64,000 bases of DNA, taken from assembly GCF_001424645.1 (NCBI RefSeq), contig NZ_LMQR01000001.1, positions 1,670,149 through 1,734,148 of the forward strand, in the 5' to 3' direction. Positions 1-64,000 of the stretch are shown here, piece by piece. Origin of the DNA: Frigoribacterium sp. Leaf415 (GTDB lineage: Bacteria > Actinomycetota > Actinomycetes > Actinomycetales > Microbacteriaceae). Under the pieces are notes generated by a model that worked only from the letters and a program-made list of their open reading frames with translations, ran no database searches and had not been told where the DNA came from. Position 1 is the stretch's first letter, and each line of letters begins with the position of its first letter. Both the position numbers and the translations under genes were made by a program.

Positions 1-97
1 GTGGGGCTGAGCTTCTCAACCGTGGTCTGGACCAATGTGGGGCTTCTCCTGTGTTGGTGGCGCTGAACTCACATCCGAGACAGCAGGTAGACGATCG

Positions 98-170
98 TCG
101 GGGCGACAGGACTCGAACCTGCGATCTTCCGCCCCCAAAACGGACGCGCTAGCCACTACGCTACGCCCCG
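98..170 (-). tRNA. tRNA-Pro (anticodon TGG)
   Basis: On the minus strand the sequence folds as a cloverleaf. The acceptor arms are CGGGGCG and CGCCCCG, with A as discriminator base. The anticodon stem TCCGT/GCGGA carries the loop TTTGGGG, which gives anticodon TGG. The T arm contains GGTTCGAGTCC. CCA is not encoded. A TAGACT hexamer on the minus strand at 238-243 could be its -10 element. Confidence 0.93.
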
Positions 171-287
171 TGTATCAGCCTGGAACCGGCCGTCACGCGT
201 GAGCCCCGTTGAGGTCGGGTACGTGAAGACCGCGTCGAGTCTAGCCGACGCCGAGGGCCCGTGACTGAGCGACCTCGTCGGATGCCT

Positions 288-293
288 TATGCT
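288..293 (+). promoter_or_regulatory. Putative -10 hexamer for tRNA-Gly
   Basis: TATGCT lies 30 nt before the mature tRNA-Gly 5' end. No convincing -35 hexamer is seen at 16-18 nt spacing, so the assignment rests on the -10 match and position only. Confidence 0.35.
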
Positions 294-322
294 GGTCTCA
301 CCCGTGCGGCCAGGCCGCTCAC

Positions 323-393
323 GGGGATGTAGCTCAATGGTAGAGCCTCAGTCTTCCAAACTGATCACGCGGGTTCGATTCCCGTCATCCCCT
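323..393 (+). tRNA. tRNA-Gly (anticodon TCC)
   Basis: The cloverleaf has acceptor arms GGGGATG and CATCCCC with discriminator T. The anticodon stem TCAGT/ACTGA carries the loop CTTCCAA, which gives anticodon TCC. The T arm contains GGGTTCGATTCCC. CCA is not encoded. An imperfect triple repeat starts about 40 bp beyond its 3' end. Confidence 0.95.
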
Positions 394-414
394 CTGTGTT
401 TGTTCGACGCCTCC

Positions 415-582
415 GGCGTCGGCGCCGGGGGGCGCCTTGAATGAAATCTTCTCCGCACCTTGCACGCAGGCGTTGGCGGGCGCCCTCAAGGAAATCTTCT
501 CCGCACCTTGCACGCGGGTGTCGGCGCCGGTAGGCGCCCTCGATGAAATCTTCTCCGCACCTTGCATGCAGGTGTCGGCGCC
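415..582. repeat. Three imperfect tandem repeats downstream of tRNA-Gly
   Basis: A core GAAATCTTCTCCGCACCTTG starts at 443, 491 and 545, each followed by CAYGC. Each copy is bracketed by GGCGCC palindromes and by GTTGGCG or GTCGGCG. The spacing between copies is 48 and 54 bp. Read on either strand the repeats give short repetitive peptides, but there is no start signal or codon pattern that makes a gene credible. This repeat fills most of the gap between tRNA-Gly and the SGNH gene. Confidence 0.8.
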
Positions 583-665
583 TTTCAGGGGTCTCTCGGG
601 CGGCTCGGGGGGAAGTCGTGCTGGCGGATGATTTTTCCTGGCGCGACGTGACCCAAGATGGCCAC

Positions 666-1436
666 ATGAGACGCGCGACGTTCGCACGGGTCGCGCTGGT
701 CGGTGCGGTCGTGGCCACCCTCGCGGCCGGGTGCGCCGCTCCGCCGACCGAGGCGACCAGCGCCTCCGGGTCCGGCACGATGGCCCAGGCCGCCGCCGCG
801 CCCGGCGTCGCCGTCGCGCCGAGCTCGGGGGGCGTGCGGGTCGCGATCGTCGGCGACTCGTTGACCGCCGGGGGCGGTCGCCTGCTCAGCGAGGGGCTCA
901 CCGCCGACACCTGGATGACCTACGCCCAGGGCGACGGCATCGACTACGTGGGCGGCTACGCCAAGGGCGGCTCGACGGTGCAACAGCAGGCCGCTGCGGT
1001 GCGGCCGGTCGACGACGTCGACGTCCTCGTGCTGATGTCCGGCACGAACGACGTGCGCCTCGGACTGACCTTCGCCGAGTCCGCGGCGTCCTACGACGCG
1101 ATCGTCGACACGATCCGGCCGGAGCACGTCGTCGTGGCCGCCATCCCGCCCTACGACCGTGCACCCCGGGCCGCGGCGCGGTACGAGGCGCAACTCGAGC
1201 GCTACGTCGCCGACAAGGGCTGGACCTTCACCGACCCCTGGGGGTTCGCCCGGGCGGGCGACGTCTTCGCCGCCGGCACGACCGTCGACGGCATCCACCC
1301 CACGACGGCCGGATACGAAGCCCTCGGCCACGCGTTGCGTGACACCGTCCTCGACGTGGCGGGCCCGCGGGTCGTCGCCCCGCAGGCGGACTCCCCCGCC
1401 GACCCGGCCGAGGCCGCTCCGGGTACGACCAGCTGA
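666..1436 (+). CDS. SGNH/GDSL-family hydrolase lipoprotein
   Basis: A 256-residue exported esterase or acyl hydrolase of the SGNH superfamily. The start at 666 gives a clean lipoprotein signal: Arg-rich N terminus, hydrophobic stretch, lipobox LAAGC with Cys23. Block I is IVGDSLTAGG with nucleophile Ser65. Block III is SGTNDV with oxyanion Asn128. Block V is DGIHPTTAGY with Asp208 and His211, so the triad is complete. A Ser/Ala-rich linker (about 24-55) separates the lipid anchor from the enzyme domain, and an Ala/Pro-rich tail ends it. The substrate cannot be deduced; surface acyl groups are plausible. It converges with the response regulator gene and is probably monocistronic. Confidence 0.88.
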   Translation: MRRATFARVALVGAVVATLAAGCAAPPTEATSASGSGTMAQAAAAPGVAVAPSSGGVRVAIVGDSLTAGGGRLLSEGLTADTWMTYAQGDGIDYVGGYAKGGSTVQQQAAAVRPVDDVDVLVLMSGTNDVRLGLTFAESAASYDAIVDTIRPEHVVVAAIPPYDRAPRAAARYEAQLERYVADKGWTFTDPWGFARAGDVFAAGTTVDGIHPTTAGYEALGHALRDTVLDVAGPRVVAPQADSPADPAEAAPGTTS

Positions 1437-1499
1437 CGACGCCCCACCCACGCTCCGTCACCCGGTCGCGGGAGTCCGCCGAACCGGAGACGAGCCGGC

Positions 1500-2168
1500 T
1501 CAGTGCTGCAGGAAGGCGAGCACCGCCAGCACACGACGGTGGTCGGTGCCGCTGTCCTCGAGCAGGAGCTTCTGGAAGATCGAGGTGACGTTCTTCTCCA
1601 CCGCACCCGTGCCGATGACCAGCTCGGCCGCGATGGCGGCGTTCGTGCGCCCCTCGGCCATCAGCGTCAACACCTCTCGCTCACGCGGCGTGAGCGCGGC
1701 GAGCGGATCGCTGCGACGGCCCAGCAGCTGCGAGACCACCTGCGGATCGAGGACCGTCCCGCCGTCCGACACCCGGCCGAGCGCGTCACGGAACTCGTCG
1801 AACGAGGCGATGCGGTCCTTGAGCAGGTAGCCGACCCCGCCCGAGCCCGCCTCGAGCAGGTCGCGGGCGTAGGCCACCTCGACGTACTGCGACAGCAGCA
1901 GGATGCCGAGGTCGGGCCGACGGCGTCGCGCCTCGATCGCGGCACGGACGCCCTCGTCGGTGTGGGTGGGCGGCATGCGGACGTCGAGCACGGCGATGTC
2001 GGGACGGACGTCGTCGAGGTCGGCCAGCAACGAGTCGGCATCGCCGTACGCCCCGACGACCTCGACCCCGATCTCGTCGAGCAGTCGGACGAGCCCCTCC
2101 CGCAGCAGCACCGAGTCGTCGGCGACGACGACGCGGAGGGGCTGACGGGAGGGGCTCTCGAGACTCAC
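1500..2168 (-). CDS. NarL/FixJ-type response regulator
   Basis: A 222-residue DNA-binding response regulator. The receiver domain spans about residues 11-130: acidic pair Asp17/Asp18, phospho-acceptor Asp62 in AVLDVRMP, and conserved Lys in GYLLKD. A LuxR-type helix-turn-helix covers about 160-222 (LTPREREVLTLMAEGRTNAA), normal length for the family. The GTG start at 2168 leaves 29 bp to the upstream kinase gene, so the two form a kinase-regulator operon. Actinobacterial relatives often pair with membrane kinases that sense envelope or antibiotic stress. The target genes are unknown. Confidence 0.93.
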   Translation of the reverse strand: MSLESPSRQPLRVVVADDSVLLREGLVRLLDEIGVEVVGAYGDADSLLADLDDVRPDIAVLDVRMPPTHTDEGVRAAIEARRRRPDLGILLLSQYVEVAYARDLLEAGSGGVGYLLKDRIASFDEFRDALGRVSDGGTVLDPQVVSQLLGRRSDPLAALTPREREVLTLMAEGRTNAAIAAELVIGTGAVEKNVTSIFQKLLLEDSGTDHRRVLAVLAFLQH

Positions 2169-2197
2169 GCGTCCAGACTAGGGGCGCGGCCCACCGA

Positions 2198-3751
2198 CTA
2201 CGGTCGCGCGGGCGGCCCGGCCGGCGGGTCGAGCGGCGCGTCGGGCAGTGCCGCGTCGGGCAGTGCCGTGTCGGGCAGTGCCGTGTCGGGCAGTGCCGTG
2301 TCGGGCAGCGGCTCGGTCATGGCCGTCGACGAGAACGGCAGCAGCGGCTCGGTCGGCAGCGGCAGCGTCGGGTTGCTCGGCACCTCGATCGTCATCGGGA
2401 TGCTCACCGTGACGATGGTCGGCCCGCCCTGCGGGCTGCTGATGTCGAGGAAGCCGCCGAGGCCCACGAGGCGCTCCTGCACCCCGGCGAGACCGTGGCC
2501 GTCGCGCAGGCCGGCGCCGCCGCGCCCGTCGTCGGTCACGACGAGCTCGAGCAGTGTGCCGATGCCGTCGGGAGCCTGCCGCGTGCGCAGCACGAGGTCG
2601 GCACTGGCCGCCTCGGCGTGCTTGCCCGTGTTCGTCACCAGTTCGGACGCGATGAAGTACGCGTTGCGCTCGATGTCGCTCGGGATCACGACGCGCGCGG
2701 GCACCCGGTTGAGCATCGTGGTCGGAACCACCGAGCGGTCGACGAGCGACTCGAGGGCCGCGACCAGGCCGCGATCCAGGAGCAACGGAGGCGCGAAACC
2801 GCGGGACAGGGCGCGCAGCTCCTCGAGGGCCTCGCGGGACTGCACCCGCGCCTCCTCGATGAGGGTCTTGCTCTTCTCGGGATCGTTGTCGACGGCGCGG
2901 GAGGCCGCCGCGAGGTCCATCTGCAGGCGGACCAGGCGCTGCTGCGGGCCGTCGTGGATGTCGCGCTCGAGCCGGCGGAGGGCCGTGCCCTCGGCGGACA
3001 GGGCCGCCGTCCGCGAGATCTCGCGGTCGGCGAGCTCGACCTCGAGCTGCTCGCTGCGGAAGCCGCCGAGCATGACGGCGGCGATCGCCTGGTGCATGAC
3101 GACGAACCCGTGCACGACGTACGGGTAGACCAGCACGACGCCGGCGAAGAGTGCGAGGGCGAGGACGACGAGCACCGCGCCTCCGCCGTTGCCGATCGCG
3201 GACGCCCAGTTGAAGGTGTCGAACGGCGGGAGCGCCTGGAAGACGAGCACGACCCCGAGGACCGCGAGCACCGGGCCGGCCAGCAGGCCCACGAGGACGA
3301 AGGTCGTGAAGCCCGCCACGATCGGGAAGACCACGACGCCGTAGAGCAGGTAGAGCCAGTAGTGCGGGTTGGCGAAGACCGAGACCGCCCGCACGAAGCG
3401 GTTCGTGGACCGGCCCCACTCGGTGTTGGGCGTCCAGTCGACGGGTCGGATCGGTCGGTCGCTGGCCCAGCCCAGGCGGAGCACCTCGAAGGTGCCGAAC
3501 CACCGGGCGATCCAGAGGGCGCCGAAGACGACGACCGCCAGGAAGACGAGCGTGAAGAGCGAGTCGCTCGACCCGCTGACCGTGTGCAGGAACAACGAGG
3601 CGGCCACCGTCACGATGACGACGAGGACGGCCGAGAGCGCGACGTAGCCGAGTTCGCGGGGCAACTCGCGCCAGCGTCGTCGGTAGCCGCCGGGGCGGGA
3701 CGGTGGTGAGAGGTAGGGGTTCGCGGCGGTGATGGTGGTCTCCTGGATCAT
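2198..3751 (-). CDS. Membrane sensor histidine kinase (HisKA_3 type)
   Basis: A 517-residue kinase, cognate partner of the downstream regulator. The N-terminal half (about 36-230) holds four to six hydrophobic segments and resembles the 'putative sensor' membrane domain common in actinobacterial NarL-type kinases. The dimerisation and phosphotransfer motif is RDIHDGPQQRL with His266. The ATPase domain follows with the N box ASELVTNTGKHAEA and a glycine-rich GHGLAGVQERL. The last 35 residues are unusual: tandem LPDTA-type pentapeptides encoded by five 15-bp repeats (2239-2308), then a Pro-rich end. The ATG at 3751 matches the start of the hydrophobic domain. The 185-bp region before it is shared divergently with dps. 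Confidence 0.92.
   Translation of the reverse strand: MIQETTITAANPYLSPPSRPGGYRRRWRELPRELGYVALSAVLVVIVTVAASLFLHTVSGSSDSLFTLVFLAVVVFGALWIARWFGTFEVLRLGWASDRPIRPVDWTPNTEWGRSTNRFVRAVSVFANPHYWLYLLYGVVVFPIVAGFTTFVLVGLLAGPVLAVLGVVLVFQALPPFDTFNWASAIGNGGGAVLVVLALALFAGVVLVYPYVVHGFVVMHQAIAAVMLGGFRSEQLEVELADREISRTAALSAEGTALRRLERDIHDGPQQRLVRLQMDLAAASRAVDNDPEKSKTLIEEARVQSREALEELRALSRGFAPPLLLDRGLVAALESLVDRSVVPTTMLNRVPARVVIPSDIERNAYFIASELVTNTGKHAEAASADLVLRTRQAPDGIGTLLELVVTDDGRGGAGLRDGHGLAGVQERLVGLGGFLDISSPQGGPTIVTVSIPMTIEVPSNPTLPLPTEPLLPFSSTAMTEPLPDTALPDTALPDTALPDAALPDAPLDPPAGPPARP
2239..2308. repeat. 15-bp tandem repeat inside the kinase 3' end
   Basis: The octamer TCGGGCAG recurs at 2241, 2256, 2271, 2286 and 2301 within a 15-bp unit, in frame with the kinase. 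It encodes repeated LPDTA/LPDAA peptides. Unit number could vary by slippage without breaking the frame. Confidence 0.85.
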
Positions 3752-3838
3752 GCCTTCGAGCCTGGTCTGAGCGGGGCGTCCACCCCATGGTGCCAGCGCC
3801 CGGAACGCCGGTGGGGTTATCCCCCCTCACGAGCCGGG

Positions 3839-3872
3839 TGAGGTGAGGCTGGCCTAGGTGAGCCGAGCCTCA
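3839..3872. promoter_or_regulatory. Two overlapping DtxR/IdeR-like iron boxes upstream of dps
   Basis: Positions 3839-3857 (TGAGGTGAGGCTGGCCTAG) and 3854-3872 (CTAGGTGAGCCGAGCCTCA) each match about 14 of 19 positions of the DtxR/IdeR consensus as I remember it (TWAGGTWAGSCTWACCTWA). They end just upstream of the predicted -35 of dps. In mycobacteria, iron-loaded IdeR bound upstream of bfrB acts as an activator, so similar control of a ferritin-like gene is plausible here. Confidence 0.6.
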
Positions 3873-3878
3873 GCTTGC

Positions 3879-3906
3879 TTGCGGAATTCTCCCAGACGTC
3901 TAGCGT
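3879..3906 (+). promoter_or_regulatory. dps promoter
   Basis: TTGCGG at 3879-3884 and TAGCGT at 3901-3906 are separated by 16 bp. The ATG is 31 nt downstream of the -10 and is preceded by an AGGAAAGGA ribosome-binding site. Confidence 0.6.
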
Positions 3907-3936
3907 TGCCTCCATCGTCTAGGAAAGGACCACGTC

Positions 3937-4425
3937 ATGACCGACATCACCCGCACCGTCCCCCAGGGTTCCGTCGACCCCGACGTCGCCGCCGGCGTCG
4001 CCCAGTTCCTCAGCCAGATCGTCACCGACATGACGGCCCTGTCGGTCAACGGCAAGCAGGCCCACTGGCACGTGCGCGGCATCGCGTTCGTCGCCGTGCA
4101 CGAACTCATCGACGTGGTCGTCGACCACGCCCGCGAATGGGCCGACCTCGCCGCCGAGCGCGTCGTCGCCCTCGGCCTGCCGGTCGACGGACGCATCGAG
4201 ACCGTCGCCGCCAAGACGGTCATCCCCCCGACCTCCCCCGGCTTCAACCAGATCGACGTCACCATCGCCGAGCTGGTCGCCCAGATCGACGCCTCGCTCG
4301 TCGCCGTCCGCGAGGCCATCGACGAACTCGGCGAGCTCGACGCCTCGAGCCAGGACGTCGCCATCGAGATCTCGCGCGGCCTCGAGAAGGACCGCTGGTT
4401 CCTCGCCGCGCACGTCGCCGGCTGA
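3937..4425 (+). CDS. dps: Dps-family ferritin-like DNA protection protein
   Basis: A 162-residue Dps (miniferritin), expected to form a cytoplasmic dodecamer that oxidises Fe(II) with peroxide, stores iron and shields DNA. The ferroxidase residues of the family are visible: His43 in QAHWHVRG, His55 and Asp59 in AVHELID, and Asp70 and Glu74 in WADLAAER. The length is normal and there is only a short N-terminal tail. The ATG follows a strong AGGAAAGGA site. Overlapping DtxR-like boxes upstream suggest iron control. A long hairpin after the stop ends the transcript. Confidence 0.95.
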   Translation: MTDITRTVPQGSVDPDVAAGVAQFLSQIVTDMTALSVNGKQAHWHVRGIAFVAVHELIDVVVDHAREWADLAAERVVALGLPVDGRIETVAAKTVIPPTSPGFNQIDVTIAELVAQIDASLVAVREAIDELGELDASSQDVAIEISRGLEKDRWFLAAHVAG

Positions 4426-4443
4426 TCCGTCCCGCCGGACGGA

Positions 4444-4485
4444 CGAAGGCCGCCACCCCGCCCGGGGTGGCGGCCTTCGCCGTGC
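4444..4485. terminator. Bidirectional hairpin between dps and the peptide transporter ATPase gene
   Basis: Arms GAAGGCCGCCACCCCG and the matching GGGTGGCGGCCTTC flank a short loop. There is no clear T tract, as is common in high-GC actinobacteria. It separates two convergent transcripts. Confidence 0.75.
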
Positions 4486-4540
4486 GGCGGGCTCGCGGCG
4501 GCCGCGCGGCGACGCGCGACGGACTCGCGGCGACGATCCG

Positions 4541-4571
4541 TCAGGCGCTCAGGCGCTCAGGCGCTCAGGCG
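4541..4571. repeat. 9-bp tandem repeat at the ATPase 3' end
   Basis: GCGCTCAGG is repeated about three times and covers the last codons and stop of the ATPase gene. Several in-frame or near-frame stop triplets (TCA on the plus strand) occur within it, so slippage would change only the last residues. Confidence 0.7.
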
Positions 4572-6224
4572 CTCCTCACGACGTCGGCGCTGCTCGACCG
4601 GGTCGGGCACCGGCGCCGAGGCGATCAGGCGGCGGGTGTAGTCATCCGAGGGTGAGGTGAGGATCTCGCTGCGGTCGCCGATCTCGACGAGGCGGCCGGA
4701 GCGCAGCACGGCGATCCGGTCGCAGAGCGAGTCGACGACGGCGAGGTCGTGACTGATGAACAGGCAGGCGAAGCCCAGCCGGCTCTGCAGCGAGCGGAAG
4801 ACGTCCAGCACCCGCGCCTGCACCGACACGTCGAGAGCGCTCGTGGGCTCGTCGGCGATGAGCAGCTCGGGGTCGAGAGCCACCGCACGGGCGATCGCCA
4901 CGCGCTGACGTTGACCGCCCGACAGCTCGTGCGGGTACCGCTCGCGCCACGCCCCGCCCAGCCCGACGTCGGCCAGCAGGGCGTCGACCCGGTCGGTCAG
5001 TTCGGAGCCGCGGAGGCGCCGCCGCACCTGCAACGGCTCGGCGACCGTCTGGGCGATGCTGTACCTCGGGTTGAGCGACGTCGTCGGGTTCTGGAAGACG
5101 ACGGCGACCCGCTCCCGCATGGCGGCGATCTCGCGCCGTCGGGCCGTGCTCAGGTCGACCCCCGTCGCCTGCACGCTGCCCGCCGAGATCGGGGCCAGGC
5201 CGATCGCCGCCCGCCCGATCGTCGTCTTGCCACTGCCGGACTCGCCGACCAGGCCCAGGATCTCACCGCGGGCGACCTCGAAGCTCACCCCGTCGACGGC
5301 ACGGAACCGTTCCACGAGGCGGTTGCCGTACTCGACGACGAGGTCGTGCACGGCGAGCGCCGGGCCTGCCTCGCCCGTCACCCCCGCGTCGGGCGCGGCC
5401 GGGCCGGTCGGACGCGGCTCGACCGCGACCCGGTCGCCCACCCGGGGCACGGCGTCGAGCAGGTCACGCGTGTAGTCGGCCGCGGGGGCGGCGAACAGGG
5501 GTCCGACGTCGTTCGTCTCGACGACCTCGCCCGAGCGCATCACGACGACGCGGTCGGCGAGGTCGGCCACCACGCCCATGTCGTGCGTGATCAGCAGGAT
5601 GCTGGTGCCCGACCCGCGCTGGAGGCGGCGGAGCACGTCGAGCACCTCGGCCTGCACCGTCACGTCGAGCGCCGTCGTGGGCTCGTCGGCGATCAGCAGG
5701 GCCGGGTCGGAGGCCAGGGCCATCGCGATCATGATGCGCTGGCACTGGCCGCCCGAGAGCTGGTGCGGGAAGGACTTCAGCCGCTCCTCGGGCTCGGGGA
5801 TCTCGACGCTCGCCAGCAGTTCGACCGCGCGGGCCCGCACGGCCGCACGGCTCGCGGTGGGCTCGTGCCGCCGAACGGCCTCCTCGATCTGGAACCCGAC
5901 CGTGAAGACGGGGTTGAGGGCCGCCGAGGGGTCCTGGAAGATCATGGCGATCCGCTCGCCCCGCAGGTGGCGCACGGCGCTCTCGGGCCGCCCGACCAGT
6001 TCGTCGCCGTCGAACACGATCGACCCGCCGACGGTGGCGTTGGCGGGCAGCAAGCCCAGGACCGACATGGCGCTGACGCTCTTGCCCGAGCCGGACTCGC
6101 CTACGACGGCGAGGACCTCCCCCCGATGCACGTCGAACGAGGCCCCCTGGACGGCGACTTGGTCGACCCCGTCGACGTCGAAGCGGATGGTGAGGTCGCG
6201 GACGCTCAGCAGCGGGTCGGTCAT
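4557..6224 (-). CDS. Fused double ATP-binding protein of a dipeptide/oligopeptide ABC importer (DppD-DppF type)
   Basis: A 555-residue protein with two complete nucleotide-binding domains that energises the peptide permeases encoded upstream. Domain 1 has Walker [13 protein letters not shown], signature [15 protein letters not shown] and Walker B LLIADEPT. Domain 2 has [26 protein letters not shown] and LLIADEPT. Each half carries the C-terminal extension typical of oligopeptide transporter ATPases ([24 protein letters not shown]). The ATG at 6224 overlaps the upstream regulator stop by 4 bp (ATGA), implying translational coupling. The gene closes the peptide uptake cluster. The Dpp/Opp assignment is firm, but the exact peptide substrate is not deducible. 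Confidence 0.93.
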
Positions 6225-6793
6225 CGGGGCTCCTGGTTCGGGTCGGGCGGCGTGCGGCCGGCGTCCGGGGCCGTCTGGTCGCGGTCGGCCTTGAAGGCCT
6301 CCCAATCGGCGAGCATCTTGCGGTGGTACTGCGAGATCCAGGCCATGTAGTCGCGGCCGTTGACCAACCGGCGCCGCACCTCCTCGTCCTGTCCGTTCGC
6401 GGGGTCGAGCACCGAGAGTCCCTGCTCGATCGTGATGCGTTGCCGGTCGAGGTAGCGGCGCTCGCCCGCGAGCCAGCTGCCCCAGATGTCGTCCTCGGCC
6501 CGGAAGTAGTGGCTGCGGTCGCCGGGCACGACGTGCCTCTTGATGAACCCCGAGTCGACCAGGCGTCGCGTCGACATCGAGACGGAGCCGGCGCTGGCGC
6601 TGAGGGCCGAGCCCAGGTCGGCCGACGAGACGTAGGGCTCGCGCATCATCATCAGGTAGCCGAGGATGCGCCCGTCCATCAGGGCCGAGCCGGCCATCTC
6701 CCACATGACGGCGAACTGTTCGACGAACTCGCGGCGGGCGGCGTCGCCGACGGGGGTGACGGTCGTGGCGGTCGTGGCGTCGTCGCTCGGCAT
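6221..6793 (-). CDS. GbsR/MarR-like transcriptional regulator
   Basis: A 190-residue winged-helix protein. Residues about 17-110 match the GbsR/MarR type: FVEQFAVMWEM, then GRILGYLMMMREPYVSSADL, then LSASAGSVSMSTRRLVDSGF as the recognition region, then a wing with RSHYFRAEDD. A C-terminal helical part (about 115-170) probably dimerises or binds ligand. The start ATG at 6793 is chosen because upstream codons are not conserved-looking. It sits inside the peptide transporter cluster, coupled by ATGA to the ATPase gene, and is the obvious candidate to control it. The repeated GTTTCA-N8-TGAAA palindrome near 13291 and 15500 is a candidate operator (inference). Confidence 0.82.
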   Translation of the reverse strand: MPSDDATTATTVTPVGDAARREFVEQFAVMWEMAGSALMDGRILGYLMMMREPYVSSADLGSALSASAGSVSMSTRRLVDSGFIKRHVVPGDRSHYFRAEDDIWGSWLAGERRYLDRQRITIEQGLSVLDPANGQDEEVRRRLVNGRDYMAWISQYHRKMLADWEAFKADRDQTAPDAGRTPPDPNQEPR

Positions 6794-6873
6794 GCGTTCT
6801 CTCGATCCGTGGGGTCCCGTCCCGGCAGGGCGGGCGCTTCGCCGCCAGCCTAGATCGACGGTCGCGGACGTCG

Positions 6874-8319
6874 TCATCCGTCGAGCTCCGTCACCGGGCG
6901 CATGCTCATGCCTCCGGAGCCGCGCAGCAGCGTGACCCGGCCGTCGCCGTCGAACTCGTAGCGCATGGTCTCGCCCACCGATCCGAAGCCGTTGCCCTGC
7001 GCGATGAGCACCTCGCGGGGCCCGGTCACCCTCAGGCGGTCGAGCCCGTCGACGGGATCGGAGGCACCGGGGTGCAGCGCGACCAGGTTCTCGCCCAGCA
7101 GGGCGACGTCGACGATGCCGAACTCGCCCGCGAACCGGCCGGTGAACCGGGCCGGGTCGACATCGGACGAGGAGGCGCGGGTCGCCAACCCGGCGGGGGC
7201 CGCCTCCCGAGCCAGGTCGAGCAGGCGCAGCACGCCGGACGAGAGGGAGGTGGCGGGTCCGTCGACGGCGTTGGTGAGGACCGAGACGGCCAGCCCGATC
7301 GAGGGATCGAAGAGCGTGCGGGTGATGTGTCCCGGGTACCCGCCGGAGTGCCCGACCACGCGGTGCCCGCCGACGCGGTCGATCACGAACCCGAGGCCGT
7401 AGTGAGCCGAGGCCGGCTGCGACGCGTCGGACTGCCAGGCCTCCCGTTGGGCGAGCCGCTTGCTGTGCTCGCTCAGCAGGCGCTCGTCCCCGTCGAAGTG
7501 CGCCGAGGCGTAGCGCACCAGGTCGGAGGCCGTGCCGTAGAAACCCGTCGCCGCCGCCATGGCCCGGGTGTCGACGTGATCGAGCCTCACCCGGGTCTGC
7601 GACACGTGGCGGCCGCTGTGGCCCGCCGCGTACTCGTCGGCGCGGGCGTCGTCCCACTCGGGCCCCGTGTGGGTGAGGCCGAGGCGGTCGACGATCGACT
7701 CGGTCACGAACTCGCCGTACGACCGACCGGACGCCGCCGCGACGACCAGGCCGAGCAGCGAGTACCCGAGGTTGCTGTAGTTGAAGGCGGACCCCGCGGG
7801 CGCCTTGTCGCCGTGGTCGAGCAGCATGTCGAGCAGCTCGTCCTCGTCGGGGAACGGACGGCCGTGCTGCCAGTAGTCGCCGTCGAGGCCGTCCCGGATG
7901 ACTCCGGCACCGTGCTCGAGCAGCTCGCGGACGGTGGCGTCGGCCAGCGGCGACCCCGCCTCGGCCAGCCGCGGCACGAACGTCCCCACGGGGTCGTCGA
8001 GTCGGAGGGCTCCCCGCTCGACGAGCTGCAGGACGGCCGTGGCGGTGAAGGTCTTCGAGTGCGAGGCGATGCGGAACAGGTGCTCCGTGGTCAGCGGGAC
8101 CCGCGCCTCCTCGTCCGCCAGGCCGTGGGCGGACGACAGCTGCAGGCCGCCGTCGAACCAGACCGCCGTCTGCACCCCGGGCACCCGCTCGCGCCAGCGG
8201 CGGTAGGCCAGCCACCCGTCGACGTAGGGCAGGGCGGACCGCAGGTCGGCGACCTGCTGCGCGGTGAGGGCGGGGGTGGCGGTCGAGGGGGTCACGGGTC
8301 CTCCGGTGGGGGGCGTCAT
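6874..8319 (-). CDS. Serine hydrolase of the class C beta-lactamase/D-aminopeptidase family
   Basis: A 481-residue penicillin-binding-type hydrolase. It has the active-site tetrad SHSK (SxxK) in FRIASHSKTFTATAVLQL, a YSN-type second motif in FNYSNLGYSLLG, and HSG in VGHSGGYPGH where lactamases have KTG. A C-terminal beta-rich extension (about 370-480) resembles that of esterase or D-aminopeptidase members. No signal peptide is seen, so it is probably cytoplasmic. The start ATG at 8319 overlaps the permease stop by 4 bp. Its place in a peptide importer operon points to cleavage of imported D- or modified peptides. A beta-lactamase role cannot be excluded but is less likely without a signal. 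Confidence 0.85.
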   Translation of the reverse strand: MTPPTGGPVTPSTATPALTAQQVADLRSALPYVDGWLAYRRWRERVPGVQTAVWFDGGLQLSSAHGLADEEARVPLTTEHLFRIASHSKTFTATAVLQLVERGALRLDDPVGTFVPRLAEAGSPLADATVRELLEHGAGVIRDGLDGDYWQHGRPFPDEDELLDMLLDHGDKAPAGSAFNYSNLGYSLLGLVVAAASGRSYGEFVTESIVDRLGLTHTGPEWDDARADEYAAGHSGRHVSQTRVRLDHVDTRAMAAATGFYGTASDLVRYASAHFDGDERLLSEHSKRLAQREAWQSDASQPASAHYGLGFVIDRVGGHRVVGHSGGYPGHITRTLFDPSIGLAVSVLTNAVDGPATSLSSGVLRLLDLAREAAPAGLATRASSSDVDPARFTGRFAGEFGIVDVALLGENLVALHPGASDPVDGLDRLRVTGPREVLIAQGNGFGSVGETMRYEFDGDGRVTLLRGSGGMSMRPVTELDG

Positions 8320-9209
8320 TGCTGGCGGCGGGGGTCGAGGGCGGCACGCAGGGTGTCGCCGAGGCTGATGATGCTGAGCACGGTCACGGCCAGGAACAGC
8401 GCCGGGAAGACGAGCAGGTGCGGTGCGTTCTGGAACTGGCTCGACGCGCTCGAGAGCTGCAGGCCCCACGAGATGGCAGGAGCCTCGAGCCCGATGCCCA
8501 GATAGGTCAACGAGCTCTCGGCGACGATCACGCCACCGACCGTGATGGTCGCGACGACGAAGACCGGCGAGAGCGAGCTCGGCAGCACGTAGCGCGTCAC
8601 GATGCGCCAGGTCGAGAGGCCCATGGTGCGCGCGGCGAGCACGAAGTCCGCCTGCCGCACCGAGCGCACCGAACCGCGGACGAGGCGCGCCATCGTCGGC
8701 CAGCCGAACAGGGCGAGCACCAGCGAGACCGTCAGCACGGACCGCTCGCCCGCGCTGTTCAGCACCACGACGGCGCCCAGCAGCAGGGGGAAGCCGAGGA
8801 AGACGTCGGTCAGGCGCGACAGGGCCGCGTCGACGATGCCGCCGTACAGACCGGCGATCGTGCCCACGACGATCGCCACGACCATCGACAGCACCGTGGT
8901 CAGCAGGCCGACGGACAAGGAGGCGCGGGTGCCGTGGATCACGTTGGCGTAGACGTCGCAGCCCTGCAGGTCGAACCCGAAGGGGTGACCGCCCGTCGGG
9001 TCGGCACCGCTGAGGTTGAGGTCGCAGACGCGCGGGTCGCCGTGACCGAACAGGCCGGCGAAGAGGCCGGGGAAGATCGCGATCAGGGCCAGCACGGCGA
9101 TCACGGCGGCCGGCACGAAGAACCCCGGACGCCGGACGGCACGCCTCAAGGGGTGACGACGACCGTCGGCGAGCGACGGGGCGACGGGGGTGGTGAAGCT
9201 CTCGGTCAT
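8316..9209 (-). CDS. Peptide ABC transporter permease (DppC type)
   Basis: A 297-residue inner-membrane permease, one half of the importer channel. The N-terminal extension, first membrane segment (about 30-55), a periplasmic stretch with two Cys around a DLNLSGADPTGGHPFG motif, and the later five segments follow the DppC/OppC plan. The EAA loop for ATPase contact is visible as VLAARTMGLSTWRIVTRYVL, followed by SSLSPVFVV. Both ends overlap neighbours by 4 bp (ATGA), so it is translated as part of the polycistron. Confidence 0.94.
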   Translation of the reverse strand: MTESFTTPVAPSLADGRRHPLRRAVRRPGFFVPAAVIAVLALIAIFPGLFAGLFGHGDPRVCDLNLSGADPTGGHPFGFDLQGCDVYANVIHGTRASLSVGLLTTVLSMVVAIVVGTIAGLYGGIVDAALSRLTDVFLGFPLLLGAVVVLNSAGERSVLTVSLVLALFGWPTMARLVRGSVRSVRQADFVLAARTMGLSTWRIVTRYVLPSSLSPVFVVATITVGGVIVAESSLTYLGIGLEAPAISWGLQLSSASSQFQNAPHLLVFPALFLAVTVLSIISLGDTLRAALDPRRQQ

Positions 9210-10135
9210 CGGCGCACTCTCGGGTCGAGCAGGGCATGGATCGCGTCGACCAGGAGGCTGGTGACGAGGAAGACGAGGATCAGCGCGGTCGAGATGCCGA
9301 CCACCGTGGCGCCCTCGTGGCTGCGGATGGCCCCGAAGAGCAGGTTGCCGACGCCCGGCAGGTTGAAGATGCCCTCGATGATGACCGTGCCGCCGAGCAG
9401 GTAGCCGAGGTCGGTCGCGAGGAACGTCGCGGTCGGGATCAACGAGTTGCGCATCACGTGCACCCCGATGACCCGCCGCGGCGTGAGTCCCTTGGCCCGA
9501 GCCGTCCGGACGTAGTCCGAGCTCAGGTTCTCGAGCACGGAGGCGCGGGTCAGGCGCGACACCGAGGCCAGGCCGAACAGCGCGATCACGATGGCGGGCA
9601 GCACGTAGGCCGTCGGCCACCCGGTCGTCACGCCGGCGACGGGGAACCAGTCGAGCCGGACCGCGAAGACGAGCTGCAGCGTCACGCCCACCACGAAGAC
9701 CGGGATCGCGCTGGCGACGATGGTGCCGCCGAGGATGGTCCGGTCGACCAGCGTGCCGCGCTTCAGCGCCGACACCACGCCGAGGCCGATGCCCACGACG
9801 ATCTCGAGCAGCCAGGCCGACAGGGCGAGCGTGACGGTGACCGGCCACCGGCTGGCCATCTGGTCGGCGACCGACTGCCCGGTGAAGGTCGTGCCGAAGT
9901 CGCCCCGGAAGAGCCCGCCGATGTAGCGCGTGTACTGCTGCCAGAGCGGCTCGTCGAGGTGGTACTCGGCGCGCAGGGCGCGGACGACCGCGTCGCTGAG
10001 CGGACGGTCCCCGCCGAGCGCCCTGATCGGGTCGCCGGGCAGGGCGAAGACCATGACGTAGATCACGAAGGTCACGCCGACGAAGACGACGGCGAGGCCG
10101 CCGACGCGCTCGACCACGGCGAGGACGGTCTTCAT
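9206..10135 (-). CDS. Peptide ABC transporter permease (DppB type)
   Basis: A 309-residue permease, partner of the DppC-like protein. It begins with the family N terminus: first membrane segment VGGLAVVFVGVTFVIYVMVF, then the LPGDPIRAL motif and the periplasmic EYHLDEPLWQQY region. The EAA loop is VRTARAKGLTPRRVIGVHVM, followed by RNSLIPTATF. Six membrane helices are expected. The ATG at 10135 overlaps the peptidase stop. The order binding protein, peptidase, DppB, DppC is one operon. Confidence 0.94.
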   Translation of the reverse strand: MKTVLAVVERVGGLAVVFVGVTFVIYVMVFALPGDPIRALGGDRPLSDAVVRALRAEYHLDEPLWQQYTRYIGGLFRGDFGTTFTGQSVADQMASRWPVTVTLALSAWLLEIVVGIGLGVVSALKRGTLVDRTILGGTIVASAIPVFVVGVTLQLVFAVRLDWFPVAGVTTGWPTAYVLPAIVIALFGLASVSRLTRASVLENLSSDYVRTARAKGLTPRRVIGVHVMRNSLIPTATFLATDLGYLLGGTVIIEGIFNLPGVGNLLFGAIRSHEGATVVGISTALILVFLVTSLLVDAIHALLDPRVRR

Positions 10136-11571
10136 CGTGGGGCCGGCCCGGTCGCGTCCCCGGCTGTGCTTCCGGCCGCGAGGTGGGCCGCAGCCGCCAG
10201 CACGGCGCCGTACTGGACGCCCACCAGGCTCGAGATCGGGATGACCTCGGCCCGGTCGGCGGCCGCGGCCTCGGCCTGCCAGGCGGTGTACAGCACGGCG
10301 GTCTCGTCGACCAGGCGACGCAGGGGCGCCGTCGCCGTGCCGGCGACCGCCTCGGCCTCGACCGCACGGAGGAGCATGCCGCCGTAGCGCAGTCGGAAGC
10401 AGTGCACGAGGTCCTCGCAGGAGAAGCGCTCGGCGACGGTGGCGGGACGGACCGACTCCGGGCTCGCGGCCCGCGCACGGTCGACGGCCCCCATGCGGAC
10501 GAGCATCGGGACGAAGGCGCGCGAGGCCCGCAGGAAGGGCGACTCGAACGTGAGGAGGGGCTCCGCCCGCGAGAGGAGCTCGACGAGCGCCTCCCCCGTG
10601 GCGGTCATCTCACCGCCCGTCCGCCGCAGGAGGTCGGCGTACGACTCGTCGGTCGGCGACTCGTCGTCGGCGTCGGGGTGCTTCCAGTACGGCAGCTCGG
10701 CCACGACCCCGAGGGTGCCGTGTCGGCTCGCGTACTCGCTCGACGACGAGCCGGCGATCTCGAGCGCGGGGTCGATCCCGAGCGACTCGAGGTAGTCGTA
10801 GGCGTCGGCGATCGTGCCGGTGCCGAACACCGCCGGCGCGTACCGCTCGAGGAACGGCGACTCGGGCTCGCCCGTGTCGAGCGGCAGCCCGAGCGACGCG
10901 GGCACCGCGTGCAGCACCTCGGTCAACTCGGGCACCGGACGGCTCAGGTAGTAGTAGACGCCGCCCATCTCGCCGTTGTGGAGGCTCACGTAGAGATCGG
11001 GCCGCAGCTCGTCGATCAGGCGCATCAAGCCGAGCGTCTCGGGCATCACGCGGTCGAAGTAGGCGTCCTTGTACGAGGTCGGGAAGGTCCACTCGACCTG
11101 CTCGTCGGGCGCCGGCCGGTAGAAGCGCCGTGCGTAGTGGCCCCGGTCCCCCGGGTCGGCGAACCAGCCCTCGTTGAGGCGGCCGCCGTCGGGGTCGATG
11201 CTCGGCACGATGTGCCAGGTGGCGTCGAGCGCCGTCCGCAGGTCGTCGTCGGCGCAGAGCGTCTCGGCGAGGTGGATCGCCGTCCACGACCCGATCGGCT
11301 CGTTGGGGTGGACCCCGCCGACGATCAGGTGGTCGCGCGAGCCCGAGCCGACGGAGTACATCGGGATCGGCTCGCCCAGGCGGCTCGTCGCCACCCGTCG
11401 ACTCGAGACGAGACCGGGGTTCTCGCGCTCGAGGCGGGCGAAGTGCCGCCAGAGGTCGTCGAGGGTGGGGAACCCGTCGAGCGGGGGCACCGCCCCGGCC
11501 CGACGGACGATGTCGTCCGTCGAGCCGACGACGGCGGAGGAGGCGCGGGTGACGCGGTCGTGGATCGTCAC
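10132..11571 (-). CDS. M14-family zinc carboxypeptidase in the peptide uptake operon
   Basis: A 479-residue metallocarboxypeptidase. Zinc ligands of the M14 fold are visible: HPNE (His and Glu) in VGGVHPNEPIGSW, and the third His in YVSLHNGEMGG. The substrate-binding region has PSIDPDGGRLNEGW, and the catalytic Glu is likely that in VVAELPYW. About 130 C-terminal residues form an extra helical domain. The GTG start at 11571 overlaps the binding protein stop (GTGA). No signal peptide is present, so it should act in the cytosol on imported peptides. The usual neighbours of Dpp systems do not include this enzyme, so the operon looks like a dedicated uptake-and-trim pathway. Confidence 0.86.
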   Translation of the reverse strand: MTIHDRVTRASSAVVGSTDDIVRRAGAVPPLDGFPTLDDLWRHFARLERENPGLVSSRRVATSRLGEPIPMYSVGSGSRDHLIVGGVHPNEPIGSWTAIHLAETLCADDDLRTALDATWHIVPSIDPDGGRLNEGWFADPGDRGHYARRFYRPAPDEQVEWTFPTSYKDAYFDRVMPETLGLMRLIDELRPDLYVSLHNGEMGGVYYYLSRPVPELTEVLHAVPASLGLPLDTGEPESPFLERYAPAVFGTGTIADAYDYLESLGIDPALEIAGSSSSEYASRHGTLGVVAELPYWKHPDADDESPTDESYADLLRRTGGEMTATGEALVELLSRAEPLLTFESPFLRASRAFVPMLVRMGAVDRARAASPESVRPATVAERFSCEDLVHCFRLRYGGMLLRAVEAEAVAGTATAPLRRLVDETAVLYTAWQAEAAAADRAEVIPISSLVGVQYGAVLAAAAHLAAGSTAGDATGPAPR

Positions 11572-13163
11572 TGCAGGGTGATCCCCTGCACGATCGGGCT
11601 GCCCGCGGCCTGCGGCAGCGTCGCGATCTTCTCGCTGGTCACGTACGAGTACTTGTCGGAGAAGGTGGGCGCGACCGGGAAGTCCTCGAGCACCCGCTCC
11701 TGCACGGCCCGGTAGGCGTCGGTCGCGGCCTCGGGCGTCGCGGCCTGGTCGGCCGTGTCGAGCAGCGCGTCGACGTCGGGCGAGCTGTACCAGGTGCAGT
11801 CGTGGCACCCGCCGGCCTCGGTGAACAGCGATCGCAGCGTGTTCTGCTGGCTGACGTAGAGGGCGCCCCAGTGGCCGAAGTGCGGCCCGGCCGTGGTGCG
11901 GTCGACGAGCCCCTGGTAGTACTCGGCCCAGTCGGTGCTCGGCTTGGCCACGACGTCGTCGATGCCGAGGTTCTGGCGGATCTGGTTCGCGTAGGCCTCG
12001 AACAGCGAGTCGACGCCGCTGCCGCCGGGGTAGACGATCTCCATGGTGCCGTCGAAGCCCCCGGCCTCGGCCAACAGGGCCTTCGCCGCGTCGGGGTCGA
12101 ACTCGCAGAACTCGCCGCAGAGGCCGTCCGGCGTGCCCGTCATGGCGGACGGGGTGAAGGCCGTGGCCGGCTCGTAGAGGCCGCCGTAGATGGCGGTGTT
12201 CACGGCGTCGCGGTCGATCGACATCGAGATGGCCTGTCGCACGCGGACGTCCGAGTAGCGCTCGTCGGTCAGCGGGAAGCCGAGGTAGTCGATGCCCGGG
12301 GCGTCGAACGAGTACAGCCGGTCGCCGAAGTCCGCCTCGGCGGAGGTCATCTTGGACGCGGGGAGGAACAGCACGTCGGCGTTGCCCGCGAGCACGTCGG
12401 TGTACGCGGTGTTCTGATCGCTGTAGCTGCGGTAGGTGATGCTGTCGACCTGGGCGGCGTCGTCGCCCTGGTAGTCGGCGTACTTCTCGACCGTGAACTC
12501 GGCGTCGTCGACCCAGGGCTCGGTCATCTCGAACGGGCCGTTGCCGACGGGCTCGCGGTCGTACGCGTCCAAGTCGTCGTACGCCGACTCGGGCATCGGG
12601 TAGAAGCCGGTCTGGGCCTGGCTGATCTGCAGGGGGAACTGGCTGTCGGCGTGCGTCAGCTCGACCGTGAACGTCGTGTCGTCGACGACCGTGAGGCCGC
12701 TCATGGTGCTCGCGGTGGGCTCGCCCTCGGCGGGGTTGAGGTCGGCGTAGCCGACGATGCCGGCGAGTTGGCCGCTGTTCTCGAAGGCGTTGGCGGCGTC
12801 GGCCGTGTAGTTCCAGGCGTCGACGTAGCTCATGGCGGTGACGGGGGTGCCGTCCTGGAAGGTCCAGCCGTCGCGCAGGGTGATGGTCCAGGTCACGTTG
12901 TCGTCGGACTCGACCGACTCGGCCTGGACGTACGTGATCGCGTTGTCCGCGTCGACCGAGACGAGCGGGGCGAACAGGCTCATCACCTGCGTGAAGGCCA
13001 CGGTCTGACGCCCGGGGGTCAGGTGGTCCGGCTCTCCCGTCGCGTAGACGAAGGTGCCGCCCGCGTCGGCGGACGAGCTGTCGCCTCCGGCGGCACAGCC
13101 TCCGAGGGTGAGGGCCACGACGGTGGCGGCGGCGGTGACGAGGGTCGTACGGGTGGCTCTCAT
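11568..13163 (-). CDS. Peptide-binding lipoprotein of the ABC importer (family 5 solute-binding protein)
   Basis: A 531-residue extracellular solute-binding lipoprotein. The ATG at 13163 follows a GGAGGACAC ribosome-binding site and gives a good signal peptide with lipobox TLGGC. The mature part carries family 5 landmarks: a start such as GGTFVYATGEPDHLTPGRQT, and later RVRQAISMSIDRDAVNTAIYGG. The length fits DppA/OppA relatives. It is the first gene of the minus-strand peptide operon and so probably sets specificity. Upstream are a possible -10 (TAGCGT at 13236-13241) and a palindrome at 13279-13304. Confidence 0.92.
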   Translation of the reverse strand: MRATRTTLVTAAATVVALTLGGCAAGGDSSSADAGGTFVYATGEPDHLTPGRQTVAFTQVMSLFAPLVSVDADNAITYVQAESVESDDNVTWTITLRDGWTFQDGTPVTAMSYVDAWNYTADAANAFENSGQLAGIVGYADLNPAEGEPTASTMSGLTVVDDTTFTVELTHADSQFPLQISQAQTGFYPMPESAYDDLDAYDREPVGNGPFEMTEPWVDDAEFTVEKYADYQGDDAAQVDSITYRSYSDQNTAYTDVLAGNADVLFLPASKMTSAEADFGDRLYSFDAPGIDYLGFPLTDERYSDVRVRQAISMSIDRDAVNTAIYGGLYEPATAFTPSAMTGTPDGLCGEFCEFDPDAAKALLAEAGGFDGTMEIVYPGGSGVDSLFEAYANQIRQNLGIDDVVAKPSTDWAEYYQGLVDRTTAGPHFGHWGALYVSQQNTLRSLFTEAGGCHDCTWYSSPDVDALLDTADQAATPEAATDAYRAVQERVLEDFPVAPTFSDKYSYVTSEKIATLPQAAGSPIVQGITLQ

Positions 13164-13235
13164 GTGTCCTCCAGCGCCCGGGGCGGGGCGGGTCGGGTGG
13201 TGCACTCCGATGCCGTGACGAGACGGTGTGACGCC

Positions 13236-13241
13236 ACGCTA
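13236..13241 (-). promoter_or_regulatory. Putative -10 of the peptide uptake operon
   Basis: TAGCGT on the minus strand, 72 nt before the lipoprotein start codon. A weak -35 (TTCCGT) would lie about 18 nt upstream. The GTTTCA palindrome is just beyond it. Confidence 0.35.
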
Positions 13242-13278
13242 GGGAGGGGTGGCCACTCGACGGAAGACCTCGGCCTCA

Positions 13279-13304
13279 AAAGTTTCACTACTTTTTGAAA
13301 CCTT
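13279..13304. promoter_or_regulatory. Palindromic operator candidate upstream of the peptide operon
   Basis: GTTTCA at 13282-13287 and TGAAAC at 13296-13301 are separated by 8 bp, with further A/T pairing outside one mismatch. It lies in an AT-richer patch between divergently placed functions. The same half-sites and spacing recur at 15491-15510 before the PaiB gene. Confidence 0.6.
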
Positions 13305-13343
13305 CACGACGAGGAAACATCGTCGAAACACCCGCGCCGAGGG

Positions 13344-14852
13344 TCAGGACGTCCGGTGGGTCCAACGGCCGCCCAGGAGAGTGCCCGAGACCGGGAGCCG
13401 CCGGAGGTCGTCGTCGGTCGCGGTGAGCGGGTCGGCGTCGGTGACGACGAGATCGGCGACGGAGCCGACCTCCACCCTCGCCCGGCCGCCCGTGGAGGCC
13501 GCGAGCGCCGCCGAGGCGACCACGCGCTGCTCGGGGTGCCACGGCTCGCGTCCGTCGCGCGACCGCGAGATCGCCGCGGCCATCGCCACCCAGGGGTCGA
13601 GCGGGGCCACCGGTGCGTCCGACCCGAGCCTGAGGCTCACCCCCGCGGCGACGAGGCTCTCGAACGGGTAGGCGCGGTCGGTCCGGCCAGCCCAGAGCCG
13701 GTCGGCCACGTCGCGGTCGTCCATGGCGTGCTCGGGCTGCACGCTGGCCACGATGCCGAGGCGCGCGAACCGGTCGACGTCGCGCGCGTCGAGCAACTGC
13801 GCGTGCTCGATGCTGCCGCCGCAGCCGACCTGCTCGAGGGCGTCGAGCGCCTGGGCGTTCGCGGCGTCGCCGATCGCGTGCACGGCCGGCACGAACCCCG
13901 CCGAGGAGGCGCGGCGCAGCCACCCGACGAGCTCGTCGGTCTCGTAGATGCGCACCCCCCGGGCCGCGGGGTCGCCCTCGAGCCCCGGGTACGGGTCGTG
14001 GCACCACGCGGTGCGGGTGCCGAGGGAGCCGTCGGTGATGATCTTGAACGGCCCCATGGTGACGAGGCCGTCGGTGCCCGGGATCACGTCACCGGTGCGC
14101 AGCCCGCGGGCGACGACGGCGTCGAGGTCGCGCGGGTAGACCCCGGGACGGATGCGCAGCCCGCGGGTCCCACCGGCCACGCGCCGGCTCCAGCGGTCGA
14201 GCGACAGCGTCATCTCGAGGTCGACGACGCCGACGACCCCCCGCGCGGCGGCCGCGTCGACGGCCTCGCCGACCCACCGGTCGAGCTGCTCGTCCGGCAC
14301 GACGCTCACGGCGGCGCTGACGTCGAAGGCCGGCTGCTCGCGCAGCAGGCCGGTCGGGTGGTCGGCGTGACCGTGACGGGCCAGGGCGGACGAGTCGAGC
14401 CAGACGGAGTGCAGGTCGTTGCTGACCAGGACGACCGACACGTCGCCCGCCACCGAGTCGAGCAGCGCACGACTCGGGGCGTCGGGCCAGAGCGCGTCCT
14501 GGAAGCCGTAGCCGACGAGGGTGCCGCCCGCCTCGACCGGCTCGTCGCGCAGGCGCTCCCCCACGATCGAGGCCGCCTCGGCGGCGGACCGCGCCCGCGA
14601 CAGGTCGAGCCGACGCCGCACCAGCGCCCACTGGTCCATGTGGACGTGGGAGTCCCAGAGGCCCGGGGCGAGCCAGCGGCCGTCGAGGTCGACCACCTCG
14701 GCACCGTCGGGGGCGAGACCGGACGCGAGGGCGACGACTCGGCCGCCGTCGAGCAGGACGTCCACGGGGGCGGGCCCGCCGCCGACCAGGCGGACGTCCC
14801 TCAGCAGCGTCCGTCGCGCCTCCTCGGCCCGGGTGCCGCCGCCGACCGTCAT
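13344..14852 (-). CDS. YtcJ-like metal-dependent amidohydrolase
   Basis: A 502-residue amidohydrolase of the YtcJ/NfdA branch. Metal and catalytic residues are visible in order: HVH in LWDSHVHMDQWALV, Lys in MGPFKIITDGSLGTRTAW, His in VPAVHAIGDAANAQAL, His in GSIEHAQLLDARDV, and Asp in LGSDAPVAPLDPW. The N-terminal beta-sandwich LLRDVRLVGGG and C-terminal strand DPLTATDDDLRRLPV are typical. The true substrate of this branch is usually unknown (N-formyl or other amide compounds). The ATG at 14852 overlaps the PaiB gene stop (ATGA), so the two are co-translated. Confidence 0.88.
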   Translation of the reverse strand: MTVGGGTRAEEARRTLLRDVRLVGGGPAPVDVLLDGGRVVALASGLAPDGAEVVDLDGRWLAPGLWDSHVHMDQWALVRRRLDLSRARSAAEAASIVGERLRDEPVEAGGTLVGYGFQDALWPDAPSRALLDSVAGDVSVVLVSNDLHSVWLDSSALARHGHADHPTGLLREQPAFDVSAAVSVVPDEQLDRWVGEAVDAAAARGVVGVVDLEMTLSLDRWSRRVAGGTRGLRIRPGVYPRDLDAVVARGLRTGDVIPGTDGLVTMGPFKIITDGSLGTRTAWCHDPYPGLEGDPAARGVRIYETDELVGWLRRASSAGFVPAVHAIGDAANAQALDALEQVGCGGSIEHAQLLDARDVDRFARLGIVASVQPEHAMDDRDVADRLWAGRTDRAYPFESLVAAGVSLRLGSDAPVAPLDPWVAMAAAISRSRDGREPWHPEQRVVASAALAASTGGRARVEVGSVADLVVTDADPLTATDDDLRRLPVSGTLLGGRWTHRTS

Positions 14853-15472
14853 CGGTCGCGCACCCGGCGCATCTCGGCGGCGAGCGCCGGCTGCGCGTAG
14901 TGCTCGCCGTGCTCGAGCTCGTCGACGATGCGGTCGACGACCTCGGGGGCCTTGTTCTGGCTGAGCTTCGCGCGGGCGTCGAACCGGGTCACGCGCAGGC
15001 GGATGCCGACGGTGCCCTTCGCGACGCGTCGCGAGCCCGCGTCGTCGAGGGTGAGCGTGGACGGCTCGGGCATGACGCGCTCGAAGTGGTCGACGAGCTC
15101 GCCCAGCACCCGGAAGTTCTCGTCGTCGGAGAGGATCTCGGGCGTGCCCCAGAGATGCGCCGTGACGTGGTTCCAGGTGGGGATGATCTGCTCGGCCGGG
15201 TACCAGCCGGGCGAGACGTAGCCGTGCGGGCCCTGGATGATCACCATGACCTCGTGCTCACCGAGCTCGTGCGACCGCTCGTCGGGGCGGCCGACGTGGC
15301 TGACGACCACGATGGCGTCGGGGTCGGCGGCGTCCTGCTCGAGCACGACCGGGTAGTGCGACGCCACGAGTCCCGCGGCCGTGTGGGACACGATCGTGGC
15401 CCACGGGTTCTCGCGGATCAACCGCTTGACCTCGTCGACGTCGGACAGGACGAACGTGGGGGTGTGCCGCAT
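14849..15472 (-). CDS. FMN-binding PaiB-family protein
   Basis: A 207-residue PaiB-type protein with a split-barrel FMN-binding fold. Typical stretches are MRHTPTFVLSDVDEVKRLIR, ATIVSHTAAGLVASHYPVVL, VVVSHVGRPD, VMVIIQGPHGYVSPGWY, TWNHVTAHLWG and, near the end, GIRLRVTRFDARAKLSQNK. In Bacillus PaiB was described as a negative regulator of sporulation and protease genes; many relatives are probably flavin or haem-binding enzymes. It is the first gene of a two-gene operon with the amidohydrolase. A long palindrome overlaps its promoter region. Confidence 0.88.
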   Translation of the reverse strand: MRHTPTFVLSDVDEVKRLIRENPWATIVSHTAAGLVASHYPVVLEQDAADPDAIVVVSHVGRPDERSHELGEHEVMVIIQGPHGYVSPGWYPAEQIIPTWNHVTAHLWGTPEILSDDENFRVLGELVDHFERVMPEPSTLTLDDAGSRRVAKGTVGIRLRVTRFDARAKLSQNKAPEVVDRIVDELEHGEHYAQPALAAEMRRVRDR

Positions 15473-15485
15473 GGTGTCACCCTGG

Positions 15486-15515
15486 CACAGGTTTCAGCCG
15501 CGACTGAAAGCTGTG
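15486..15515. promoter_or_regulatory. 30-bp palindromic operator candidate before the PaiB gene
   Basis: Outer arms CACAG/CTGTG and inner arms TTTCA/TGAAA (with one G-G mismatch between them) flank an 8-bp centre. The site ends 14 bp upstream of the start codon, a position suited to repression. The inner half-sites and spacing match the palindrome at 13279-13304. Confidence 0.65.
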
Positions 15516-15540
15516 ACACGCACGTAACACGACGGCCCGC

Positions 15541-16515
15541 TCAGACCTGGTCGGTCGGGCACCAGTAGAGCTTGCGGCCGGCGGCCATCTCCATCACGAC
15601 GTTCGTGCCGCAGACCCGGCAGGGCAGGCCCTCGCGGTGGTAGACCCAGTGCCGGTCGGCCCGGCTGCGCAGCGCCTTGGCGTGCTGGGCCTTGGTGAGG
15701 CCGTCCATGGTCATCATCTGGCCGAGCTCGACGCCGCTCTTGAGCAGCTTCGTCCAGTCCTTGTACAGGGCGCGCAACACCTCTTCGGGCACCTGGTTGC
15801 CGGGCGTGTGCGGGTCGAGCCGGGCCCGGAACAGCAACTCGGCGCGGTAGATGTTGCCGATGCCGCTGACGACGCTCTGGTCCATCAACAGCAGGCCGAT
15901 CGGGGTGCGCTTCTTGCGGACGGTCGTGACGAAGCGGTCGCTGCCCTTCTTGGGCGAGTCGACCAGGGGGTCGGGGCCGAGCTTCGAGATCGCCAGGTCG
16001 ACCCCGGCCGCGTCGAGGACCTCGCACTTCGTCGGGCCACGGAGGTCGCCGACGGCGGTGTCGGTCAGCAACCGCACGCGCACCTGCCCGACGGGCTCGG
16101 GCGGGAACGACTCGATGTCGTCCTCGGTCTTCTCCTGCTCGGCCATGCGCACGCGCGTCCTGCGAGGGGCACCGATGCTGGCCATCGAGTCCTCGCCGTC
16201 GTCGTCGGGAGCGTTCTCGGCCTTGCGGGTCGCTGCCCGGCGCGTGCGCGACTCGGCCATCGAGTGGCCCGTGGCGATGTCACCGGCGAAGTCCCAGGCG
16301 CCGTAGAGCCCGAGGTGCACGTGCAGCCAGAGCCCGTTGTCGAACTCGAGGAACATCTGCTTGCCGACGGCCTTGGCGTCGACCATCGTGGCGCCGTCGA
16401 GCCGGGTCGCCCCGTCGGCGAACCGCCCCTGGGGCGAGCTCAGCTCGACGCGGTGGCCGACGAAGCTCTGCTCGAACTGGTTGGCGATGCGGTGGACGGA
16501 ATGGCCCTCGGGCAC
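15541..16515 (-). CDS. Fpg/Nei-family DNA glycosylase
   Basis: A 324-residue base-excision repair glycosylase/AP lyase. The GTG start at 16515 gives the conserved N terminus PEGHSVHRIANQFEQSF, with catalytic Pro2 and Glu3 after Met removal. The H2TH region includes LLMDQSVVSGIGNIYRAELL. The C-terminal zinc finger reads CRVCG, then about 15 residues, then YWCPTDQV; the expected fourth Cys is Asp here. About 60 charged residues are inserted near residues 85-140 (SRTRRAATRKAENA, DDDGEDS), which is longer than usual. The actinobacterial Nei branch is the best fit. A hairpin separates it from rpiB upstream. Confidence 0.9.
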   Translation of the reverse strand: MPEGHSVHRIANQFEQSFVGHRVELSSPQGRFADGATRLDGATMVDAKAVGKQMFLEFDNGLWLHVHLGLYGAWDFAGDIATGHSMAESRTRRAATRKAENAPDDDGEDSMASIGAPRRTRVRMAEQEKTEDDIESFPPEPVGQVRVRLLTDTAVGDLRGPTKCEVLDAAGVDLAISKLGPDPLVDSPKKGSDRFVTTVRKKRTPIGLLLMDQSVVSGIGNIYRAELLFRARLDPHTPGNQVPEEVLRALYKDWTKLLKSGVELGQMMTMDGLTKAQHAKALRSRADRHWVYHREGLPCRVCGTNVVMEMAAGRKLYWCPTDQV

Positions 16516-16574
16516 GGCGGCACCTCTCTCGGTGGTCGGTGTGACGGTCTCACGCGGGACGGCGGAGACGACGG

Positions 16575-16606
16575 AGCGGCGAGGCCCCGGTCGGGGTCTC
16601 GCCGCT
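16575..16606. terminator. Hairpin terminator after rpiB
   Basis: Arms AGCGGCGAGGCCCCG and CGGGGTCTCGCCGCT with one G-T wobble and a 2-nt centre. It lies between the rpiB stop and the glycosylase start on the minus strand. Confidence 0.7.
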
Positions 16607-16621
16607 CTCGACGTTACGTCG

Positions 16622-17107
16622 TCAGTCGACCGGGTGACCGGCGATCGCGCCCGTGGTCTCGTACTCGCCGACCTGCGCGATGCGGCGCACGTGGCGTTCG
16701 TCGTGGCTGAACGGCTCGGCGACGAAGGCGTCGATGAAGGCGAGCGCCTCGGCCTCGGTGTGCTGACGTGCACCGATGGCGATGACGTTGGCGTCGTTGT
16801 GCTGACGGGCGAGCTTCGCGGTCGAGTCGTTCCAGACCAGGGCCGCCCGGACGCCCTCGACCTTGTTCGCGGCGATCTGCTCGCCGTTGCCCGAGCCTCC
16901 GAAGACGACTCCGAGCGCCTCGTGGCCCGCCCGCTGGTCACGCACGGTCGCGCGGGCCGCCGCGATGCAGAACGACGGGTAGTCGTCGAGCGGCTCGTAG
17001 CTCGTCGGACCGTGGTCGGTCACGTCGTGGCCCGCGTCGGTGAGGTGCTGGATGACGGTCGTGCTGAAGTCGAGGCCGGCGTGATCGGTCGCCACGTGGA
17101 TGCGCAT
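16622..17107 (-). CDS. rpiB: Ribose-5-phosphate isomerase B
   Basis: A 161-residue RpiB that interconverts ribose-5-phosphate and ribulose-5-phosphate in the pentose phosphate pathway. Landmarks are MRIHVATDHAGLDF, then the active-site loop FGGSGNGEQIAANKV and DANVIAIGARQH. The GGSGNGEQ loop is of the mycobacterial type, where a Glu rather than a Cys is the catalytic base. I chose the ATG at 17107 over the one at 17116. A TAAGAT -10 hexamer lies 7 nt before 17107 with no Shine-Dalgarno, which indicates a leaderless mRNA and removes the upstream codon from the transcript. Confidence 0.93.
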   Translation of the reverse strand: MRIHVATDHAGLDFSTTVIQHLTDAGHDVTDHGPTSYEPLDDYPSFCIAAARATVRDQRAGHEALGVVFGGSGNGEQIAANKVEGVRAALVWNDSTAKLARQHNDANVIAIGARQHTEAEALAFIDAFVAEPFSHDERHVRRIAQVGEYETTGAIAGHPVD

Positions 17108-17114
17108 GGTGACC

Positions 17115-17120
17115 ATCTTA
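17115..17120 (-). promoter_or_regulatory. -10 of a leaderless rpiB transcript
   Basis: TAAGAT on the minus strand, with exactly 7 nt between it and ATG at 17107. No ribosome-binding site fits in between. Confidence 0.55.
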
Positions 17121-17149
17121 GAACCGGGCCACGACGGGGCCGACCGGCA

Positions 17150-17193
17150 CCGCGCCTCCTCGTGGCCAGCAGTCGCGGCCCGGGGAGGCGCGG
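17150..17193. repeat. Inverted pair of the dispersed 10-mer between rpiB and the DsbA-like gene
   Basis: CCGCGCCTCC at 17150-17159 and GGAGGCGCGG at 17184-17193 can pair over 10 bp with a 24-nt loop. The pair lies downstream of the DsbA-like gene and may serve as its terminator. Confidence 0.6.
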
Positions 17194-17197
17194 GTCC

Positions 17198-17824
17198 TCA
17201 GTCGAAGATCGGCCCGACCGTGCGGGAGCGCTTGATCTCGAAGAACCCGGGGTACGACGCCACGGCGACCACGCCGTCCCAGAGGCGAACGGCCTCGTCG
17301 CCCTTCGGTGCGGGCGAGATGACGGGGCCGAAGAAGGCCACGCCGTCGACCGCGATGACGGGGGTGCCGACGTCCTGGCCGACGCGGCCGATGCCGTCGA
17401 AGTGGCTGGCGCGCATCTGCTCGTCGAACTCGTCGCCGTCGGCGTACCGCGCGAAGTCGGCGGGCAGCCCGACCTCGGCCACGGCACCGGCGATGACGAC
17501 GTCGCCGTCCTTCTCGCCCTCGTGGTGGATGCGGGTGCCCAGGGCGTCGTAGAGGGGCTTGACGATCTGCTGACCGTGGAGCTCGCCCGCCGCCGTGACG
17601 AGACGCGTGTAGCGCAGCATGCGGGCGAAGTTCGCCTTGTACTCGTCGCTGACGTCGTTGTCCTCGTTGAGCACCGCGAGGCTCATGACGTGGAAGGTGA
17701 CGTCGAGGTCGCGGTGCTTCGCGACCTCGTCGACCCAGCGACTGGTCATCCAGGCCCAGGGGCACGAGGGGTCGAACCAGAAGTCGACGACGGTGTGGGG
17801 CGCGGGGACGGGGGTGTCGGTCAT
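17198..17824 (-). CDS. DsbA-family oxidoreductase, mycothiol-dependent nitroreductase-like
   Basis: A 208-residue thioredoxin-fold protein of the Rv2466c-like DsbA branch found in mycothiol-producing actinobacteria. The active-site region is FWFDPSCPWAWMTSRW. The second Cys of the usual CPWC motif is Ala, leaving a one-Cys site. A central helical insertion (about 60-150) and cis-Pro region GTPVIAVDG complete the fold. There is no signal peptide, so it is cytosolic. The ATG at 17824 is the only good start. The Rv2466c branch reduces nitro compounds with help from mycothiol and mycoredoxin; whether that holds without the second Cys is unclear. Confidence 0.85.
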   Translation of the reverse strand: MTDTPVPAPHTVVDFWFDPSCPWAWMTSRWVDEVAKHRDLDVTFHVMSLAVLNEDNDVSDEYKANFARMLRYTRLVTAAGELHGQQIVKPLYDALGTRIHHEGEKDGDVVIAGAVAEVGLPADFARYADGDEFDEQMRASHFDGIGRVGQDVGTPVIAVDGVAFFGPVISPAPKGDEAVRLWDGVVAVASYPGFFEIKRSRTVGPIFD

Positions 17825-17915
17825 GCCCTCAGTCAACACCCCGGTGTCGTACAGCCGGTCTAGGCTCTCAGCGGACCACGAGTCCCCCCTCACCCCCCAG
17901 ACGGATGGAGCCAGC

Positions 17916-20456
17916 GTGCCCGGAGAGAACCTCACCCGCGTCGAGGCGCAAGAGCGCAAGAACGTCGTCGACGTGCAGTCGTACGAGATCGCCCTCGACC
18001 TGACCCGCGGCGACGAGGTGTTCGGCAGCTCGACCACCGTGCGCTTCACCGCCACCCCCGGCGCGTCGACCTTCATCGACGCGCTCACCCGCACCGTGCA
18101 CTCGGTGACCCTCAACGGCGCCGCGCTCGACGTCGACGCGGTCTCCGACGGCGTCCGCATCCAGCTCGCCGAGCTGGCCGCCGACAACGTGCTCGAGGTC
18201 GTCGCCGACGCCGAGTACACCAACACCGGCGAGGGCCTGCACCGCTTCGTCGACCCGGTCGACGGCGAGGTCTACCTCTACTCGCAGTTCGAGGTGCCCG
18301 ACAGCCGCCGCGTCTTCGCGGTCTTCGAGCAGCCCGACCTCAAGGCGACGTTCCAGTTCACGGTCACCGCGCCCGCACGCTGGCAGGTCGTCAGCAACCA
18401 GACCACCCCCGACCCCGTCGTCGACGGCGAGACCGGCACCTGGACGTTCTCGCCCACGCCCGTGCTGTCGAGCTACGTCACGGCGATCATCGCCGGCCCG
18501 TACGACGTCGTCCGCAGCGACCTCACCAGCTCCGACGGCCGAACGATCCCGCTGGGCATCTTCACGCGTCGCTCGCTCACGGAGTACCTCGACGCCGACT
18601 ACATCTTCGAGAAGACCCGTCAGGGCTTCGCCTACTACGAGGACAAGTTCGACTACGCGTACCCCTTCGAGAAGTACGACCAGCTCTTCGTGCCGGAGTT
18701 CAACGCCGGCGCCATGGAGAACGCGGGTGCCGTCACCTTCGTCGAGACCTACGTCTTCCGCAGCAAGGTGACCGACGCCATCAAGGAACGCCGCGTCGTC
18801 ACGATCCTGCACGAGCTCGCCCACATGTGGTTCGGCGACCTCGTCACGATGAAGTGGTGGAACGACCTCTGGCTGAACGAGTCGTTCGCCGAGTGGGCCT
18901 CGACCATCTCGACCGCCGAGGCGACCGAGTGGACCGAGGCCTGGACCACCTTCCAGGCGATGGAGAAGAGCTGGGCCTACCGCCAGGACCAGCTGCCGTC
19001 GACCCACCCCGTCGTCGCCACGATCACCGACCTCGAGGACGTCCAGGTCAACTTCGACGGCATCACCTACGCCAAGGGCGGGTCGGTCCTCAAGCAGCTC
19101 GTCGCCTGGGTCGGCATCGACGCCTTCTACGCCGGCGTCGCCGCGTACTTCAAGAAGCACCACCACTCGAACACTGAGCTGAGCGACCTGCTCGTCGAGC
19201 TCGAGGCGACCTCGGGCCGCGAGCTGACCAGCTGGTCGAAGCTCTGGCTCGAGACCGCGGGCGTCAACACCCTTCGTCCCGAGCTCGAGGTCGACGAGGA
19301 CGGCGTCATCACGTCGTTCGCCGTGCTGCAAGAGGCCCCGGCCGACTACCCCACCATCCGACCGCACCGCCTCGCCATCGGCCTCTACGCCCTGCAGGGT
19401 GACGCCCTGGTGCGGACCGACCGCGTCGAGATCGACGTCGACGGCACCCGCACCGAGGTGCCCGAACTGGTCGGCCTGAACCGCGGCGACCTCGTGCTGA
19501 TCAACGACGACGACCTCGCCTACGCGAAGATCCGCCTCGACGAGGTCTCGCTCGCCACCGCGATCGCGCACCTGTCGAAGATCTCGAACCCACTGGCGCG
19601 CGCCCTGGTCTGGGGCTCGGTCTGGGACGCGACGCGCGACGCCGAGACCTCGGCCTCCGACTACGTACGACTCGTGCTCGACAACATCGCGACCGAGACC
19701 GAGTCGACGACGATCCGCACCACGCTCTCGCAGCTGCTGCAGACCGCCCGCAGCTACGTCGCCCCCGCACGCCGCGCCTCCACGATCACCGAGGTCGGCG
19801 ACGGCCTCTGGGCCCTGGCCCAGGGTGCCGAGGCCGGGTCGGACGCACAGTTCCAGTTCGTCACCTTCTTCGCCGCGATCGCGTCCACCGAGGCACACGA
19901 GGAGGCGCTGGCCGGTCTGCTCGACGGATCGCTCGCCCTCGAGGGCCTCACCGTCGACACCGACCTGCGCTGGCAGCTGCTCGAGGGCCTCGTGCTCGTC
20001 GGCGGCGCCGGCGAGGCCGAGATCGACGCCGCCCTCGCCGAGGACAACACGGCGAACGGCGCCCAGGCGGCCGCACGGGCCCGCGCGACGATCGCGACCA
20101 CCGAGGGCAAGCTCGCCGCCTTCGCGTCGGTCGTCGACAGCGCCGAACAGCCCAACGCCATCGTCCGCGCGACGACCCTCGGGTTCCAGCACACGAACGA
20201 CCCGGCGATCCTGCAGCCGCTCGTCGAGCGCTACTTCTCGTCGCTCACCGGCATCTGGGAGTCGCGCAGCTACCACATCGCCGACACCCTCGTCTCGGGG
20301 CTCTACCCGGCCGGCCTCGCCGACCAGGCGCTCGTCGACGCGTCGTACGCGTGGCTCGAGGCGAACCCCGAGACGCCGGCCCTGCGCCGCATCGTGAGCG
20401 AGAGCGTCGCGGGCGTCGAGCGGGCCCTGCGGGTGCAGGCGGTCGACCAGCAGTAG
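17916..20456 (+). CDS. pepN: Aminopeptidase N
   Basis: An 846-residue M1-family zinc aminopeptidase that removes N-terminal residues from peptides in the cytoplasm. The substrate motif is GAMEN at 265-269. The zinc site is HELAH from 299, with the third ligand in WLNESFAEW. The C-terminal half has the ERAP1-like helical domain of actinobacterial PepN. The GTG at 17916 is chosen because it follows ATGGAG and gives the conserved start PGENLTRVEAQERKNVVDVQ. A TAGGCT -10 lies about 50 nt upstream, so this gene has a leader. A strong hairpin follows the stop. Confidence 0.96.
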   Translation: MPGENLTRVEAQERKNVVDVQSYEIALDLTRGDEVFGSSTTVRFTATPGASTFIDALTRTVHSVTLNGAALDVDAVSDGVRIQLAELAADNVLEVVADAEYTNTGEGLHRFVDPVDGEVYLYSQFEVPDSRRVFAVFEQPDLKATFQFTVTAPARWQVVSNQTTPDPVVDGETGTWTFSPTPVLSSYVTAIIAGPYDVVRSDLTSSDGRTIPLGIFTRRSLTEYLDADYIFEKTRQGFAYYEDKFDYAYPFEKYDQLFVPEFNAGAMENAGAVTFVETYVFRSKVTDAIKERRVVTILHELAHMWFGDLVTMKWWNDLWLNESFAEWASTISTAEATEWTEAWTTFQAMEKSWAYRQDQLPSTHPVVATITDLEDVQVNFDGITYAKGGSVLKQLVAWVGIDAFYAGVAAYFKKHHHSNTELSDLLVELEATSGRELTSWSKLWLETAGVNTLRPELEVDEDGVITSFAVLQEAPADYPTIRPHRLAIGLYALQGDALVRTDRVEIDVDGTRTEVPELVGLNRGDLVLINDDDLAYAKIRLDEVSLATAIAHLSKISNPLARALVWGSVWDATRDAETSASDYVRLVLDNIATETESTTIRTTLSQLLQTARSYVAPARRASTITEVGDGLWALAQGAEAGSDAQFQFVTFFAAIASTEAHEEALAGLLDGSLALEGLTVDTDLRWQLLEGLVLVGGAGEAEIDAALAEDNTANGAQAAARARATIATTEGKLAAFASVVDSAEQPNAIVRATTLGFQHTNDPAILQPLVERYFSSLTGIWESRSYHIADTLVSGLYPAGLADQALVDASYAWLEANPETPALRRIVSESVAGVERALRVQAVDQQ

Positions 20457-20496
20457 TCACGTCCCGGGTCGCGCGACGACCCGACGATCGATCCGG

Positions 20497-20525
20497 ACGG
20501 CGGGCCCTCTCACAGGGCCCGCCGT
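20497..20525. terminator. Terminator hairpin after pepN
   Basis: Perfect 12-bp arms ACGGCGGGCCCT and AGGGCCCGCCGT around CTCAC. It stands about 40 nt after the pepN stop. Confidence 0.8.
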
Positions 20526-20584
20526 TCCGGCGTCCAGGCGCCTCCCGGGTGGGGTTGCGGAGGCATGCTTGACTTGTCGCTCAT

Positions 20585-21586
20585 ATGGACCTCCTCCTCG
20601 CAGCTGCCACCGACCCCGCCGCCCCGATCGCCTTCGACTGGGACGCCTTCTGGACGATGTGGCGAGTTCCCATCCGGATCGCCGCGATCCTGCTCGTCGC
20701 GGTGCTGTTGCGCGTCGCCCTGCACTTCACCATCCGTCGGGTGGTCGACCAGGTCGTGAACGGCATCAAGCGGAAGCAGAACGTCGACGACACGCAGGCC
20801 CTCATGGCCTCGCCGCTCCAGGCGGTCCGCGTCGTGCAGCGCACTCGCACCCTCGGCAGCGTGCTGAACAACGTGGTCACGGTCGTCGTCGCGGGCATCG
20901 CGCTCGTGTTGGTCCTCGGCGAACTCAACTTCAACGCCGTCGCCATCGTCAGCGCGGCCGGAGTCGTGGGGGCGGGTCTCGCATTCGGTGCCCAGAACAT
21001 CGTGAAGGACATGCTCAACGGCATCTTCATGGTCGCCGAGGACCAGCTGGGCGTGGGCGATGTCGTCGACGTCGGACCCGCCGCAGGTGTCGTCGAGGCG
21101 GTGGGAATCAGGGTCACCCAGGTGCGCGACGTCAACGGCGTGCTGTGGTTCGTGCGCAACGGGGAGATCCTGCGGGTGGGCAACATGTCGCAGGGCTGGA
21201 CGCGCGTGGTCATCGACCTCGCCGTGCCGTACTCCGCCGACGTCGATCAGGTGCAGGACGCCATGCTGAACACGGCCAACGAGCTCGCGGCGATCCCCAA
21301 GTGGAGGCGCGCCATCATCGACCAGCCCGAGGTCTGGGGCATCCAGTCGATCGCCGAGGAGCACGTGGTGATCCGCATCGTCGCCAAGACCCGGTCCTCC
21401 GACCGCGACAACGTCGACCGCGAACTGCGGTCACGGCTCAAGAAGACCCTGGACGCCATGGACATCGTGTTGCCCTCGTTGACGAGCGTCGTCCTGACCG
21501 GCTTCGACAGCGCCTCCTCGGTCCAGGGTGCCCGGGCGCCGCGCACGGTGCCGACGCCCCACGTGCCGCGGAGCAAGCGCAAGTGA
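20585..21586 (+). CDS. MscS-family small-conductance mechanosensitive channel
   Basis: A 333-residue channel protein that should release solutes on hypo-osmotic shock. Membrane helices lie around 20-45 and 95-150. The pore-lining region VVGAGLAFGAQNIVKDMLNG is the MscS signature, followed by the beta domain with AEDQLGVGDVVDV and VRNGEILRVGNMSQGW. The cytosolic C-terminal domain runs to about 300 and ends in a basic tail RSKRK. The start ATG at 20585 is the first in frame. The stop overlaps the GTG of the haemoglobin gene (GTGA), so the two are coupled. Confidence 0.94.
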   Translation: MDLLLAAATDPAAPIAFDWDAFWTMWRVPIRIAAILLVAVLLRVALHFTIRRVVDQVVNGIKRKQNVDDTQALMASPLQAVRVVQRTRTLGSVLNNVVTVVVAGIALVLVLGELNFNAVAIVSAAGVVGAGLAFGAQNIVKDMLNGIFMVAEDQLGVGDVVDVGPAAGVVEAVGIRVTQVRDVNGVLWFVRNGEILRVGNMSQGWTRVVIDLAVPYSADVDQVQDAMLNTANELAAIPKWRRAIIDQPEVWGIQSIAEEHVVIRIVAKTRSSDRDNVDRELRSRLKKTLDAMDIVLPSLTSVVLTGFDSASSVQGARAPRTVPTPHVPRSKRK

Positions 21587-22080
21587 GCGACCTCCCGCTG
21601 ACGCCGCGCCCGTCCAGCGCGCAGCCCGTGACTCCCCCGCCGTCGGCCGTGCCATCGGCCGTGCCGGTCACCGTCCGGCGGGGTCTCGGTGACGACGCCG
21701 CCCAGGGCAACTTCTGGCAGCAGATCGGCGGTCGGCCGACCTTCGAGAGGCTGGTGCGCCGCTTCTACGAGGGCGTCCGGACCGACGAGGTGCTCTGGCC
21801 GATGTATCCCGAGGCGGATCTCGAGGGCGCGATCCAGCGCTTGACAGGGTTCCTCGAGCAGTACTGGGGCGGGCCCACCACGTACAGCGAAGAACGGGGC
21901 CACCCCCGCCTGCGCATGCGGCACATGCCGTTCCGGGTGACGCCCGAGGCACGTGACCACTGGCTGCAGCACATGCGGGTGGCCGTCGACGAACTGGAAC
22001 TCGCGCCGCTCGACGACGCCATGCTTTGGGGTTACCTCGACCGTGCCGCCCAGGCCATGGTCAACACGTTCGAGCGCTGA
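21583..22080 (+). CDS. Group II truncated haemoglobin
   Basis: A 165-residue 2/2 globin with a Pro/Ser-rich N-terminal extension of about 40 residues. The globin part has FWQQIGGRPTFERLVRRFYE with the B-helix FY pair, TGFLEQYWGGPTTYSEERG, the proximal haem His in RLRMRHMPFRV and a G-helix Trp in RDHWLQHM. These are marks of group II (GlbO-like) globins, which bind O2 and may detoxify NO or peroxide. Overlap by GTGA with the MscS gene means co-translation. The long Pro-rich extension is not typical. Confidence 0.93.
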   Translation: MSDLPLTPRPSSAQPVTPPPSAVPSAVPVTVRRGLGDDAAQGNFWQQIGGRPTFERLVRRFYEGVRTDEVLWPMYPEADLEGAIQRLTGFLEQYWGGPTTYSEERGHPRLRMRHMPFRVTPEARDHWLQHMRVAVDELELAPLDDAMLWGYLDRAAQAMVNTFER

Positions 22081-22146
22081 CCGCTCGCCGACGGACCGCT
22101 CGTCGACGGACCTTCCGTTTCGGACCGTTCGGCGTCGGACCGCTCG

Positions 22147-22818
22147 TCAGAGAAGGGACGACCGCCGCTTGACGAGGACGTGGCCCTTGGGCGTCGTGAG
22201 GCGCGTCCAGGTGCCGGTCTCGAAGACGGCGACCTCGTCCTCGCCGTCGAGGAAGCCCAGGCTGAGCGCACCGAAGCCGGCGCCGGCGGGGACTCCTTCG
22301 GCGCCCTCGACGGGTGCCGACCACACGTCGGCCCGCACCCGGTGCACGATCTGCTCGCCGGTGCCCGTGGGGATCGCCTCGGCGACGCGGGCGATGCCGG
22401 CCTCGGCCGTCGTGCGGAGGCGATCGGCCTCGATCGGTTCGAGCCGCGCCCAACCGCCCCGCGGCGGCGAGATGGCTGCCCAGGTCACCGTGTTGACCGT
22501 GGCGGGCACGGACACGGTGACGGGCGCGGTCGGGTCGACGACGTCGTTCTGCAGGCGTACGAGGCGCTCTTTCAGCGACCGGACCGGCACCACGGCGTCG
22601 AACTCGGGTCGGTCGTCGAGCTGGAAGGTGCGGAGTCCGAGCACGGTGGGGCTCGAGTCGAGCAGCCCCATCGGGTAGAAGACGGCGACGTAGACGGCGA
22701 GGACGCCCGAGCCGGCGATGAGCCGTACCGAACCGTCCTCCACCCGGCCGGCACGCCCGAGATAGGTCGCGAGATCGCTGAGGGACAGGGAGTCGGGGAG
22801 GGTGAATGCGTCGTTCAT
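22147..22818 (-). CDS. Uncharacterised actinobacterial protein
   Basis: A 223-residue soluble protein that I do not recognise. It has no signal peptide, membrane helix or cysteine motif. The composition is ordinary, with predicted alternating strands (VRLIAGSGVLAVYVAVFYP, PVTVSVPATVNTVTWAAISP) and a basic end VLVKRRSSLL. It is transcribed divergently from tesB, and the two predicted -10 hexamers overlap on opposite strands near 22828. An AGGGGG ribosome-binding site precedes the ATG at 22818. Codon use and high GC at third positions support it as a real gene. Confidence 0.72.
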   Translation of the reverse strand: MNDAFTLPDSLSLSDLATYLGRAGRVEDGSVRLIAGSGVLAVYVAVFYPMGLLDSSPTVLGLRTFQLDDRPEFDAVVPVRSLKERLVRLQNDVVDPTAPVTVSVPATVNTVTWAAISPPRGGWARLEPIEADRLRTTAEAGIARVAEAIPTGTGEQIVHRVRADVWSAPVEGAEGVPAGAGFGALSLGFLDGEDEVAVFETGTWTRLTTPKGHVLVKRRSSLL

Positions 22819-22826
22819 CGGCCCCC

Positions 22827-22833
22827 TAAACTA
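22827..22833. promoter_or_regulatory. Overlapping divergent -10 hexamers (tesB and the 22147 gene)
   Basis: TAAACT on the plus strand (22827-22832) lies 7 nt before the tesB GTG, pointing to a leaderless mRNA. TAGTTT on the minus strand (22828-22833) lies 9 nt before the ATG at 22818. The two promoters share five base pairs and so should compete. Confidence 0.5.
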
Positions 22834-22839
22834 CATCGG

Positions 22840-23709
22840 GTGACCGTCGATCCGCTGCAGAGCCTGCTGTCCACCCTCGACCTCTCGCCGGCGGGCAACG
22901 TCGGCGGGCAGGACGTCTTCACCGGGGGGTCACAGCCCGAGCCGCTCGGTCGCGTGTTCGGTGGACAGGTCGCCGCACAGGCCCTCGTCGCCGCGCAACG
23001 CACCGTCGGGGGCGGACGCGACGTCCATTCGCTGCACTCGTACTTCCTGCGGCCCGGCGACCTCACGATCCCCATCACCTTCACGGTCGACCGCATCCAC
23101 GACGGCCGCTCGTTCGCGACCCGCCGCACCCAGGCCTCGCAGGACGGCGTGCCGATCTTCTCGATGATCGCGTCCTTCCAGACCCCCGACGAGGGGCTCG
23201 ACCACCAGGTCGCCATGCCCACCGGGCTGCCCGACCCCGAGGACGTCCCGAGCGACGCCGAGCTGCTGTCGGCCGTCGACAACCCCGTCGCCCAGTCGTG
23301 GGCGCGGCGCCCGTTCGACATGCGTCACGTGCCCTCGCCCGTGTTCTTCAGCGTCGAGGGCGACCACGTCGCCCACCAGGCCGTCTGGCTCAAGGCGACG
23401 GGCCCGCTGCCCGACGACGCCGACCTGCACCGCGCCGCCCTGCTCTACGCCAGCGACTACACCCTGCTCGAACCGATCTACCGGCGTCACGGCGTCGCGT
23501 TCGTCACCCCCGGACTCAAGGTCGCGAGCCTCGACCACGCCATGTGGTGGCACCGCCCCGCCCGTGTCGACGAGTGGCTGCTCTACGTGCAAGAGAGCCC
23601 CAACGCGGTCGGTGGCCGCGGGCTCTCGCTCGGGCGCATCTACGACCGCGAGGGAACGCTCGTGGCGAGCGTCGCGCAAGAGGGCATGGTGCGGGTGCCG
23701 CGAGGCTGA
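22840..23709 (+). CDS. tesB: Acyl-CoA thioesterase II
   Basis: A 289-residue double-hotdog thioesterase that hydrolyses medium and long acyl-CoAs. Family landmarks are GRVFGGQVAAQALVAAQRTV, HSLHSYFLRPGD, IHDGRSFATRRTQASQDGVP, then in the second domain LLYASDYTLLEPIYRRHG, SLDHAMWWHRPARVDEWLLY and SLGRIYDREGTLVASVAQEG. The length is normal. The GTG at 22840 is supported by a TAAACT hexamer 7 nt upstream. It is followed by a minus-strand single-hotdog thioesterase. Confidence 0.95.
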   Translation: MTVDPLQSLLSTLDLSPAGNVGGQDVFTGGSQPEPLGRVFGGQVAAQALVAAQRTVGGGRDVHSLHSYFLRPGDLTIPITFTVDRIHDGRSFATRRTQASQDGVPIFSMIASFQTPDEGLDHQVAMPTGLPDPEDVPSDAELLSAVDNPVAQSWARRPFDMRHVPSPVFFSVEGDHVAHQAVWLKATGPLPDDADLHRAALLYASDYTLLEPIYRRHGVAFVTPGLKVASLDHAMWWHRPARVDEWLLYVQESPNAVGGRGLSLGRIYDREGTLVASVAQEGMVRVPRG

Positions 23710-23747
23710 TCCGACTCGCGCCGGGTCAGCGCCGGGTCCGCGCCGGG

Positions 23748-24221
23748 TCAGCGCCGGCGGAAGGCCAGGGGCTCTTCGACGAACGGCGACCAGGCGTCGC
23801 GCTCGACGTCGGAGATGCGTCGTGGCTGGTTGCTCGCCGAGTCGACGAGCACGATCGTGGTGGCGGCCTTCGTGAACAGCTGCCGCGGCTCGACGCCCTC
23901 GGGCGACCACACCTCGTAGCAGACCTCGAGGCTCGCTCCGCCGAGACGTCCGACCCAGATCTGCACGTCGAGCGGGGCCCGCAGATACGGGATGGGGATC
24001 AGGTACTCGAGCTCTTGCCGGGCGATGAGCGTCATCGTGGTGGCGTCCGGACTGCCGTCGAGGACGGCGGCCGACGACCGTTCGTCGATCGCCCCGTCGG
24101 CCGACCAGAACGCGTCGATGCGCGCCTCCTCGAGGAGGCGCAGCATCGACGCGTTGTTCACGTGTCGGTACCCGTCGAGATCGCTCCAGCGGACTCGGGT
24201 CGGCACGTGCAGGCGGGTCAT
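23748..24221 (-). CDS. Single-hotdog acyl-CoA thioesterase (4HBT family)
   Basis: A 157-residue YbgC/FcbC-like thioesterase. The N-terminal active-site motif RVRWSDLDGYRHVNNASMLR contains the Asp and Asn seen in 4-hydroxybenzoyl-CoA thioesterase relatives. The remainder shows IPYLRAPLDVQIWVGRLGG, the central strand of a hotdog fold. I use the ATG at 24221 (MTRLHVPTRVRWSD); the longer in-frame reading to 24293 adds a low-complexity Arg-rich leader. It lies 16 bp downstream of ettA on the same strand and is likely co-transcribed. An in-frame 20-bp perfect palindrome occurs at 24122-24141. Confidence 0.88.
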   Translation of the reverse strand: MTRLHVPTRVRWSDLDGYRHVNNASMLRLLEEARIDAFWSADGAIDERSSAAVLDGSPDATTMTLIARQELEYLIPIPYLRAPLDVQIWVGRLGGASLEVCYEVWSPEGVEPRQLFTKAATTIVLVDSASNQPRRISDVERDAWSPFVEEPLAFRRR

Positions 24222-24237
24222 GACGGTGCGGTGCCGG

Positions 24238-25923
<1,686 letters not shown>

Positions 25924-25930
25924 GGCAGCG

Positions 25931-25936
25931 AGTCTA
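25931..25936 (-). promoter_or_regulatory. -10 of a leaderless ettA transcript
   Basis: TAGACT on the minus strand with 7 nt to the ATG and no Shine-Dalgarno in between. Confidence 0.55.
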
Positions 25937-25938
25937 TC

Positions 25939-25954
25939 GGGCGGGGCCCCGCCC
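25939..25954. terminator. GC palindrome between the lipoprotein gene and ettA
   Basis: GGGCGGGGCCCCGCCC is a perfect 16-bp palindrome in the 37-bp gap. It could terminate the upstream lipoprotein message, but it also overlaps the ettA -35 area. Confidence 0.4.
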
Positions 25955-25960
25955 CCGACG

Positions 25961-26419
25961 TCACCAGTCGATGGCTCGGGTCGACCCCACGAGGCAGGCG
26001 CCCGTGCCGAGCACCGGCGCCGTCTGGCTCGTGTACCCCGCGCCCGAGACCTGCCCGATCAGGCAGTCCTGGCCCCAGAGCACCGAGAACTGCACGCTGT
26101 CGGCGTCACGGCCGATCGAGGTCGTGTCGGCGGTGACCTGCATCGTCGACTTGTCGAAGCCCCCGGCCACCAGCGCGTCGACGACCGCACGCCCACCCGG
26201 ACGGGCGTTCGCCGCGACGGTCGCGGCGTTGACCGCGTCGAAGTGGGCCAGCGCCTCGGCCGTCGTGGACTCGGACGAGAACGCCGGGGCGCCCGTGGAC
26301 GCGGCGGTGGACGGTGCCGGCGCAGGGTCGGGCGAGGACGTGCACCCGACGAGGGAGACCGTCAGGGCCAACAGGATCGCGGCTGTCACGGGGCCGCGTG
26401 GGGGTCTCGAACCGGTCAC
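25961..26419 (-). CDS. Small secreted lipoprotein of unknown function
   Basis: A 152-residue lipoprotein. The GTG start at 26419 gives a signal with lipobox VSLVGC followed by a Ser/Ala/Pro linker. The folded part (about 50-152) contains two Cys, in WGQDCLIGQVSG and GTGACLVGSTRAIDW, likely a disulfide outside the cell. It resembles an uncharacterised Microbacteriaceae family (possibly DUF6993; from memory, not verified). It lies between ssb and ettA on the same strand. Confidence 0.78.
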   Translation of the reverse strand: MTGSRPPRGPVTAAILLALTVSLVGCTSSPDPAPAPSTAASTGAPAFSSESTTAEALAHFDAVNAATVAANARPGGRAVVDALVAGGFDKSTMQVTADTTSIGRDADSVQFSVLWGQDCLIGQVSGAGYTSQTAPVLGTGACLVGSTRAIDW

Positions 26420-26517
26420 GGGTGCCCTTCGTCGCGGGTGGCGGCCGCGGGTCGGCGAGCCGTGTCGAGTCTACGGCGTGCCGACCCGCGGGCCGGGAGC
26501 ACGGGAGTGCCCGGGGG

Positions 26518-27123
26518 TCAGAACGGGGCCAGCACCTCGTCGGCGCCGACGGTCGGTGGAGCACCCCAGTCGGCACCGTCGTCCGGGACCGCCACCCGGT
26601 CGGGGTCCGACGAGGACCCATCCGACGCGGAACCGTCCGCTGGGCCTCCGTGACCGGCCTCGCCGTCGCCCTCCGTCCCGGGTGCCGACCCGCTCTGGTC
26701 GGGGGTCGCGGCCGGATCGTCGCCCCCCGCGGCCGACGGCGCCACCGGCGCGGCGGCCGGGGCGGACGCGACCCGCCGTTCGAAGGTCGACCTGCCCCAG
26801 ACGAGGTCGTGGCCGATCGCGTCGGCGTCGACCTCGACCGTCATGCCGCTGCGCTCGCCGGACTCCCACGAGCGGATGCGCACCCGCCCGGTGACGACGA
26901 CCCGCTGCCCCTTGCGGAGGCTGGCCAGGACGTTGTCGGCGAGCTGGCGGAAGGCCGTGACGGTGTACCAGTTCGTCTCGCCGTCGACCCACTCGCCCTT
27001 GACGCGGTCGTAGCGCCGTTGCGACGAGGCGAGGCGGAAGCTCGTGATGGAGAGGCCGGACTGCGTGACGAGGGCCCGGGGGTCGGTCGCGATGATCCCT
27101 GTGAGGGTGATGGTGTCTGTCAT
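26518..27123 (-). CDS. Single-stranded DNA-binding protein
   Basis: A 201-residue SSB with an N-terminal OB fold (about 1-108): MTDTITLTGIIATDPRALVT, SFRLASSQRRYDRVKGEWVD, NWYTVTAFRQLADNVLASLR, KGQRVVVTGRVRIRSWESGE. The remainder is a disordered acidic and Gly/Ser-rich tail that ends GADEVLAPF. The tail lacks the classical DDDIPF-like tip, though an acidic-hydrophobic end is kept. This looks like the secondary actinobacterial SSB rather than the essential one next to rpsF/rpsR. The ATG at 27123 is clear. No partner genes adjoin it. Confidence 0.9.
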   Translation of the reverse strand: MTDTITLTGIIATDPRALVTQSGLSITSFRLASSQRRYDRVKGEWVDGETNWYTVTAFRQLADNVLASLRKGQRVVVTGRVRIRSWESGERSGMTVEVDADAIGHDLVWGRSTFERRVASAPAAAPVAPSAAGGDDPAATPDQSGSAPGTEGDGEAGHGGPADGSASDGSSSDPDRVAVPDDGADWGAPPTVGADEVLAPF

Positions 27124-27244
27124 GACGGGAGTCTCGCGAAGGCGGGCCGCCCCCGGGACGGCACCCGCGCCTCCTTGTGGAGAAGGACGACGGGGGCCGC
27201 TCGGGGGACGACGCGACGGCAGGTCCTCCGTCGACGACCGGACC

Positions 27245-27460
27245 TCAGTGTTCGCGGAACTCGGGGTAGTCGGCGCCCGGCCCCAACGCCGCGAACAGGG
27301 CGCTCTTGGCCACGGCCAGGGTCGGATAGACGCCGCCGTCCGCCCCCTTCGCGGACAGGCGAACGGCGAAGCCGTCGTCGGTCCGCAGGATGGTGCCGAC
27401 CGCGCCTGCCGGGCCCACGGCCACCCAGGTCTGTCGGTGCAAGGTGTTCTGGTCACTCAT
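27245..27460 (-). CDS. Small conserved-looking protein of unknown function
   Basis: A 71-residue protein with a good GGAAAGGGG ribosome-binding site 9 nt before the ATG at 27460. The sequence runs MSDQNTLHRQTWVAVGPAGA to GPGADYPEFREH. It includes repeated short strands (GTILRTDDGFAVRLSAKGAD) and a helix LAVAKSALFAALG, reminiscent of a small methionine- or ribosome-associated fold, but I do not recognise it. It lies 56 bp downstream of msrA on the same strand, so it may be co-transcribed. Confidence 0.65.
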   Translation of the reverse strand: MSDQNTLHRQTWVAVGPAGAVGTILRTDDGFAVRLSAKGADGGVYPTLAVAKSALFAALGPGADYPEFREH

Positions 27461-27516
27461 CGTCGAGCGCCCCTTTCCTCTTCTCTCGGTCGGTCGCGCC
27501 GGTCGGCGCGGCCCGT

Positions 27517-28044
27517 CTACGAGGCGAGCACGTACTTCGCGTACGACTTGCGGATCTTGGTGACCTTCGGCAGAGCGACGGCCGTGCAGTAGCCTTGGCC
27601 GGGGTTCTTGGCGAAGAAGTCCTGGTGGTGCTCCTCGGCGTCGTACCAGGTGGGCAGCGGCTCGATCGTCGTGACGACACCGCCGTCCCAGGCCTCGGAG
27701 GCGCGATCGCGGGCCGCCCGGAAGAGCGCCTCCTGCTCGTCGTCGGCGAAGAACATCGCCGAACGGTACTGGGTGCCGACGTCCGCGCCCTGCCGGTTCA
27801 GCTGACGCGGGTCGTGCAGCGTGAAGAAGACGTCGAGGACGACGTCGGCGGGGAGCTTCTCGGGGTCGAAGGTGACCGCGACGGCCTCGGCGTGCCCCGT
27901 CCGGCCGGTGCACACGTCGTCGTAGCTCGGCTGCAGGGTGTCTCCACCGGTGTAGCCCGAGACCACCTCGGTGACGCCGTCGAGGGTGCGGTAGACCGCG
28001 TCGAGGCACCAGAAGCAACCGCCGGCGAGAACGAATGTCGTCAT
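27517..28044 (-). CDS. msrA: Peptide-methionine (S)-S-oxide reductase
   Basis: A 175-residue MsrA that repairs oxidised methionine. The catalytic Cys is in the classic GGCFWCLDAVYR motif. Other conserved stretches are VVSGYTGGDTLQPSYDDVCT, GHAEAVAVTFDP, FFTLHDPRQLNRQGADVGTQ and HQDFFAKNPGQGYC, the last containing a resolving Cys. The length is normal for a stand-alone MsrA. The ATG at 28044 has TAGGTT 7 nt upstream and no Shine-Dalgarno (leaderless). It is divergent from the aldo/keto reductase gene across only 47 bp. Confidence 0.97.
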   Translation of the reverse strand: MTTFVLAGGCFWCLDAVYRTLDGVTEVVSGYTGGDTLQPSYDDVCTGRTGHAEAVAVTFDPEKLPADVVLDVFFTLHDPRQLNRQGADVGTQYRSAMFFADDEQEALFRAARDRASEAWDGGVVTTIEPLPTWYDAEEHHQDFFAKNPGQGYCTAVALPKVTKIRKSYAKYVLAS

Positions 28045-28091
28045 GCCCGTGAACCTACTCCCGTGTCCGGGCCCCGCCCTAGGCTGACCGC
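28045..28091. promoter_or_regulatory. Divergent leaderless promoters of msrA and the aldo/keto reductase gene
   Basis: TAGGTT on the minus strand at 28052-28057 is 7 nt from the msrA ATG. TAGGCT on the plus strand at 28080-28085 is 6 nt from the reductase ATG. With normal spacing each -35 must overlap the other promoter's -10, so the two genes cannot easily be transcribed at the same moment. Confidence 0.5.
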
Positions 28092-29111
28092 ATGAGATCA
28101 CCCTTCACGCCCTACGTCGCCGACGACGCACGGTACTCCCGACTCGACTACGTCCGCACGGGCCGCAGCGGGCTCAAGCTGCCCCGCATCTCGCTGGGCT
28201 TCTGGAACAACTTCGGTTCGGACCGCGGACTCGAGACCCAGCGCGACATCGTGCTCCGCGCGTTCGACCGCGGGGTCACCCACTTCGACCTGGCGAACAA
28301 CTACGGCCCGCCCTACGGCTCGGCGGAGGAACAGTTCGGCCGCATCGCCGCGGCGAACCTGCGCCCCTATCGTGACGAGATCGTGGTGTCGTCCAAGGCG
28401 GGTTACGACATGACCCCTGGGCCGTACGGCGACGGGGGGTCGCGCAAGTACCTGCTGAACTCGCTCGAGGCCAGCCTCGGGCGGCTCGGCATGGACCACG
28501 TCGACATCTTCTACTCGCACCGTCCCGACCCCGAGACCCCGATCGACGAGACGATGGGCGCGCTCGCGACGGCCGTCCGGCAGGGCAAGGCGCTCTACGC
28601 CGGCATCTCCAACTACGACCCGGCGCAGACCGAGGCCGCGATCGACGCCCTGGCGGCCGAGGGCGTGCCGTTGCTGATCCACCAGCCGCGGTACAACATG
28701 TTCGACCGCCGGCCCGAGCGAGGCCTCTTCGACACCCTGCTGGCCCGAGGGGTCGGCTCGATCGTGTTCTCGCCGCTGGCGGGGGGCCTCCTGACGAACC
28801 GCTACCTCTCGGGCAGCGCTCCCGCGGGCTCACGCGCGGCCGAAGGCCGCTGGTTCTCCGAGGACGCCTTCGACGAGACGTACCTCTCGCGCGTCCGCGG
28901 CCTGAACGAGATCGCGGAGGCGCGGGGCCAGTCGCTCGCGCAGCTCTCGCTCACCTGGGTGCTGCGCCAACCCGCCGTGACCAGCGCCCTCATCGGCGCC
29001 TCGTCGGTGTCCCAGCTGGACGACAGCCTGGACGCGCTCGACGGTGCCGAGCTGACCGAGGACGAGCTCGCGGCGATCGAACCGCTGGCGGTCGACGGCA
29101 CCGGTCGCTGA
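28092..29111 (+). CDS. Aldo/keto reductase, YghZ (L-glyceraldehyde 3-phosphate reductase) type
   Basis: A 339-residue NADPH-dependent TIM-barrel reductase. The catalytic Asp and Tyr are in DLANNYGPPYGSAEEQFG, the Lys in VSSKAGYDMTPGPYG, and the His in VDIFYSHRPDPETP. The GSRKYLLNSLEASLGRLGMD motif is characteristic of the YghZ and Kv-beta-like branch (AKR14), which reduces methylglyoxal and L-glyceraldehyde 3-phosphate. Length and start MRSPFTPYVADDARYSRLDY fit the family. A hairpin follows the stop. Sharing a divergent promoter with msrA suggests a joint stress response. Confidence 0.93.
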   Translation: MRSPFTPYVADDARYSRLDYVRTGRSGLKLPRISLGFWNNFGSDRGLETQRDIVLRAFDRGVTHFDLANNYGPPYGSAEEQFGRIAAANLRPYRDEIVVSSKAGYDMTPGPYGDGGSRKYLLNSLEASLGRLGMDHVDIFYSHRPDPETPIDETMGALATAVRQGKALYAGISNYDPAQTEAAIDALAAEGVPLLIHQPRYNMFDRRPERGLFDTLLARGVGSIVFSPLAGGLLTNRYLSGSAPAGSRAAEGRWFSEDAFDETYLSRVRGLNEIAEARGQSLAQLSLTWVLRQPAVTSALIGASSVSQLDDSLDALDGAELTEDELAAIEPLAVDGTGR

Positions 29112-29117
29112 CCGGAC

Positions 29118-29144
29118 GGCGCGGTGCCGGACGGGCACCGCGCC
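29118..29144. terminator. Terminator hairpin after the aldo/keto reductase gene
   Basis: Perfect 11-bp arms GGCGCGGTGCC and GGCACCGCGCC with a 5-nt loop, starting 7 nt after the stop. Confidence 0.8.
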
Positions 29145-29234
29145 CTCCGAGGCGTCCGACGTCGATGTCGGTGGTCACCCCTAGCGTCAGGGGTGTTCTC
29201 GACAGCATCGGCCGGATGACCTCAGGAGCACCTC

Positions 29235-29531
29235 ATGACCAGCAGCACCCTCCACCACGCGATCGTCCCGCCTGCCCAGCACGCTCACGCAGGCGTTCCC
29301 CTCCCCGCCCTGCGCTCGACCCGGGGCGGCCTGCAGCTCGTCCAGGTGCACGACGACCTCGCCCGGGTGACCCGACCCGGTGGCGAGATCGTGGGCTACG
29401 TCGAGCGCTTCGACGACCCGCAGGGTGATCGGTACCGCGCCAAACGGTTCCTGCCACGTCAGCGCAAGTTCGTCGAGATCGGCGAGTTCTGGAGTCGCGA
29501 CGACGCCACCGACTGCTTCCGGTTCGCCTGA
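29235..29531 (+). CDS. Small hypothetical protein
   Basis: A 98-residue protein with a strong AGGAGCACCTC site before the ATG. The N-terminal third is His/Ala/Pro-rich (HHAIVPPAQHAHAG). The remainder looks like a small beta protein: LVQVHDDLARVTRPGGEIVG, then RYRAKRFLPRQRKFVEIGEF and WSRDDATDCFRF. I do not recognise the family. The pattern of strand-turn-strand and the FW end suggest a nucleic-acid or ligand-binding domain, but that is a guess. It stands alone between two terminator-like regions. Confidence 0.68.
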   Translation: MTSSTLHHAIVPPAQHAHAGVPLPALRSTRGGLQLVQVHDDLARVTRPGGEIVGYVERFDDPQGDRYRAKRFLPRQRKFVEIGEFWSRDDATDCFRFA

Positions 29532-29620
29532 TCCCGACGACGCCACCGAGGGGCCGTGACGGCCTTCCCCACGGTGGGCTCGCCAGCATGTCGCAGCCGT
29601 GCAACCTTCGACCTCGGCTG

Positions 29621-29626
29621 TAGTGT
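29621..29626 (+). promoter_or_regulatory. -10 of a leaderless transcript for the 29634 gene
   Basis: TAGTGT with 7 nt to the ATG and no Shine-Dalgarno. Confidence 0.5.
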
Positions 29627-29633
29627 TCGCCCC

Positions 29634-30500
29634 ATGCAGTGGTGGAACGGTTTTGTCGAATGGCTCTCTTCCGACAACGGGTGGCGCGTCGTCACCGATG
29701 CGGTGATCCCCTTCGTCGCCATCGTCGTGGCCGGCATCGTCGCAGCTCTCATCGGCCGCGCGAGCACGCGACGGGTCGTGTCGTTGCACGAGGACGAGGC
29801 GAAAGCGGCGGCGGTCGCGGCCCTCGTCTCGGCGGCCCGCAAGGGTGCCGTCTTCAGCTCGCTCGGGGTCGAGGAGCGTGCCTACGCCGATCATCTCGGT
29901 CACGAAGCCGACGTCCGCCTGCGACTGCTGCCCGCGACCGGCAGCACCCTCGCCGCCGACTGGGCGGCTCACGAACTGGCCGAGATCAAGCGCAACTCGG
30001 CGTCCTTCAGTTTCCAGTCCGAGCAGACGCTGGGTGAACTCCGCGACCGCCTCGTCGAGTGGCAGAACCGTCCCGGGCGGGCCAAGAAGCTGTTCCGCGA
30101 CGATCTCGCCCGCTGGAAGTACGAGGAGGCCGACGTCGACCGCGACACGGCCGCGAAGCAGAAGGCCTGGGAGGCCGAGCAGCGCGCCGCGTCGGCGACC
30201 GAGCAGCGACGCACCGAGGCCTCCGCGCCCTCGGGGGCCGCACCCTCGGCAGCGCTCCGCCCCGCAGCCCTCGACGATGCCCCGGTCCGGGGTGGCGACG
30301 AGGCCTACCGGGCACCGACGGCTCCCGCCCCGCTGGCCGGACCGTCGCCGGTATCCGCGCCCGAGGCACCGACCGTCACGTCGGGTGACGCGTCCCACGA
30401 CGACACCCGCGACGACCCGATGGACGACGAGCGCTACGAGCAGCCGGTCAGTGCGAGCCAGGTCCGCCGCCGCACGGCACCCGACCGCGCGGACGACTGA
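29634..30500 (+). CDS. Membrane-anchored protein of unknown function
   Basis: A 288-residue protein with one N-terminal membrane helix (about 20-45: AVIPFVAIVVAGIVAALIGR). A cytoplasmic helical region (about 50-195) follows, rich in Ala, Glu and Arg, including LHEDEAKAAAVAALVSAARK and KQKAWEAEQRAASATEQRR, the latter likely coiled coil. The C-terminal third is disordered and acidic. I use the ATG at 29634 (MQWWNGFVEWLSS) rather than the upstream in-frame start at 29556, because a TAGTGT hexamer 7 nt before 29634 marks a leaderless transcript. No known family is evident. A very strong hairpin follows. Confidence 0.75.
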   Translation: MQWWNGFVEWLSSDNGWRVVTDAVIPFVAIVVAGIVAALIGRASTRRVVSLHEDEAKAAAVAALVSAARKGAVFSSLGVEERAYADHLGHEADVRLRLLPATGSTLAADWAAHELAEIKRNSASFSFQSEQTLGELRDRLVEWQNRPGRAKKLFRDDLARWKYEEADVDRDTAAKQKAWEAEQRAASATEQRRTEASAPSGAAPSAALRPAALDDAPVRGGDEAYRAPTAPAPLAGPSPVSAPEAPTVTSGDASHDDTRDDPMDDERYEQPVSASQVRRRTAPDRADD

Positions 30501-30510
30501 CCACGTGAAC

Positions 30511-30548
30511 GACGACGCGCCCCCGACCTCGGTCGGGGGCGCGTCGTC
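30511..30548. terminator. Strong terminator hairpin after the 29634 gene
   Basis: Arms of 18 bp (30511-30528 and 30531-30548), perfectly complementary and nearly all G/C, with a 2-nt centre. The start is GACGACGCGCCCCCGACC. Confidence 0.85.
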
Positions 30549-30565
30549 GTGTGTGGGGGTGGGAG

Positions 30566-30734
30566 GCGTGGTGCCCCCGGCAGCCAGCGTCATCAGCACA
30601 GTGAACCTGCGACCAAGAGATGAGAAGCACCGCGAGGATCATCGGCTGCGTGGTGCCCCCGGCAGGAATCGAACCTGCGACCAAGAGATGAGAAGCACCG
30701 CAAGAGATGAGAAGCACCGCGAGGATCATCGGCT
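30566..30734. repeat. Two partial copies of the tRNA-Arg 3' half (attachment-site-like scars)
   Basis: Two units, 30566-30647 and 30648-30734, each start GCGTGGTGCCCCCGGCA as does the true tRNA region at 30735. The second repeats the tRNA from its 3' end to the anticodon loop with one mismatch (GATGAGAAG for GATTAGAAG), then adds GCACCGC and GAGGATCATCGGCT. The first keeps AACCTGCGACCAAGAGATG but has a diverged T arm. AAGAGATGAGAAGCACCGC is itself doubled in the second unit. This pattern is what repeated integration and excision at a tRNA 3' end leaves, but no integrase is present in the window. Confidence 0.75.
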
Positions 30735-30740
30735 GCGTGG

Positions 30741-30813
30741 TGCCCCCGGCAGGAATCGAACCTGCGACCAAGAGATTAGAAGGCTCCTGCTCTATCCGCT
30801 GAGCTACGGGGGC
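30741..30813 (-). tRNA. tRNA-Arg (anticodon TCT)
   Basis: On the minus strand the acceptor GCCCCCG pairs with CGGGGGC, discriminator A. The anticodon loop CTTCTAA gives TCT. The T arm has GCAGGTTCGATTCCTGC. The anticodon stem GGAGC/TCTCT has a C-T mismatch next to the loop and one G-T pair. CCA is not encoded. Partial copies of its 3' half lie directly downstream. Confidence 0.9.
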
Positions 30814-30869
30814 GGACCCGTCCACGATACCGTGCCCGGCCCGTCGAGCCGGGTCGGGCACGGTACCGG

Positions 30870-33005
30870 TCAGCCCAGCGGGCTGGTCAGGTCGTACAAC
30901 GTGACGCCGTCGACCTCGGTCGAGGAGAAGTTCGCCTCGACCCACGCCGCGATCTCGCTCGAGGACGAGCTGCCGCCGTTCGACTGCCCGACGGTCCCTC
31001 CGACGAACCAGTGGATCTGCCCGTCGGAGACGTACTGCTCGAACTGCGCCAGGGTCGGCGACGGGTCGCTTCCGTTGAACCCGCCGACCGCCATCACCGG
31101 GTCGCCGGTCGCGAGCTGGTAGCCCGCCGCGGTGTTCGACCCGACGGCCGCGGCGACCCAGGTGTACCGGTCCGCGTCGGCGCCGACCACGGCTGAGAGC
31201 TCGTCGCTCACCGAGCCCGAGCCGAGCAACGAGCCGGCTCCGCCCCCGCCACCGGGGAATCCGCGCGTGGCCGTACCCGCGCCTCCTGCGGTGCCCGTTC
31301 CGGTTCCGGTGCCCGTGCCGGTGCCGGGACCGAAGGCGGTGCCCACTCCCCCGCCGGTGCCGCCCGGCAGCTGCGGGGGCGTGCCACCAGCCGTGCCACC
31401 GGGCCCGCCACCAGCGGCCCCGCCGCCACCGCCGAACCCGCCGGCGCCGCCACCGCCGAACCCGCCCGTGCCACCCGACACGGTCGGCCCGGCCGTGACG
31501 ATCGAGCCGGTGTGGGCCGTCGACACGGTCTCGATCGAGTAGGCCGCCGGAGCCAGCAAGCCGCCCGCGACCAGCACGGCGAGCGTCGCCGCCGTGAGCG
31601 CCCGACCCCGTCGCGGCAGCAGCACGAGCACGGCGCCCACCACGGCGAGCGCGACGACGACGTAACGGAGCCAGGGGTGCCAGGCCTCCGACCGTCCGAG
31701 CAGCACCCAGGCCCAGACGCCCGTGAGCAGAGCCGACGCCGCCAGCACGATCCGCACCCACAGCCGGGCCCGTCGCCGCCACAGCACGTCGGCCGCGACC
31801 CCGAGGGTCACCGCGATCGCCGGTGCGAGGGCCACCGTGTAGTACGCGTGGAAGATCCCCGACATGAAACTGAAGACCAGCGCCGTGAGCACCGTCCACC
31901 CGCCGAACAGCAGCAGCGTGGCTCGACGCGCCGAGGTGCGGTGCCGCCAGCCGAGCAGCACGAGGGCCGAGACCCCCAGGACGAGTGCGGCCGGCAGCAG
32001 CCAGGTGATCTGGCCCCCGAACTCGCCCGTGAAGAGCCGCGTGATGCCGGTCTCGCCCCACATGCCCGTCGTGGCCGCACCGGTGCCGCCTCCGCCGCCC
32101 GTCACGCTGCCGGTCTCGTCGCCCGTGAGCCGTCCTAGGCCGTTGTAGCCGAAGGTCAGCTCGAGGAACGAGTTCGTCTGCGAGCCACCGACGTACGGCC
32201 GCATGCTCGCGGGCACCAGCTCGACGAGGGCGACCCACCAGCCGGCCGACACCACGACCGCACCGAGCGCGGCCAGCAGGTGCAGCACGCGCTTGCGCAG
32301 CAGGACGGGCGCCGCGACGAGGTACACCCCGGCCAGCACGGGCAGGATGACGAACGCCTGCAGCTGCTTGGTCAGGAAGCCGAAGCCGATCGCGACGCCG
32401 GCCCAGACGACCCAGCGGATGCGGCCCGTCTCGACGCCGCGCAGGGTCAGGTACGTGGCGAGGGTCAGCAGCAGCACGAGCAGCGCGTCGGGGTTGTTGA
32501 AGCGGAACATCAACACGGCGACGGGGGTCAGTGCGAGGGTGCCTCCGGCGACGAACGCGGCGACGGCCGAGAAGTGCCGCCGCACCGTGGCCCAGACGAG
32601 TCCGACGGTCGCGACTCCCATCAGGGCCTCGGGCAGCAGGATGCTGAACGACGACAGCCCGAACAGCCGGACCGACAGGGCCATGACCCAGAGGCTCGCG
32701 GGCGGCTTGTCGACCGTGATCGAGTTCGCGGCGTCGGACGAGCCGTAGAGGAACGCCTCCCAGTTCTGCGAACCCGCCTGCACCGCGGCCGAGTAGAACG
32801 AGTTCGCCCAGCCGTTCGCCGACAGGTTCACCAGGTAGAACGCCCCCGTGGCGACCAGCAGGGCGAGGAACGCCGGTCGCTCCCACCGTGCCGCGTCCTC
32901 GCGCCCGCGCACCAGACGATGAGTGAGCGAACGGAGGCGCGGGCCGGCCGAGCCGGACGGCGGGCGTCGATCGGCCAGCGGCACCGGCGTCGTCCCGGCG
33001 CTCAT
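30870..33005 (-). CDS. Family 39-type membrane glycosyltransferase (ArnT/PMT-like)
   Basis: A 711-residue polytopic membrane protein. Start MSAGTTPVPLADRRPP at 33005. After the first helix comes the PMT-type signature GSSDAANSITVDKPPASLWV, with the Asp-Lys-Pro-Pro motif that binds the polyprenyl-phosphate sugar. About eleven to thirteen membrane segments follow to residue ~480. Then come a long Gly-rich and GT-repeat spacer (about 505-585) and a C-terminal extracytoplasmic domain (about 595-711, YTWVAAAVGSNTAAGYQLAT, ending VTLYDLTSPLG). This architecture is that of Bacillus YkcB-like transferases. It overlaps the GT2-GtrA gene by ATGA. The acceptor (protein or cell-wall glycan) is unknown. 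Confidence 0.88.
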   Translation of the reverse strand: MSAGTTPVPLADRRPPSGSAGPRLRSLTHRLVRGREDAARWERPAFLALLVATGAFYLVNLSANGWANSFYSAAVQAGSQNWEAFLYGSSDAANSITVDKPPASLWVMALSVRLFGLSSFSILLPEALMGVATVGLVWATVRRHFSAVAAFVAGGTLALTPVAVLMFRFNNPDALLVLLLTLATYLTLRGVETGRIRWVVWAGVAIGFGFLTKQLQAFVILPVLAGVYLVAAPVLLRKRVLHLLAALGAVVVSAGWWVALVELVPASMRPYVGGSQTNSFLELTFGYNGLGRLTGDETGSVTGGGGGTGAATTGMWGETGITRLFTGEFGGQITWLLPAALVLGVSALVLLGWRHRTSARRATLLLFGGWTVLTALVFSFMSGIFHAYYTVALAPAIAVTLGVAADVLWRRRARLWVRIVLAASALLTGVWAWVLLGRSEAWHPWLRYVVVALAVVGAVLVLLPRRGRALTAATLAVLVAGGLLAPAAYSIETVSTAHTGSIVTAGPTVSGGTGGFGGGGAGGFGGGGGAAGGGPGGTAGGTPPQLPGGTGGGVGTAFGPGTGTGTGTGTGTAGGAGTATRGFPGGGGGAGSLLGSGSVSDELSAVVGADADRYTWVAAAVGSNTAAGYQLATGDPVMAVGGFNGSDPSPTLAQFEQYVSDGQIHWFVGGTVGQSNGGSSSSSEIAAWVEANFSSTEVDGVTLYDLTSPLG

Positions 33006-34300
33006 CGACGGACCCCCGTGACGTCGTCGTCGCCGGCGACGGCGACGAAGCGGGTGGTGAGGTCGGACACGGGGTCGGTGGCACCGACCCGCTCGTCGGC
33101 CGGCCCGGGCGTGACATGCGTCGCCTGCGACCGGAACACCCAGACGCGCAACAGCACGAAGCGCAGCACGGTCGCCACGAGGTTCGCTGCGGTCAACACG
33201 AGCAGCTCGGCTCGTGCGCCCGCCGCGGGAGCCGCGGCGTGCAGCACGACGAGCGACCCCGAGGTCAGCACCCAGGCGAGCACGAAGACCGTCAACCCCT
33301 GCAGCTGGTGCCGCGCCACGCCCGACGCTCCCCGCACCCCGAACGTGAACCGCCGGTTGGCGGCCGTGTTGAGCACGGCCGTGACGAACAACGACACGAC
33401 GTTCGCGGCCTGGGCCGGCATCACCTGCTGCGCGCCGAGGTAGAGCAGTGCGTACGCGGCGGTCGAGGCGGCCCCGACGACGCCGAACCGGACGACCTGC
33501 GAGAAGAACGTCGGAGGCGCGGGCGGCTCGAACGGACGCCTTCCGATCGCGTCGTACACCGCCTGGACCGGGATCGCGCCCCGGGCGATGCCCGTGCCCA
33601 CCCGCAGCATCCCCTTGAGGTCGGCGGCGGCCGTGGAGAAGATGTCGACCGAGCTGTCGGGGTCGTCGACCCAGTCGACCGGGACCTCGTGGATGCGCAG
33701 GCCCGAGCGCTCGGCGAGGATCAGCAGCTCGGTGTCGAAGAACCACCCGGTGTCCTCGACGAGGGGCAGCAGTCGCTCGGCGGCCTCGCGCCGGATCGCC
33801 TTGAAGCCGCACTGGGCGTCGCTGAACCCGACCCCCATGGTGCGACGCAGCAGGAAGTTGTAGCTGCGCGAGACGAACTCCCGCTTGCCGCCGCGCACGA
33901 CCCGCGACGACCGGCTGAGCCGGGTGCCGATCGCGAGGTCGGAGTGGCCGGAGAGCAGCGGTGCCACGAGCGGGCCGAGCGCCGAGAGGTCGGTGGAGAG
34001 GTCCTCGTCGAGGTAGACCAGCACGTCGGCGGGCGAGGCCGCCCAGACCTGCTTGAGGGCACGGCCTCGGCCCTTCTCGGCGAGGTGGACGGCGGTCACG
34101 CCCCGCAGGCGTCGGGCGAGGTCGTCGGCGAGGGCCGCCGTGCCGTCGGTGCTGGCGTTGTCGGCCACGGTGATGCGCCAGGTCTCGGTGACGTGACGGG
34201 TCAGATGGTCATGGAGGCTCGTGATGCTGGCCTCGAGGGTGGCGGCCTCGTCGAAGACGGGCACCACGATGTCGAGACGCAGGATGTCGGTGTCAGGCAT
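33002..34300 (-). CDS. Bifunctional GT2 glycosyltransferase with C-terminal GtrA domain
   Basis: A 432-residue protein. The N-terminal GT-A domain (about 8-240) has DIVVPVFDEAATLEASITSL, VADNASTDGTAALADDL, the DxD-like LVYLDEDLSTD and GVGFSDAQCGFKAIRREAAE. The C-terminal GtrA membrane domain (about 275-390) has VVRFGVVGAASTAAYALLYL and ANRRFTFGVRG. It should make a polyprenyl-phosphate-linked sugar and help flip it. The ATGA overlap with the family 39 transferase gene strongly suggests it supplies that enzyme's donor. The pair resembles Bacillus ykcB-ykcC. Confidence 0.92.
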   Translation of the reverse strand: MPDTDILRLDIVVPVFDEAATLEASITSLHDHLTRHVTETWRITVADNASTDGTAALADDLARRLRGVTAVHLAEKGRGRALKQVWAASPADVLVYLDEDLSTDLSALGPLVAPLLSGHSDLAIGTRLSRSSRVVRGGKREFVSRSYNFLLRRTMGVGFSDAQCGFKAIRREAAERLLPLVEDTGWFFDTELLILAERSGLRIHEVPVDWVDDPDSSVDIFSTAAADLKGMLRVGTGIARGAIPVQAVYDAIGRRPFEPPAPPTFFSQVVRFGVVGAASTAAYALLYLGAQQVMPAQAANVVSLFVTAVLNTAANRRFTFGVRGASGVARHQLQGLTVFVLAWVLTSGSLVVLHAAAPAAGARAELLVLTAANLVATVLRFVLLRVWVFRSQATHVTPGPADERVGATDPVSDLTTRFVAVAGDDDVTGVRR

Positions 34301-34397
34301 GGGACCACGATCGGTCGCCAGCCCATCAGCGGCCTTGCACCGGTCGATGGCGACGCCGCAGAGATCCTATGAGCCCTCCATGACGGGGGCGCCGCGA

Positions 34398-34667
34398 TCA
34401 GATCGCGAGGGACAGGGCCCCGAGCAGGCGGTCCAGCGTCGGCACTCCCGGTGAGCGGAAGACGACCTCGCCGTCGTCCCGCGTGATCACGATGGTCGGC
34501 GTGCTGCGGACGTCGCGCCGCTCGGCAGCCTCCGGCCGGGCGGCGACGTCGGCCTCGTCGACCACCAGGGAGGGCACGAGCCCCCTCGCCTCGGCCACGA
34601 TCGCCCTGGCCGCGTGGCAGGGACCGCAGAAGGCGGACGTGTACAGCTCGAGCATCATGCCGGGCAC
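34398..34667 (-). CDS. Thioredoxin-like protein
   Basis: An 89-residue thioredoxin-fold protein with the redox motif CGPC in YTSAFCGPCHAARAIVAEA and the cis-Pro region STPTIVITRDDGEVVFRSPG. It is shorter than classical thioredoxin (about 105). The start is uncertain: GTG at 34667 or one of the tandem ATGs at 34658 and 34655, none with a clear ribosome-binding site. The 5' region overlaps a hairpin made of two copies of the dispersed 10-mer. Probably a cytosolic disulfide reductase of the NrdH/Trx type. Confidence 0.83.
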   Translation of the reverse strand: MPGMMLELYTSAFCGPCHAARAIVAEARGLVPSLVVDEADVAARPEAAERRDVRSTPTIVITRDDGEVVFRSPGVPTLDRLLGALSLAI

Positions 34668-34671
34668 AACG

Positions 34672-34705
34672 AGGAGGCGCGGGGGAAACTTCCCCCGCGC
34701 CTCCT
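34672..34705. terminator. Perfect hairpin formed by two dispersed 10-mers
   Basis: AGGAGGCGCGGGGGAA (34672-34687) and TTCCCCCGCGCCTCCT (34690-34705) are perfectly complementary with a 2-nt centre. It lies between the small acidic gene (stop at 34743) and the thioredoxin-like gene on the minus strand, and so is a likely terminator for the former. Confidence 0.75.
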
Positions 34706-34742
34706 GCGGTCTCGTGCGTCGTCGCGGCCGGAGCCGCCGACG

Positions 34743-35027
34743 TCAGTTGTCGCGGTCGTCGTTGCGGTCTTCCGGGTCGTCGACGGGGTCGCTGTCCTTC
34801 GCGTCGAGCGCGTAGTGCACCTGGAGCTGCTCGCCGACCATCTTCGCCTCGGTGGCGGTGTAGACGATGCCGGTCTCCATGCCGTCGATCAGGACGAAGT
34901 CGGTGATCTGCTCGTCGTACGAACCGTCGGTGCTGATGCGGGTGTCGGTGGAGCCGTCGCTCGGACCGCCGTCGAAGAAGACGACGTACTCGGAACCCTC
35001 GGCCACGGTGGGCTTGCTGTCTGTCAT
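34743..35027 (-). CDS. Small acidic protein of unknown function
   Basis: A 94-residue soluble protein. The central part (about 10-75) looks like a compact alpha/beta unit: EYVVFFDGGPSDGSTDTRIS, EQITDFVLIDGMETGIVYTA and TEAKMVGEQLQVHYALDAKD. The end is an acidic tail (DPVDDPEDRNDDRDN). I do not recognise the family. The ATG at 35027 has TAGACC 7 nt upstream, close to the leaderless pattern seen elsewhere in the window, but with C in the last position. It stands alone on the minus strand, divergent from the MarR gene. Confidence 0.68.
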   Translation of the reverse strand: MTDSKPTVAEGSEYVVFFDGGPSDGSTDTRISTDGSYDEQITDFVLIDGMETGIVYTATEAKMVGEQLQVHYALDAKDSDPVDDPEDRNDDRDN

Positions 35028-35110
35028 GCCCACAGGTCTACCAGGAGGCGCGGAGTCGGCGCCCAGCTTCCCCTCGCATTCCCCCTCGCCTTTCCCCTTG
35101 CCCAAAAAAG

Positions 35111-35136
35111 ATAGCCAAGCTATATAGCTTGGCTAT
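35111..35136. promoter_or_regulatory. Perfect 26-bp palindrome: MarR operator
   Basis: ATAGCCAAGCTAT (35111-35123) is followed immediately by its exact reverse complement ATAGCTTGGCTAT (35124-35136). It is AT-rich in a GC-rich genome, ends 11 bp before the MarR start codon and overlaps the expected promoter. Size and place fit autorepression by the adjacent MarR protein. Confidence 0.88.
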
Positions 35137-35147
35137 ACACTGGGAGG

Positions 35148-35609
35148 ATGACTTCCCAGCCGACAGACATCTTGGAATCCCTCCTGACGTCGCCCCATCG
35201 CTTGACGCGCATCGCCGCGCAGGAGACCGGCCGCACCACCTCACCCGCCGTCTGGCGGACGCTCTCGATCCTGACGACCGACGGCGAGCTGCGCGTCGGC
35301 GACCTCGCCCGGGCCAGCCGCGTCTCACAGCCGACCATGACCAAGCTCGTGCGGGGGCTCGCCGACGACGAGCTGGTCGAGCGCATCCCCGACACCGACG
35401 ACTCCCGGGCCTGGTTGATCGCCATCACCGACAAGGGCACGGCGGCCCTCACCGAATGGCGGGGGCAACTCGCCGACTCGCTCGGCGGCCTGTTCGCAGA
35501 TCTCGACGACGACGAATGGGCCGTGCTCGAGCACGCGACCCGCCTGCTGGCCTCGCGGGTCGGCACCCGTGCCGACGACCGCGCCGACACCGAGGCGGTG
35601 TTCGCGTGA
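35148..35609 (+). CDS. MarR-family transcriptional repressor
   Basis: A 153-residue winged-helix regulator. Residues about 30-100 form the domain: TSPAVWRTLSILTTDGELRV, GDLARASRVSQPTMTKLVRG as the recognition helix, then LADDELVERIPDTDDSRAWL as the wing with the typical D-R pair. N- and C-terminal helices dimerise. A GGGAGG site precedes the ATG. It overlaps the MFS transporter gene by GTGA and has a perfect palindrome over its promoter. The simplest model is a drug-responsive repressor controlling itself and the exporter. Confidence 0.94.
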   Translation: MTSQPTDILESLLTSPHRLTRIAAQETGRTTSPAVWRTLSILTTDGELRVGDLARASRVSQPTMTKLVRGLADDELVERIPDTDDSRAWLIAITDKGTAALTEWRGQLADSLGGLFADLDDDEWAVLEHATRLLASRVGTRADDRADTEAVFA

Positions 35610-36865
35610 GCGCGCCTACCCCTGCCTCGGCCCGCACCACGCACGAACCGAAGCCGAGCATCCTGAAGCAGCCGACCGCCGTGTGGGCCATCGCCTTCGC
35701 CTGCGTCGTCGCCTTCATGGGAATCGGCCTCGTCGACCCGATCCTCCCCGCGATCGCGGAGTCGCTGAAGGCCAGCCCGACACAGACCGAGCTGCTCTTC
35801 ACCAGCTACCTCGCCGTCACGGGCGTCGCGATGTTCTTCACCAGCTGGGTGTCGAGCCGACTCGGCGCCAAGCGCACCCTGCTGATCGGGCTCGCCCTGA
35901 TCGTCGTCTTCGCTCTGCTCGCCGCCACCAGCGGCGACGTCTGGTCGATCATCGGCTTCCGCGCCGGGTGGGGGCTCGGCAACGCCCTGTTCATCTCGAC
36001 CGCGCTCGCGACCATCGTCGGGGCGGCGTCCGGCGGCACGGCATCGGCGATCATCCTCTACGAGGCGGCGCTCGGCCTCGGCATCGCCATCGGCCCGCTG
36101 ATCGGCGGCCTGCTCGGCTCGGTCAGCTGGCGCGGCCCGTTCTTCGGCGTCACCACGCTGATGGCGATCGCCTTCATCGCGATCGTGCTCTTCCTGAAGG
36201 GCGGCGCAACGGAGAAACCCACGCCGACGGCGCTCTCGGCACCGTTCCGCGCCTTGGGCAACCCAGCGCTCGGCGCCCTCGCCGCGACCGCACTCTTCTA
36301 CAACATCGGCTTCTTCGTCCTGCTCGCCTACACGCCGTACCCGCTCGGCTTCGGAGCACTCGGCATCGGGTTCACGTTCTTCGGCTGGGGCGTCGGCCTC
36401 GCGATCACCTCGGTCTGGGTCGCCCCGCTGCTGACCGCACGCCTGCGCCGGACGACCGTCCTGCGCATCGCCCTTCCCCTGCTCGCGCTCGACCTCGTCG
36501 CCGCCGCGATCGTCGTCGCGACGCCGGCCGCCCTCGTGGTCTGCGTCGTCGTCGGCGGCCTCGTGCTCGGCGTGCTCAACACCGTGCTGACCGAGTCCGT
36601 CATGGAGGCCACCGACCTGCCCCGCTCGGTCGCGTCCAGCGCCTACTCGGGCGTGCGCTTCCTCGGCGGAGCCGTCGCCCCGCCCGTCGCGACCCTGCTC
36701 GCCGACACGATCGCCCCGAGCGCCGCCTACGTGTTCGCCGCCGCGAGCGTCGCCGTCGCCTTCGTCGTCGTGGTGGCCGCGCGCGGGGCCCTGCGCCGGG
36801 TCGACGACGGCCCCGAACCGGCTCGCGTCGAAGCGGAGGCCATCGGAGCCGGCGAGGCGATCTGA
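35606..36865 (+). CDS. MFS drug efflux transporter
   Basis: A 419-residue, 12-helix major facilitator. The first helix region reads AIAFACVVAFMGIGLVDPIL, and the MFS motif A is between helices 2 and 3 as VSSRLGAKRTLLIGLALIVV. Motif C-like Gly/Pro-rich sequence (AALGLGIAIGPLIGGLLGSV) in helix 5 marks an antiporter, that is, a drug/proton exporter. The GTG start overlaps the MarR stop. An inverted pair of the dispersed 10-mer follows the stop as a hairpin. The substrate is unknown. Confidence 0.93.
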   Translation: MSAPTPASARTTHEPKPSILKQPTAVWAIAFACVVAFMGIGLVDPILPAIAESLKASPTQTELLFTSYLAVTGVAMFFTSWVSSRLGAKRTLLIGLALIVVFALLAATSGDVWSIIGFRAGWGLGNALFISTALATIVGAASGGTASAIILYEAALGLGIAIGPLIGGLLGSVSWRGPFFGVTTLMAIAFIAIVLFLKGGATEKPTPTALSAPFRALGNPALGALAATALFYNIGFFVLLAYTPYPLGFGALGIGFTFFGWGVGLAITSVWVAPLLTARLRRTTVLRIALPLLALDLVAAAIVVATPAALVVCVVVGGLVLGVLNTVLTESVMEATDLPRSVASSAYSGVRFLGGAVAPPVATLLADTIAPSAAYVFAAASVAVAFVVVVAARGALRRVDDGPEPARVEAEAIGAGEAI

Positions 36866-36873
36866 CCGACCCG

Positions 36874-36914
36874 CACCGCGCCTCCTGCACGGGTCCGGGG
36901 CAGGAGGCGCGGTG
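36874..36914. terminator. Hairpin of two dispersed 10-mers after the MFS gene
   Basis: CACCGCGCCTCCTGC (36874-36888) and GCAGGAGGCGCGGTG (36900-36914) are perfect 15-bp arms with an 11-nt loop, starting 9 nt after the stop. No T tract follows. Confidence 0.8.
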
Positions 36915-36931
36915 CCGGAAGGGCACCGGAC

Positions 36932-36937
36932 TAGACT
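36932..36937 (+). promoter_or_regulatory. -10 of a leaderless orn transcript
   Basis: TAGACT with 6 nt to the ATG at 36944 and no Shine-Dalgarno. The sequence is almost the same as the ettA -10 context (TAGACTCGC). Confidence 0.55.
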
Positions 36938-36943
36938 CGCGGA

Positions 36944-37564
36944 ATGGCTACGAGCAACGACCGACTGGTCTGGATCGACTGCGAGATGACCGGGCTCGAC
37001 CTCTCGGTCGACGAACTGGTCGAGGTGGCCGTGGTGGTCACGGACTTCGACCTGAAGCCCGTGCACCCGGGCTTCACCATCGTCATCAAACCCGACCAGT
37101 CCGCCCTCGACAACATGGGCGAGTTCGTCACCGAGATGCACCGCTCGTCAGGCCTCATCGACGAGATCCCCGACGGCGTGAGCCTCGCCGAGGCCGAGTT
37201 CGAGGTGCTGGAGTACATCCTCAAGTACGTCCCCACCGAGCAGCACGCCCCCCTCGCCGGCAACACCATCGGCACCGACCGGGCCTTCCTCGCGAAGTAC
37301 ATGCCCCGCGTCGACGGCCACCTGCACTACCGCAGCGTCGACGTGTCGTCCATCAAAGAGCTCGCCCGCCGCTGGTTCCCCCGCGTGTACTTCAACGCCC
37401 CCCAGAAGCACGGCGGACACCGCGCCCTGGCCGACATCCTCGAATCCATCCGCGAACTCGAGTACTACCGTCGCGCCGGCTTCGTCGCCGACCCCGGCCC
37501 CACCACCGAGGACGTCCAGGCGATCTCGAAAGCCGTCGTGGACGAATGGGCCCCCCGGTTGTAG
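36944..37564 (+). CDS. orn: Oligoribonuclease
   Basis: A 206-residue DEDDh 3'-5' exoribonuclease that finishes RNA decay by hydrolysing short oligos, including pGpG. The acidic residues are in WIDCEMTGLDL (Asp, Glu), GNTIGTDRAFLAKYM (Asp) and GGHRALADILESIRELEYYR (His, Asp). The HRSSGLIDEIPDG stretch is also typical. The length is slightly above the E. coli enzyme because of a short C-terminal extension. It ends 40 nt before tRNA-His on the same strand. Confidence 0.96.
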   Translation: MATSNDRLVWIDCEMTGLDLSVDELVEVAVVVTDFDLKPVHPGFTIVIKPDQSALDNMGEFVTEMHRSSGLIDEIPDGVSLAEAEFEVLEYILKYVPTEQHAPLAGNTIGTDRAFLAKYMPRVDGHLHYRSVDVSSIKELARRWFPRVYFNAPQKHGGHRALADILESIRELEYYRRAGFVADPGPTTEDVQAISKAVVDEWAPRL

Positions 37565-37603
37565 TAGAGTCTTCTCGTTGCGATCGCCTCGGCGAGTGCA
37601 CAT

Positions 37604-37677
37604 GGTGGGTATAGCTCAGCTGGTAGAGCGCCTGGTTGTGGTCTAGGAGGCCGCGGGTTCAAGCCCCGTTACTCACC
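37604..37677 (+). tRNA. tRNA-His (anticodon GTG)
   Basis: The acceptor GTGGGTA pairs with TACTCAC, and the extra 5' G (-1) at 37604 faces C at 37677, as required for tRNA-His. The anticodon stem CCTGG/CTAGG carries the loop TTGTGGT, which gives GTG. The T arm has CGGGTTCAAGCCCCG. An intrinsic terminator follows within 10 nt. Confidence 0.96.
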
Positions 37678-37683
37678 CCGACG

Positions 37684-37716
37684 AAATCCCCTGCCCCTCG
37701 ATGGGCAGGGGATTTT
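37684..37716 (+). terminator. Intrinsic terminator of tRNA-His
   Basis: ATCCCCTGCCC and GGGCAGGGGAT flank CTCGAT, followed by a TTTTT run. This is the only textbook hairpin-plus-T-tract terminator I see in the window. Confidence 0.92.
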
Positions 37717-37773
37717 TCGTGCGCCGGCGCCTTCCGGTCGCGGGTCAGGACTTCGCGTCCTTCCGGGTCGAGT

Positions 37774-38781
37774 TCAGCGACCGAGGAAGATCGCTCGGGC
37801 AGGTGTGCGAGCGAGGACGAGTCCCAGCACGAGCGGGGCTCCGTAGGCCACCACGAAACTCCACTTCGACAGAGCCACCCCCGATTGCTCGAACAGGGCG
37901 AACACCAACGTGTGAGCCATGATGATCGGCAGCGACACCTGAGCGACCTCCGTGACGACACGGCGCGTCCACCGGGGCAGCCATCGCTCCGTGCCCTCGG
38001 CGACGAGGATCGCCCCGCACGAGATGGCCGACGCCATGAACACGCCCACCAGGGGCTGCCCCAAGACGCCGATCTTCATGTCGAGCGGAGCGAACACTCC
38101 GCGCCCGCCGAGCACCAGGGCAGGCACCAGCAGGACGGCTCCGACGACCAGCGGCTCGGTGATCCGTTCGCGCTGGCGCCGCAGCACCATGCCGACGCCG
38201 ATGAACACGAGAGCAGGCAGCGCCAGTCCCAACGACTGCGGCACGGCGCTCAGTCCGGCGGGGTCGGTCGCGGCCCAGGCCAGACCGAGACCGCCGACGA
38301 CCCACGGCAGGAAGGCGACCCGGTTCTGCAGGAAACGCATCAGGACGGCGGCCGAGAACAGGGCCGTGACGAACCAGAAGGTCGAGTACGGGCGCGCGAG
38401 GTGCGAACCGCCGAGGACCATCGCCCGCAGCAGCCCGTCGGTCACCATCCCCCCGCGCGTGAGCAGGAAGCCCTGCATGACGAGCGTCACGACGACGAGC
38501 CAGGCCAGGTACGGCACCAGCAGGGTCCGGGCGCGGTTCGCGAGCTCGCGGCTCGTCCGGCGGTCGGATTTCCAGAGATAGCCCGTGATGACGAAGAAGA
38601 CCGGCACGTGCCAGGTGTAGAACCACGGATGCGCCCAGGGCCGCTCACCCCAGTTGTGGGCCGCGACGATGGCGACGACGCCGACGACGCGGACCAGGTC
38701 GACGGCGACGCTGCGGGGTCCCGACCGGGTGTCACCGTTCTCGACGTGGTCGGACGTCGCCGGGATCTCAGGATGTGTCAT
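37774..38781 (-). CDS. Membrane acyltransferase (acyltransferase_3 family)
   Basis: A 335-residue integral membrane protein with about ten hydrophobic segments. The family signature is near the start: AVDLVRVVGVVAIVAAHNW, with His in the first helix, then WFYTWHVPVFFVITGYLW. The ATG at 38781 has a GGGAGG ribosome-binding site 3 nt upstream; the longer reading to 38850 is not supported. Relatives O-acetylate surface polysaccharides or lipids. It lacks the extra SGNH domain that the 40959 gene carries. It converges on tRNA-His. Confidence 0.88.
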   Translation of the reverse strand: MTHPEIPATSDHVENGDTRSGPRSVAVDLVRVVGVVAIVAAHNWGERPWAHPWFYTWHVPVFFVITGYLWKSDRRTSRELANRARTLLVPYLAWLVVVTLVMQGFLLTRGGMVTDGLLRAMVLGGSHLARPYSTFWFVTALFSAAVLMRFLQNRVAFLPWVVGGLGLAWAATDPAGLSAVPQSLGLALPALVFIGVGMVLRRQRERITEPLVVGAVLLVPALVLGGRGVFAPLDMKIGVLGQPLVGVFMASAISCGAILVAEGTERWLPRWTRRVVTEVAQVSLPIIMAHTLVFALFEQSGVALSKWSFVVAYGAPLVLGLVLARTPARAIFLGR

Positions 38782-38885
38782 GGCCTCCCGTTCCGCAGAA
38801 AGGTTAGCCGACCCCTCGCAGGGCTGGACGACGACCCGCCCGCGGAACACACCGCCCTCGCAGCCCCAGATGGCAGGCTCGCACC

Positions 38886-39278
38886 GTGGACCAGAGCGAC
38901 GAAGGACGGCCTGCCGACGGCCTCGACCCGGCGGACGTGAGCGCGGAGGCGTTCGACGCGATGGTGGTCGACCAACTCGACCTGCTGCCCGACGACATGG
39001 TCGACGGACTCGACAACATCGTGTTCGTCACGGAGGACCGCCCCGAGGACGGCACGCTCGACCTGCTCGGCCTCTACGACGGCGTCGCCCTCACCGAACG
39101 CGGCCAGTACGGTTTCGGCGAGCTACCCGACCGGGTCATCCTCTACCGCGAACCGCACCTCGCCGCCGTGGACGACCTCGACCAGCTCGCCGACGAGATC
39201 CACGTCACGCTCGTCCACGAGATCGCCCACTTCTACGGCATCGACGACGACCAACTGCACGAGCTCGGCTGGGCCTGA
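38886..39278 (+). CDS. Zincin-like metallopeptidase family protein
   Basis: A 130-residue protein of the small zincin-like family common in actinobacteria. The motif HEIAHFYGIDDDQLHELGW contains HEXXH with a third acidic or His ligand shortly after. The N-terminal half is acidic (DDMVDGLDNIVFVTEDRPED) and the middle has GLYDGVALTERGQYGFGELP. The GTG at 38886 is the first good start. There is no signal peptide. The role is uncharacterised; similar proteins are annotated as possible minimal proteases or neutral zinc metallopeptidases. Confidence 0.87.
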   Translation: MDQSDEGRPADGLDPADVSAEAFDAMVVDQLDLLPDDMVDGLDNIVFVTEDRPEDGTLDLLGLYDGVALTERGQYGFGELPDRVILYREPHLAAVDDLDQLADEIHVTLVHEIAHFYGIDDDQLHELGWA

Positions 39279-39290
39279 CGGAGGCCGCCG

Positions 39291-39383
39291 TCAGCCGATG
39301 ATCTGGTAGGTGAACCGGTAGGCGTCGGCCGGGAGGCCGTCCGCGAGGTCGCCGACCATCTCGACGTCGAAGGCGTCGGCGCG
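39291..39383 (-). pseudogene. Detached C-terminal coding remnant of the beta-helix gene
   Basis: Directly after the TGA at 39384-39386 the same frame stays open for 30 codons to another TGA at 39291-39293. It encodes RADAFDVEMVGDLADGLPAD and then AYRFTYQIIG. This looks like a natural protein end rather than random sequence, so the internal TGA is probably a recent nonsense change or a sequence error. Confidence 0.6.
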
Positions 39384-40916
39384 TCAGACGACGAAGAACT
39401 GGGCCGACGCCGCCGCGCTCGAGGCGGGGCAGATCGAGACCACCGGCGGCGTGGCGAAGGGCTTCGAATAGCGGACCCGCACCTGGGTGCCGGGACGACG
39501 GGCCCGACCGGAACCGAAGGCGACCGCTCCCCGCAGATCGGAACCCGACAGGGTCGGAGACGGTGCGTCGTCGCCGTTCCGCCCCATGGCCGACGCCACG
39601 GGCGACGGGCCGCCGAGGGCACCCAGCAACCGGCGCCCCACGGCGAGGTCGCCTCCCCAGGCCCAGAGCGGCCGAGCCGCGACCTCGCGTCGGTCGTCGA
39701 CGTCGACGGCCGATCCGGTGGCGGCGATGCGCGTCGTCGGATCGACCGCGAACCGCGAGCCGTACCCCTCGGCCAACTCGACCCCGGCTTTCGCGAACCG
39801 GCCGAGACGGGTGCCCACCAACGCGAAGTCGTCACCCTTGGTGAGCCGCACGAGCACGCTCGACGCTCCGACCTGGGCGGGGTCGGCCCCGAGCAGAGCG
39901 CCGCCGAGCAGCCGGATGCCGCCGTCGATGTCGACGCCCCGACGTCGTTTCTCGTCGTGCTCGATCAACGGCCCCGGCCCGCCGTAGATCGTCGGAGCGA
40001 CGAACTCGACCTGCCGGACGTTGCCGATGCGCACGGTCGCGTCGGTGCCCGAGCCCGCCCGCTGCAGCGTCTCGATGTGCGGGGCGATCAGCCGCACGAA
40101 CTCGACGAAGTACTCGGGGGTCGAACCCCAGGCGAGATCGAGAGCGACGTTCGCGCTGCCCTCGATGTGGAGGTTCACGCAGGTGAACGTGTTCGTGTTC
40201 GAGCCACCCGAGGCCGGCGAACGGACGACGACCGCGGCCGCGTCGGCCGACCCGCAGTTGTTGACGAAGAGGTCCGACCAGAGGTTGTTGTTGACCCGCT
40301 CGACGAGGAGGGCCGTCCCGGCCACGCCGGCCAACTGCACCCGGTCGAAGCGGGACTCGAACCCGTTCACGACCTGCACCAGGGGTGCCGTCGAGCCGTT
40401 GCCCTGCAAGGTCAGCCCCTCGAGGGTGACGCCGTTTCCGTCGACGACGAACATCGGCTTCGTCGAACGGGCGAGGTGCCGGATGTTCACACCACCGTCG
40501 GTGGAGGCCCCGTACCGACTGACATCGGCCCCCGTGCCCTGGATCGAGACCAACAGCGGCACCGTGACGGAGTCGACGACGTACGTGCCGGCCGGGACGA
40601 GCACACGCCCCCGGACCACCCTGGCCGCCTCGACGGCCCGGGCGAACGCAGCAGTGTCGTCGGTGAGACCGTCGCCGACCGCGCCGTGGTCACGGACGTC
40701 GACTCCCGTGCGATCGTCCGACGCCGCGACGCCCCCCGCCGGTGCCGCGCCGGACCCGTCGGCAGGAGGCGCGTCGGCGGAGGGCGCGTCGGCGGCGCGA
40801 GCGGGTCGGACGGCGGGAGCGACCGCCGCGGCACCGGCCGCCGCGATGCCCGCCGCGCCGACCAGCAGGAATCCGCGACGCGAACGGGCCGGAGTCTCGA
40901 CGAGAGGATCAGTCAT
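39384..40916 (-). CDS. Secreted right-handed beta-helix protein, probably truncated by TGA
   Basis: A 510-residue protein with a Tat-like signal (SRRGFLLVGAAGIAAAGAAA, then PARA) and an Ala/Asp/Pro-rich linker. After this comes the pectate-lyase/tail-spike start GVDVRDHGAVGDGLTDDTAAF and repeated helix-coil rungs (NGVTLEGLTLQGNGSTAPLV, GVAGTALLVERVNNNLWSDL). This architecture fits extracellular polysaccharide lyases or glycoside hydrolases. The frame continues for 30 sensible codons past the stop. The start at 40916 is chosen for the signal; the upstream ATG at 40958 would run through the divergent promoter. It lies beside an OafA-like acyltransferase, suggesting a surface-glycan theme. Confidence 0.85.
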   Translation of the reverse strand: MTDPLVETPARSRRGFLLVGAAGIAAAGAAAVAPAVRPARAADAPSADAPPADGSGAAPAGGVAASDDRTGVDVRDHGAVGDGLTDDTAAFARAVEAARVVRGRVLVPAGTYVVDSVTVPLLVSIQGTGADVSRYGASTDGGVNIRHLARSTKPMFVVDGNGVTLEGLTLQGNGSTAPLVQVVNGFESRFDRVQLAGVAGTALLVERVNNNLWSDLFVNNCGSADAAAVVVRSPASGGSNTNTFTCVNLHIEGSANVALDLAWGSTPEYFVEFVRLIAPHIETLQRAGSGTDATVRIGNVRQVEFVAPTIYGGPGPLIEHDEKRRRGVDIDGGIRLLGGALLGADPAQVGASSVLVRLTKGDDFALVGTRLGRFAKAGVELAEGYGSRFAVDPTTRIAATGSAVDVDDRREVAARPLWAWGGDLAVGRRLLGALGGPSPVASAMGRNGDDAPSPTLSGSDLRGAVAFGSGRARRPGTQVRVRYSKPFATPPVVSICPASSAAASAQFFVV

Positions 40917-40940
40917 GACGTCAGGGTACACGAGCATGGG

Positions 40941-40946
40941 TAATAT
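40941..40946 (+). promoter_or_regulatory. Putative -10 for the OafA-like gene
   Basis: TAATAT in an AT-rich patch between the divergent beta-helix and acyltransferase genes. It lies directly before the ATG at 40947 and 12 nt before the ATG at 40959. A transcript from it would exclude 40947, which is why I prefer 40959. Confidence 0.45.
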
Positions 40947-40958
40947 ATGCCTCACCAC

Positions 40959-43175
40959 ATGTCGTCAGAAGATCGGGTGCACACCATCGACAGAAACATC
41001 GCCCCTCGCCGTCCCCCCACCACCGCCTCCGTCGCACGCGGTCACCGTCTCGACATCCAGGCCCTCAGGGCCCTCGCCGTCACGATGGTCGTCGTCGAGC
41101 ACGTCACGGGTCGGCCCACCGGTGGATTCGTCGGGGTCGACGTGTTCTTCGTCGTGTCGGGGTTCCTCATCACCGGGCTCCTGCTCCGCGAGGCCGATCG
41201 TCACGGGCGGATCTCGATCGCGGCCTTCTGGCGACGACGCATCCGACGCATCGTGCCGGCGAGCGTCCTGGTCCTCGTCCTGGGCACGGCGGCCACCTGG
41301 CTCGTGATCGGCTCGTCACGCGGGACGTCGGCAGCGATCGACGCCCTCTGGTCCGTGGCGTCCCTCGCGAACTGGCACTTCGCGTCCACCGGCACCGACT
41401 ACTTCGCGTCCCAGGGCCCCGAGTCGCCGTTCCAGCACTACTGGTCCCTGGCCGTCGAAGAGCAGTTCTACCTGGTCTGGCCCCTCGTGGTCCTCGCTGC
41501 CGTCGCTCTCGCCCGGCGGCGGAACGAGACGGCCGTCCCGCGGGTCGCCCTCGGGTTCGTCCTGCTCCTGCTCGTGCTCGGATCGTTCGCGTGGGCCTGG
41601 CAGCAGTCCGTGACGTCGCCGACCGTGGCGTACTTCTCGAGCCTGACCCGCGCGTGGGAGCTCGCCCTCGGAGCGCTCCTCGCGACGGCTGCCCCCGCGA
41701 TGACCCGGCTTCCCGACGTCCTCCGTCCACCCCTCGCGTGGATCGGCCTGATCGGCGTCGGGGCCTCGGCCTGGGTCACGACGAGCACCGTCCCGTTCCC
41801 GGCTCCCGGCGCCCTCCTGCCCGTGGCGGCCACGCTGCTCGTCCTCGCCTCGGGAACGGGCTGCGTCGGGACGCCGTGGCTGGGGCCCCTCGTCAGCCGG
41901 CCGGTGTCGATCGTGGGCGACCTCTCGTACTCCGTCTACCTCTGGCACTTCGTCGTGCTCGTCATCGGCCGGTCCGTGCTGGGTGACGACCCGGCGGTGC
42001 TCTGGCCGACCGTCCTCGTGCTCACGATCGCCCTGTCCGCCGCGACGTACCACCTCGTCGAACGTCCGCTCCTCTCGTCGCCCCTCCTCGAGCCCGGCCC
42101 GCGCGCACGCCCCTGGCGACGGTGGCGGCAGGAGCACCGGTCGACCTACCGCCGCGGAGGGGTCGCCCTGCTCACGGGAGCCGCCCTGGCCGCGAGCGTG
42201 GTCGCCGTCCAGGCCGCCCGACCGGCGGCCGTTCCCCCCGTCGTCCCGGGCGCCTCGGCGGACGGGACCGTGGTCACCGACACGAGCGGTGGGTCCGCGG
42301 CTCCGGGCGACGACCAGGCCCTGGACGTGCCCGCCCTGAGCGAGTGGTCCGCCGAGATCACGCAGGCGCTCTCGGCCACCTCGTGGCCCGACCTCGACCC
42401 GAGCCTCGAGTCGGTCCTCGACGGGACGCGAACCGGCAGCCCGCATCTCGCCTGTGGCGACGCCGAGGCCCAGGGCCTCACACCCGACGACTGCACGTGG
42501 GCCTCCCCCACGGCGACCACCACGGTCGTGCTCGTCGGCGACTCGACGGCCATGCACCACCTCGACGCACTCATCCCCCTCGCCGAGTCCCCCGACGGCG
42601 GGTTCACGCTGATCAACCGGTCCAAGTTCGCGTGCCCGTTCGTCGACATCCGCGTCCAGAACGACGTCGCCGGCATCCTCGAGTCCTGTCGCGCGCACAA
42701 CGACGAGACCCTCGCCCTGATCGACGACACGCGCCCCGACGTCGTCCTCGTGACCAACTCCTACCAGACCCTCTCCGAGGACGGAGCGGGCACCATCACA
42801 CCCGACCGATGGTCCGAGGGGTTCGGCGCCCACGCTCGACGCGTGGCCGGCGCCGCCCGATCGGTCGTCGTCCTCACTCCCCCACCGGACGACGCCGACA
42901 TCGCGTCCTGCTCCCGGCGAGGCGGCAGCCCGGTCGACTGCATCTCGCGGACGTCCCGCACGTGGCTCGACCGGGCGGCGGCCGATCGCGAGGTCCTCGA
43001 CGAGGTCGGCGGGACGTTCGTCGACCTGCGGGTGCTGACCTGCGTGAGCGACCTCTGTCCGGCGTTCGTCGGCACCGTCCCCGTGAAAGAGGATCGCGTG
43101 CACCTCACGACGGCCTTCGCGCTCGCCGTCTCGCCCGTGCTGGGAGACCTGCTGCGGGTTCGGCAGGTGCTCTGA
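40959..43175 (+). CDS. OafA/YrhL-like O-acyltransferase with C-terminal SGNH domain
   Basis: A 738-residue membrane enzyme that should transfer acyl groups to surface glycans. The acyltransferase_3 domain (about 25-390) starts HRLDIQALRALAVTMVVVEH, followed by GGFVGVDVFFVVSGFLITGL, RRIRRIVPAS and HYWSLAVEEQFYLVWPLVV. The SGNH domain (about 510-738) has VVLVGDSTAMHHLDALIPLA for the nucleophile and EDRVHLTTAFA for the Asp/His end. The start is ambiguous (40947 or 40959) because a TAATAT hexamer touches the first ATG. The two-domain layout is standard for OafA-type proteins. Confidence 0.92.
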   Translation: MSSEDRVHTIDRNIAPRRPPTTASVARGHRLDIQALRALAVTMVVVEHVTGRPTGGFVGVDVFFVVSGFLITGLLLREADRHGRISIAAFWRRRIRRIVPASVLVLVLGTAATWLVIGSSRGTSAAIDALWSVASLANWHFASTGTDYFASQGPESPFQHYWSLAVEEQFYLVWPLVVLAAVALARRRNETAVPRVALGFVLLLLVLGSFAWAWQQSVTSPTVAYFSSLTRAWELALGALLATAAPAMTRLPDVLRPPLAWIGLIGVGASAWVTTSTVPFPAPGALLPVAATLLVLASGTGCVGTPWLGPLVSRPVSIVGDLSYSVYLWHFVVLVIGRSVLGDDPAVLWPTVLVLTIALSAATYHLVERPLLSSPLLEPGPRARPWRRWRQEHRSTYRRGGVALLTGAALAASVVAVQAARPAAVPPVVPGASADGTVVTDTSGGSAAPGDDQALDVPALSEWSAEITQALSATSWPDLDPSLESVLDGTRTGSPHLACGDAEAQGLTPDDCTWASPTATTTVVLVGDSTAMHHLDALIPLAESPDGGFTLINRSKFACPFVDIRVQNDVAGILESCRAHNDETLALIDDTRPDVVLVTNSYQTLSEDGAGTITPDRWSEGFGAHARRVAGAARSVVVLTPPPDDADIASCSRRGGSPVDCISRTSRTWLDRAAADREVLDEVGGTFVDLRVLTCVSDLCPAFVGTVPVKEDRVHLTTAFALAVSPVLGDLLRVRQVL

Positions 43176-43186
43176 CGCCCCGGGCG

Positions 43187-43750
43187 CTACCGGGCCTCGA
43201 CGACCAGGTCGGCGAGGCCCGTCGGCGACCACCGGTCGAGGTGTCGATCCTCCTGAGCGGCCCAGACGTCCCACCACGGCTCGAAGGCGGCGCCGTCGCG
43301 GTCGAGGGCCCGTCGCCGCCGGGTGTCGGCGTCGAGCTCCAGCCACACGCGGACGTCGGCGAGCGACGAGGAGGCGCGGGTCAACGCCCCGGCCCCTTCG
43401 ACGATCAGCGAGACGGCCGGGTCGAGCACCTCCCACGCCGCCGCGCGGTCGTGCTCCCAGTCCCACCGCCGCCATCCCGGGGCGACCGGCGACAAGATCG
43501 ACGTCTCGACCACGCGGGACGCCGCCTCGAGGCCGTGCCACCCCGGGTAGACGTCGTCGAGGTGCACCAGGCGCACGGGTCCGAGCCGGTCGGCGGGCCA
43601 CGCGGCGGCCACCGCACGGCCGAGCGTGGTCTTGCCCGAGCCCGAGCGGCCGTCGATCAACAGGACCACGCGACGCGACCCGACCCGCGCCTCCTCGGCT
43701 CGGCGCAGCAGGGCCCCGACGGCGTCGACGACGGCGACTCGCTCAGGCAA
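43187..43750 (-). CDS. P-loop kinase of uridine kinase type, last gene of the thiamine operon
   Basis: A 187-residue ATP-binding protein. Walker A is LLIDGRSGSGKTTLGRAVAA. The next conserved part, VRLVHLDDVYPGWHGLEAAS, resembles the DDxY substrate loop of uridine kinases, and LIVEGAGALTRASSSLADVR holds the Walker B/lid region. The TTG start at 43750 overlaps the EcfT stop by 8 bp, so it belongs to the same transcript as the thiamine transporter. The substrate is unknown. Phosphorylation of a thiamine-related compound is suggested only by position. Confidence 0.8.
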   Translation of the reverse strand: MPERVAVVDAVGALLRRAEEARVGSRRVVLLIDGRSGSGKTTLGRAVAAAWPADRLGPVRLVHLDDVYPGWHGLEAASRVVETSILSPVAPGWRRWDWEHDRAAAWEVLDPAVSLIVEGAGALTRASSSLADVRVWLELDADTRRRRALDRDGAAFEPWWDVWAAQEDRHLDRWSPTGLADLVVEAR

Positions 43751-44537
43751 GGACGAACTCCCACGTGCCGGCCAGGACGGCCGCGGTCACCGAGGAGGCG
43801 GCGATGACGACGCCGAGGGCGACGAGCACGCCGTCGCGCAGCCCGAACGACGACGGACGCGCCCAGGTGCGCGGGGCGTCGCCGCCGAAGCCCTTGGCCT
43901 CCATGGCGGTGGCGAGCTTGCTGCCGCGTCGGACCGACAGCACGAGCAACGAGAAGGCCTGCTGCCCGAACCGCCTCAGGGCACCGACCGGCCCGCCCGA
44001 GTCCGCGACGCCCCGGGCGCGACGGGCCAGGGCGAGCTGCCGCCAGTCGTCCATGAACAGCCCCACCAGACGCAGCCCGGCGAGACCCCCCAACACGAAG
44101 CGGGCGGGCAGTCGCAGCACCTGACCGAGACCGTCGGCGAGGTCGGTCGGGTCGGTCGTCGCGAACAGCACGATGCCGGGCACCCCGACGGCGAGGATGC
44201 GCAGGCCGATCGCCCCGGCGAGGGCCAGGGACCCCTCGGTCACCGAGAGGAACCCCCACTCGACCACCGACGCCCCGCCGTCGCGTCCGTAGAGGGCGAT
44301 GGCGACGACCGACGTCGGGGCGGCGATCCAGAGCGGTGCCGTGCGGGCGAGCAGCTGCCGGGCGGACAGGCCGGCGAAGGGCAGCAGCAGGGCCTCGAGC
44401 AGCAGCGCGGTGCCGGCCGAGACCCAGTCGATCGAGAGCAGCAGGGCGATCGCGAGCACGACGGCGGCGAGGAGCTTGGCGACCGGGTTGACCCGCCCGA
44501 CGACGCCGGTCGCCACGACCGGGGTGAGGACGCTCAT
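43743..44537 (-). CDS. Thiamine/HMP ECF transporter T component (YkoC/CbiQ type)
   Basis: A 264-residue transmembrane coupling protein of an energy-coupling factor importer. It has several hydrophobic helices in the N-terminal half and the two Ala-Arg-Gly coupling signatures near the C-terminal half: LALARRARGVADSGGPVGAL and SKLATAMEAKGFGGDAPRTW. The ATG at 44537 overlaps the ATPase gene stop by ATGA. It couples the ATPases to YkoE. Confidence 0.92.
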   Translation of the reverse strand: MSVLTPVVATGVVGRVNPVAKLLAAVVLAIALLLSIDWVSAGTALLLEALLLPFAGLSARQLLARTAPLWIAAPTSVVAIALYGRDGGASVVEWGFLSVTEGSLALAGAIGLRILAVGVPGIVLFATTDPTDLADGLGQVLRLPARFVLGGLAGLRLVGLFMDDWRQLALARRARGVADSGGPVGALRRFGQQAFSLLVLSVRRGSKLATAMEAKGFGGDAPRTWARPSSFGLRDGVLVALGVVIAASSVTAAVLAGTWEFVLA

Positions 44538-46057
44538 CGGCGCACCTCGGCGCGGTCGGTGCGGCGGGCGTGTGCGCTCAGGTCGAGCACGTCGTCGGCG
44601 AGGGTCGACGCGAACTCGGCGTCGTGGGTGACGGCGACGACCGCTCGGCCCTCGTCGAGCAACTCGGCGAGCAGGGCCACGAGTTCTCGCCAGGTGCGGG
44701 CGTCCTGCCCGAAGGTCGGTTCGTCGAGCACGAGCATCGAGGGGCGTGAGGCGAGCACGGTCGCGACCGAGAGTCGGCGTTTCTCACCGCCAGAGAGCGT
44801 GAACGGGTTCGCGCCGGCGAGGTGGTCGAGCCGCAGCCGGTCGAGGAGGTGGTCGACGCGCGACGCGACCTCCCTCGGGGACGCGCCCAGCGCCTCCGGA
44901 CCCACCGCCAGCTCGCGGCGGACGCTCGCCGTCAGGAACTGGTGTTCCGGGTCCTGGAAGACCGTGCCGACGCGGGTGAGCAGCTGTCGGGGCTTCCAGC
45001 GGATCGGAGACGGGCCGGCACCGTCGGCGAACGACGGCGTGGCCTCGAGGGCGCCCGCGACGGGGGCGAGCAGCCCCGCGACGGTCAGGGCGAGCGTCGA
45101 CTTGCCCGAGCCGTTCGTGCCGGTCACCGCGAGCGCACGCCCCTCGGTGACACTGAGGTCGATGCCGACGGCGACCGCGCGGCCCTTGGGTCCCTCGTAC
45201 CCCACGTCGAGTCCCCTCGCCGTCAGCAACAGGTCACCGGTCGTGCGCGACCGGACGGGCTCAGGAGGCGCGGCGCCGGGAACCCACACGCCCGCGTCGA
45301 CGAGGCGGTCGCGTTCGGCGCGCAGCACGTCGTCGGGTCGACCGTCGGCCAGGACTCCCCCACCGGCGGCGAGCACGACGACGCGGTCGACGACGGGCAG
45401 CCAGACCGAGACCCGGTGCTCGACGACGACGAGCGTCGCCCGGGTGTCGGCGACGACGCGGGCCACGGCGTCGCGCACCTCGACGACGCCCTCGGGGTCG
45501 AGGTTGGCCGTCGGCTCGTCGAGGAGCAGCAGGCCCGGCTGCATGGCGAGCGCCCCGGCGAGCGCGAGCCGTTGTTTCTGGCCGCCGCTCAGCTCGGACG
45601 TCGACGCGGACAGCGGCAGGTCGAGCCCGACGGCGTCGAGGGCGTGCCCGACGCGGCGCCAGATCTCGTCGCGGGGCACGCCCAGGTTCTCGCAGCCGAA
45701 CGCGACGTCGTCGCCCACCCGGGCGAGGACGACCTGCGAGTCGGGGTCCTGGAGCACGAGGCCCACCCGGCCGCGCTGCACGGCAGGGGGCCGGCCGTCC
45801 ACCAGCAGGTCGCCGGCCTCGTCGCCCTCGTCGTCGCCGCCCAGCACCCCGGCGAGACCGGCGAGCAGCGTCGACTTGCCCGCGCCGGACGCACCGAGCA
45901 GCAGGACGCGCTCGCCGGGGGCGACGTCGAGGTCGAGCTGCGAGACGGCGGGCAGTCGTCGGCCGGCGTGCCGCCAGCCCCAGCCACGGGCGGTGACGCG
46001 GGCACCGTCCTCCGGTGCCCACCGTCCGCCGCTCGCTCCGCTCACGGGAAGGACCAC
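44534..46057 (-). CDS. Fused double ATPase of the thiamine ECF transporter (YkoD type)
   Basis: A 507-residue protein with two ATPase domains in one chain. Domain 1: LLGASGAGKSTLLAGLAGVL, ELSGGQKQRLALAGALAM, LLLDEPTANLDPEG. Domain 2: VTGTNGSGKSTLALTVAGLL, TLSGGEKRRLSVATVLAS, LVLDEPTFGQDART. The GTG start at 46057 is tentative; a later GTG giving VTARGWGWRHAGRRLPAVSQ would start directly at domain 1. Order ykoE-ykoD-ykoC under a TPP riboswitch identifies the system as the HMP/thiamine importer. Confidence 0.92.
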   Translation of the reverse strand: MVLPVSGASGGRWAPEDGARVTARGWGWRHAGRRLPAVSQLDLDVAPGERVLLLGASGAGKSTLLAGLAGVLGGDDEGDEAGDLLVDGRPPAVQRGRVGLVLQDPDSQVVLARVGDDVAFGCENLGVPRDEIWRRVGHALDAVGLDLPLSASTSELSGGQKQRLALAGALAMQPGLLLLDEPTANLDPEGVVEVRDAVARVVADTRATLVVVEHRVSVWLPVVDRVVVLAAGGGVLADGRPDDVLRAERDRLVDAGVWVPGAAPPEPVRSRTTGDLLLTARGLDVGYEGPKGRAVAVGIDLSVTEGRALAVTGTNGSGKSTLALTVAGLLAPVAGALEATPSFADGAGPSPIRWKPRQLLTRVGTVFQDPEHQFLTASVRRELAVGPEALGASPREVASRVDHLLDRLRLDHLAGANPFTLSGGEKRRLSVATVLASRPSMLVLDEPTFGQDARTWRELVALLAELLDEGRAVVAVTHDAEFASTLADDVLDLSAHARRTDRAEVRR

Positions 46058-46069
46058 GAGGAGGCGCGC

Positions 46070-46732
46070 CTAGACCCGGGCGTCCGCCGAGCGTCCCGAG
46101 GCGAACCGCGACAGCGCACCCGTCCGGGCGAGGCCGCGGGCGGCGAGCCACGAGAGCAGGCCGGCGAGGACGGTGCCCGAGACGACGGAGGTCACGACGT
46201 AGATCGTCTTCGACCCGGCGGCGTAGGCGGCCGCCGAGGCGAAGCTCGTGTCCATCAGGCCGACGGCGAGGCCGGCGACGGCACCCGCGAGCAGCACCGT
46301 GCCGATCCGCCACGACTTGTAGAGGAAGACCGCGAGCACGATCTCGGCGCCCAGGCCCTGGACGATGCCCCAGATGAGCACCGAGAAGCCCCACTGGGTG
46401 CCGATCAGCATCGAGACGACCGCCGCGACGACCTCGGTGTAGACGGCGGCGCCGGGCTTGCGGATGACGATGCCGCCGAGCACGCCGGCGAAGAGCCAGC
46501 CGCCGTTCAGGATGCCCTCGAAGCCGCCCGAGAAGCTCAGGACGCTGTCGATGGGTGTGTAGGCCAGGCCCCAGGCCCAGAAGACGACGCCGGCGGCGAC
46601 GCCGATGACGCTGGCGACGACGATGTCGACGACCCGCCACCGGCGGGTCGGGGTGGTGCGGGCCTTCGGCGTGAAGCCGGTCGAGCTGTCGCGAGCCGCC
46701 GTGGAACGGTTTTCGGGCGTGGACGTGGACAT
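46070..46732 (-). CDS. ykoE: Thiamine/hydroxymethylpyrimidine ECF substrate-binding subunit YkoE
   Basis: A 220-residue membrane S component. After a polar N terminus come about six hydrophobic segments: RVVDIVVASVIGVAAGVVFW, then the YkoE hallmark WGLAYTPIDSVLSFSGGFEG, ILNGGWLFAGVLGGIVIRKP, GAEIVLAVFLYKSWRIGTVL. It binds thiamine or its pyrimidine part outside and hands it to the ECF module. First gene of the operon. The TPP riboswitch lies directly upstream. Confidence 0.94.
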   Translation of the reverse strand: MSTSTPENRSTAARDSSTGFTPKARTTPTRRWRVVDIVVASVIGVAAGVVFWAWGLAYTPIDSVLSFSGGFEGILNGGWLFAGVLGGIVIRKPGAAVYTEVVAAVVSMLIGTQWGFSVLIWGIVQGLGAEIVLAVFLYKSWRIGTVLLAGAVAGLAVGLMDTSFASAAAYAAGSKTIYVVTSVVSGTVLAGLLSWLAARGLARTGALSRFASGRSADARV

Positions 46733-46743
46733 CTGTTCTTCTC

Positions 46744-46828
46744 CTCCCTGCGCTGGCATGACCCAGATCAGGTTCGACGGTCGAAGCGTGGTTCGCTTCC
46801 TCTCAGCCCGGCTCACCGGACTCCCGTG
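46744..46828 (-). promoter_or_regulatory. TPP (thiamine pyrophosphate) riboswitch
   Basis: The minus strand shows the THI-element cores: GGGCTGAGAGGAAGC in the pyrimidine-sensing helix region and, later, GACCGTCGAACCTGATCTGG followed by GTCATGCCAGCGCAGGGA. A terminal helix forms between CGGGAGTCC at the 5' side and the 3' CAGGGAGG. The 3' edge overlaps the GGGAGGAG ribosome-binding site of ykoE, so control by blocking translation initiation is likely. Confidence 0.95.
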
Positions 46829-46841
46829 TGTTGTGGGGTCG

Positions 46842-46870
46842 ATCATAGCGCCGACCCCGGCCGGCGTCAG
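46842..46870 (-). promoter_or_regulatory. Promoter of the thiamine operon
   Basis: On the minus strand -35 CTGACG (46865-46870) and -10 TATGAT (46842-46847) are 17 bp apart. Transcription would begin near 46834, a few bases before the riboswitch. The -35 overlaps the stop codon of the DUF1801-like gene. Confidence 0.65.
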
Positions 46871-47307
46871 AGCCCGGCGGCCTTCCGGACGAGCGCCGCC
46901 ACGGAGGCGCGGGTCGCGTCGTCGTCGCCGGTCACGGCGTACGAGGTCGGCCAGAGGGTGCCGTCGTCGAGCTGCGCACCGTCCTGGAAGCCGAGAGTCG
47001 AGTAGCGCGTGCCGAACTTCGCGCCCGGCTGGAAGAAGATGACGGCCTTGCCGTCCTCCTTGGCGTAGGCGGGGAAGCCGTACCAGGTCTTGGGCGCGAG
47101 GTTCGGGGCGTGCTCGGCGACGACCTCGTGCACCATCCGGGCGATCGGCCGTTCGACGTCGGTCATGGCCGCGATCGCGTCCGCGGCGTCCTGCGCCTCG
47201 GCGGCCGACTTGTCGGCCAGCTTCTGACGCTTCGCCTCGGCCCGCAGCTCGGCGGCGCGCTGCTTCACGGCGGCCTTCTCTTCTTTGCTGAACCCGGCGT
47301 CGGCCAT
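46867..47307 (-). CDS. DUF1801/YdhG-like protein with N-terminal helical extension
   Basis: A 146-residue cytosolic protein. The N-terminal 50 residues are helical and charged (FSKEEKAAVKQRAAELRAEA). The rest matches the DUF1801 (YdhG/iron-chaperone-like) fold: HEVVAEHAPNLAPKTWYGFP, AYAKEDGKAVIFFQPGAKFG and RYSTLGFQDGAQLDDGTLWP. The function of this family is not established. The ATG at 47307 is clear. It stands divergent from the alpha/beta hydrolase gene. Confidence 0.85.
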   Translation of the reverse strand: MADAGFSKEEKAAVKQRAAELRAEAKRQKLADKSAAEAQDAADAIAAMTDVERPIARMVHEVVAEHAPNLAPKTWYGFPAYAKEDGKAVIFFQPGAKFGTRYSTLGFQDGAQLDDGTLWPTSYAVTGDDDATRASVAALVRKAAGL

Positions 47308-47395
47308 GATCGTGCCCTTCTCGTGCGTGCGTTCGTGCGTGCGCCGGCTCGGTCGGGCCGTCGTACGCCCCATGGTGACAGGCAGGATGGTCGTC

Positions 47396-48127
47396 ATGCA
47401 CCTGAACGTCACGACCACCGGCGACGGCGACCGCCACGTCGCCCTCGTCCACGGGCTCGGCGCCGACGGCGCGACCTGGAAGCCGATCGTCGACCGGTTC
47501 GTCGCGACCGGCTCGTACACGGTCACCACCCTCGACCTGCGGGGTCACGGTGAGAGCGACCGGGCGTCGTCGTACCGGCTCGACGAGTTCGCGGACGACG
47601 TCGCCTCGGCCCTGCCCCAGGGACTGCACGGTGTCGTCGGACACTCGCTGGGCGGCTCGGTCCTCGTCCGCGCCGTCGAGCGGCTGCAGCCTCGGACGGC
47701 CGTCTACCTCGACCCGGGGTTCTCCCTCGCCCTCCCGACGACGGGCCTCGCCGGACGGTTGTTCTGGGCCGTGCCCACCGTGACGATGGGCGTCGCGGCC
47801 CTCGCCCGGGCGCGGAAGGGCGCGCGGCTGCGCGCCGGGTACGACGACGCGACCCGCGCCTCCTCGGATCAGGCCCGTGCCCGGTTCGACTCGGGCATGG
47901 CGACGGGCGTGTTCCGCGACGTGGCCTTCCACCCGGTCGCGACGACGGCGCCGGCGGTGCCCTCGGTCATCGTGCTGTCCGACGACTCCCCCGCCGTCCT
48001 GCCCGAGCGTCTCGTGTCGGGCTACCAGCAGGCCGGCTGGCAGATCCGCCGCCTGCCGGGCGTGCACCACGACATGCAGCTCGAGGCACCCCACCGCACC
48101 TTCACCCTGCTGGCCGAGCTGCTCTGA
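47396..48127 (+). CDS. Alpha/beta hydrolase
   Basis: A 243-residue hydrolase with a complete catalytic set: oxyanion HGLGADGATWKPI, DLRGHGESDRASS, nucleophile elbow GVVGHSLGGSV (Ser), acid in VIVLSDDSPAVLP and His in GVHHDMQLEAP. A short cap region lies around 130-180. The start is probably the ATG at 47396, though an in-frame ATG at 47387 is possible. The gene is divergent from the DUF1801-like gene. The substrate is unknown. Confidence 0.88.
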   Translation: MHLNVTTTGDGDRHVALVHGLGADGATWKPIVDRFVATGSYTVTTLDLRGHGESDRASSYRLDEFADDVASALPQGLHGVVGHSLGGSVLVRAVERLQPRTAVYLDPGFSLALPTTGLAGRLFWAVPTVTMGVAALARARKGARLRAGYDDATRASSDQARARFDSGMATGVFRDVAFHPVATTAPAVPSVIVLSDDSPAVLPERLVSGYQQAGWQIRRLPGVHHDMQLEAPHRTFTLLAELL

Positions 48128-48140
48128 GTTCCGGGGCCGG

Positions 48141-49028
48141 TCAGGCCTTCGGCAGGGCACGACCGTCGGCGTCGAGGTGGTCTCGCCACGATCGCTTCGC
48201 CGTCCAGCCGAGCAAGCGGCCGGCCTTGGCGGTCGAGATGCCCGACGCGTCGACCCGGTCGAGCTCGCGCAGCTCGATGCGGTCGCCGTGGTGCTCGCGA
48301 AGGGTGGCGGCGAAGTCGTGGCCGCCGGCGTTGTCGGCTGCTGCGATGTAGAAGACCTCGTGACCCGGCAGGTCGGACTCGGCGGCCAGCAGGAGCGCGT
48401 CGGCGAGGTCGTCGGCGTCGATGTAGCTGCCGAAGTTCGAACTCTCGGGATCGGCCTCGCGCACCTGGGGGCCGAGGTTGGCCTCGTAGTTGCTCTCGTC
48501 GTGCACCGTGCTCGGACGGATCGAGATCGCGCGCAGGTCGGAGCGGCGGACGGCGGCGTCCATCAGCTGTTCTCCGAACGCCTTCGAGAGGGCGTAGGGG
48601 TCCTGCGGGTGCAGGGGGTGCTCCTCGTCGACCGGGACGTAGTCGGGCAGGAAGGGCCGTTCGGGGAAGAAGTTGCCCACGATGCTCTCGCTCGACACGT
48701 TGACGAAGCGGGGCACGCCGAATCTCACGGCCGCCTCGACCAGGTTGAACGTGGACATCAGGTTGGTGTGGAACACGACGTGTGCCGGGTTCGCGGTGGG
48801 CTGCGGGATGGCCGCGACGTGGACCACGACGTCGGCCCCCGCGACGACCGAGAAGGCGGTCCCCGCGTCGGTCAGGTCGCCCATCACGTAGCGGCCGGGC
48901 TCGTCGACGCCCGTGTCGAAGACGGGCCGGACGAGGTCGACGCCGAGGACGTCGTGCCCGGCCTCGACGAACCGACGGACGGCGGCGCGGCCGACCTTGC
49001 CGCGTGATCCCGTGATGACGACCTTCAT
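48141..49028 (-). CDS. NAD-dependent epimerase/dehydratase family protein
   Basis: A 295-residue extended SDR. The N terminus MKVVITGSRGKVGRAAVRRF is the Rossmann Gly motif, Ser in VNVSSESIVG and the catalytic YALSK pair in DPYALSKAFGEQLMDAAV are present, with IRPSTVHDESN after. Likely a nucleotide-sugar or small-molecule epimerase or dehydratase; the substrate is unclear. A perfect palindrome spans its ribosome-binding site. It converges with the hydrolase gene at 48127. Confidence 0.88.
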   Translation of the reverse strand: MKVVITGSRGKVGRAAVRRFVEAGHDVLGVDLVRPVFDTGVDEPGRYVMGDLTDAGTAFSVVAGADVVVHVAAIPQPTANPAHVVFHTNLMSTFNLVEAAVRFGVPRFVNVSSESIVGNFFPERPFLPDYVPVDEEHPLHPQDPYALSKAFGEQLMDAAVRRSDLRAISIRPSTVHDESNYEANLGPQVREADPESSNFGSYIDADDLADALLLAAESDLPGHEVFYIAAADNAGGHDFAATLREHHGDRIELRELDRVDASGISTAKAGRLLGWTAKRSWRDHLDADGRALPKA

Positions 49029-49035
49029 GACGCGC

Positions 49036-49051
49036 TCCCTCGATCGAGGGA
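49036..49051. promoter_or_regulatory. Palindrome over the ribosome-binding site of the epimerase gene
   Basis: TCCCTCGATCGAGGGA is a perfect 16-bp palindrome 7 bp before the ATG. On the mRNA its 3' arm is the GAGGGAG Shine-Dalgarno. It could be a protein-binding operator or a hairpin that hides the ribosome site. Confidence 0.55.
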
Positions 49052-49113
49052 TGCGCCGAGAGCCGGAGCATCCACCCGGACGACGCTACGCGCGCAGCCC
49101 CGAGGAGGCGCGC

Positions 49114-49611
49114 TCAGTCCTTCGCGCGGCGTGCGTGGGCCCGCGCCTTCATCCGGTTGCCGCAGGTCGCCATGGAGCACCACTTCGCCGTGCCGGGACG
49201 GCTGTGGTCCACCAGGAACAGGTTGCACTCGTCGTTCGCGCAGGCACGGAGGCGCCCGGGCAGCGTCGAGGTCACGCTCGACCACGCCGACACGGCTCCG
49301 GCCGCGAGTCGGTCGTCGTCGGGCACCCGGAGTTCCCAGACGACGCCGTCCCGGGTCGTCCGCGGGATCTGCACGGCCCGGTCCATGACGTCGGCGAGCT
49401 CGGCGACGGCCCCGTCGTCGTCACCGCGGACGACGGCGTGCAGGGCCTCCCGCACGCGCCGGAGCTGGGCGACCTCGCCCGAGGAGCCGGTGCCACCCCA
49501 GGTCCGTACCAGATCTCGCCCCGCCGCGCCCTCGAGGGCGTCCGTCGGGACGCCGTCGACCACCGGTGCGCTGTTCAGCACGGCCAGCAGCAGCTCTTCG
49601 TCACGAAGCAC
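49114..49611 (-). CDS. CGNR zinc-finger transcriptional regulator
   Basis: A 165-residue protein with an N-terminal stress-response (ABATE-like) domain (about 1-110, LRRVREALHAVVRGDDDGAV). A C-terminal CGNR zinc finger follows: ACANDECNLFLVDHSRPGTA then KWCSMATCGNRMKARAHARR. The four Cys and the CGNR signature are intact. The GTG start at 49611 is the only reasonable choice. It is divergent from an alpha/beta hydrolase gene over an 85-bp region and likely controls it. Confidence 0.92.
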   Translation of the reverse strand: MLRDEELLLAVLNSAPVVDGVPTDALEGAAGRDLVRTWGGTGSSGEVAQLRRVREALHAVVRGDDDGAVAELADVMDRAVQIPRTTRDGVVWELRVPDDDRLAAGAVSAWSSVTSTLPGRLRACANDECNLFLVDHSRPGTAKWCSMATCGNRMKARAHARRAKD

Positions 49612-49696
49612 GTCTCCCCGCTCTCTCGCACCGTCCGGCGCATCTCGTCCATGCTACCGTCGGGATAACCACTAAAACAATCCGAAGGGGTTAGAC

Positions 49697-50557
49697 ATGG
49701 TCACCGTCCACCACCGCACCGCCTCCGTCGACGGACTCGACGTCTTCTACCGCGACGCCGGCCCCGCCGACGCGCCCGTTCTCGTCCTCCTGCACGGCTA
49801 CCCCACGAGCTCGCACATGTTCCGCCACCTCATCCCCGCTCTGGCCGACCGGTACCGCGTCATCGCCCCGGACCACATCGGCTTCGGCCGCTCCTCCGCT
49901 CCGTCGGTCGACGAGTTCGAGTACACCTTCGAGGCCCTGGCGCGGGTGACCGGTCGTTTCCTGTCGACCATCGGCGTCGCGCGGTACGCGATCTACGTGC
50001 AGGACTACGGCGCCCCCGTCGGGTGGCGCCTCGCGCTGGCCGAGCCCGATGCGGTGACCGCTGTCGTCTCGCAGAACGGCAACGCGTACGAAGAAGGCTT
50101 CGTGCCGAGTTTCTGGGATCCGATCTGGGCCGACGCCGCCGAACGGACGTCCCGGACGCGCGACGCGCTCCGGCCCGCCCTGGGCCGCGAGGCGGTCGAG
50201 TGGCAGTACACCCACGGCGTACCGGACCCCACATCCGTCGACCCCGATGCCTGGGAACACGACCTCGCGCTCCTCGCCCGACCGGGACAGCACGACGTCC
50301 AACTGGCGCTCTTCCGCGACTACGCCACCAACCGCGCCCTGTACCCCGCCGTGCACTCCTGGCTCCGCGCCTCCCGCGTCCCGGTCCTCGCGATCTGGGG
50401 CCGCAACGACGAGATCTTCGATGCCGCCGGTGCGGGTGCGTTCACCCGCGACGCCCCCGACGCTCGCGTCGAGCTCGTCGACGGTGGACACTTCCTGCTC
50501 GAGTCGCACCTCGATGTGGTCGCGGCCACGATCCGGGAGTGGCTCCCGAACACGTGA
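49697..50557 (+). CDS. Epoxide hydrolase/haloalkane dehalogenase-like alpha/beta hydrolase
   Basis: A 286-residue hydrolase. HGYPTSSHMFRHLIPAL is the oxyanion HGxP motif. The nucleophile is Asp rather than Ser, in AIYVQDYGAPVGWRLAL, as in epoxide hydrolases and haloalkane dehalogenases. The acid is in IWGRNDEIFDAAGAG and the His in DGGHFLLESH. GAAGGGG precedes the ATG. A weak inverted repeat TAACC/GGTTA lies at 49666-49693 in the shared region with the CGNR regulator. Probably induced by a xenobiotic or stress signal. Confidence 0.92.
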   Translation: MVTVHHRTASVDGLDVFYRDAGPADAPVLVLLHGYPTSSHMFRHLIPALADRYRVIAPDHIGFGRSSAPSVDEFEYTFEALARVTGRFLSTIGVARYAIYVQDYGAPVGWRLALAEPDAVTAVVSQNGNAYEEGFVPSFWDPIWADAAERTSRTRDALRPALGREAVEWQYTHGVPDPTSVDPDAWEHDLALLARPGQHDVQLALFRDYATNRALYPAVHSWLRASRVPVLAIWGRNDEIFDAAGAGAFTRDAPDARVELVDGGHFLLESHLDVVAATIREWLPNT

Positions 50558-50581
50558 TCCGGACCACCCGCGGCCACTCGC

Positions 50582-51250
50582 TCAGGACGGGAGGGCGAGT
50601 CGGCCCGGGTTCAGGGCGGCCCACTGGAGCAGCATGATCGTCTTGCCGTCCACGATCCGCCCGTCGGCGATCATCTCGAGAGCGTCCCCGACCGGCAGCT
50701 CGAGGACCTCGATGTCCTCCCCTTCCTCCTCGACGCCACCGCCGTCGCCGGTCCGATCGGCCGCGGAGTACGGGGCGGCGTAGAAGTGCACCCGCTCCGT
50801 GACCGAGCCCGGGCTCATGTAGGCGTCGAAGACGTGGATCAGGTCGCCGACCTCGACGCCCGTCTCCTCTTGCGCCTCGCGGCGGATCGCGGTCTCGGGG
50901 TCGTCCTCGTCGAGCAGGCCCGCGGCGGTCTCGATCAGCATGCCGTCGGGATGGTCGTTCACGTAGGCGGGGAACCGGAACTGCCGGGTGAGGAGGACCG
51001 TGCCCCGACGCGGGTCGAACAGGAGGATCGTCGCCCCGTTGCCGCGGTCGTACGTCTCACGCTGCTGGGTGGACCACCGCCCGTCGCGACCCCTCACGTC
51101 GAAGGTGGTGCGGCGGAGCACGTGCCAGCCGTCCGAGGTCACCTCGACGTCGCGGACCACGACGTCGGGGTTGCGGATCAGATCGCGGCCGGTCACGTCG
51201 AGACCCGTCCGTCCGCGACCGTCGGGTGAACGGGAGCCACGAGAGTTCAT
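50582..51250 (-). CDS. NUDIX hydrolase, NudK/ADP-ribose pyrophosphatase-like
   Basis: A 222-residue NUDIX protein. The Nudix box reads GLLDEDDPETAIRREAQEET and then GVEVG, with the REAQEETG core intact. The upstream strand RGTVLLTRQFRFPAYVNDHP and the loop ETAAGLL are like the E. coli NudK/ADP-ribose pyrophosphatase group, which cleaves nucleoside diphosphate sugars. The ATG at 51250 has a GGGGGG ribosome-binding site. It converges with the hydrolase gene at 50557 with only a 24-bp gap. Confidence 0.9.
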   Translation of the reverse strand: MNSRGSRSPDGRGRTGLDVTGRDLIRNPDVVVRDVEVTSDGWHVLRRTTFDVRGRDGRWSTQQRETYDRGNGATILLFDPRRGTVLLTRQFRFPAYVNDHPDGMLIETAAGLLDEDDPETAIRREAQEETGVEVGDLIHVFDAYMSPGSVTERVHFYAAPYSAADRTGDGGGVEEEGEDIEVLELPVGDALEMIADGRIVDGKTIMLLQWAALNPGRLALPS

Positions 51251-51418
51251 CACCCCCCGAAAATAACGGAGGGCGACGACCCGCGAGGACGGGAACGGCC
51301 GGTGGTGACATCCGTCACTCGATGTGGTGACGCCTCGGCACTTCTCGAGGCCGTCGCCCTCTGGTGTGCTTCCGGAGGAGCGTTCGGACCCGACTCGAAC
51401 GCCCGGAGAGAGGACCTC

Positions 51419-52351
51419 GTGCGTAAATCCCTGAAGGCGACCCTGTGGACCGTCGGCGCCCTCGTGGCCCTGCCCGTCCTGACGCTGGCGACCACGTCGA
51501 TCGTCAACGTCGTCGCCACGAAGTCGGAGCTGGCCGCCATCACCTCGTACGGCGAGCTGGTACCCGTCGACGGGAGAGAGATGAACGTCGTCGTCAGCGG
51601 GTCCGGAGCGGACACGATCGTCCTGCTGCCGGGCCTCGGCACGGCGGCACCCGGCCTGGACTTCCAGCCGCTCATCGCCGAACTCGACGACACCCACCGT
51701 GTCGTCGCCGTCGAGCCGTTCGGCACCGGCCTCAGCGACCAGACCGACTCTCCCCGCACGGCGGAGAACATCGCGGGCGAGGTGCACGAGGCGCTGCGCC
51801 AGCTGGGCATCGACCGCTACGCGCTCATGGGGCACTCGATCTCGGGCATCTACGCCCTCGAGTACAGCCGGCTCTACGCGAGCGAGGTCACCGCGTTCAT
51901 CGGGATCGACAGCAGCGTCCCCGACCAGCCCGGCGCGGACGACCCCACGCCGACCGACGGGCTCGTCGCCCTGCGCGACCTCGGTCTGCTCCGCGTGGCG
52001 ACCGCGGTCGCCGGCGACACCTACGCGGGGCTGCCGTACGACGAGGCCACGAAAGAGCAGATGCGCCTCCTGACGACGAAGAACTCGACCGCACCGACCC
52101 TGCTCGACGAGATGGACCACACCGCGAGCAACTTCGCCTCGGTCAGCGGGCGGACGTTCCCGGCGGACCTGCCGGTCCTCCTCTTCGTGGTGCAGGACGG
52201 CGCCGACGACGACGGCTGGCTCGAGCTGCACGAGAGCCAGGCCGCGAGCGTCGACCGCGGCCAGGTCGTCGCGCTCGACGGAGACCACTACCTGCACCAC
52301 ACGCAGTCGACACGGATCGCCGACGACACCGACGAGTTCCTCGCCGGGTGA
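51419..52351 (+). CDS. Membrane-anchored alpha/beta hydrolase
   Basis: A 310-residue hydrolase with an N-terminal membrane anchor or uncleaved signal (LWTVGALVALPVLTLATTSI). The domain has LLPGLGTAAPGLDFQPLI, EPFGTGLSDQTDSPRT, the nucleophile elbow LMGHSISGIYALEYSRL and the His in ALDGDHYLHHTQSTRI. I use the GTG at 51419, which follows GGAGAGAGGA, rather than the longer reading to 51302. A 92-bp tandem duplication begins 14 bp after the stop. The substrate is unknown. Confidence 0.88.
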   Translation: MRKSLKATLWTVGALVALPVLTLATTSIVNVVATKSELAAITSYGELVPVDGREMNVVVSGSGADTIVLLPGLGTAAPGLDFQPLIAELDDTHRVVAVEPFGTGLSDQTDSPRTAENIAGEVHEALRQLGIDRYALMGHSISGIYALEYSRLYASEVTAFIGIDSSVPDQPGADDPTPTDGLVALRDLGLLRVATAVAGDTYAGLPYDEATKEQMRLLTTKNSTAPTLLDEMDHTASNFASVSGRTFPADLPVLLFVVQDGADDDGWLELHESQAASVDRGQVVALDGDHYLHHTQSTRIADDTDEFLAG

Positions 52352-52364
52352 GGCAGCACGAGAC

Positions 52365-52548
52365 GGTCGAGGTCACGGCGGGGTAACGAAGTCGATGCGT
52401 TCCAATCCTTTTCGGCGACGGTGGCGAACCCTGTACATCCCCACCGGGACCAACAGGGTCGAGGTCACGGCGGGGTAACGAAGTCGATGCGTTCCAATCC
52501 TTTTCGGCGACGGTGGCGAACCCTGTACATCCCCACCGGGACCAACAG
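52365..52548. repeat. Perfect 92-bp tandem duplication carrying a promoter
   Basis: Positions 52365-52456 and 52457-52548 are identical over 92 bp by my reading. Each copy holds CCAATCC (52402 and 52494), then 16 bp, then CGAACC (52425 and 52517). This resembles the SigK-type ECF promoter of mycobacteria (CCATCC-N16/17-CCGAAT, from memory). The broken lipoprotein gene starts 16 bp after the second copy. Confidence 0.9.
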
Positions 52549-52563
52549 ACAAGGAGCTTCATC

Positions 52564-52963
52564 ATGAACGCCTTCACCCGCAAGAACATCACCAAGACCA
52601 CGCTCGGCCTCGTGGCCTCGGGCGCCCTCGTCTTCTCGCTCGCCGCCTGCTCGATGGACTCCGGTTCGTCCTCCGACACGTCGTCCTCGAGCTCGTCCTC
52701 CGCCGAGCCCAGCGCCGCGTCGACGCCCGCCGCGTCGATCGCCGACCTCAGCAACGGTGTCGACACCCAGGTCGCCGTCGACGCGTCCTTCGTCGAAGCC
52801 CTCACCAGCCTCGGCCTGACCCCCGGCGTCGTGGGCACCGCGACCTTCACCGACGGACATCAGCCCCGACGCCGCGTCGCTGCTGAACCAGACCTTCAAG
52901 ACCGACGCCGTCCAGGACGAGATGCTCGTCGGCGTCGCGAAGATCACCGCCGCCACCGAATAA
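52564..52963 (+). pseudogene. Frameshifted secreted lipoprotein gene
   Basis: The start ATG at 52564 has an AAGGAG site and encodes a lipoprotein signal (lipobox SLAAC) with a Ser-rich linker. The domain begin is ISNGVDTQ-like: NGVDTQVAVDASFVEALTSL then GLTPGVVGTATF. After GACGG near 52855 the frame is lost. In the +1 frame a convincing end continues to TAA at 52961: DISPDAASLLNQTFKTDAVQ then DEMLVGVAKITAATE. One extra G restores the frame, but the joined product (about 132 residues) is short. I suspect that a middle segment was also lost. Actinobacterial relatives, as I recall them, are about 200 residues. Confidence 0.78.
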
Positions 52964-52970
52964 CACCCCC

Positions 52971-52996
52971 GCCTGCCGGCCCCCGGGTCGGCAGGC
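52971..52996. terminator. Hairpin after the broken lipoprotein gene
   Basis: GCCTGCCG and CGGCAGGC arms around a GC-rich 10-nt loop, 7 nt after the TAA. Confidence 0.6.
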
Positions 52997-53063
52997 CCCT
53001 CGGGTCGTCTCCGTGGCGACGCACCGCCCTCACCTTTCGGCGAGGACCGGTCATCCCGGTGGT

Positions 53064-53091
53064 CCCCCTCCCGCACCCTTGCGGGAGGGGG
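53064..53091 (+). terminator. Second terminator hairpin
   Basis: CCCCCTCCCGCA and TGCGGGAGGGGG with a CCCT loop, followed by TTTCC. It separates the broken lipoprotein gene from the next small gene. Confidence 0.8.
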
Positions 53092-53135
53092 TTTCCTCTG
53101 CCCTGACCCAACCGCCGACCGACGAACGGAACCCC

Positions 53136-53429
53136 GTGGTCCACCCCGCCTCAGCTCTCACTCCCCCGATGCTCCTCGGGCGCCTCCCGACCCATGCCGA
53201 AGCAGCCCCGGTCGAGGTGCACCTGCCGCGTTCACGGTTCCCCGTGGCGATCAGCTTCGAGTCGTCGGACACGTGGTCGATCGCCGAGCGCTTCGGCGAG
53301 CAGCTCGTCAGCCACGGACGACTCGCCTACCGGGCCGGGGCGTTCGTCGTCCGCACCGCGGCCGGCACGACCCGCTACGGCCACTCGTGGCAGGCCGCCG
53401 TCACGGCTCACCTCCTCCGCCGCGGCTGA
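53136..53429 (+). CDS. Small hypothetical protein
   Basis: A 97-residue protein with no recognised family. The later half looks folded (RFPVAISFESSDTWSIAERF, VVRTAAGTTRYGHSWQAAVT), and the first 30 residues are low complexity. The start is uncertain: GTG at 53136 (behind ACGGAA) or ATG at 53169. Its 3' end overlaps the minus-strand ASCH gene by 22 bp. It may be an N-terminal remnant or a small regulator; nothing further can be said. Confidence 0.5.
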   Translation: MVHPASALTPPMLLGRLPTHAEAAPVEVHLPRSRFPVAISFESSDTWSIAERFGEQLVSHGRLAYRAGAFVVRTAAGTTRYGHSWQAAVTAHLLRRG

Positions 53430-53809
53430 CGACGAGCCGTCCGTTCCTCTGTCGTCGTGCGACTCGGCCAGGGGGATGGCGTCTCCACGACGAGTTCGGC
53501 GACCTCGACGATCGCGTCGTCCGGCATGTCCGGGTAGTAGTTCTCCCGCAGCTGCTGCCCGAAGTGCCTCATGTCCGTTCCCTCGGGCTGCCGGGCCTGT
53601 TCTGCGGTGAGCTCGTCGAGTCGGTACCGTCGCACGGCGGTGACGTGCCCCGCGAGCGGAGCAGCGGTGGGATGGTCGTCGAACACGAACGTCGACGCGC
53701 CCACCCGGATCGACTCGCCCCACCGGACCGTGGTCACCTTCTCACCACGGACGATCGCGTCGTGGTGCTTCCGGTGGAAACGCACGAGCTGTCGAGCTTC
53801 ATCAGTCAC
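53408..53809 (-). CDS. ASCH-domain protein
   Basis: A 133-residue protein with an ASCH (ProFAR-like RNA-binding) fold. It begins LVRFHRKHHDAIVRGEKVTT then VRWGESIRVGASTFVFDD, with the GxKxxT-like signature and the strand AGHVTAVRRYRLDELTAEQA. The C-terminal tail is very basic (RTTTEERTARRQPRRRR). ASCH proteins are thought to bind RNA or nucleotides. The GTG start at 53809 is inferred. Convergent overlap of 22 bp with the previous gene. Confidence 0.82.
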   Translation of the reverse strand: MTDEARQLVRFHRKHHDAIVRGEKVTTVRWGESIRVGASTFVFDDHPTAAPLAGHVTAVRRYRLDELTAEQARQPEGTDMRHFGQQLRENYYPDMPDDAIVEVAELVVETPSPWPSRTTTEERTARRQPRRRR

Positions 53810-53842
53810 TCGACCAGCCTGCCCGACCCACGCGCACCCGGG

Positions 53843-54802
53843 TCAGCCCAGCGTCAGCTGTCCGTCGGCCTCGAGCCATTCGAGGCCCTCGACGACGGCC
53901 TGCACCGAGGTGTAGCGCGGGGCGTAGCCGAGAAGGCGGCGGGCCTTCTCGATGCTCATCGAGTGGCTGCGCGAGGCGTGTTGCCACGACGCGTCGCCGT
54001 GCTCGTCGGACGTCTGGTCTCGGAACTCGGCCCACGAGACGAACCGCAGCCGCGCCTCCTGACCGTGGTGCCGCGCGATCGCCTCGGCGAGCCCGCGCAA
54101 GGTGATCGCCCGCTCGCTGACGACGTGGAACGCCTCGCCGACCACCTGCGAGTGCCGTTCGGCGGCGAGCTGGAAGGCCTGCGCGACGTCGTCGGCGTGC
54201 ACGTGATGGACGGTCTCGAGCCCGAGGCCCGGCATGGCGATCTCGCGCCCGGCGGCGAGGGCCTCCCAGACGGAGAGGTCGAGGTTGCCGACCGCGTTGA
54301 TCATCGGCCAGCCCGGACCGGTGATGTGCCCCGGGTGCAACACGATGCTCTGCACTCCGCCCGGGCGCCGCGACTCGCGGAGCAGCAGCTCTTCGACGGC
54401 GGCCTTCTGCGTGCCGTACTCGCCGAACGGGGTGCGCTCGGCTTCTTCGGTGATCGGCACCTCGCGGGACGGGCCGTGCACCCAGACCGTGCCGCAGTGC
54501 ACCAACACGGTGCCCGTGCCCTGCAGGGCGTCGACCATCTGGCGTGCCGACACGACCGTGAAGCAGATCATGTCGATCACGACGTCGGCCCCGAGCCCGG
54601 CGATCTCGCCCGCGAACGTGCCGTCGGCGTCGCCCGCCTCGCGATCGAGCAGGAGGCGCGTGACGCGTGACCACGCCGCGTGCGGTCGGTACGGCTCGGA
54701 GGCCCCGCGGCTGACGGCGACCACCTCGTGGCCGGCCTCGACGAGTCGCGGGACGAGGAAGCCACCCACATGGCCGGTGGACCCGATGACGACGATCTTC
54801 AC
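53843..54802 (-). CDS. NAD-dependent epimerase/dehydratase family protein
   Basis: A 319-residue SDR. MKIVVIGSTGHVGGFLVPRL is the nucleotide-binding motif, and VIDMICFTVVSARQMVDAL follows. The catalytic Tyr/Lys pair is replaced by YGTQKAAVEELL (Tyr and Lys spaced by 3), and LHPGHITGPGWPMINAVGN is typical of the atypical/isoflavone reductase-like branch. The C terminus has a cap with TVHHVHADDVAQAFQLAAE. The substrate is unknown. The upstream 294 bp to the protease gene contains no gene. Confidence 0.88.
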   Translation of the reverse strand: MKIVVIGSTGHVGGFLVPRLVEAGHEVVAVSRGASEPYRPHAAWSRVTRLLLDREAGDADGTFAGEIAGLGADVVIDMICFTVVSARQMVDALQGTGTVLVHCGTVWVHGPSREVPITEEAERTPFGEYGTQKAAVEELLLRESRRPGGVQSIVLHPGHITGPGWPMINAVGNLDLSVWEALAAGREIAMPGLGLETVHHVHADDVAQAFQLAAERHSQVVGEAFHVVSERAITLRGLAEAIARHHGQEARLRFVSWAEFRDQTSDEHGDASWQHASRSHSMSIEKARRLLGYAPRYTSVQAVVEGLEWLEADGQLTLG

Positions 54803-55096
54803 GACGCCACCCCCGTCACGATCGAGAGGGCCTGGAGCGGACGGCGGGGACGGGGAGTGGCAGCGCTGCGCACGGCATCGGAGGACATGGCCCGACGCTA
54901 CCCCGCGCCTCCGACACCGGCGTACCCCGCATGGGGGTCACCCGGCGTCCCCCCAAGTGCCCACTGTGCCCGGGCCCAGGATTCTTCAGACTTCCTATGA
55001 GGAGCACAGCGGCTCGTCGGATCACCGGGCACGGCCCGCGACGAGCCACCCGCTCCGCGCGTCCCATCCGGCACGCGCGACCCGACGAGGAGAACC
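54803..55096. other. Intergenic region between divergent epimerase and subtilase genes
   Basis: 294 bp without a credible gene. It holds one dispersed 10-mer (54903-54912, complement) and GC-rich inverted repeats (CCCCGCATGGGG; GCCCACTGTGCCCGGGCCC area). Near the protease gene is TTCAGACTTCCTATGAGGAG, which might supply a -10. The ribosome-binding site of the protease is GACGAGGAGA. Confidence 0.5.
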
Positions 55097-56674
<1,578 letters not shown>

Positions 56675-56695
56675 CGGGCAGCGCGAAGCGGGCAC

Positions 56696-56742
56696 CACAT
56701 GGTGAGCACCGCTTGGTGAGCACCGCGGAGCGAGCACCGCGC
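56696..56742. repeat. Short GTGAGCACCGC-type repeats after the protease gene
   Basis: TGGTGAGCACCGCTTGGTGA, then GCACCGCGGAGCGAGCACCG, give three imperfect copies of a 12-14-bp unit. No function is evident. Confidence 0.6.
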
Positions 56743-56780
56743 CCGACGGGGCGTCCGACCGGCCCCAGCGGCCCGGCGGG

Positions 56781-56806
56781 CGCCCCGTCCTCGCGCGGAC
56801 GGGGCG
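56781..56806. terminator. Terminator hairpin before glgX
   Basis: CGCCCCGTCC and GGACGGGGCG around TCGCGC. A wider pairing with GACGGGGCGTCCG upstream is also possible. TAGGCT about 10 nt later (near 56819) may be the glgX -10, followed by a leader with a GGAGG site. Confidence 0.7.
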
Positions 56807-56848
56807 TCCGTTCGCCTCTAGGCTGAGCGAGTCCCAATCGGAGGTTCG

Positions 56849-59047
56849 ATGCACACCTGGCCCGGCAATCCCTACCCCCTCGGCGCGACCTACGACGGCA
56901 GCGGCACCAACTTCGCGATCTTCAGCGAAGCCGCCAGCAAGGTCGAGTTGTGTCTGTTCGACGACGACGGCACCGAGACGAGGGTCGAGTTCACCGAGGT
57001 CGACGCCTACGTCTGGCACGCCTACCTGCCCACCGTGCAGCCCGGCCAGCGCTACGGCTACCGCGTGCACGGCGAGTACGACCCCGCGAACGGCTCGCGC
57101 GCCAACCCGAACAAGCTGTTGCTCGACCCCTACGCCAAGGCCACCTGCGGCGAGATCGACTGGGACGAGGCGCTGTTCGCCTACACGTTCGGCGACCCCG
57201 ACTCGCGCAACGACAAAGACAGCGGCCCGCACATGATGCTGGGCGTCGTCATCAACCCGTTCTTCGACTGGCAGGGCGACCGCGCCCCGAAGTACAGCTA
57301 CGACGAGACCGTCATCTACGAGGCGCACGTCAAGGGCCTCACCGAGACGCACCCCGACATCCCCGAGGAAGAACGCGGCACGTACGCCGGCGTCGCGAAC
57401 CCGGCGATCATCGACCACCTCAAGAAGCTCGGCATCACGACCCTCGAGCTGATGCCCGTGCACCAGTTCGTGCAGGACAACACGCTGCTCGAGAAGGGCC
57501 TCAGCAACTACTGGGGCTACAACACCATCGGGTTCTTCGCCCCGCACGCCGCCTACTCGGCCACCGGCGACATCGGCCAGCAGGTGCAGGAGTTCAAGAC
57601 GATGGTGCGGGTGCTGCACGAAGCCGGCATCGAGGTCATCATCGACGTCGTCTACAACCACACGGCCGAGGGCAACCACCTGGGCCCGACCCTGTCGTTC
57701 AAGGGCATCGACAACGCCGCGTACTACCGGCTGATGGACGGCGACCAGCAGCACTACATGGACTACACGGGCACCGGGAACAGCCTGAACGTCCGTCACC
57801 CGCACTCGCTCCAGCTGATCATGGACAGCCTGCGCTACTGGGTCACCGAGATGCACGTCGACGGCTTCCGGTTCGACCTCGCGGCGTCGCTCGCCCGCGA
57901 GTTCTACGAGGTCGACCGCCTCTCGACCTTCTTCGAGCTCGTGCAGCAGGACCCGATCGTCTCGCAGGTCAAGCTGATCGCCGAGCCCTGGGACGTCGGC
58001 CCCGGCGGCTACCAGGTGGGCAACTTCCCGCCGCAGTGGACCGAGTGGAACGGCAAGTACCGCGACACCGTCCGCGACTTCTGGCGCGGCGAGCCCTCGA
58101 CCCTCGGCGAGTTCGCCAGCCGCATCACCGGCTCGGCCGACCTGTACGAACGCGACGGACGCCGCCCGGTCGCGAGCATCAACTTCGTCACCGCGCACGA
58201 CGGCTTCACGATGCGCGACCTCGTCAGCTACAACGACAAGCGCAACGACGCCAACGGCGAGGACGGCAACGACGGCGAGAGCCACAACCGTTCGTGGAAC
58301 TCGGGCGTCGAGGGCGAGACCGACGACGGCGAGATCCGCGCCCTGCGCGAGCAGCGCCAGCGCAGCTTCCTCGCGACGCTGCTGCTCAGCCAGGGCGTGC
58401 CCATGCTGCTGCACGGCGACGAGCTCGGCCGCACCCAGGGCGGCAACAACAACACCTACGCCCAGGACAACCAGATCAGCTGGATCGACTGGCCCAACGC
58501 CGACCGCGACCTGATCGAGTTCGTCGCCGAGGTCATCAAGCTGCGTCACGACCACCCGACCTTCCGTCGCCAGCGGTACTTCAACGGCCGGCCCGTGACC
58601 CGTGGCGAGGGCGAGCCCCTGCCCGACATCGTCTGGCTGACGACCGAGGGCGACGCCATGCAAGAGGGCGAGTGGAACGAGTCCTACGCCAAGGCGATCG
58701 GCATGTTCCTCAACGGCAACGGCATCCGTGGCCGTGACGCCCGCGGTGGCCGCATCACCGACGTCAACTTCGTGCTGTACTTCAACGCCAGCGCCGAGAC
58801 CGTCACGTTCGTCCTGCCGCCCGACGAGTACGCCCAGGGCTGGGAGGTCGTCGTCGACAGCACCGTGACCGCTCCCCCGCCGCCCGCGAGCGCCGCTCCC
58901 CGCACCCCGACGGCCACCCGAGCCGCCACCACCCCCCAACCGCCTTCGACCCCGCAGTCCCTCTCGGCCCTGCGGGCCGGCGACCGACTCCCCGTGGTGG
59001 GTCGCTCGCTCGTCGTCCTGCGTGCCACGGCCGAGGAAGAACTGTGA
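56849..59047 (+). CDS. glgX: Glycogen debranching enzyme GlgX/TreX
   Basis: A 732-residue family 13 isoamylase that cuts alpha-1,6 branches of glycogen. N-terminal CBM48-like part, then [20 protein letters not shown], catalytic Asp in [17 protein letters not shown], acid/base Glu in [20 protein letters not shown], and transition-state region [20 protein letters not shown]. The C-terminal domain has an inserted Pro/Ala/Thr tail (about 675-710) before the last strands. First gene of the treXYZ operon; the GTGA overlap links it to treY. With TreY and TreZ it makes trehalose from glycogen. Confidence 0.97.
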
Positions 59048-61440
59048 CCCGACACGAACCGACCATGCACCCGCGCTCGACGTACCGACTCCAGGTGCGC
59101 GCCTCCTTCGATCTGGACGCGGCCGCCGACCTGGTGCCGTACCTGCGTGACCTCGGCGCCGACTGGGTCTACCTGTCGCCGATCCTCGCCGCCGAGCCGG
59201 GCAGCGACCACGGCTACGACGTCGTCGACCACAGTCAGGTCGACCCCGAGCGCGGCGGTGCCGAGGGCCTCGACGAGCTCTCGACGCGTGCCCACGCCGA
59301 GGGCCTCGGCGTGCTGGTCGACATCGTGCCGAACCACGTCGGCGTCGCGACCCCGAAGGCGAGCGTCTGGTGGTGGGACCTCCTGACCCACGGCCGCGCG
59401 TCCCGCTACGCCGACGCGTTCGACGTCGACTGGGCCGCGGGTGCCGACAAGGTCCTGCTGCCGGTGCTCGGCGAGCCCGCCGCGGCGGACGGCTCGATCG
59501 ACGGCCTCACGGTCGACGGCGACGAGCTGCACTACTACGACAACGTCTACCCGATCGCCCCGGGCACGAGCTCTCCCGGCGACGACGCCGCCACGGTGCA
59601 CTCGCGCCAGCACTACGAGCTGGTGCACTGGAAGCGGGCCGACACCGACCTCAACTACCGTCGCTTCTTCGCGGTCAACACCCTCGCGGGCATCCGCGTC
59701 GAACACCAGGGGGTCTTCGCCGAGTCGCACGCCGAGATCGGCCGCTGGTTCTCTGAGGGCCTCGTCGACGGCCTGCGCGTCGACCACCCGGACGGCCTCG
59801 CCGACCCCAAGGGCTACCTCGACCTGCTCGCCGCCCTGACCGGCGACGCGCACGTGCTCGTCGAGAAGATCCTCGAGGGCGACGAGCGCCTGCCCGAGGA
59901 CTGGGCGACCGCCGGCACGACGGGTTACGACGCCCTGGCCGACCTCGACCGCCTCTTCGTCGACCCGAGCGGGGCACCCGCCCTCGACGCCCTCGACGCG
60001 CGACTGCGCCGAGCCCGCGGGGTCGACGCCGACGAGCACGCCGCCGGGGCCGACGAGACGACCGGCGACGAGCCCGTCGACTGGCACGAGATGATCCTCG
60101 GCACGAAGCGCGGCATCGCCGACGGCATCCTGGGCAGCGAGATCAACCGCCTCGCCCGGCTGATCGCCGAGGGCGGCACCGTCGACCCGGCGGTCGTGGA
60201 CGCGCTGGCCGAGCTGGCCGCGGCCTTCCCGGTGTACCGCAGCTACCTGCCGCAGGGTGCCGAGTGGCTGACCGAGGCCGCCGAGGTCGCCACGACCCAC
60301 CGCCCCGACCTCGCCGACGCCGTCGCGGGCGTCGTCACCGTGCTGCGCGACGAGTCGCACCCCGCCTCGGTGCGCTTCCAGCAGACGAGCGGCATGGTCA
60401 TGGCCAAGGGCGTGGAGGACACCGCCTTCTACCGCTACAGCCGCCTGGCGACGCTGACCGAGGTGGGCGCCGACCCGAGCGAGTTCTCGCTGACGCCCGA
60501 CGAGTTCCACGCGCGTCAGCAGGTCCGCCTGGCCGAGCGCCCGTTCGGCATGACGACCCTGTCCACGCACGACACGAAGCGCAGCGCCGACGTGCGCGCC
60601 CGCATCTCGGTGCTGGCCGAGGTCGCCACCGAGTGGGCGGCGACCCTCGAGCGCCTGCGCGAGCTCGCCCCGGTCGGCGACGGCCCGTTCGAGAACATCC
60701 TCTGGCAGACGATCGTCGGCTCGTGGCCCGCGTCGCGCGAGCGCCTGCACGCCTACGCCGAGAAGGCGTCCCGCGAGGCGAGCACGTCGACCACGTGGAC
60801 CGACCGCACCGACGAGGCCGAGGCCTTCGAAGGGCGGATGCACGCCGCGGTCGACGCCGCCTTCGACGACGACGAGGTGCGTCACGAGGTCGAGCGCATC
60901 GTCGACGTCCTCCGCGCACCCGGCTACAGCAACTCGCTCGGCGTGGCGCTGATGCAGCTCACCGGCCCCGGCAGCCCCGACGTCTACCAGGGCGGCGAGC
61001 TGTGGGACTTCTCGCTCGTCGACCCCGACAACCGACGCGAGGTCGACTTCGGGCTGCGCCGGCGCCTCCTGGACGAGGTCCGCGGCGGTGCGACGCCGGC
61101 GATCGACGACACCGGTGCCGCCAAGCTCGTCGTGACGCACCACGCCCTGACGCTGCGCCGCGACCGCCCCGACCTGTTCACGCGGTACGCCGCGCTGCCG
61201 GTCTTCGGTGAGCAGGCCGCGTCGGCGGTCGCCGTCGACCGCGGCGGGGCGCTCGCGATCGCGACCCGTCTGCCCGTCGCGCTCGAGCAGGCCGGCGGCT
61301 GGGACGACACCGTCGTCCTGACCGCAGGAGGCGCGTATCGCGACGTGCTCACCGGCCGTCGGCACGAGGGCGGTCGCCTCCGCCTGGCCGACGTGCTCGA
61401 CACGTACCCCGTCGCCCTGCTGATCCCCGCAGAGGACTGA
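59044..61440 (+). CDS. treY: Malto-oligosyltrehalose synthase
   Basis: A 798-residue GH13 enzyme that turns the reducing end of maltodextrins into a trehalose linkage. Landmarks are [80 protein letters not shown] with the nucleophile Asp, acid/base [15 protein letters not shown], and [20 protein letters not shown]. The last domain ends [18 protein letters not shown]. The GTG start overlaps the glgX stop (GTGA), so the two are co-translated. The length is normal. Confidence 0.97.
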
Positions 61441-61494
61441 CCCCGTCGGGTCGCGCCGTGTCGCGCCCGACTACCGTCGCCCCCGGCGAGACGT

Positions 61495-61536
61495 CACGAC
61501 ATGCCCCTCACCTCCTGATGTGAGCGGCATGTCGTG
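61495..61536. terminator. Long hairpin between treY and treZ
   Basis: Arms CACGACATGCCCCTCAC and GTGAGCGGCATGTCGTG pair with a single C-C mismatch around CTCCTGAT. No T tract. It lies 54 nt after the treY stop and 47 nt before the treZ ATG, so it may weaken readthrough or protect the mRNA end rather than fully stop it. Confidence 0.65.
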
Positions 61537-61583
61537 CCTTCTCGACCTCCCCTCCCCCGCCCCTTCCGAACCCGAGGAGACCG

Positions 61584-63356
61584 ATGAGCGTCTACGACGT
61601 CTGGGCCCCGAACGCGACCACCGTGCACCTGCACCTCGACGGCGACCTGCTGCCGCTGACGGCCGAGCCCGACACGGGCTGGTGGCGCGCCCCCGCCGAC
61701 CTCGATCGGGGCCCGGGTCACCGCTACGGCTTCGTGCTCGACGGCGGCGACTCCCCCGAGGGCGAGACGCCACTGCCCGACCCCCGCTCGCGGCGCCAGC
61801 CCGACGGTGTCCACGGGCTCAGCGAGACCTACGACCCGAGCGCCTTCGCGTGGACCGACGACGCGTGGACCGGCCGCCAGCTGGCCGGCTCGGTCGTCTA
61901 CGAGCTGCACGTCGGCACCTTCACGCCCGGAGGCACGCTCGACTCGGCGATCGAGAAGCTGCCGCACCTCGTCGACCTCGGCGTCGACCTGGTCGAGCTG
62001 TTGCCGGTCAACGGCGTCAACGGCCGCTGGAACTGGGGCTACGACGGCGTCGACTGGTTCACGGTGACCGACAACTACGGCGGCCCCGAGGCGTACCAGC
62101 GCTTCGTCGACGCCGCACACGCGGCCGGCCTCGGCGTCGTGCAGGACGTCGTCTACAACCACCTCGGTCCGTCGGGCAACTACCTGCCCCTGTTCGGCCC
62201 GTACCTGTCGAGCAAGCACGCCAACACCTGGGGCGACAACGTCAACCTCGACGATGACGGCGCCCACGAGGTGCGCGAGTTCATCCTCGACAACACGGCC
62301 ATGTGGCTCGACGAGTACCACGTCGACGGTCTGCGCCTCGACGCGGTGCACGCGCTCAAGGACGACAGCGAGGTCCACCTGCTGCAGGAGCTGGCCGAGC
62401 GCACCGCGGCCCTCAGCAGCCACCTGCGCCGCCCGCTCTCGCTGATCGCCGAGAGCGACCTCAACGACCCGCGCCTCGTCACCCCGCGCGACGGCGGCGG
62501 CTTCGGCCCCGACCACCGCCAGGGCTACGGCCTCGACGCGCAGTGGAGCGACGACTTCCACCACGCCGTCCACGTCGCGCTGACCGGCGAGACGACGGGT
62601 TACTACGCCGACTTCGAGCCCCTCGGCGCCCTCGCCAAGGTGCTCACCAAGGGCTTCTTCCACGACGGCACCTGGTCGTCGTTCCGCGAGGCGACGCACG
62701 GCCACCCGGTCGACACCGAGCACATGCCGACCTGGCGCCTGGTCGTCGCCAACCAGAACCACGACCAGATCGGCAACCGGGCGATCGGCGACCGCCTGGC
62801 CGCGACGCTCGACGACGGGCAGCTGATCATCGCCGCCACGCTGACCCTGGCCGGCCCGTACACCCCGATGCTCTTCATGGGCGAGGAGTGGGGCGCCTCG
62901 ACCCCGTGGCAGTTCTTCACCTCGCACCCCGAGCACGACCTCGGCGAGGCGACCGCGAAGGGCCGCATCGCCGAGTTCGCGAAGATGGGCTGGGACGAGT
63001 CGTCCGTGCCCGACCCGCAGGAGCCCTCGACCTTCGAGAACAGCAAGCTCGACTGGTCCGAGCTCGAGACCGGCCGCCACGCGGTGCTGCTCGACGCGTA
63101 CCGCCGCCTCGGCGCCCTGCGCCGCAGCGAGCCCGCGCTCACCGACCCCCGCTTCGGCGAGACCGGCGTCGAGTACGACGGCGACGCCCGCTGGCTGGTG
63201 CTGACGCGTGGCGACCTGCGGATCGCGATCAACCTCGCCGACCAGGAGGCGCGGGTCGCGGTGAGCGCCGAGACCGTCCTGTTCGCCAGCGACGAGTCGA
63301 TCGTCCCGGGTGCGAGCCTGCTGCTGCCGGCGCACTCGGTCGCGATCGTCCGCTGA
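61584..63356 (+). CDS. treZ: Malto-oligosyltrehalose trehalohydrolase
   Basis: A 590-residue GH13 enzyme that releases trehalose from maltooligosyl-trehalose. Start [20 protein letters not shown] (N-terminal CBM-like). Catalytic region: [40 protein letters not shown], nucleophile in [17 protein letters not shown], acid/base in [15 protein letters not shown], and [26 protein letters not shown] before the ATG is the ribosome-binding site. A strong hairpin follows the stop. Last gene of the trehalose cluster. Confidence 0.97.
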
Positions 63357-63387
63357 CGCGCGCGTCGGACGACGCGGGCACAGGTGA

Positions 63388-63420
63388 CGCGCGCCCGGGG
63401 CTGACCACCCCGGGCGCGCG
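63388..63420. terminator. Terminator hairpin after treZ
   Basis: CGCGCGCCCGGGG and CCCCGGGCGCGCG, perfect 13-bp arms around CTGACCA, between the convergent treZ and mannosyltransferase genes. Confidence 0.85.
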
Positions 63421-63435
63421 CGTGCCGCCTGCTGG

Positions 63436-64000
63436 CTAGCGCGTCGACACGTCGCCGCGGACGGGCCCGACCCGGTGCGAGGTGGCGCGGACGCTCGGCA
63501 GGCGACGGTGTCGCACGACCAGCTCGACGACGGCGCGGGACCGGCGACGCAGACCCCACAGGGTCACCTTGGTCAGCGACTCCCGGACGATCGAGCCGCT
63601 CATCTTCGACGCGCCGTGGATGCGCTCGGTGAACGTGATCGGGGTCTCGACGACCCGCAGGCCCGCCTGCAGCGCGCGCCAGAGCAGGTCGACCTGGAAG
63701 CAGTAGCCGCGCGACTCGACCCGGTCGAGGTCGATGCGGCGCAGCGCCGACGACCGGAACACCCGGAAGCCGCCGGTCGTGTCGGCCACCCGGATTCCCA
63801 GGGCGCCGCGCGTGTACCAGCTGCCGCCGCGGCTGAGCAGCTCCCGACGCAGCGGCCAGTTCTCGACGGCGCCGCCGGGCACCCACCGCGAGCCGAGCAC
63901 GAGATCGTTCTCGCGCAGCAGCTCGAGCATGCCGGGCAGGTACTCGGGGTGGTGCGAGCCGTCGGCGTCCATCTCGACGAGGGCGTCGTAGCCGCGCTCG
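63436..64000 (-). CDS. Polyprenol monophosphomannose synthase (partial, cut by window end)
   Basis: The C-terminal 187 residues of a GT2 transferase; the start lies beyond the window. Visible are GYDALVEMDADGSHHPEYLP with the DxD metal motif, LVLGSRWVPGGAVENWPLRR, DTTGGFRVFRSSALRR, GYCFQVDLLWRALQAG and FTERIHGASKMSGSIVRESL. These are the signatures of actinobacterial Ppm1/Dpm1-type enzymes, which make polyprenyl-phosphate mannose for lipoglycans and protein mannosylation. It could supply donor to family 39-type transferases such as the one at 30870. Confidence 0.92.
   Translation of the reverse strand, partial: ERGYDALVEMDADGSHHPEYLPGMLELLRENDLVLGSRWVPGGAVENWPLRRELLSRGGSWYTRGALGIRVADTTGGFRVFRSSALRRIDLDRVESRGYCFQVDLLWRALQAGLRVVETPITFTERIHGASKMSGSIVRESLTKVTLWGLRRRSRAVVELVVRHRRLPSVRATSHRVGPVRGDVSTR

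Follow-up and report, generated by a model that had tools for sequence, protein, structure and literature searches.

We found that the 10-nt word GGAGGCGCGG is highly overrepresented in the genome of Frigoribacterium sp. Leaf415, where it probably acts as a DNA uptake sequence, i.e., as a watermark of self-DNA that would be read during natural transformation. The window, by which we mean the whole 64,000-nt stretch of DNA that was analyzed, contains 31 exact copies of this word (16 on the plus strand and 15 on the minus strand). By comparison, 100 dinucleotide-preserving shuffles of the window yielded 1.58 copies on average (maximum of 5) and an order-4 Markov model predicts 0.77 copies. The original prediction had listed about 30 copies on both strands: all 30 positions were correct and a single copy had been overlooked (3175, minus strand). 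The complete 3.42-Mb genome presents 1,725 copies, which is not near the 67 copies of the reversed word used as a control (26 times rarer). These copies are evenly distributed between the two orientations (respectively, 867 forward and 858 reverse), and the word is non-palindromic, since it differs from its own reverse complement. The overrepresented 10- to 14-mers that rank highest in the window are fragments of one motif, A-GGAGGCGCGG-(G/T)(T/G)C: the word is usually preceded by A and followed by GTC or TGC. The exact matches in the window are listed below, with coding sequences (CDS) called by a simple script and not by an annotation pipeline.

2846..2855, minus: copy in CDS 2198-3751 (minus); identical in 14 of the 14 relatives aligned there
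3175..3184, minus: copy in CDS 2198-3751 (minus); the one absent from the original list
7171..7180, plus: copy in CDS 6874-8319 (minus)
8101..8110, minus: copy in CDS 6874-8319 (minus)
8919..8928, plus: copy in CDS 8316-9209 (minus)
9539..9548, plus: copy in CDS 9206-10135 (minus)
11539..11548, plus: copy in CDS 10132-11571 (minus)
13905..13914, plus: copy in CDS 13344-14852 (minus); identical in 10 of 15 relatives
17150..17159, minus: intergenic copy, arm of inverted pair 17150..17193
17184..17193, plus: intergenic copy, arm of inverted pair 17150..17193
17150..17193, no strand: inverted pair, both copies perfect; may form a hairpin
19772..19781, minus: copy in CDS 17619-20456 (plus)
27165..27174, minus: intergenic copy; identical in 13 of 15 relatives
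28916..28925, plus: copy in CDS 28092-29111 (plus)
31277..31286, minus: copy in CDS 30870-32912 (minus)
32933..32942, plus: intergenic copy
33513..33522, plus: copy in CDS 33002-34300 (minus)
34673..34682, plus: intergenic copy, arm of inverted pair 34673..34704
34695..34704, minus: intergenic copy, arm of inverted pair 34673..34704
34673..34704, no strand: inverted pair, both copies perfect, with a start-to-start distance of 22 nt; may form a hairpin
35044..35053, plus: intergenic copy
36876..36885, minus: intergenic copy, arm of inverted pair 36876..36912
36903..36912, plus: intergenic copy, arm of inverted pair 36876..36912
36876..36912, no strand: inverted pair, both copies perfect; may form a hairpin
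43370..43379, plus: copy in CDS 43187-43669 (minus)
43685..43694, minus: intergenic copy
45264..45273, plus: copy in CDS 44534-46045 (minus)
46903..46912, plus: copy in CDS 46867-47397 (minus)
47854..47863, minus: copy in CDS 47387-48127 (plus)
50365..50374, minus: copy in CDS 49697-50557 (plus)
54050..54059, minus: copy in CDS 53843-54802 (minus)
54903..54912, minus: intergenic copy
55209..55218, minus: copy in CDS 55097-56674 (plus)
63245..63254, plus: copy in CDS 61584-63356 (plus)

We further analyzed the position of the copies relative to genes. A 424-kb sample contains 206 copies, 115 of them in CDS (368 kb) and 91 in intergenic DNA (56 kb), which corresponds to densities of, respectively, 0.31 and 1.63 copies per kb. 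As anticipated by the original prediction, copies are found both between genes and within genes in various frames, and the coding copies occupy all six frames relative to the genes. Synonymous shuffling of the CDS (200 shuffles) predicts only 12.5 ± 3.5 coding copies (maximum of 21) against the 115 observed, so codon bias does not explain the word. Many intergenic copies (28 of 90) present a perfect inverted partner at most 45 nt away, which was observed for none of the 115 coding copies; the fold energies of these inverted pairs result in part from the GC-rich pairs themselves. Two small tandem arrays of the word are also present.

The distribution of the copies along the chromosome was then examined on the same 424-kb sample. 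Orientation was balanced in each half of the main contig (39/43 and 68/56), in agreement with what had been predicted, and no cumulative orientation signal was detected (range of 16 vs. 19.2 expected; P = 0.80). The cumulative range covers any two-arm split, whatever the position of the origin, and no bias relative to the replication arms is found under any of them. We looked for even spacing of the copies in this sample and did not find it: the copies are overdispersed and only gaps shorter than 60 nt exceed the random expectation (20 vs. 7.5). Copy density tracks GC-content (Spearman 0.50; 42 bins), and an island of lower GC-content that carries transposase genes (L017) contains no copy in 20 kb. 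In the first 41 kb of the window, density was equivalent in core and accessory DNA (respectively, 0.46 and 0.49 copies per kb).

The word was found enriched in all 16 Frigoribacterium genomes examined, including Leaf415, with 842–1,623 copies per genome in the 15 others. The genus belongs to Microbacteriaceae, the family correctly assumed in the original prediction. Across pairs of pilus-bearing genomes at 9–12% divergence, 232 of 333 copies were exactly kept, compared to 870 of 3,599 for composition-matched control words, these pairs being non-independent and each counted in both directions. Copy positions are thus conserved across related genomes far beyond control words. Sequence identity within the motif reached 0.92 in CDS and 0.96 in intergenic DNA, whereas the flanks located 6–15 nt away presented identities of 0.86 and 0.79, respectively. 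The same trend was observed at third codon positions (0.907 inside the motif vs. 0.781 around it). The word is also sharp: exact copies dominate and one-letter variants exceed the reversed-word control by only ∼19% in the Leaf415 sample, with an excess of variants at end positions 9–10. Variants exceed the control more in genomes G004 and G006 (970 vs. 730 per Mb). Frame use, synonymous shuffles, conservation in place, sharpness, and third codon positions all support the earlier proposal that the DNA word is maintained and not a peptide. At 3–9% divergence, 59 of the 70 differing copies change without a gap, and at 15–18% divergence a gap is involved in 180 of the 467 non-conserved copies of pilus-bearing pairs. 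At 39 gap-free places, which repeat among relatives, the word is found in a relative but not in the window; the difference amounts to a single letter at 16 of these places and to at least three letters at 22.

Related words were found in the sister genus Curtobacterium. The dialects of nine genomes share the core GGAGGC-N-CGG, in which GGAGGC is invariant and N varies together with the 5′ part of the word. Enrichment of the dialect is only weak in two Curtobacterium genomes (G199 and G328), and the dialects were compared to the species tree of this genus by eye, on three named genomes. At the order level, none of 247 other genomes exceeded both 100 copies of GGAGGCNCGG and 1.3 times the control, in a draw where Leaf415 was the sole g1 member and which included no g53 genome; a few genomes with small counts reach ∼2.5 times the control (40 vs. 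16). A separate enrichment was observed in G092, a g76 genome (399 copies vs. 142 for the control). No recognizable motif was resolved there in 100 kb, and we do not consider this enrichment part of the system described here.

We searched for genes that could mediate DNA uptake. The genome of Leaf415 encodes comEA–comEC, a tad/flp operon, and type IVa pilus genes. ComEC was found in 42 of 42 genomes searched and a TadA-type ATPase in 35 of 35 (30 above the curated cut-off). Both also occur in genera lacking the word and therefore do not explain its distribution. The presence of type IVa pilus genes in Leaf415 initially made this pilus a plausible required reader. However, three of the 16 Frigoribacterium genomes, forming one clade, possess neither PilM nor any N_methyl pilin, and the word is undecayed in this clade, which has retained the Tad/Flp ATPase and ComEC. 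Maintenance of the word in Frigoribacterium does not depend on the type IVa pilus, and we rejected this pilus as a required reader. The pilus was apparently lost once in this clade; very recent separate losses would weaken the argument.

Several alternative explanations can be considered. The word is GC-rich, it usually extends to AGGAGG, and its density follows GC-content, which are all properties expected from an artefact of codon, amino acid, or base composition or from Shine–Dalgarno-like sites. Nevertheless, the coding copies are nine times more numerous than under synonymous shuffling and the use of six frames and the rarity of the reversed word also contradict an artefact. Moreover, 7 of 84 distances to a gene start fall within 20 nt and only two of these seven copies are in gene orientation, which are the wrong positions and orientation for Shine–Dalgarno sites. 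The probability of such an artefact appears negligible. The inverted pairs, the tandem arrays, and the gaps observed at 15–18% divergence are reminiscent of dispersed mobile or terminator repeats (REP, MITE). Yet, the conserved body ends at about 18 positions, the 115 coding copies have no perfect inverted partner nearby, and the differences between close relatives are mostly gap-free. We rejected a mobile repeat family, whose long body is absent here, as highly improbable. Chi and KOPS motifs are strand-biased. Although GGAGGCGCGG is, like a recombination or segregation signal of this kind, short, overrepresented, non-palindromic, and conserved, neither the halves of the main contig nor the cumulative analysis revealed an orientation signal, which leaves a very slim chance to this explanation.

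The word could also be created and kept by methylation-dependent repair, as a HIP1-like element. Its extreme abundance, both inside and outside coding DNA, and the excess of variants at positions 9–10 recall the properties given for HIP1 in the available text of PMC4390886. However, the word is not a palindrome and C5-type DNA methyltransferases (PF00145) are missing from 8 of the 16 Frigoribacterium genomes, although the word is present in all of them. This patchy distribution led us to reject C5 methylation, the type covered by the search, and we regard a HIP1-like origin as very unlikely. Finally, an intracellular protein, nucleoid-associated or chromosome-organizing, could bind the word, with copies kept by selection for binding. 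A DNA-binding protein co-evolving with its site would also produce sharp conservation in place and dialects, and independence from the type IVa pilus would be natural. On the other hand, ∼1,700 individually selected sites would represent a heavy load, the 424-kb sample presents neither arm bias nor regular spacing, and the copies are overdispersed and missing from the acquired island L017. We consider this explanation unlikely. The original prediction proposed an uptake signal or a chromosome-organizing word: the former fits the anatomy of the copies, and no positive evidence (arm bias or regular spacing) was found for the latter.

The reading of GGAGGCGCGG as an uptake signal is the best supported, because density, inverted pairs, conservation in place, sharpness, and dialects are hallmarks of the DNA uptake sequences (DUS) and uptake signal sequences (USS) of other bacteria; function is here inferred from sequence anatomy. 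The balanced orientation, the higher density between genes, and the presence of competence genes are also in line with DUS and USS. Under the uptake reading, free DNA would enter the cells through a type IV filament and ComEA/ComEC, and a sequence-specific surface reader would favor fragments carrying the word. Recombination of these fragments would spread and repair the copies, which would accumulate in both orientations where they are cheapest, i.e., between genes and at synonymous sites, and the word could stay sharp without selection on individual copies. The intergenic inverted pairs probably double as hairpin terminators, and dialects would differ among species through a joint drift of the word and its reader. 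Assuming that the word serves in uptake, its reader would probably differ from ComP in not being a type IVa pilin. Since the pilus-less clade keeps the word undecayed, a link of the reader with the Tad/Flp pilus or with ComEA is more likely.

Several observations run against the uptake reading: core and accessory densities are alike, unlike the core bias reported for neisserial DUS; copy density follows GC-content; one-letter variants exceed the control more in G004 and G006; and the readers that are known or predicted belong to the type IV minor pilins, whereas the type IVa pilus is dispensable here. For rarity in recently acquired DNA, a further trait of DUS and USS, the results point in different directions, with no copy in island L017 but equivalent core and accessory densities over the 41 kb examined. 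Among the matches listed for Frigoribacterium in the literature, there was no report of uptake, binding, or transformation. More tentatively, Frigoribacterium and Curtobacterium may possess a system of self-DNA recognition for transformation that is independent of those of Neisseriaceae and Pasteurellaceae and is read by Tad/Flp or ComEA. This would be the first Gram-positive uptake-sequence system, in which dialects would form a barrier to recombination among species. In the literature searched, the uptake sequences on record come from two Gram-negative families. If high-GC Gram-positives provided a third and unrelated case, with dialects in sister genera, this would indicate that the marking of self-DNA arises repeatedly in evolution and that natural transformation continues to be a major force in common leaf bacteria. 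The word would then offer a sequence tag for transforming these bacteria, and because one clade naturally lacks the type IVa pilus, the identity of the reader can be tested directly.

The closest parallel is the DUS of Neisseriaceae, described in the available text of PMC3630211 and PMC2397512 as 10-nt non-palindromic words of ∼940 to 5,900 copies, kept while their flanks diverge, with dialects sharing an invariant core, inverted pairs that act as terminators, and, in Kingella oralis, one-letter variants adding 21%. Our word shares with DUS its length, lack of palindromy, comparable copy number, closely spaced inverted pairs, conservation amid diverging flanks, dominance of exact copies, and invariant-core dialects in sister lineages. 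Many new neisserial DUS are reported to arise by recombination and not point mutation (PMC2397512, available text), which the multi-letter, gap-free differences of the window recall. In contrast to DUS, the sequence is unrelated, the host is a high-GC Gram-positive, and the core bias is not seen in the first 41 kb of the window. Moreover, the reader of DUS is ComP, a type IV minor pilin, whereas the putative uptake word studied here is maintained without the type IVa pilus. The USS of Pasteurellaceae are present in hundreds to thousands of genic and intergenic copies with inverted pairs, a gene-terminus bias, more than one dialect in the family, and a type IV minor pilin, ComN (PpdA), as predicted reader (PMC2346458; PMC12616744). 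GGAGGCGCGG is similarly an abundant short word within and between genes with inverted pairs and multiple dialects, but its sequence is unrelated to USS. HIP1 of cyanobacteria is likewise an extremely frequent short word with lineage-specific alternates; it is, however, palindromic and tied to cognate methyltransferases (PMC4390886, available text), whereas our word is non-palindromic and its carriers have no C5 methyltransferase in common. In the searched portions of the Micrococcus luteus literature, including PMC4322843, uptake-sequence terms do not occur, unlike what we propose for Frigoribacterium. Nevertheless, Flp/Tad genes are required for transformation in this actinobacterium (PMC4322843, available text), and the genome of Leaf415, also actinobacterial, possesses the same kinds of genes: comEA, comEC, and a tad/flp operon.

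The ten-letter word GGAGGCGCGG is a real, genome-wide and actively maintained word of Frigoribacterium, with dialects in the sister genus Curtobacterium. All 30 positions of the original prediction were correct, but one copy had been overlooked (3175, minus strand), which brings the total in the window (C1:1670149-1734148 on the main contig of Leaf415) to 31. The expectation of about two copies from composition also held: dinucleotide-preserving shuffles yielded a mean of 1.58 copies (maximum 5; n = 100) and an order-4 Markov model 0.77. The highest-ranked overrepresented words of 10-14 letters in the window are pieces of this same motif. The excess extends to the entire 3.42-Mb genome, where 867 copies are forward and 858 are reverse, relative to 37 and 30 for the reversed word used as composition control. 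Each of the 15 other Frigoribacterium genomes searched contains 842-1,623 copies, and none of the 44 genomes of other genera in the same search presented more than 120. In a family-wide survey of 398 genomes, all ten Frigoribacterium were rich in the word; among the 388 others, the count exceeded 150 and reached at least double that of the control in eight, namely seven of the nine Curtobacterium genomes (group g53) and one genome of group g76. The latter (G092; stretches L028, L055-L057 and L077) contains 399 copies against 142 for the control, and no motif emerged from 100 kb of its sequence.

We characterized the motif in a sample of 424 kb around the main contig, which contains 206 copies. 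The preceding base is an A in 72% of the copies, and a weaker GGTC or TGC-like part follows on the 3' side, with information reaching background about seven letters past the 10-mer. Copies had been noted both between genes and within genes in differing frames, and this is what we observed: based on a simple gene caller, 115 copies are found in coding sequences, where each of the six relative frames is used, and 91 are intergenic, although the non-coding share of the sample is only 56 kb. Codon use is not the source of the word, since within-gene shuffling of synonymous codons yielded 12.5 ± 3.5 coding copies (maximum 21 in 200 runs) relative to the 115 observed. The word is rarely found at ribosome-binding distance from gene starts, and its orientation relative to neighboring gene ends is opposite in 51 cases and the same in 45 (31 and 19 within 60 nt).

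The predicted balance of orientation was confirmed on the two halves of the sample (39/43 and 68/56), and the cumulative orientation range of 16 is below the permuted mean of 19.2. Spacing is random apart from a surplus of pairs closer than 60 nt (20 vs. 7.5 expected). Fifteen of these 20 pairs are on opposite strands, 14 of them spaced by 22-36 nt. When partners up to 45 nt away are considered, 28 of the 90 intergenic copies located between two called genes are matched by a perfect inverted copy, compared with none of the 115 coding copies. Predicted folding is stronger around intergenic copies than elsewhere between genes (-32.3 vs. -26.8 kcal/mol per 70 nt), which is partly due to the inverted pairs. 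Two small tandem arrays containing the word were also observed (L015:3359-3470 and L018:2573-2640): the first has four units 33 nt apart, one of them with a one-letter variant, and the second has four exact copies with a spacing of 18 nt.

A decaying repeat would be expected to leave many near-copies, and their surplus over the control is small: per Mb, the sample contains 470 exact copies and 528 one-letter variants, against 443 one-letter variants of the reversed word, with most of the surplus at positions 9 and 10. Something therefore holds exact copies exact. One-letter variants and controls number 792 vs. 664 per Mb in the clade of G007 and 970 vs. 730 in G004 and G006 (all Frigoribacterium). 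By comparison, tolerance of a single mismatch adds 21% to the copy number of the uptake sequence (DUS) of Kingella oralis, according to part of PMC3630211.

In line with the view that the DNA word itself is selected or spread, many copies occupy the same places in orthologous 40-kb stretches of 15 relatives. We pooled pilus-bearing genome pairs, each counted in both directions and thus not independent, and used control words of the same composition. At 6-9% divergence, 81% of the copies are identical (242/297) vs. 32% of the controls (1,022/3,152); the corresponding values are 70% (232/333) vs. 24% at 9-12% and 47% (416/883) vs. 12% at 15-18%. The difference is gap-free in 59 of the 70 non-conserved copies at 3-9% divergence, and a gap is involved in 180 of 467 at 15-18%. 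Identity inside the motif is 0.923 in coding and 0.959 in intergenic copies, relative to 0.859 and 0.789 at 6-15 nt away, and the flanking bases show no special conservation. Third codon positions have an identity of 0.907 within the motif and 0.781 around it. At 39 gap-free places, which recur among relatives, an exact copy in a relative has no exact counterpart in the window: the window is one letter off at 16, two at one, and three or more at 22. A similar pattern in Neisseria was interpreted as origin by recombination (PMC2397512).

The density of the word increases with GC-content, and a 20-kb stretch of lower GC-content (0.655; L017:1-20000) contains no copy. This stretch carries genes for TniB and a Mu-type transposase, two MFS transporters and several glycoside hydrolases. 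Over the first 41 kb of the window, the word is equally dense in DNA shared by 12-15 relatives (0.46/kb) and in DNA shared by 0-3 (0.49/kb), such that the enrichment of core over accessory DNA reported for neisserial DUS is not clearly seen. The gene block at 6874-12000 of the window contains five copies and aligns to the 40-kb stretches of just 1-2 of the 15 relatives, and is thus accessory or relocated, yet rich in the word. The genome also encodes an ice-binding-like protein (PF11999; L063:5470-6771), which would suit a cold or leaf habitat.

In a midpoint-rooted topA tree of 68 loci, Frigoribacterium and Curtobacterium appear as sisters and a Rathayibacter group adjoins them. De novo word counts in Curtobacterium recovered the same core with differing letters.

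Dialects of the word in Curtobacterium genomes
CCTGGAGGCGCGG: G142 and G409
GGAGGCACGG, alongside the G form: G069 and G249 (C. pusillum DE0370)
GGACGGGAGGCGCGG: G291 (ER1/6)
GGACGGGAGGCTCGG: G359 and G385 (MMLR14_010)
Weak mixed signals only: G328 and G199

Minor details of these dialects are provisional because the samples cover 40-120 kb per genome. Genome-wide, the form with A/T at position 7 is found 491 times in G359 and 499 times in G385, where the G form has just 79 and 94 copies. In G249 and G069 it has 367 and 187 copies and remains less common than the G form (598 and 688), and Leaf415 has 44 copies of it. Separately, GGATGC-type words (CGGATGCG, GGATGCGG and TGGATGCCC) are about 3-5 times overrepresented in several other Microbacteriaceae genera (for example in L038, L200, L241, L193 and L207), with part of the counts from a search whose positive control failed; these are possibly another signal. 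One stretch of genome G012 (L034:1-20000) presents long G runs, with GGGGGGGG counted 53 times, perhaps a sequencing artefact.

Leaf415 carries a type IVa pilus operon (pilB, T, C, pilins, D, M, N, O) between rpoC and rpsL, comEA-comEC, and, adjoining topA, a tad/flp operon with tadA, tadB/C-like, an 86-residue flp, and tadE- and tadF-like genes. These genes were assigned from sequence, and PilM, ComEC, pilins and TadA were further backed by database-profile searches. Genera without the word were included among the genomes with ComEC (42 of 42 searched) and with a TadA-type ATPase (35 of 35, 30 above the curated cut-off). PilM was not found in three of 16 Frigoribacterium genomes (G002, which is Leaf263, G003 and G005), nor were N_methyl pilins detected in these three (L242, L243 and L245; genomes at least 99% complete). 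They form a single clade with full support. The 1.5 kb upstream of rpsL contain a GNAT-type neighbor common to all three, with an additional gene in G005, that is not there in the pilus-bearing G004; this fits one old loss of the pilus but is no proof of it, the stretch being too short to show pilus genes even in G004. These pilus-less genomes contain 1,421, 1,562 and 1,415 copies, respectively. Within the clade, 28 of 38 copies are conserved at 9-12% divergence (control 86/370; pilus-bearing pairs 232/333) and 28 of 47 at 12-15% (control 65/404; pilus-bearing pairs 229/465). One-letter variants, at 570 per Mb vs. 505 for the control and 510 exact copies, are not more common than elsewhere. 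The word is equally conserved and sharp in this clade, and a type IVa pilus therefore does not seem to be required for keeping it.

Among the matches listed from the open-access literature (without preprints, and with subscription papers mostly outside its scope), none described GGAGGCGCGG or any actinobacterial uptake sequence. Uptake-sequence terms were not found in the Micrococcus luteus papers checked, and competence or pilus terms are absent from a Frigoribacterium genome paper. Transformation of M. luteus requires tad/flp genes, according to part of PMC4322843.

By analogy with known systems, the word probably acts like an uptake sequence, a reading that we favor somewhat. It resembles neisserial DUS in density, orientation balance, inverted intergenic pairs, sharpness, dialects and in-place conservation beside diverged flanks (PMC3630211 and PMC2397512, each in part), and the same set of traits matches the uptake sequences (USS) of Pasteurellaceae (PMC2346458, in part). 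A type IVa pilin reader, as is typical of known uptake sequences, seems dispensable here. Should the word serve as an uptake signal, its reader would most likely be on the Tad/Flp pilus or be ComEA, unlike the minor pilins ComP of Neisseria and, as predicted, ComN of Pasteurellaceae (PMC12616744, in part).
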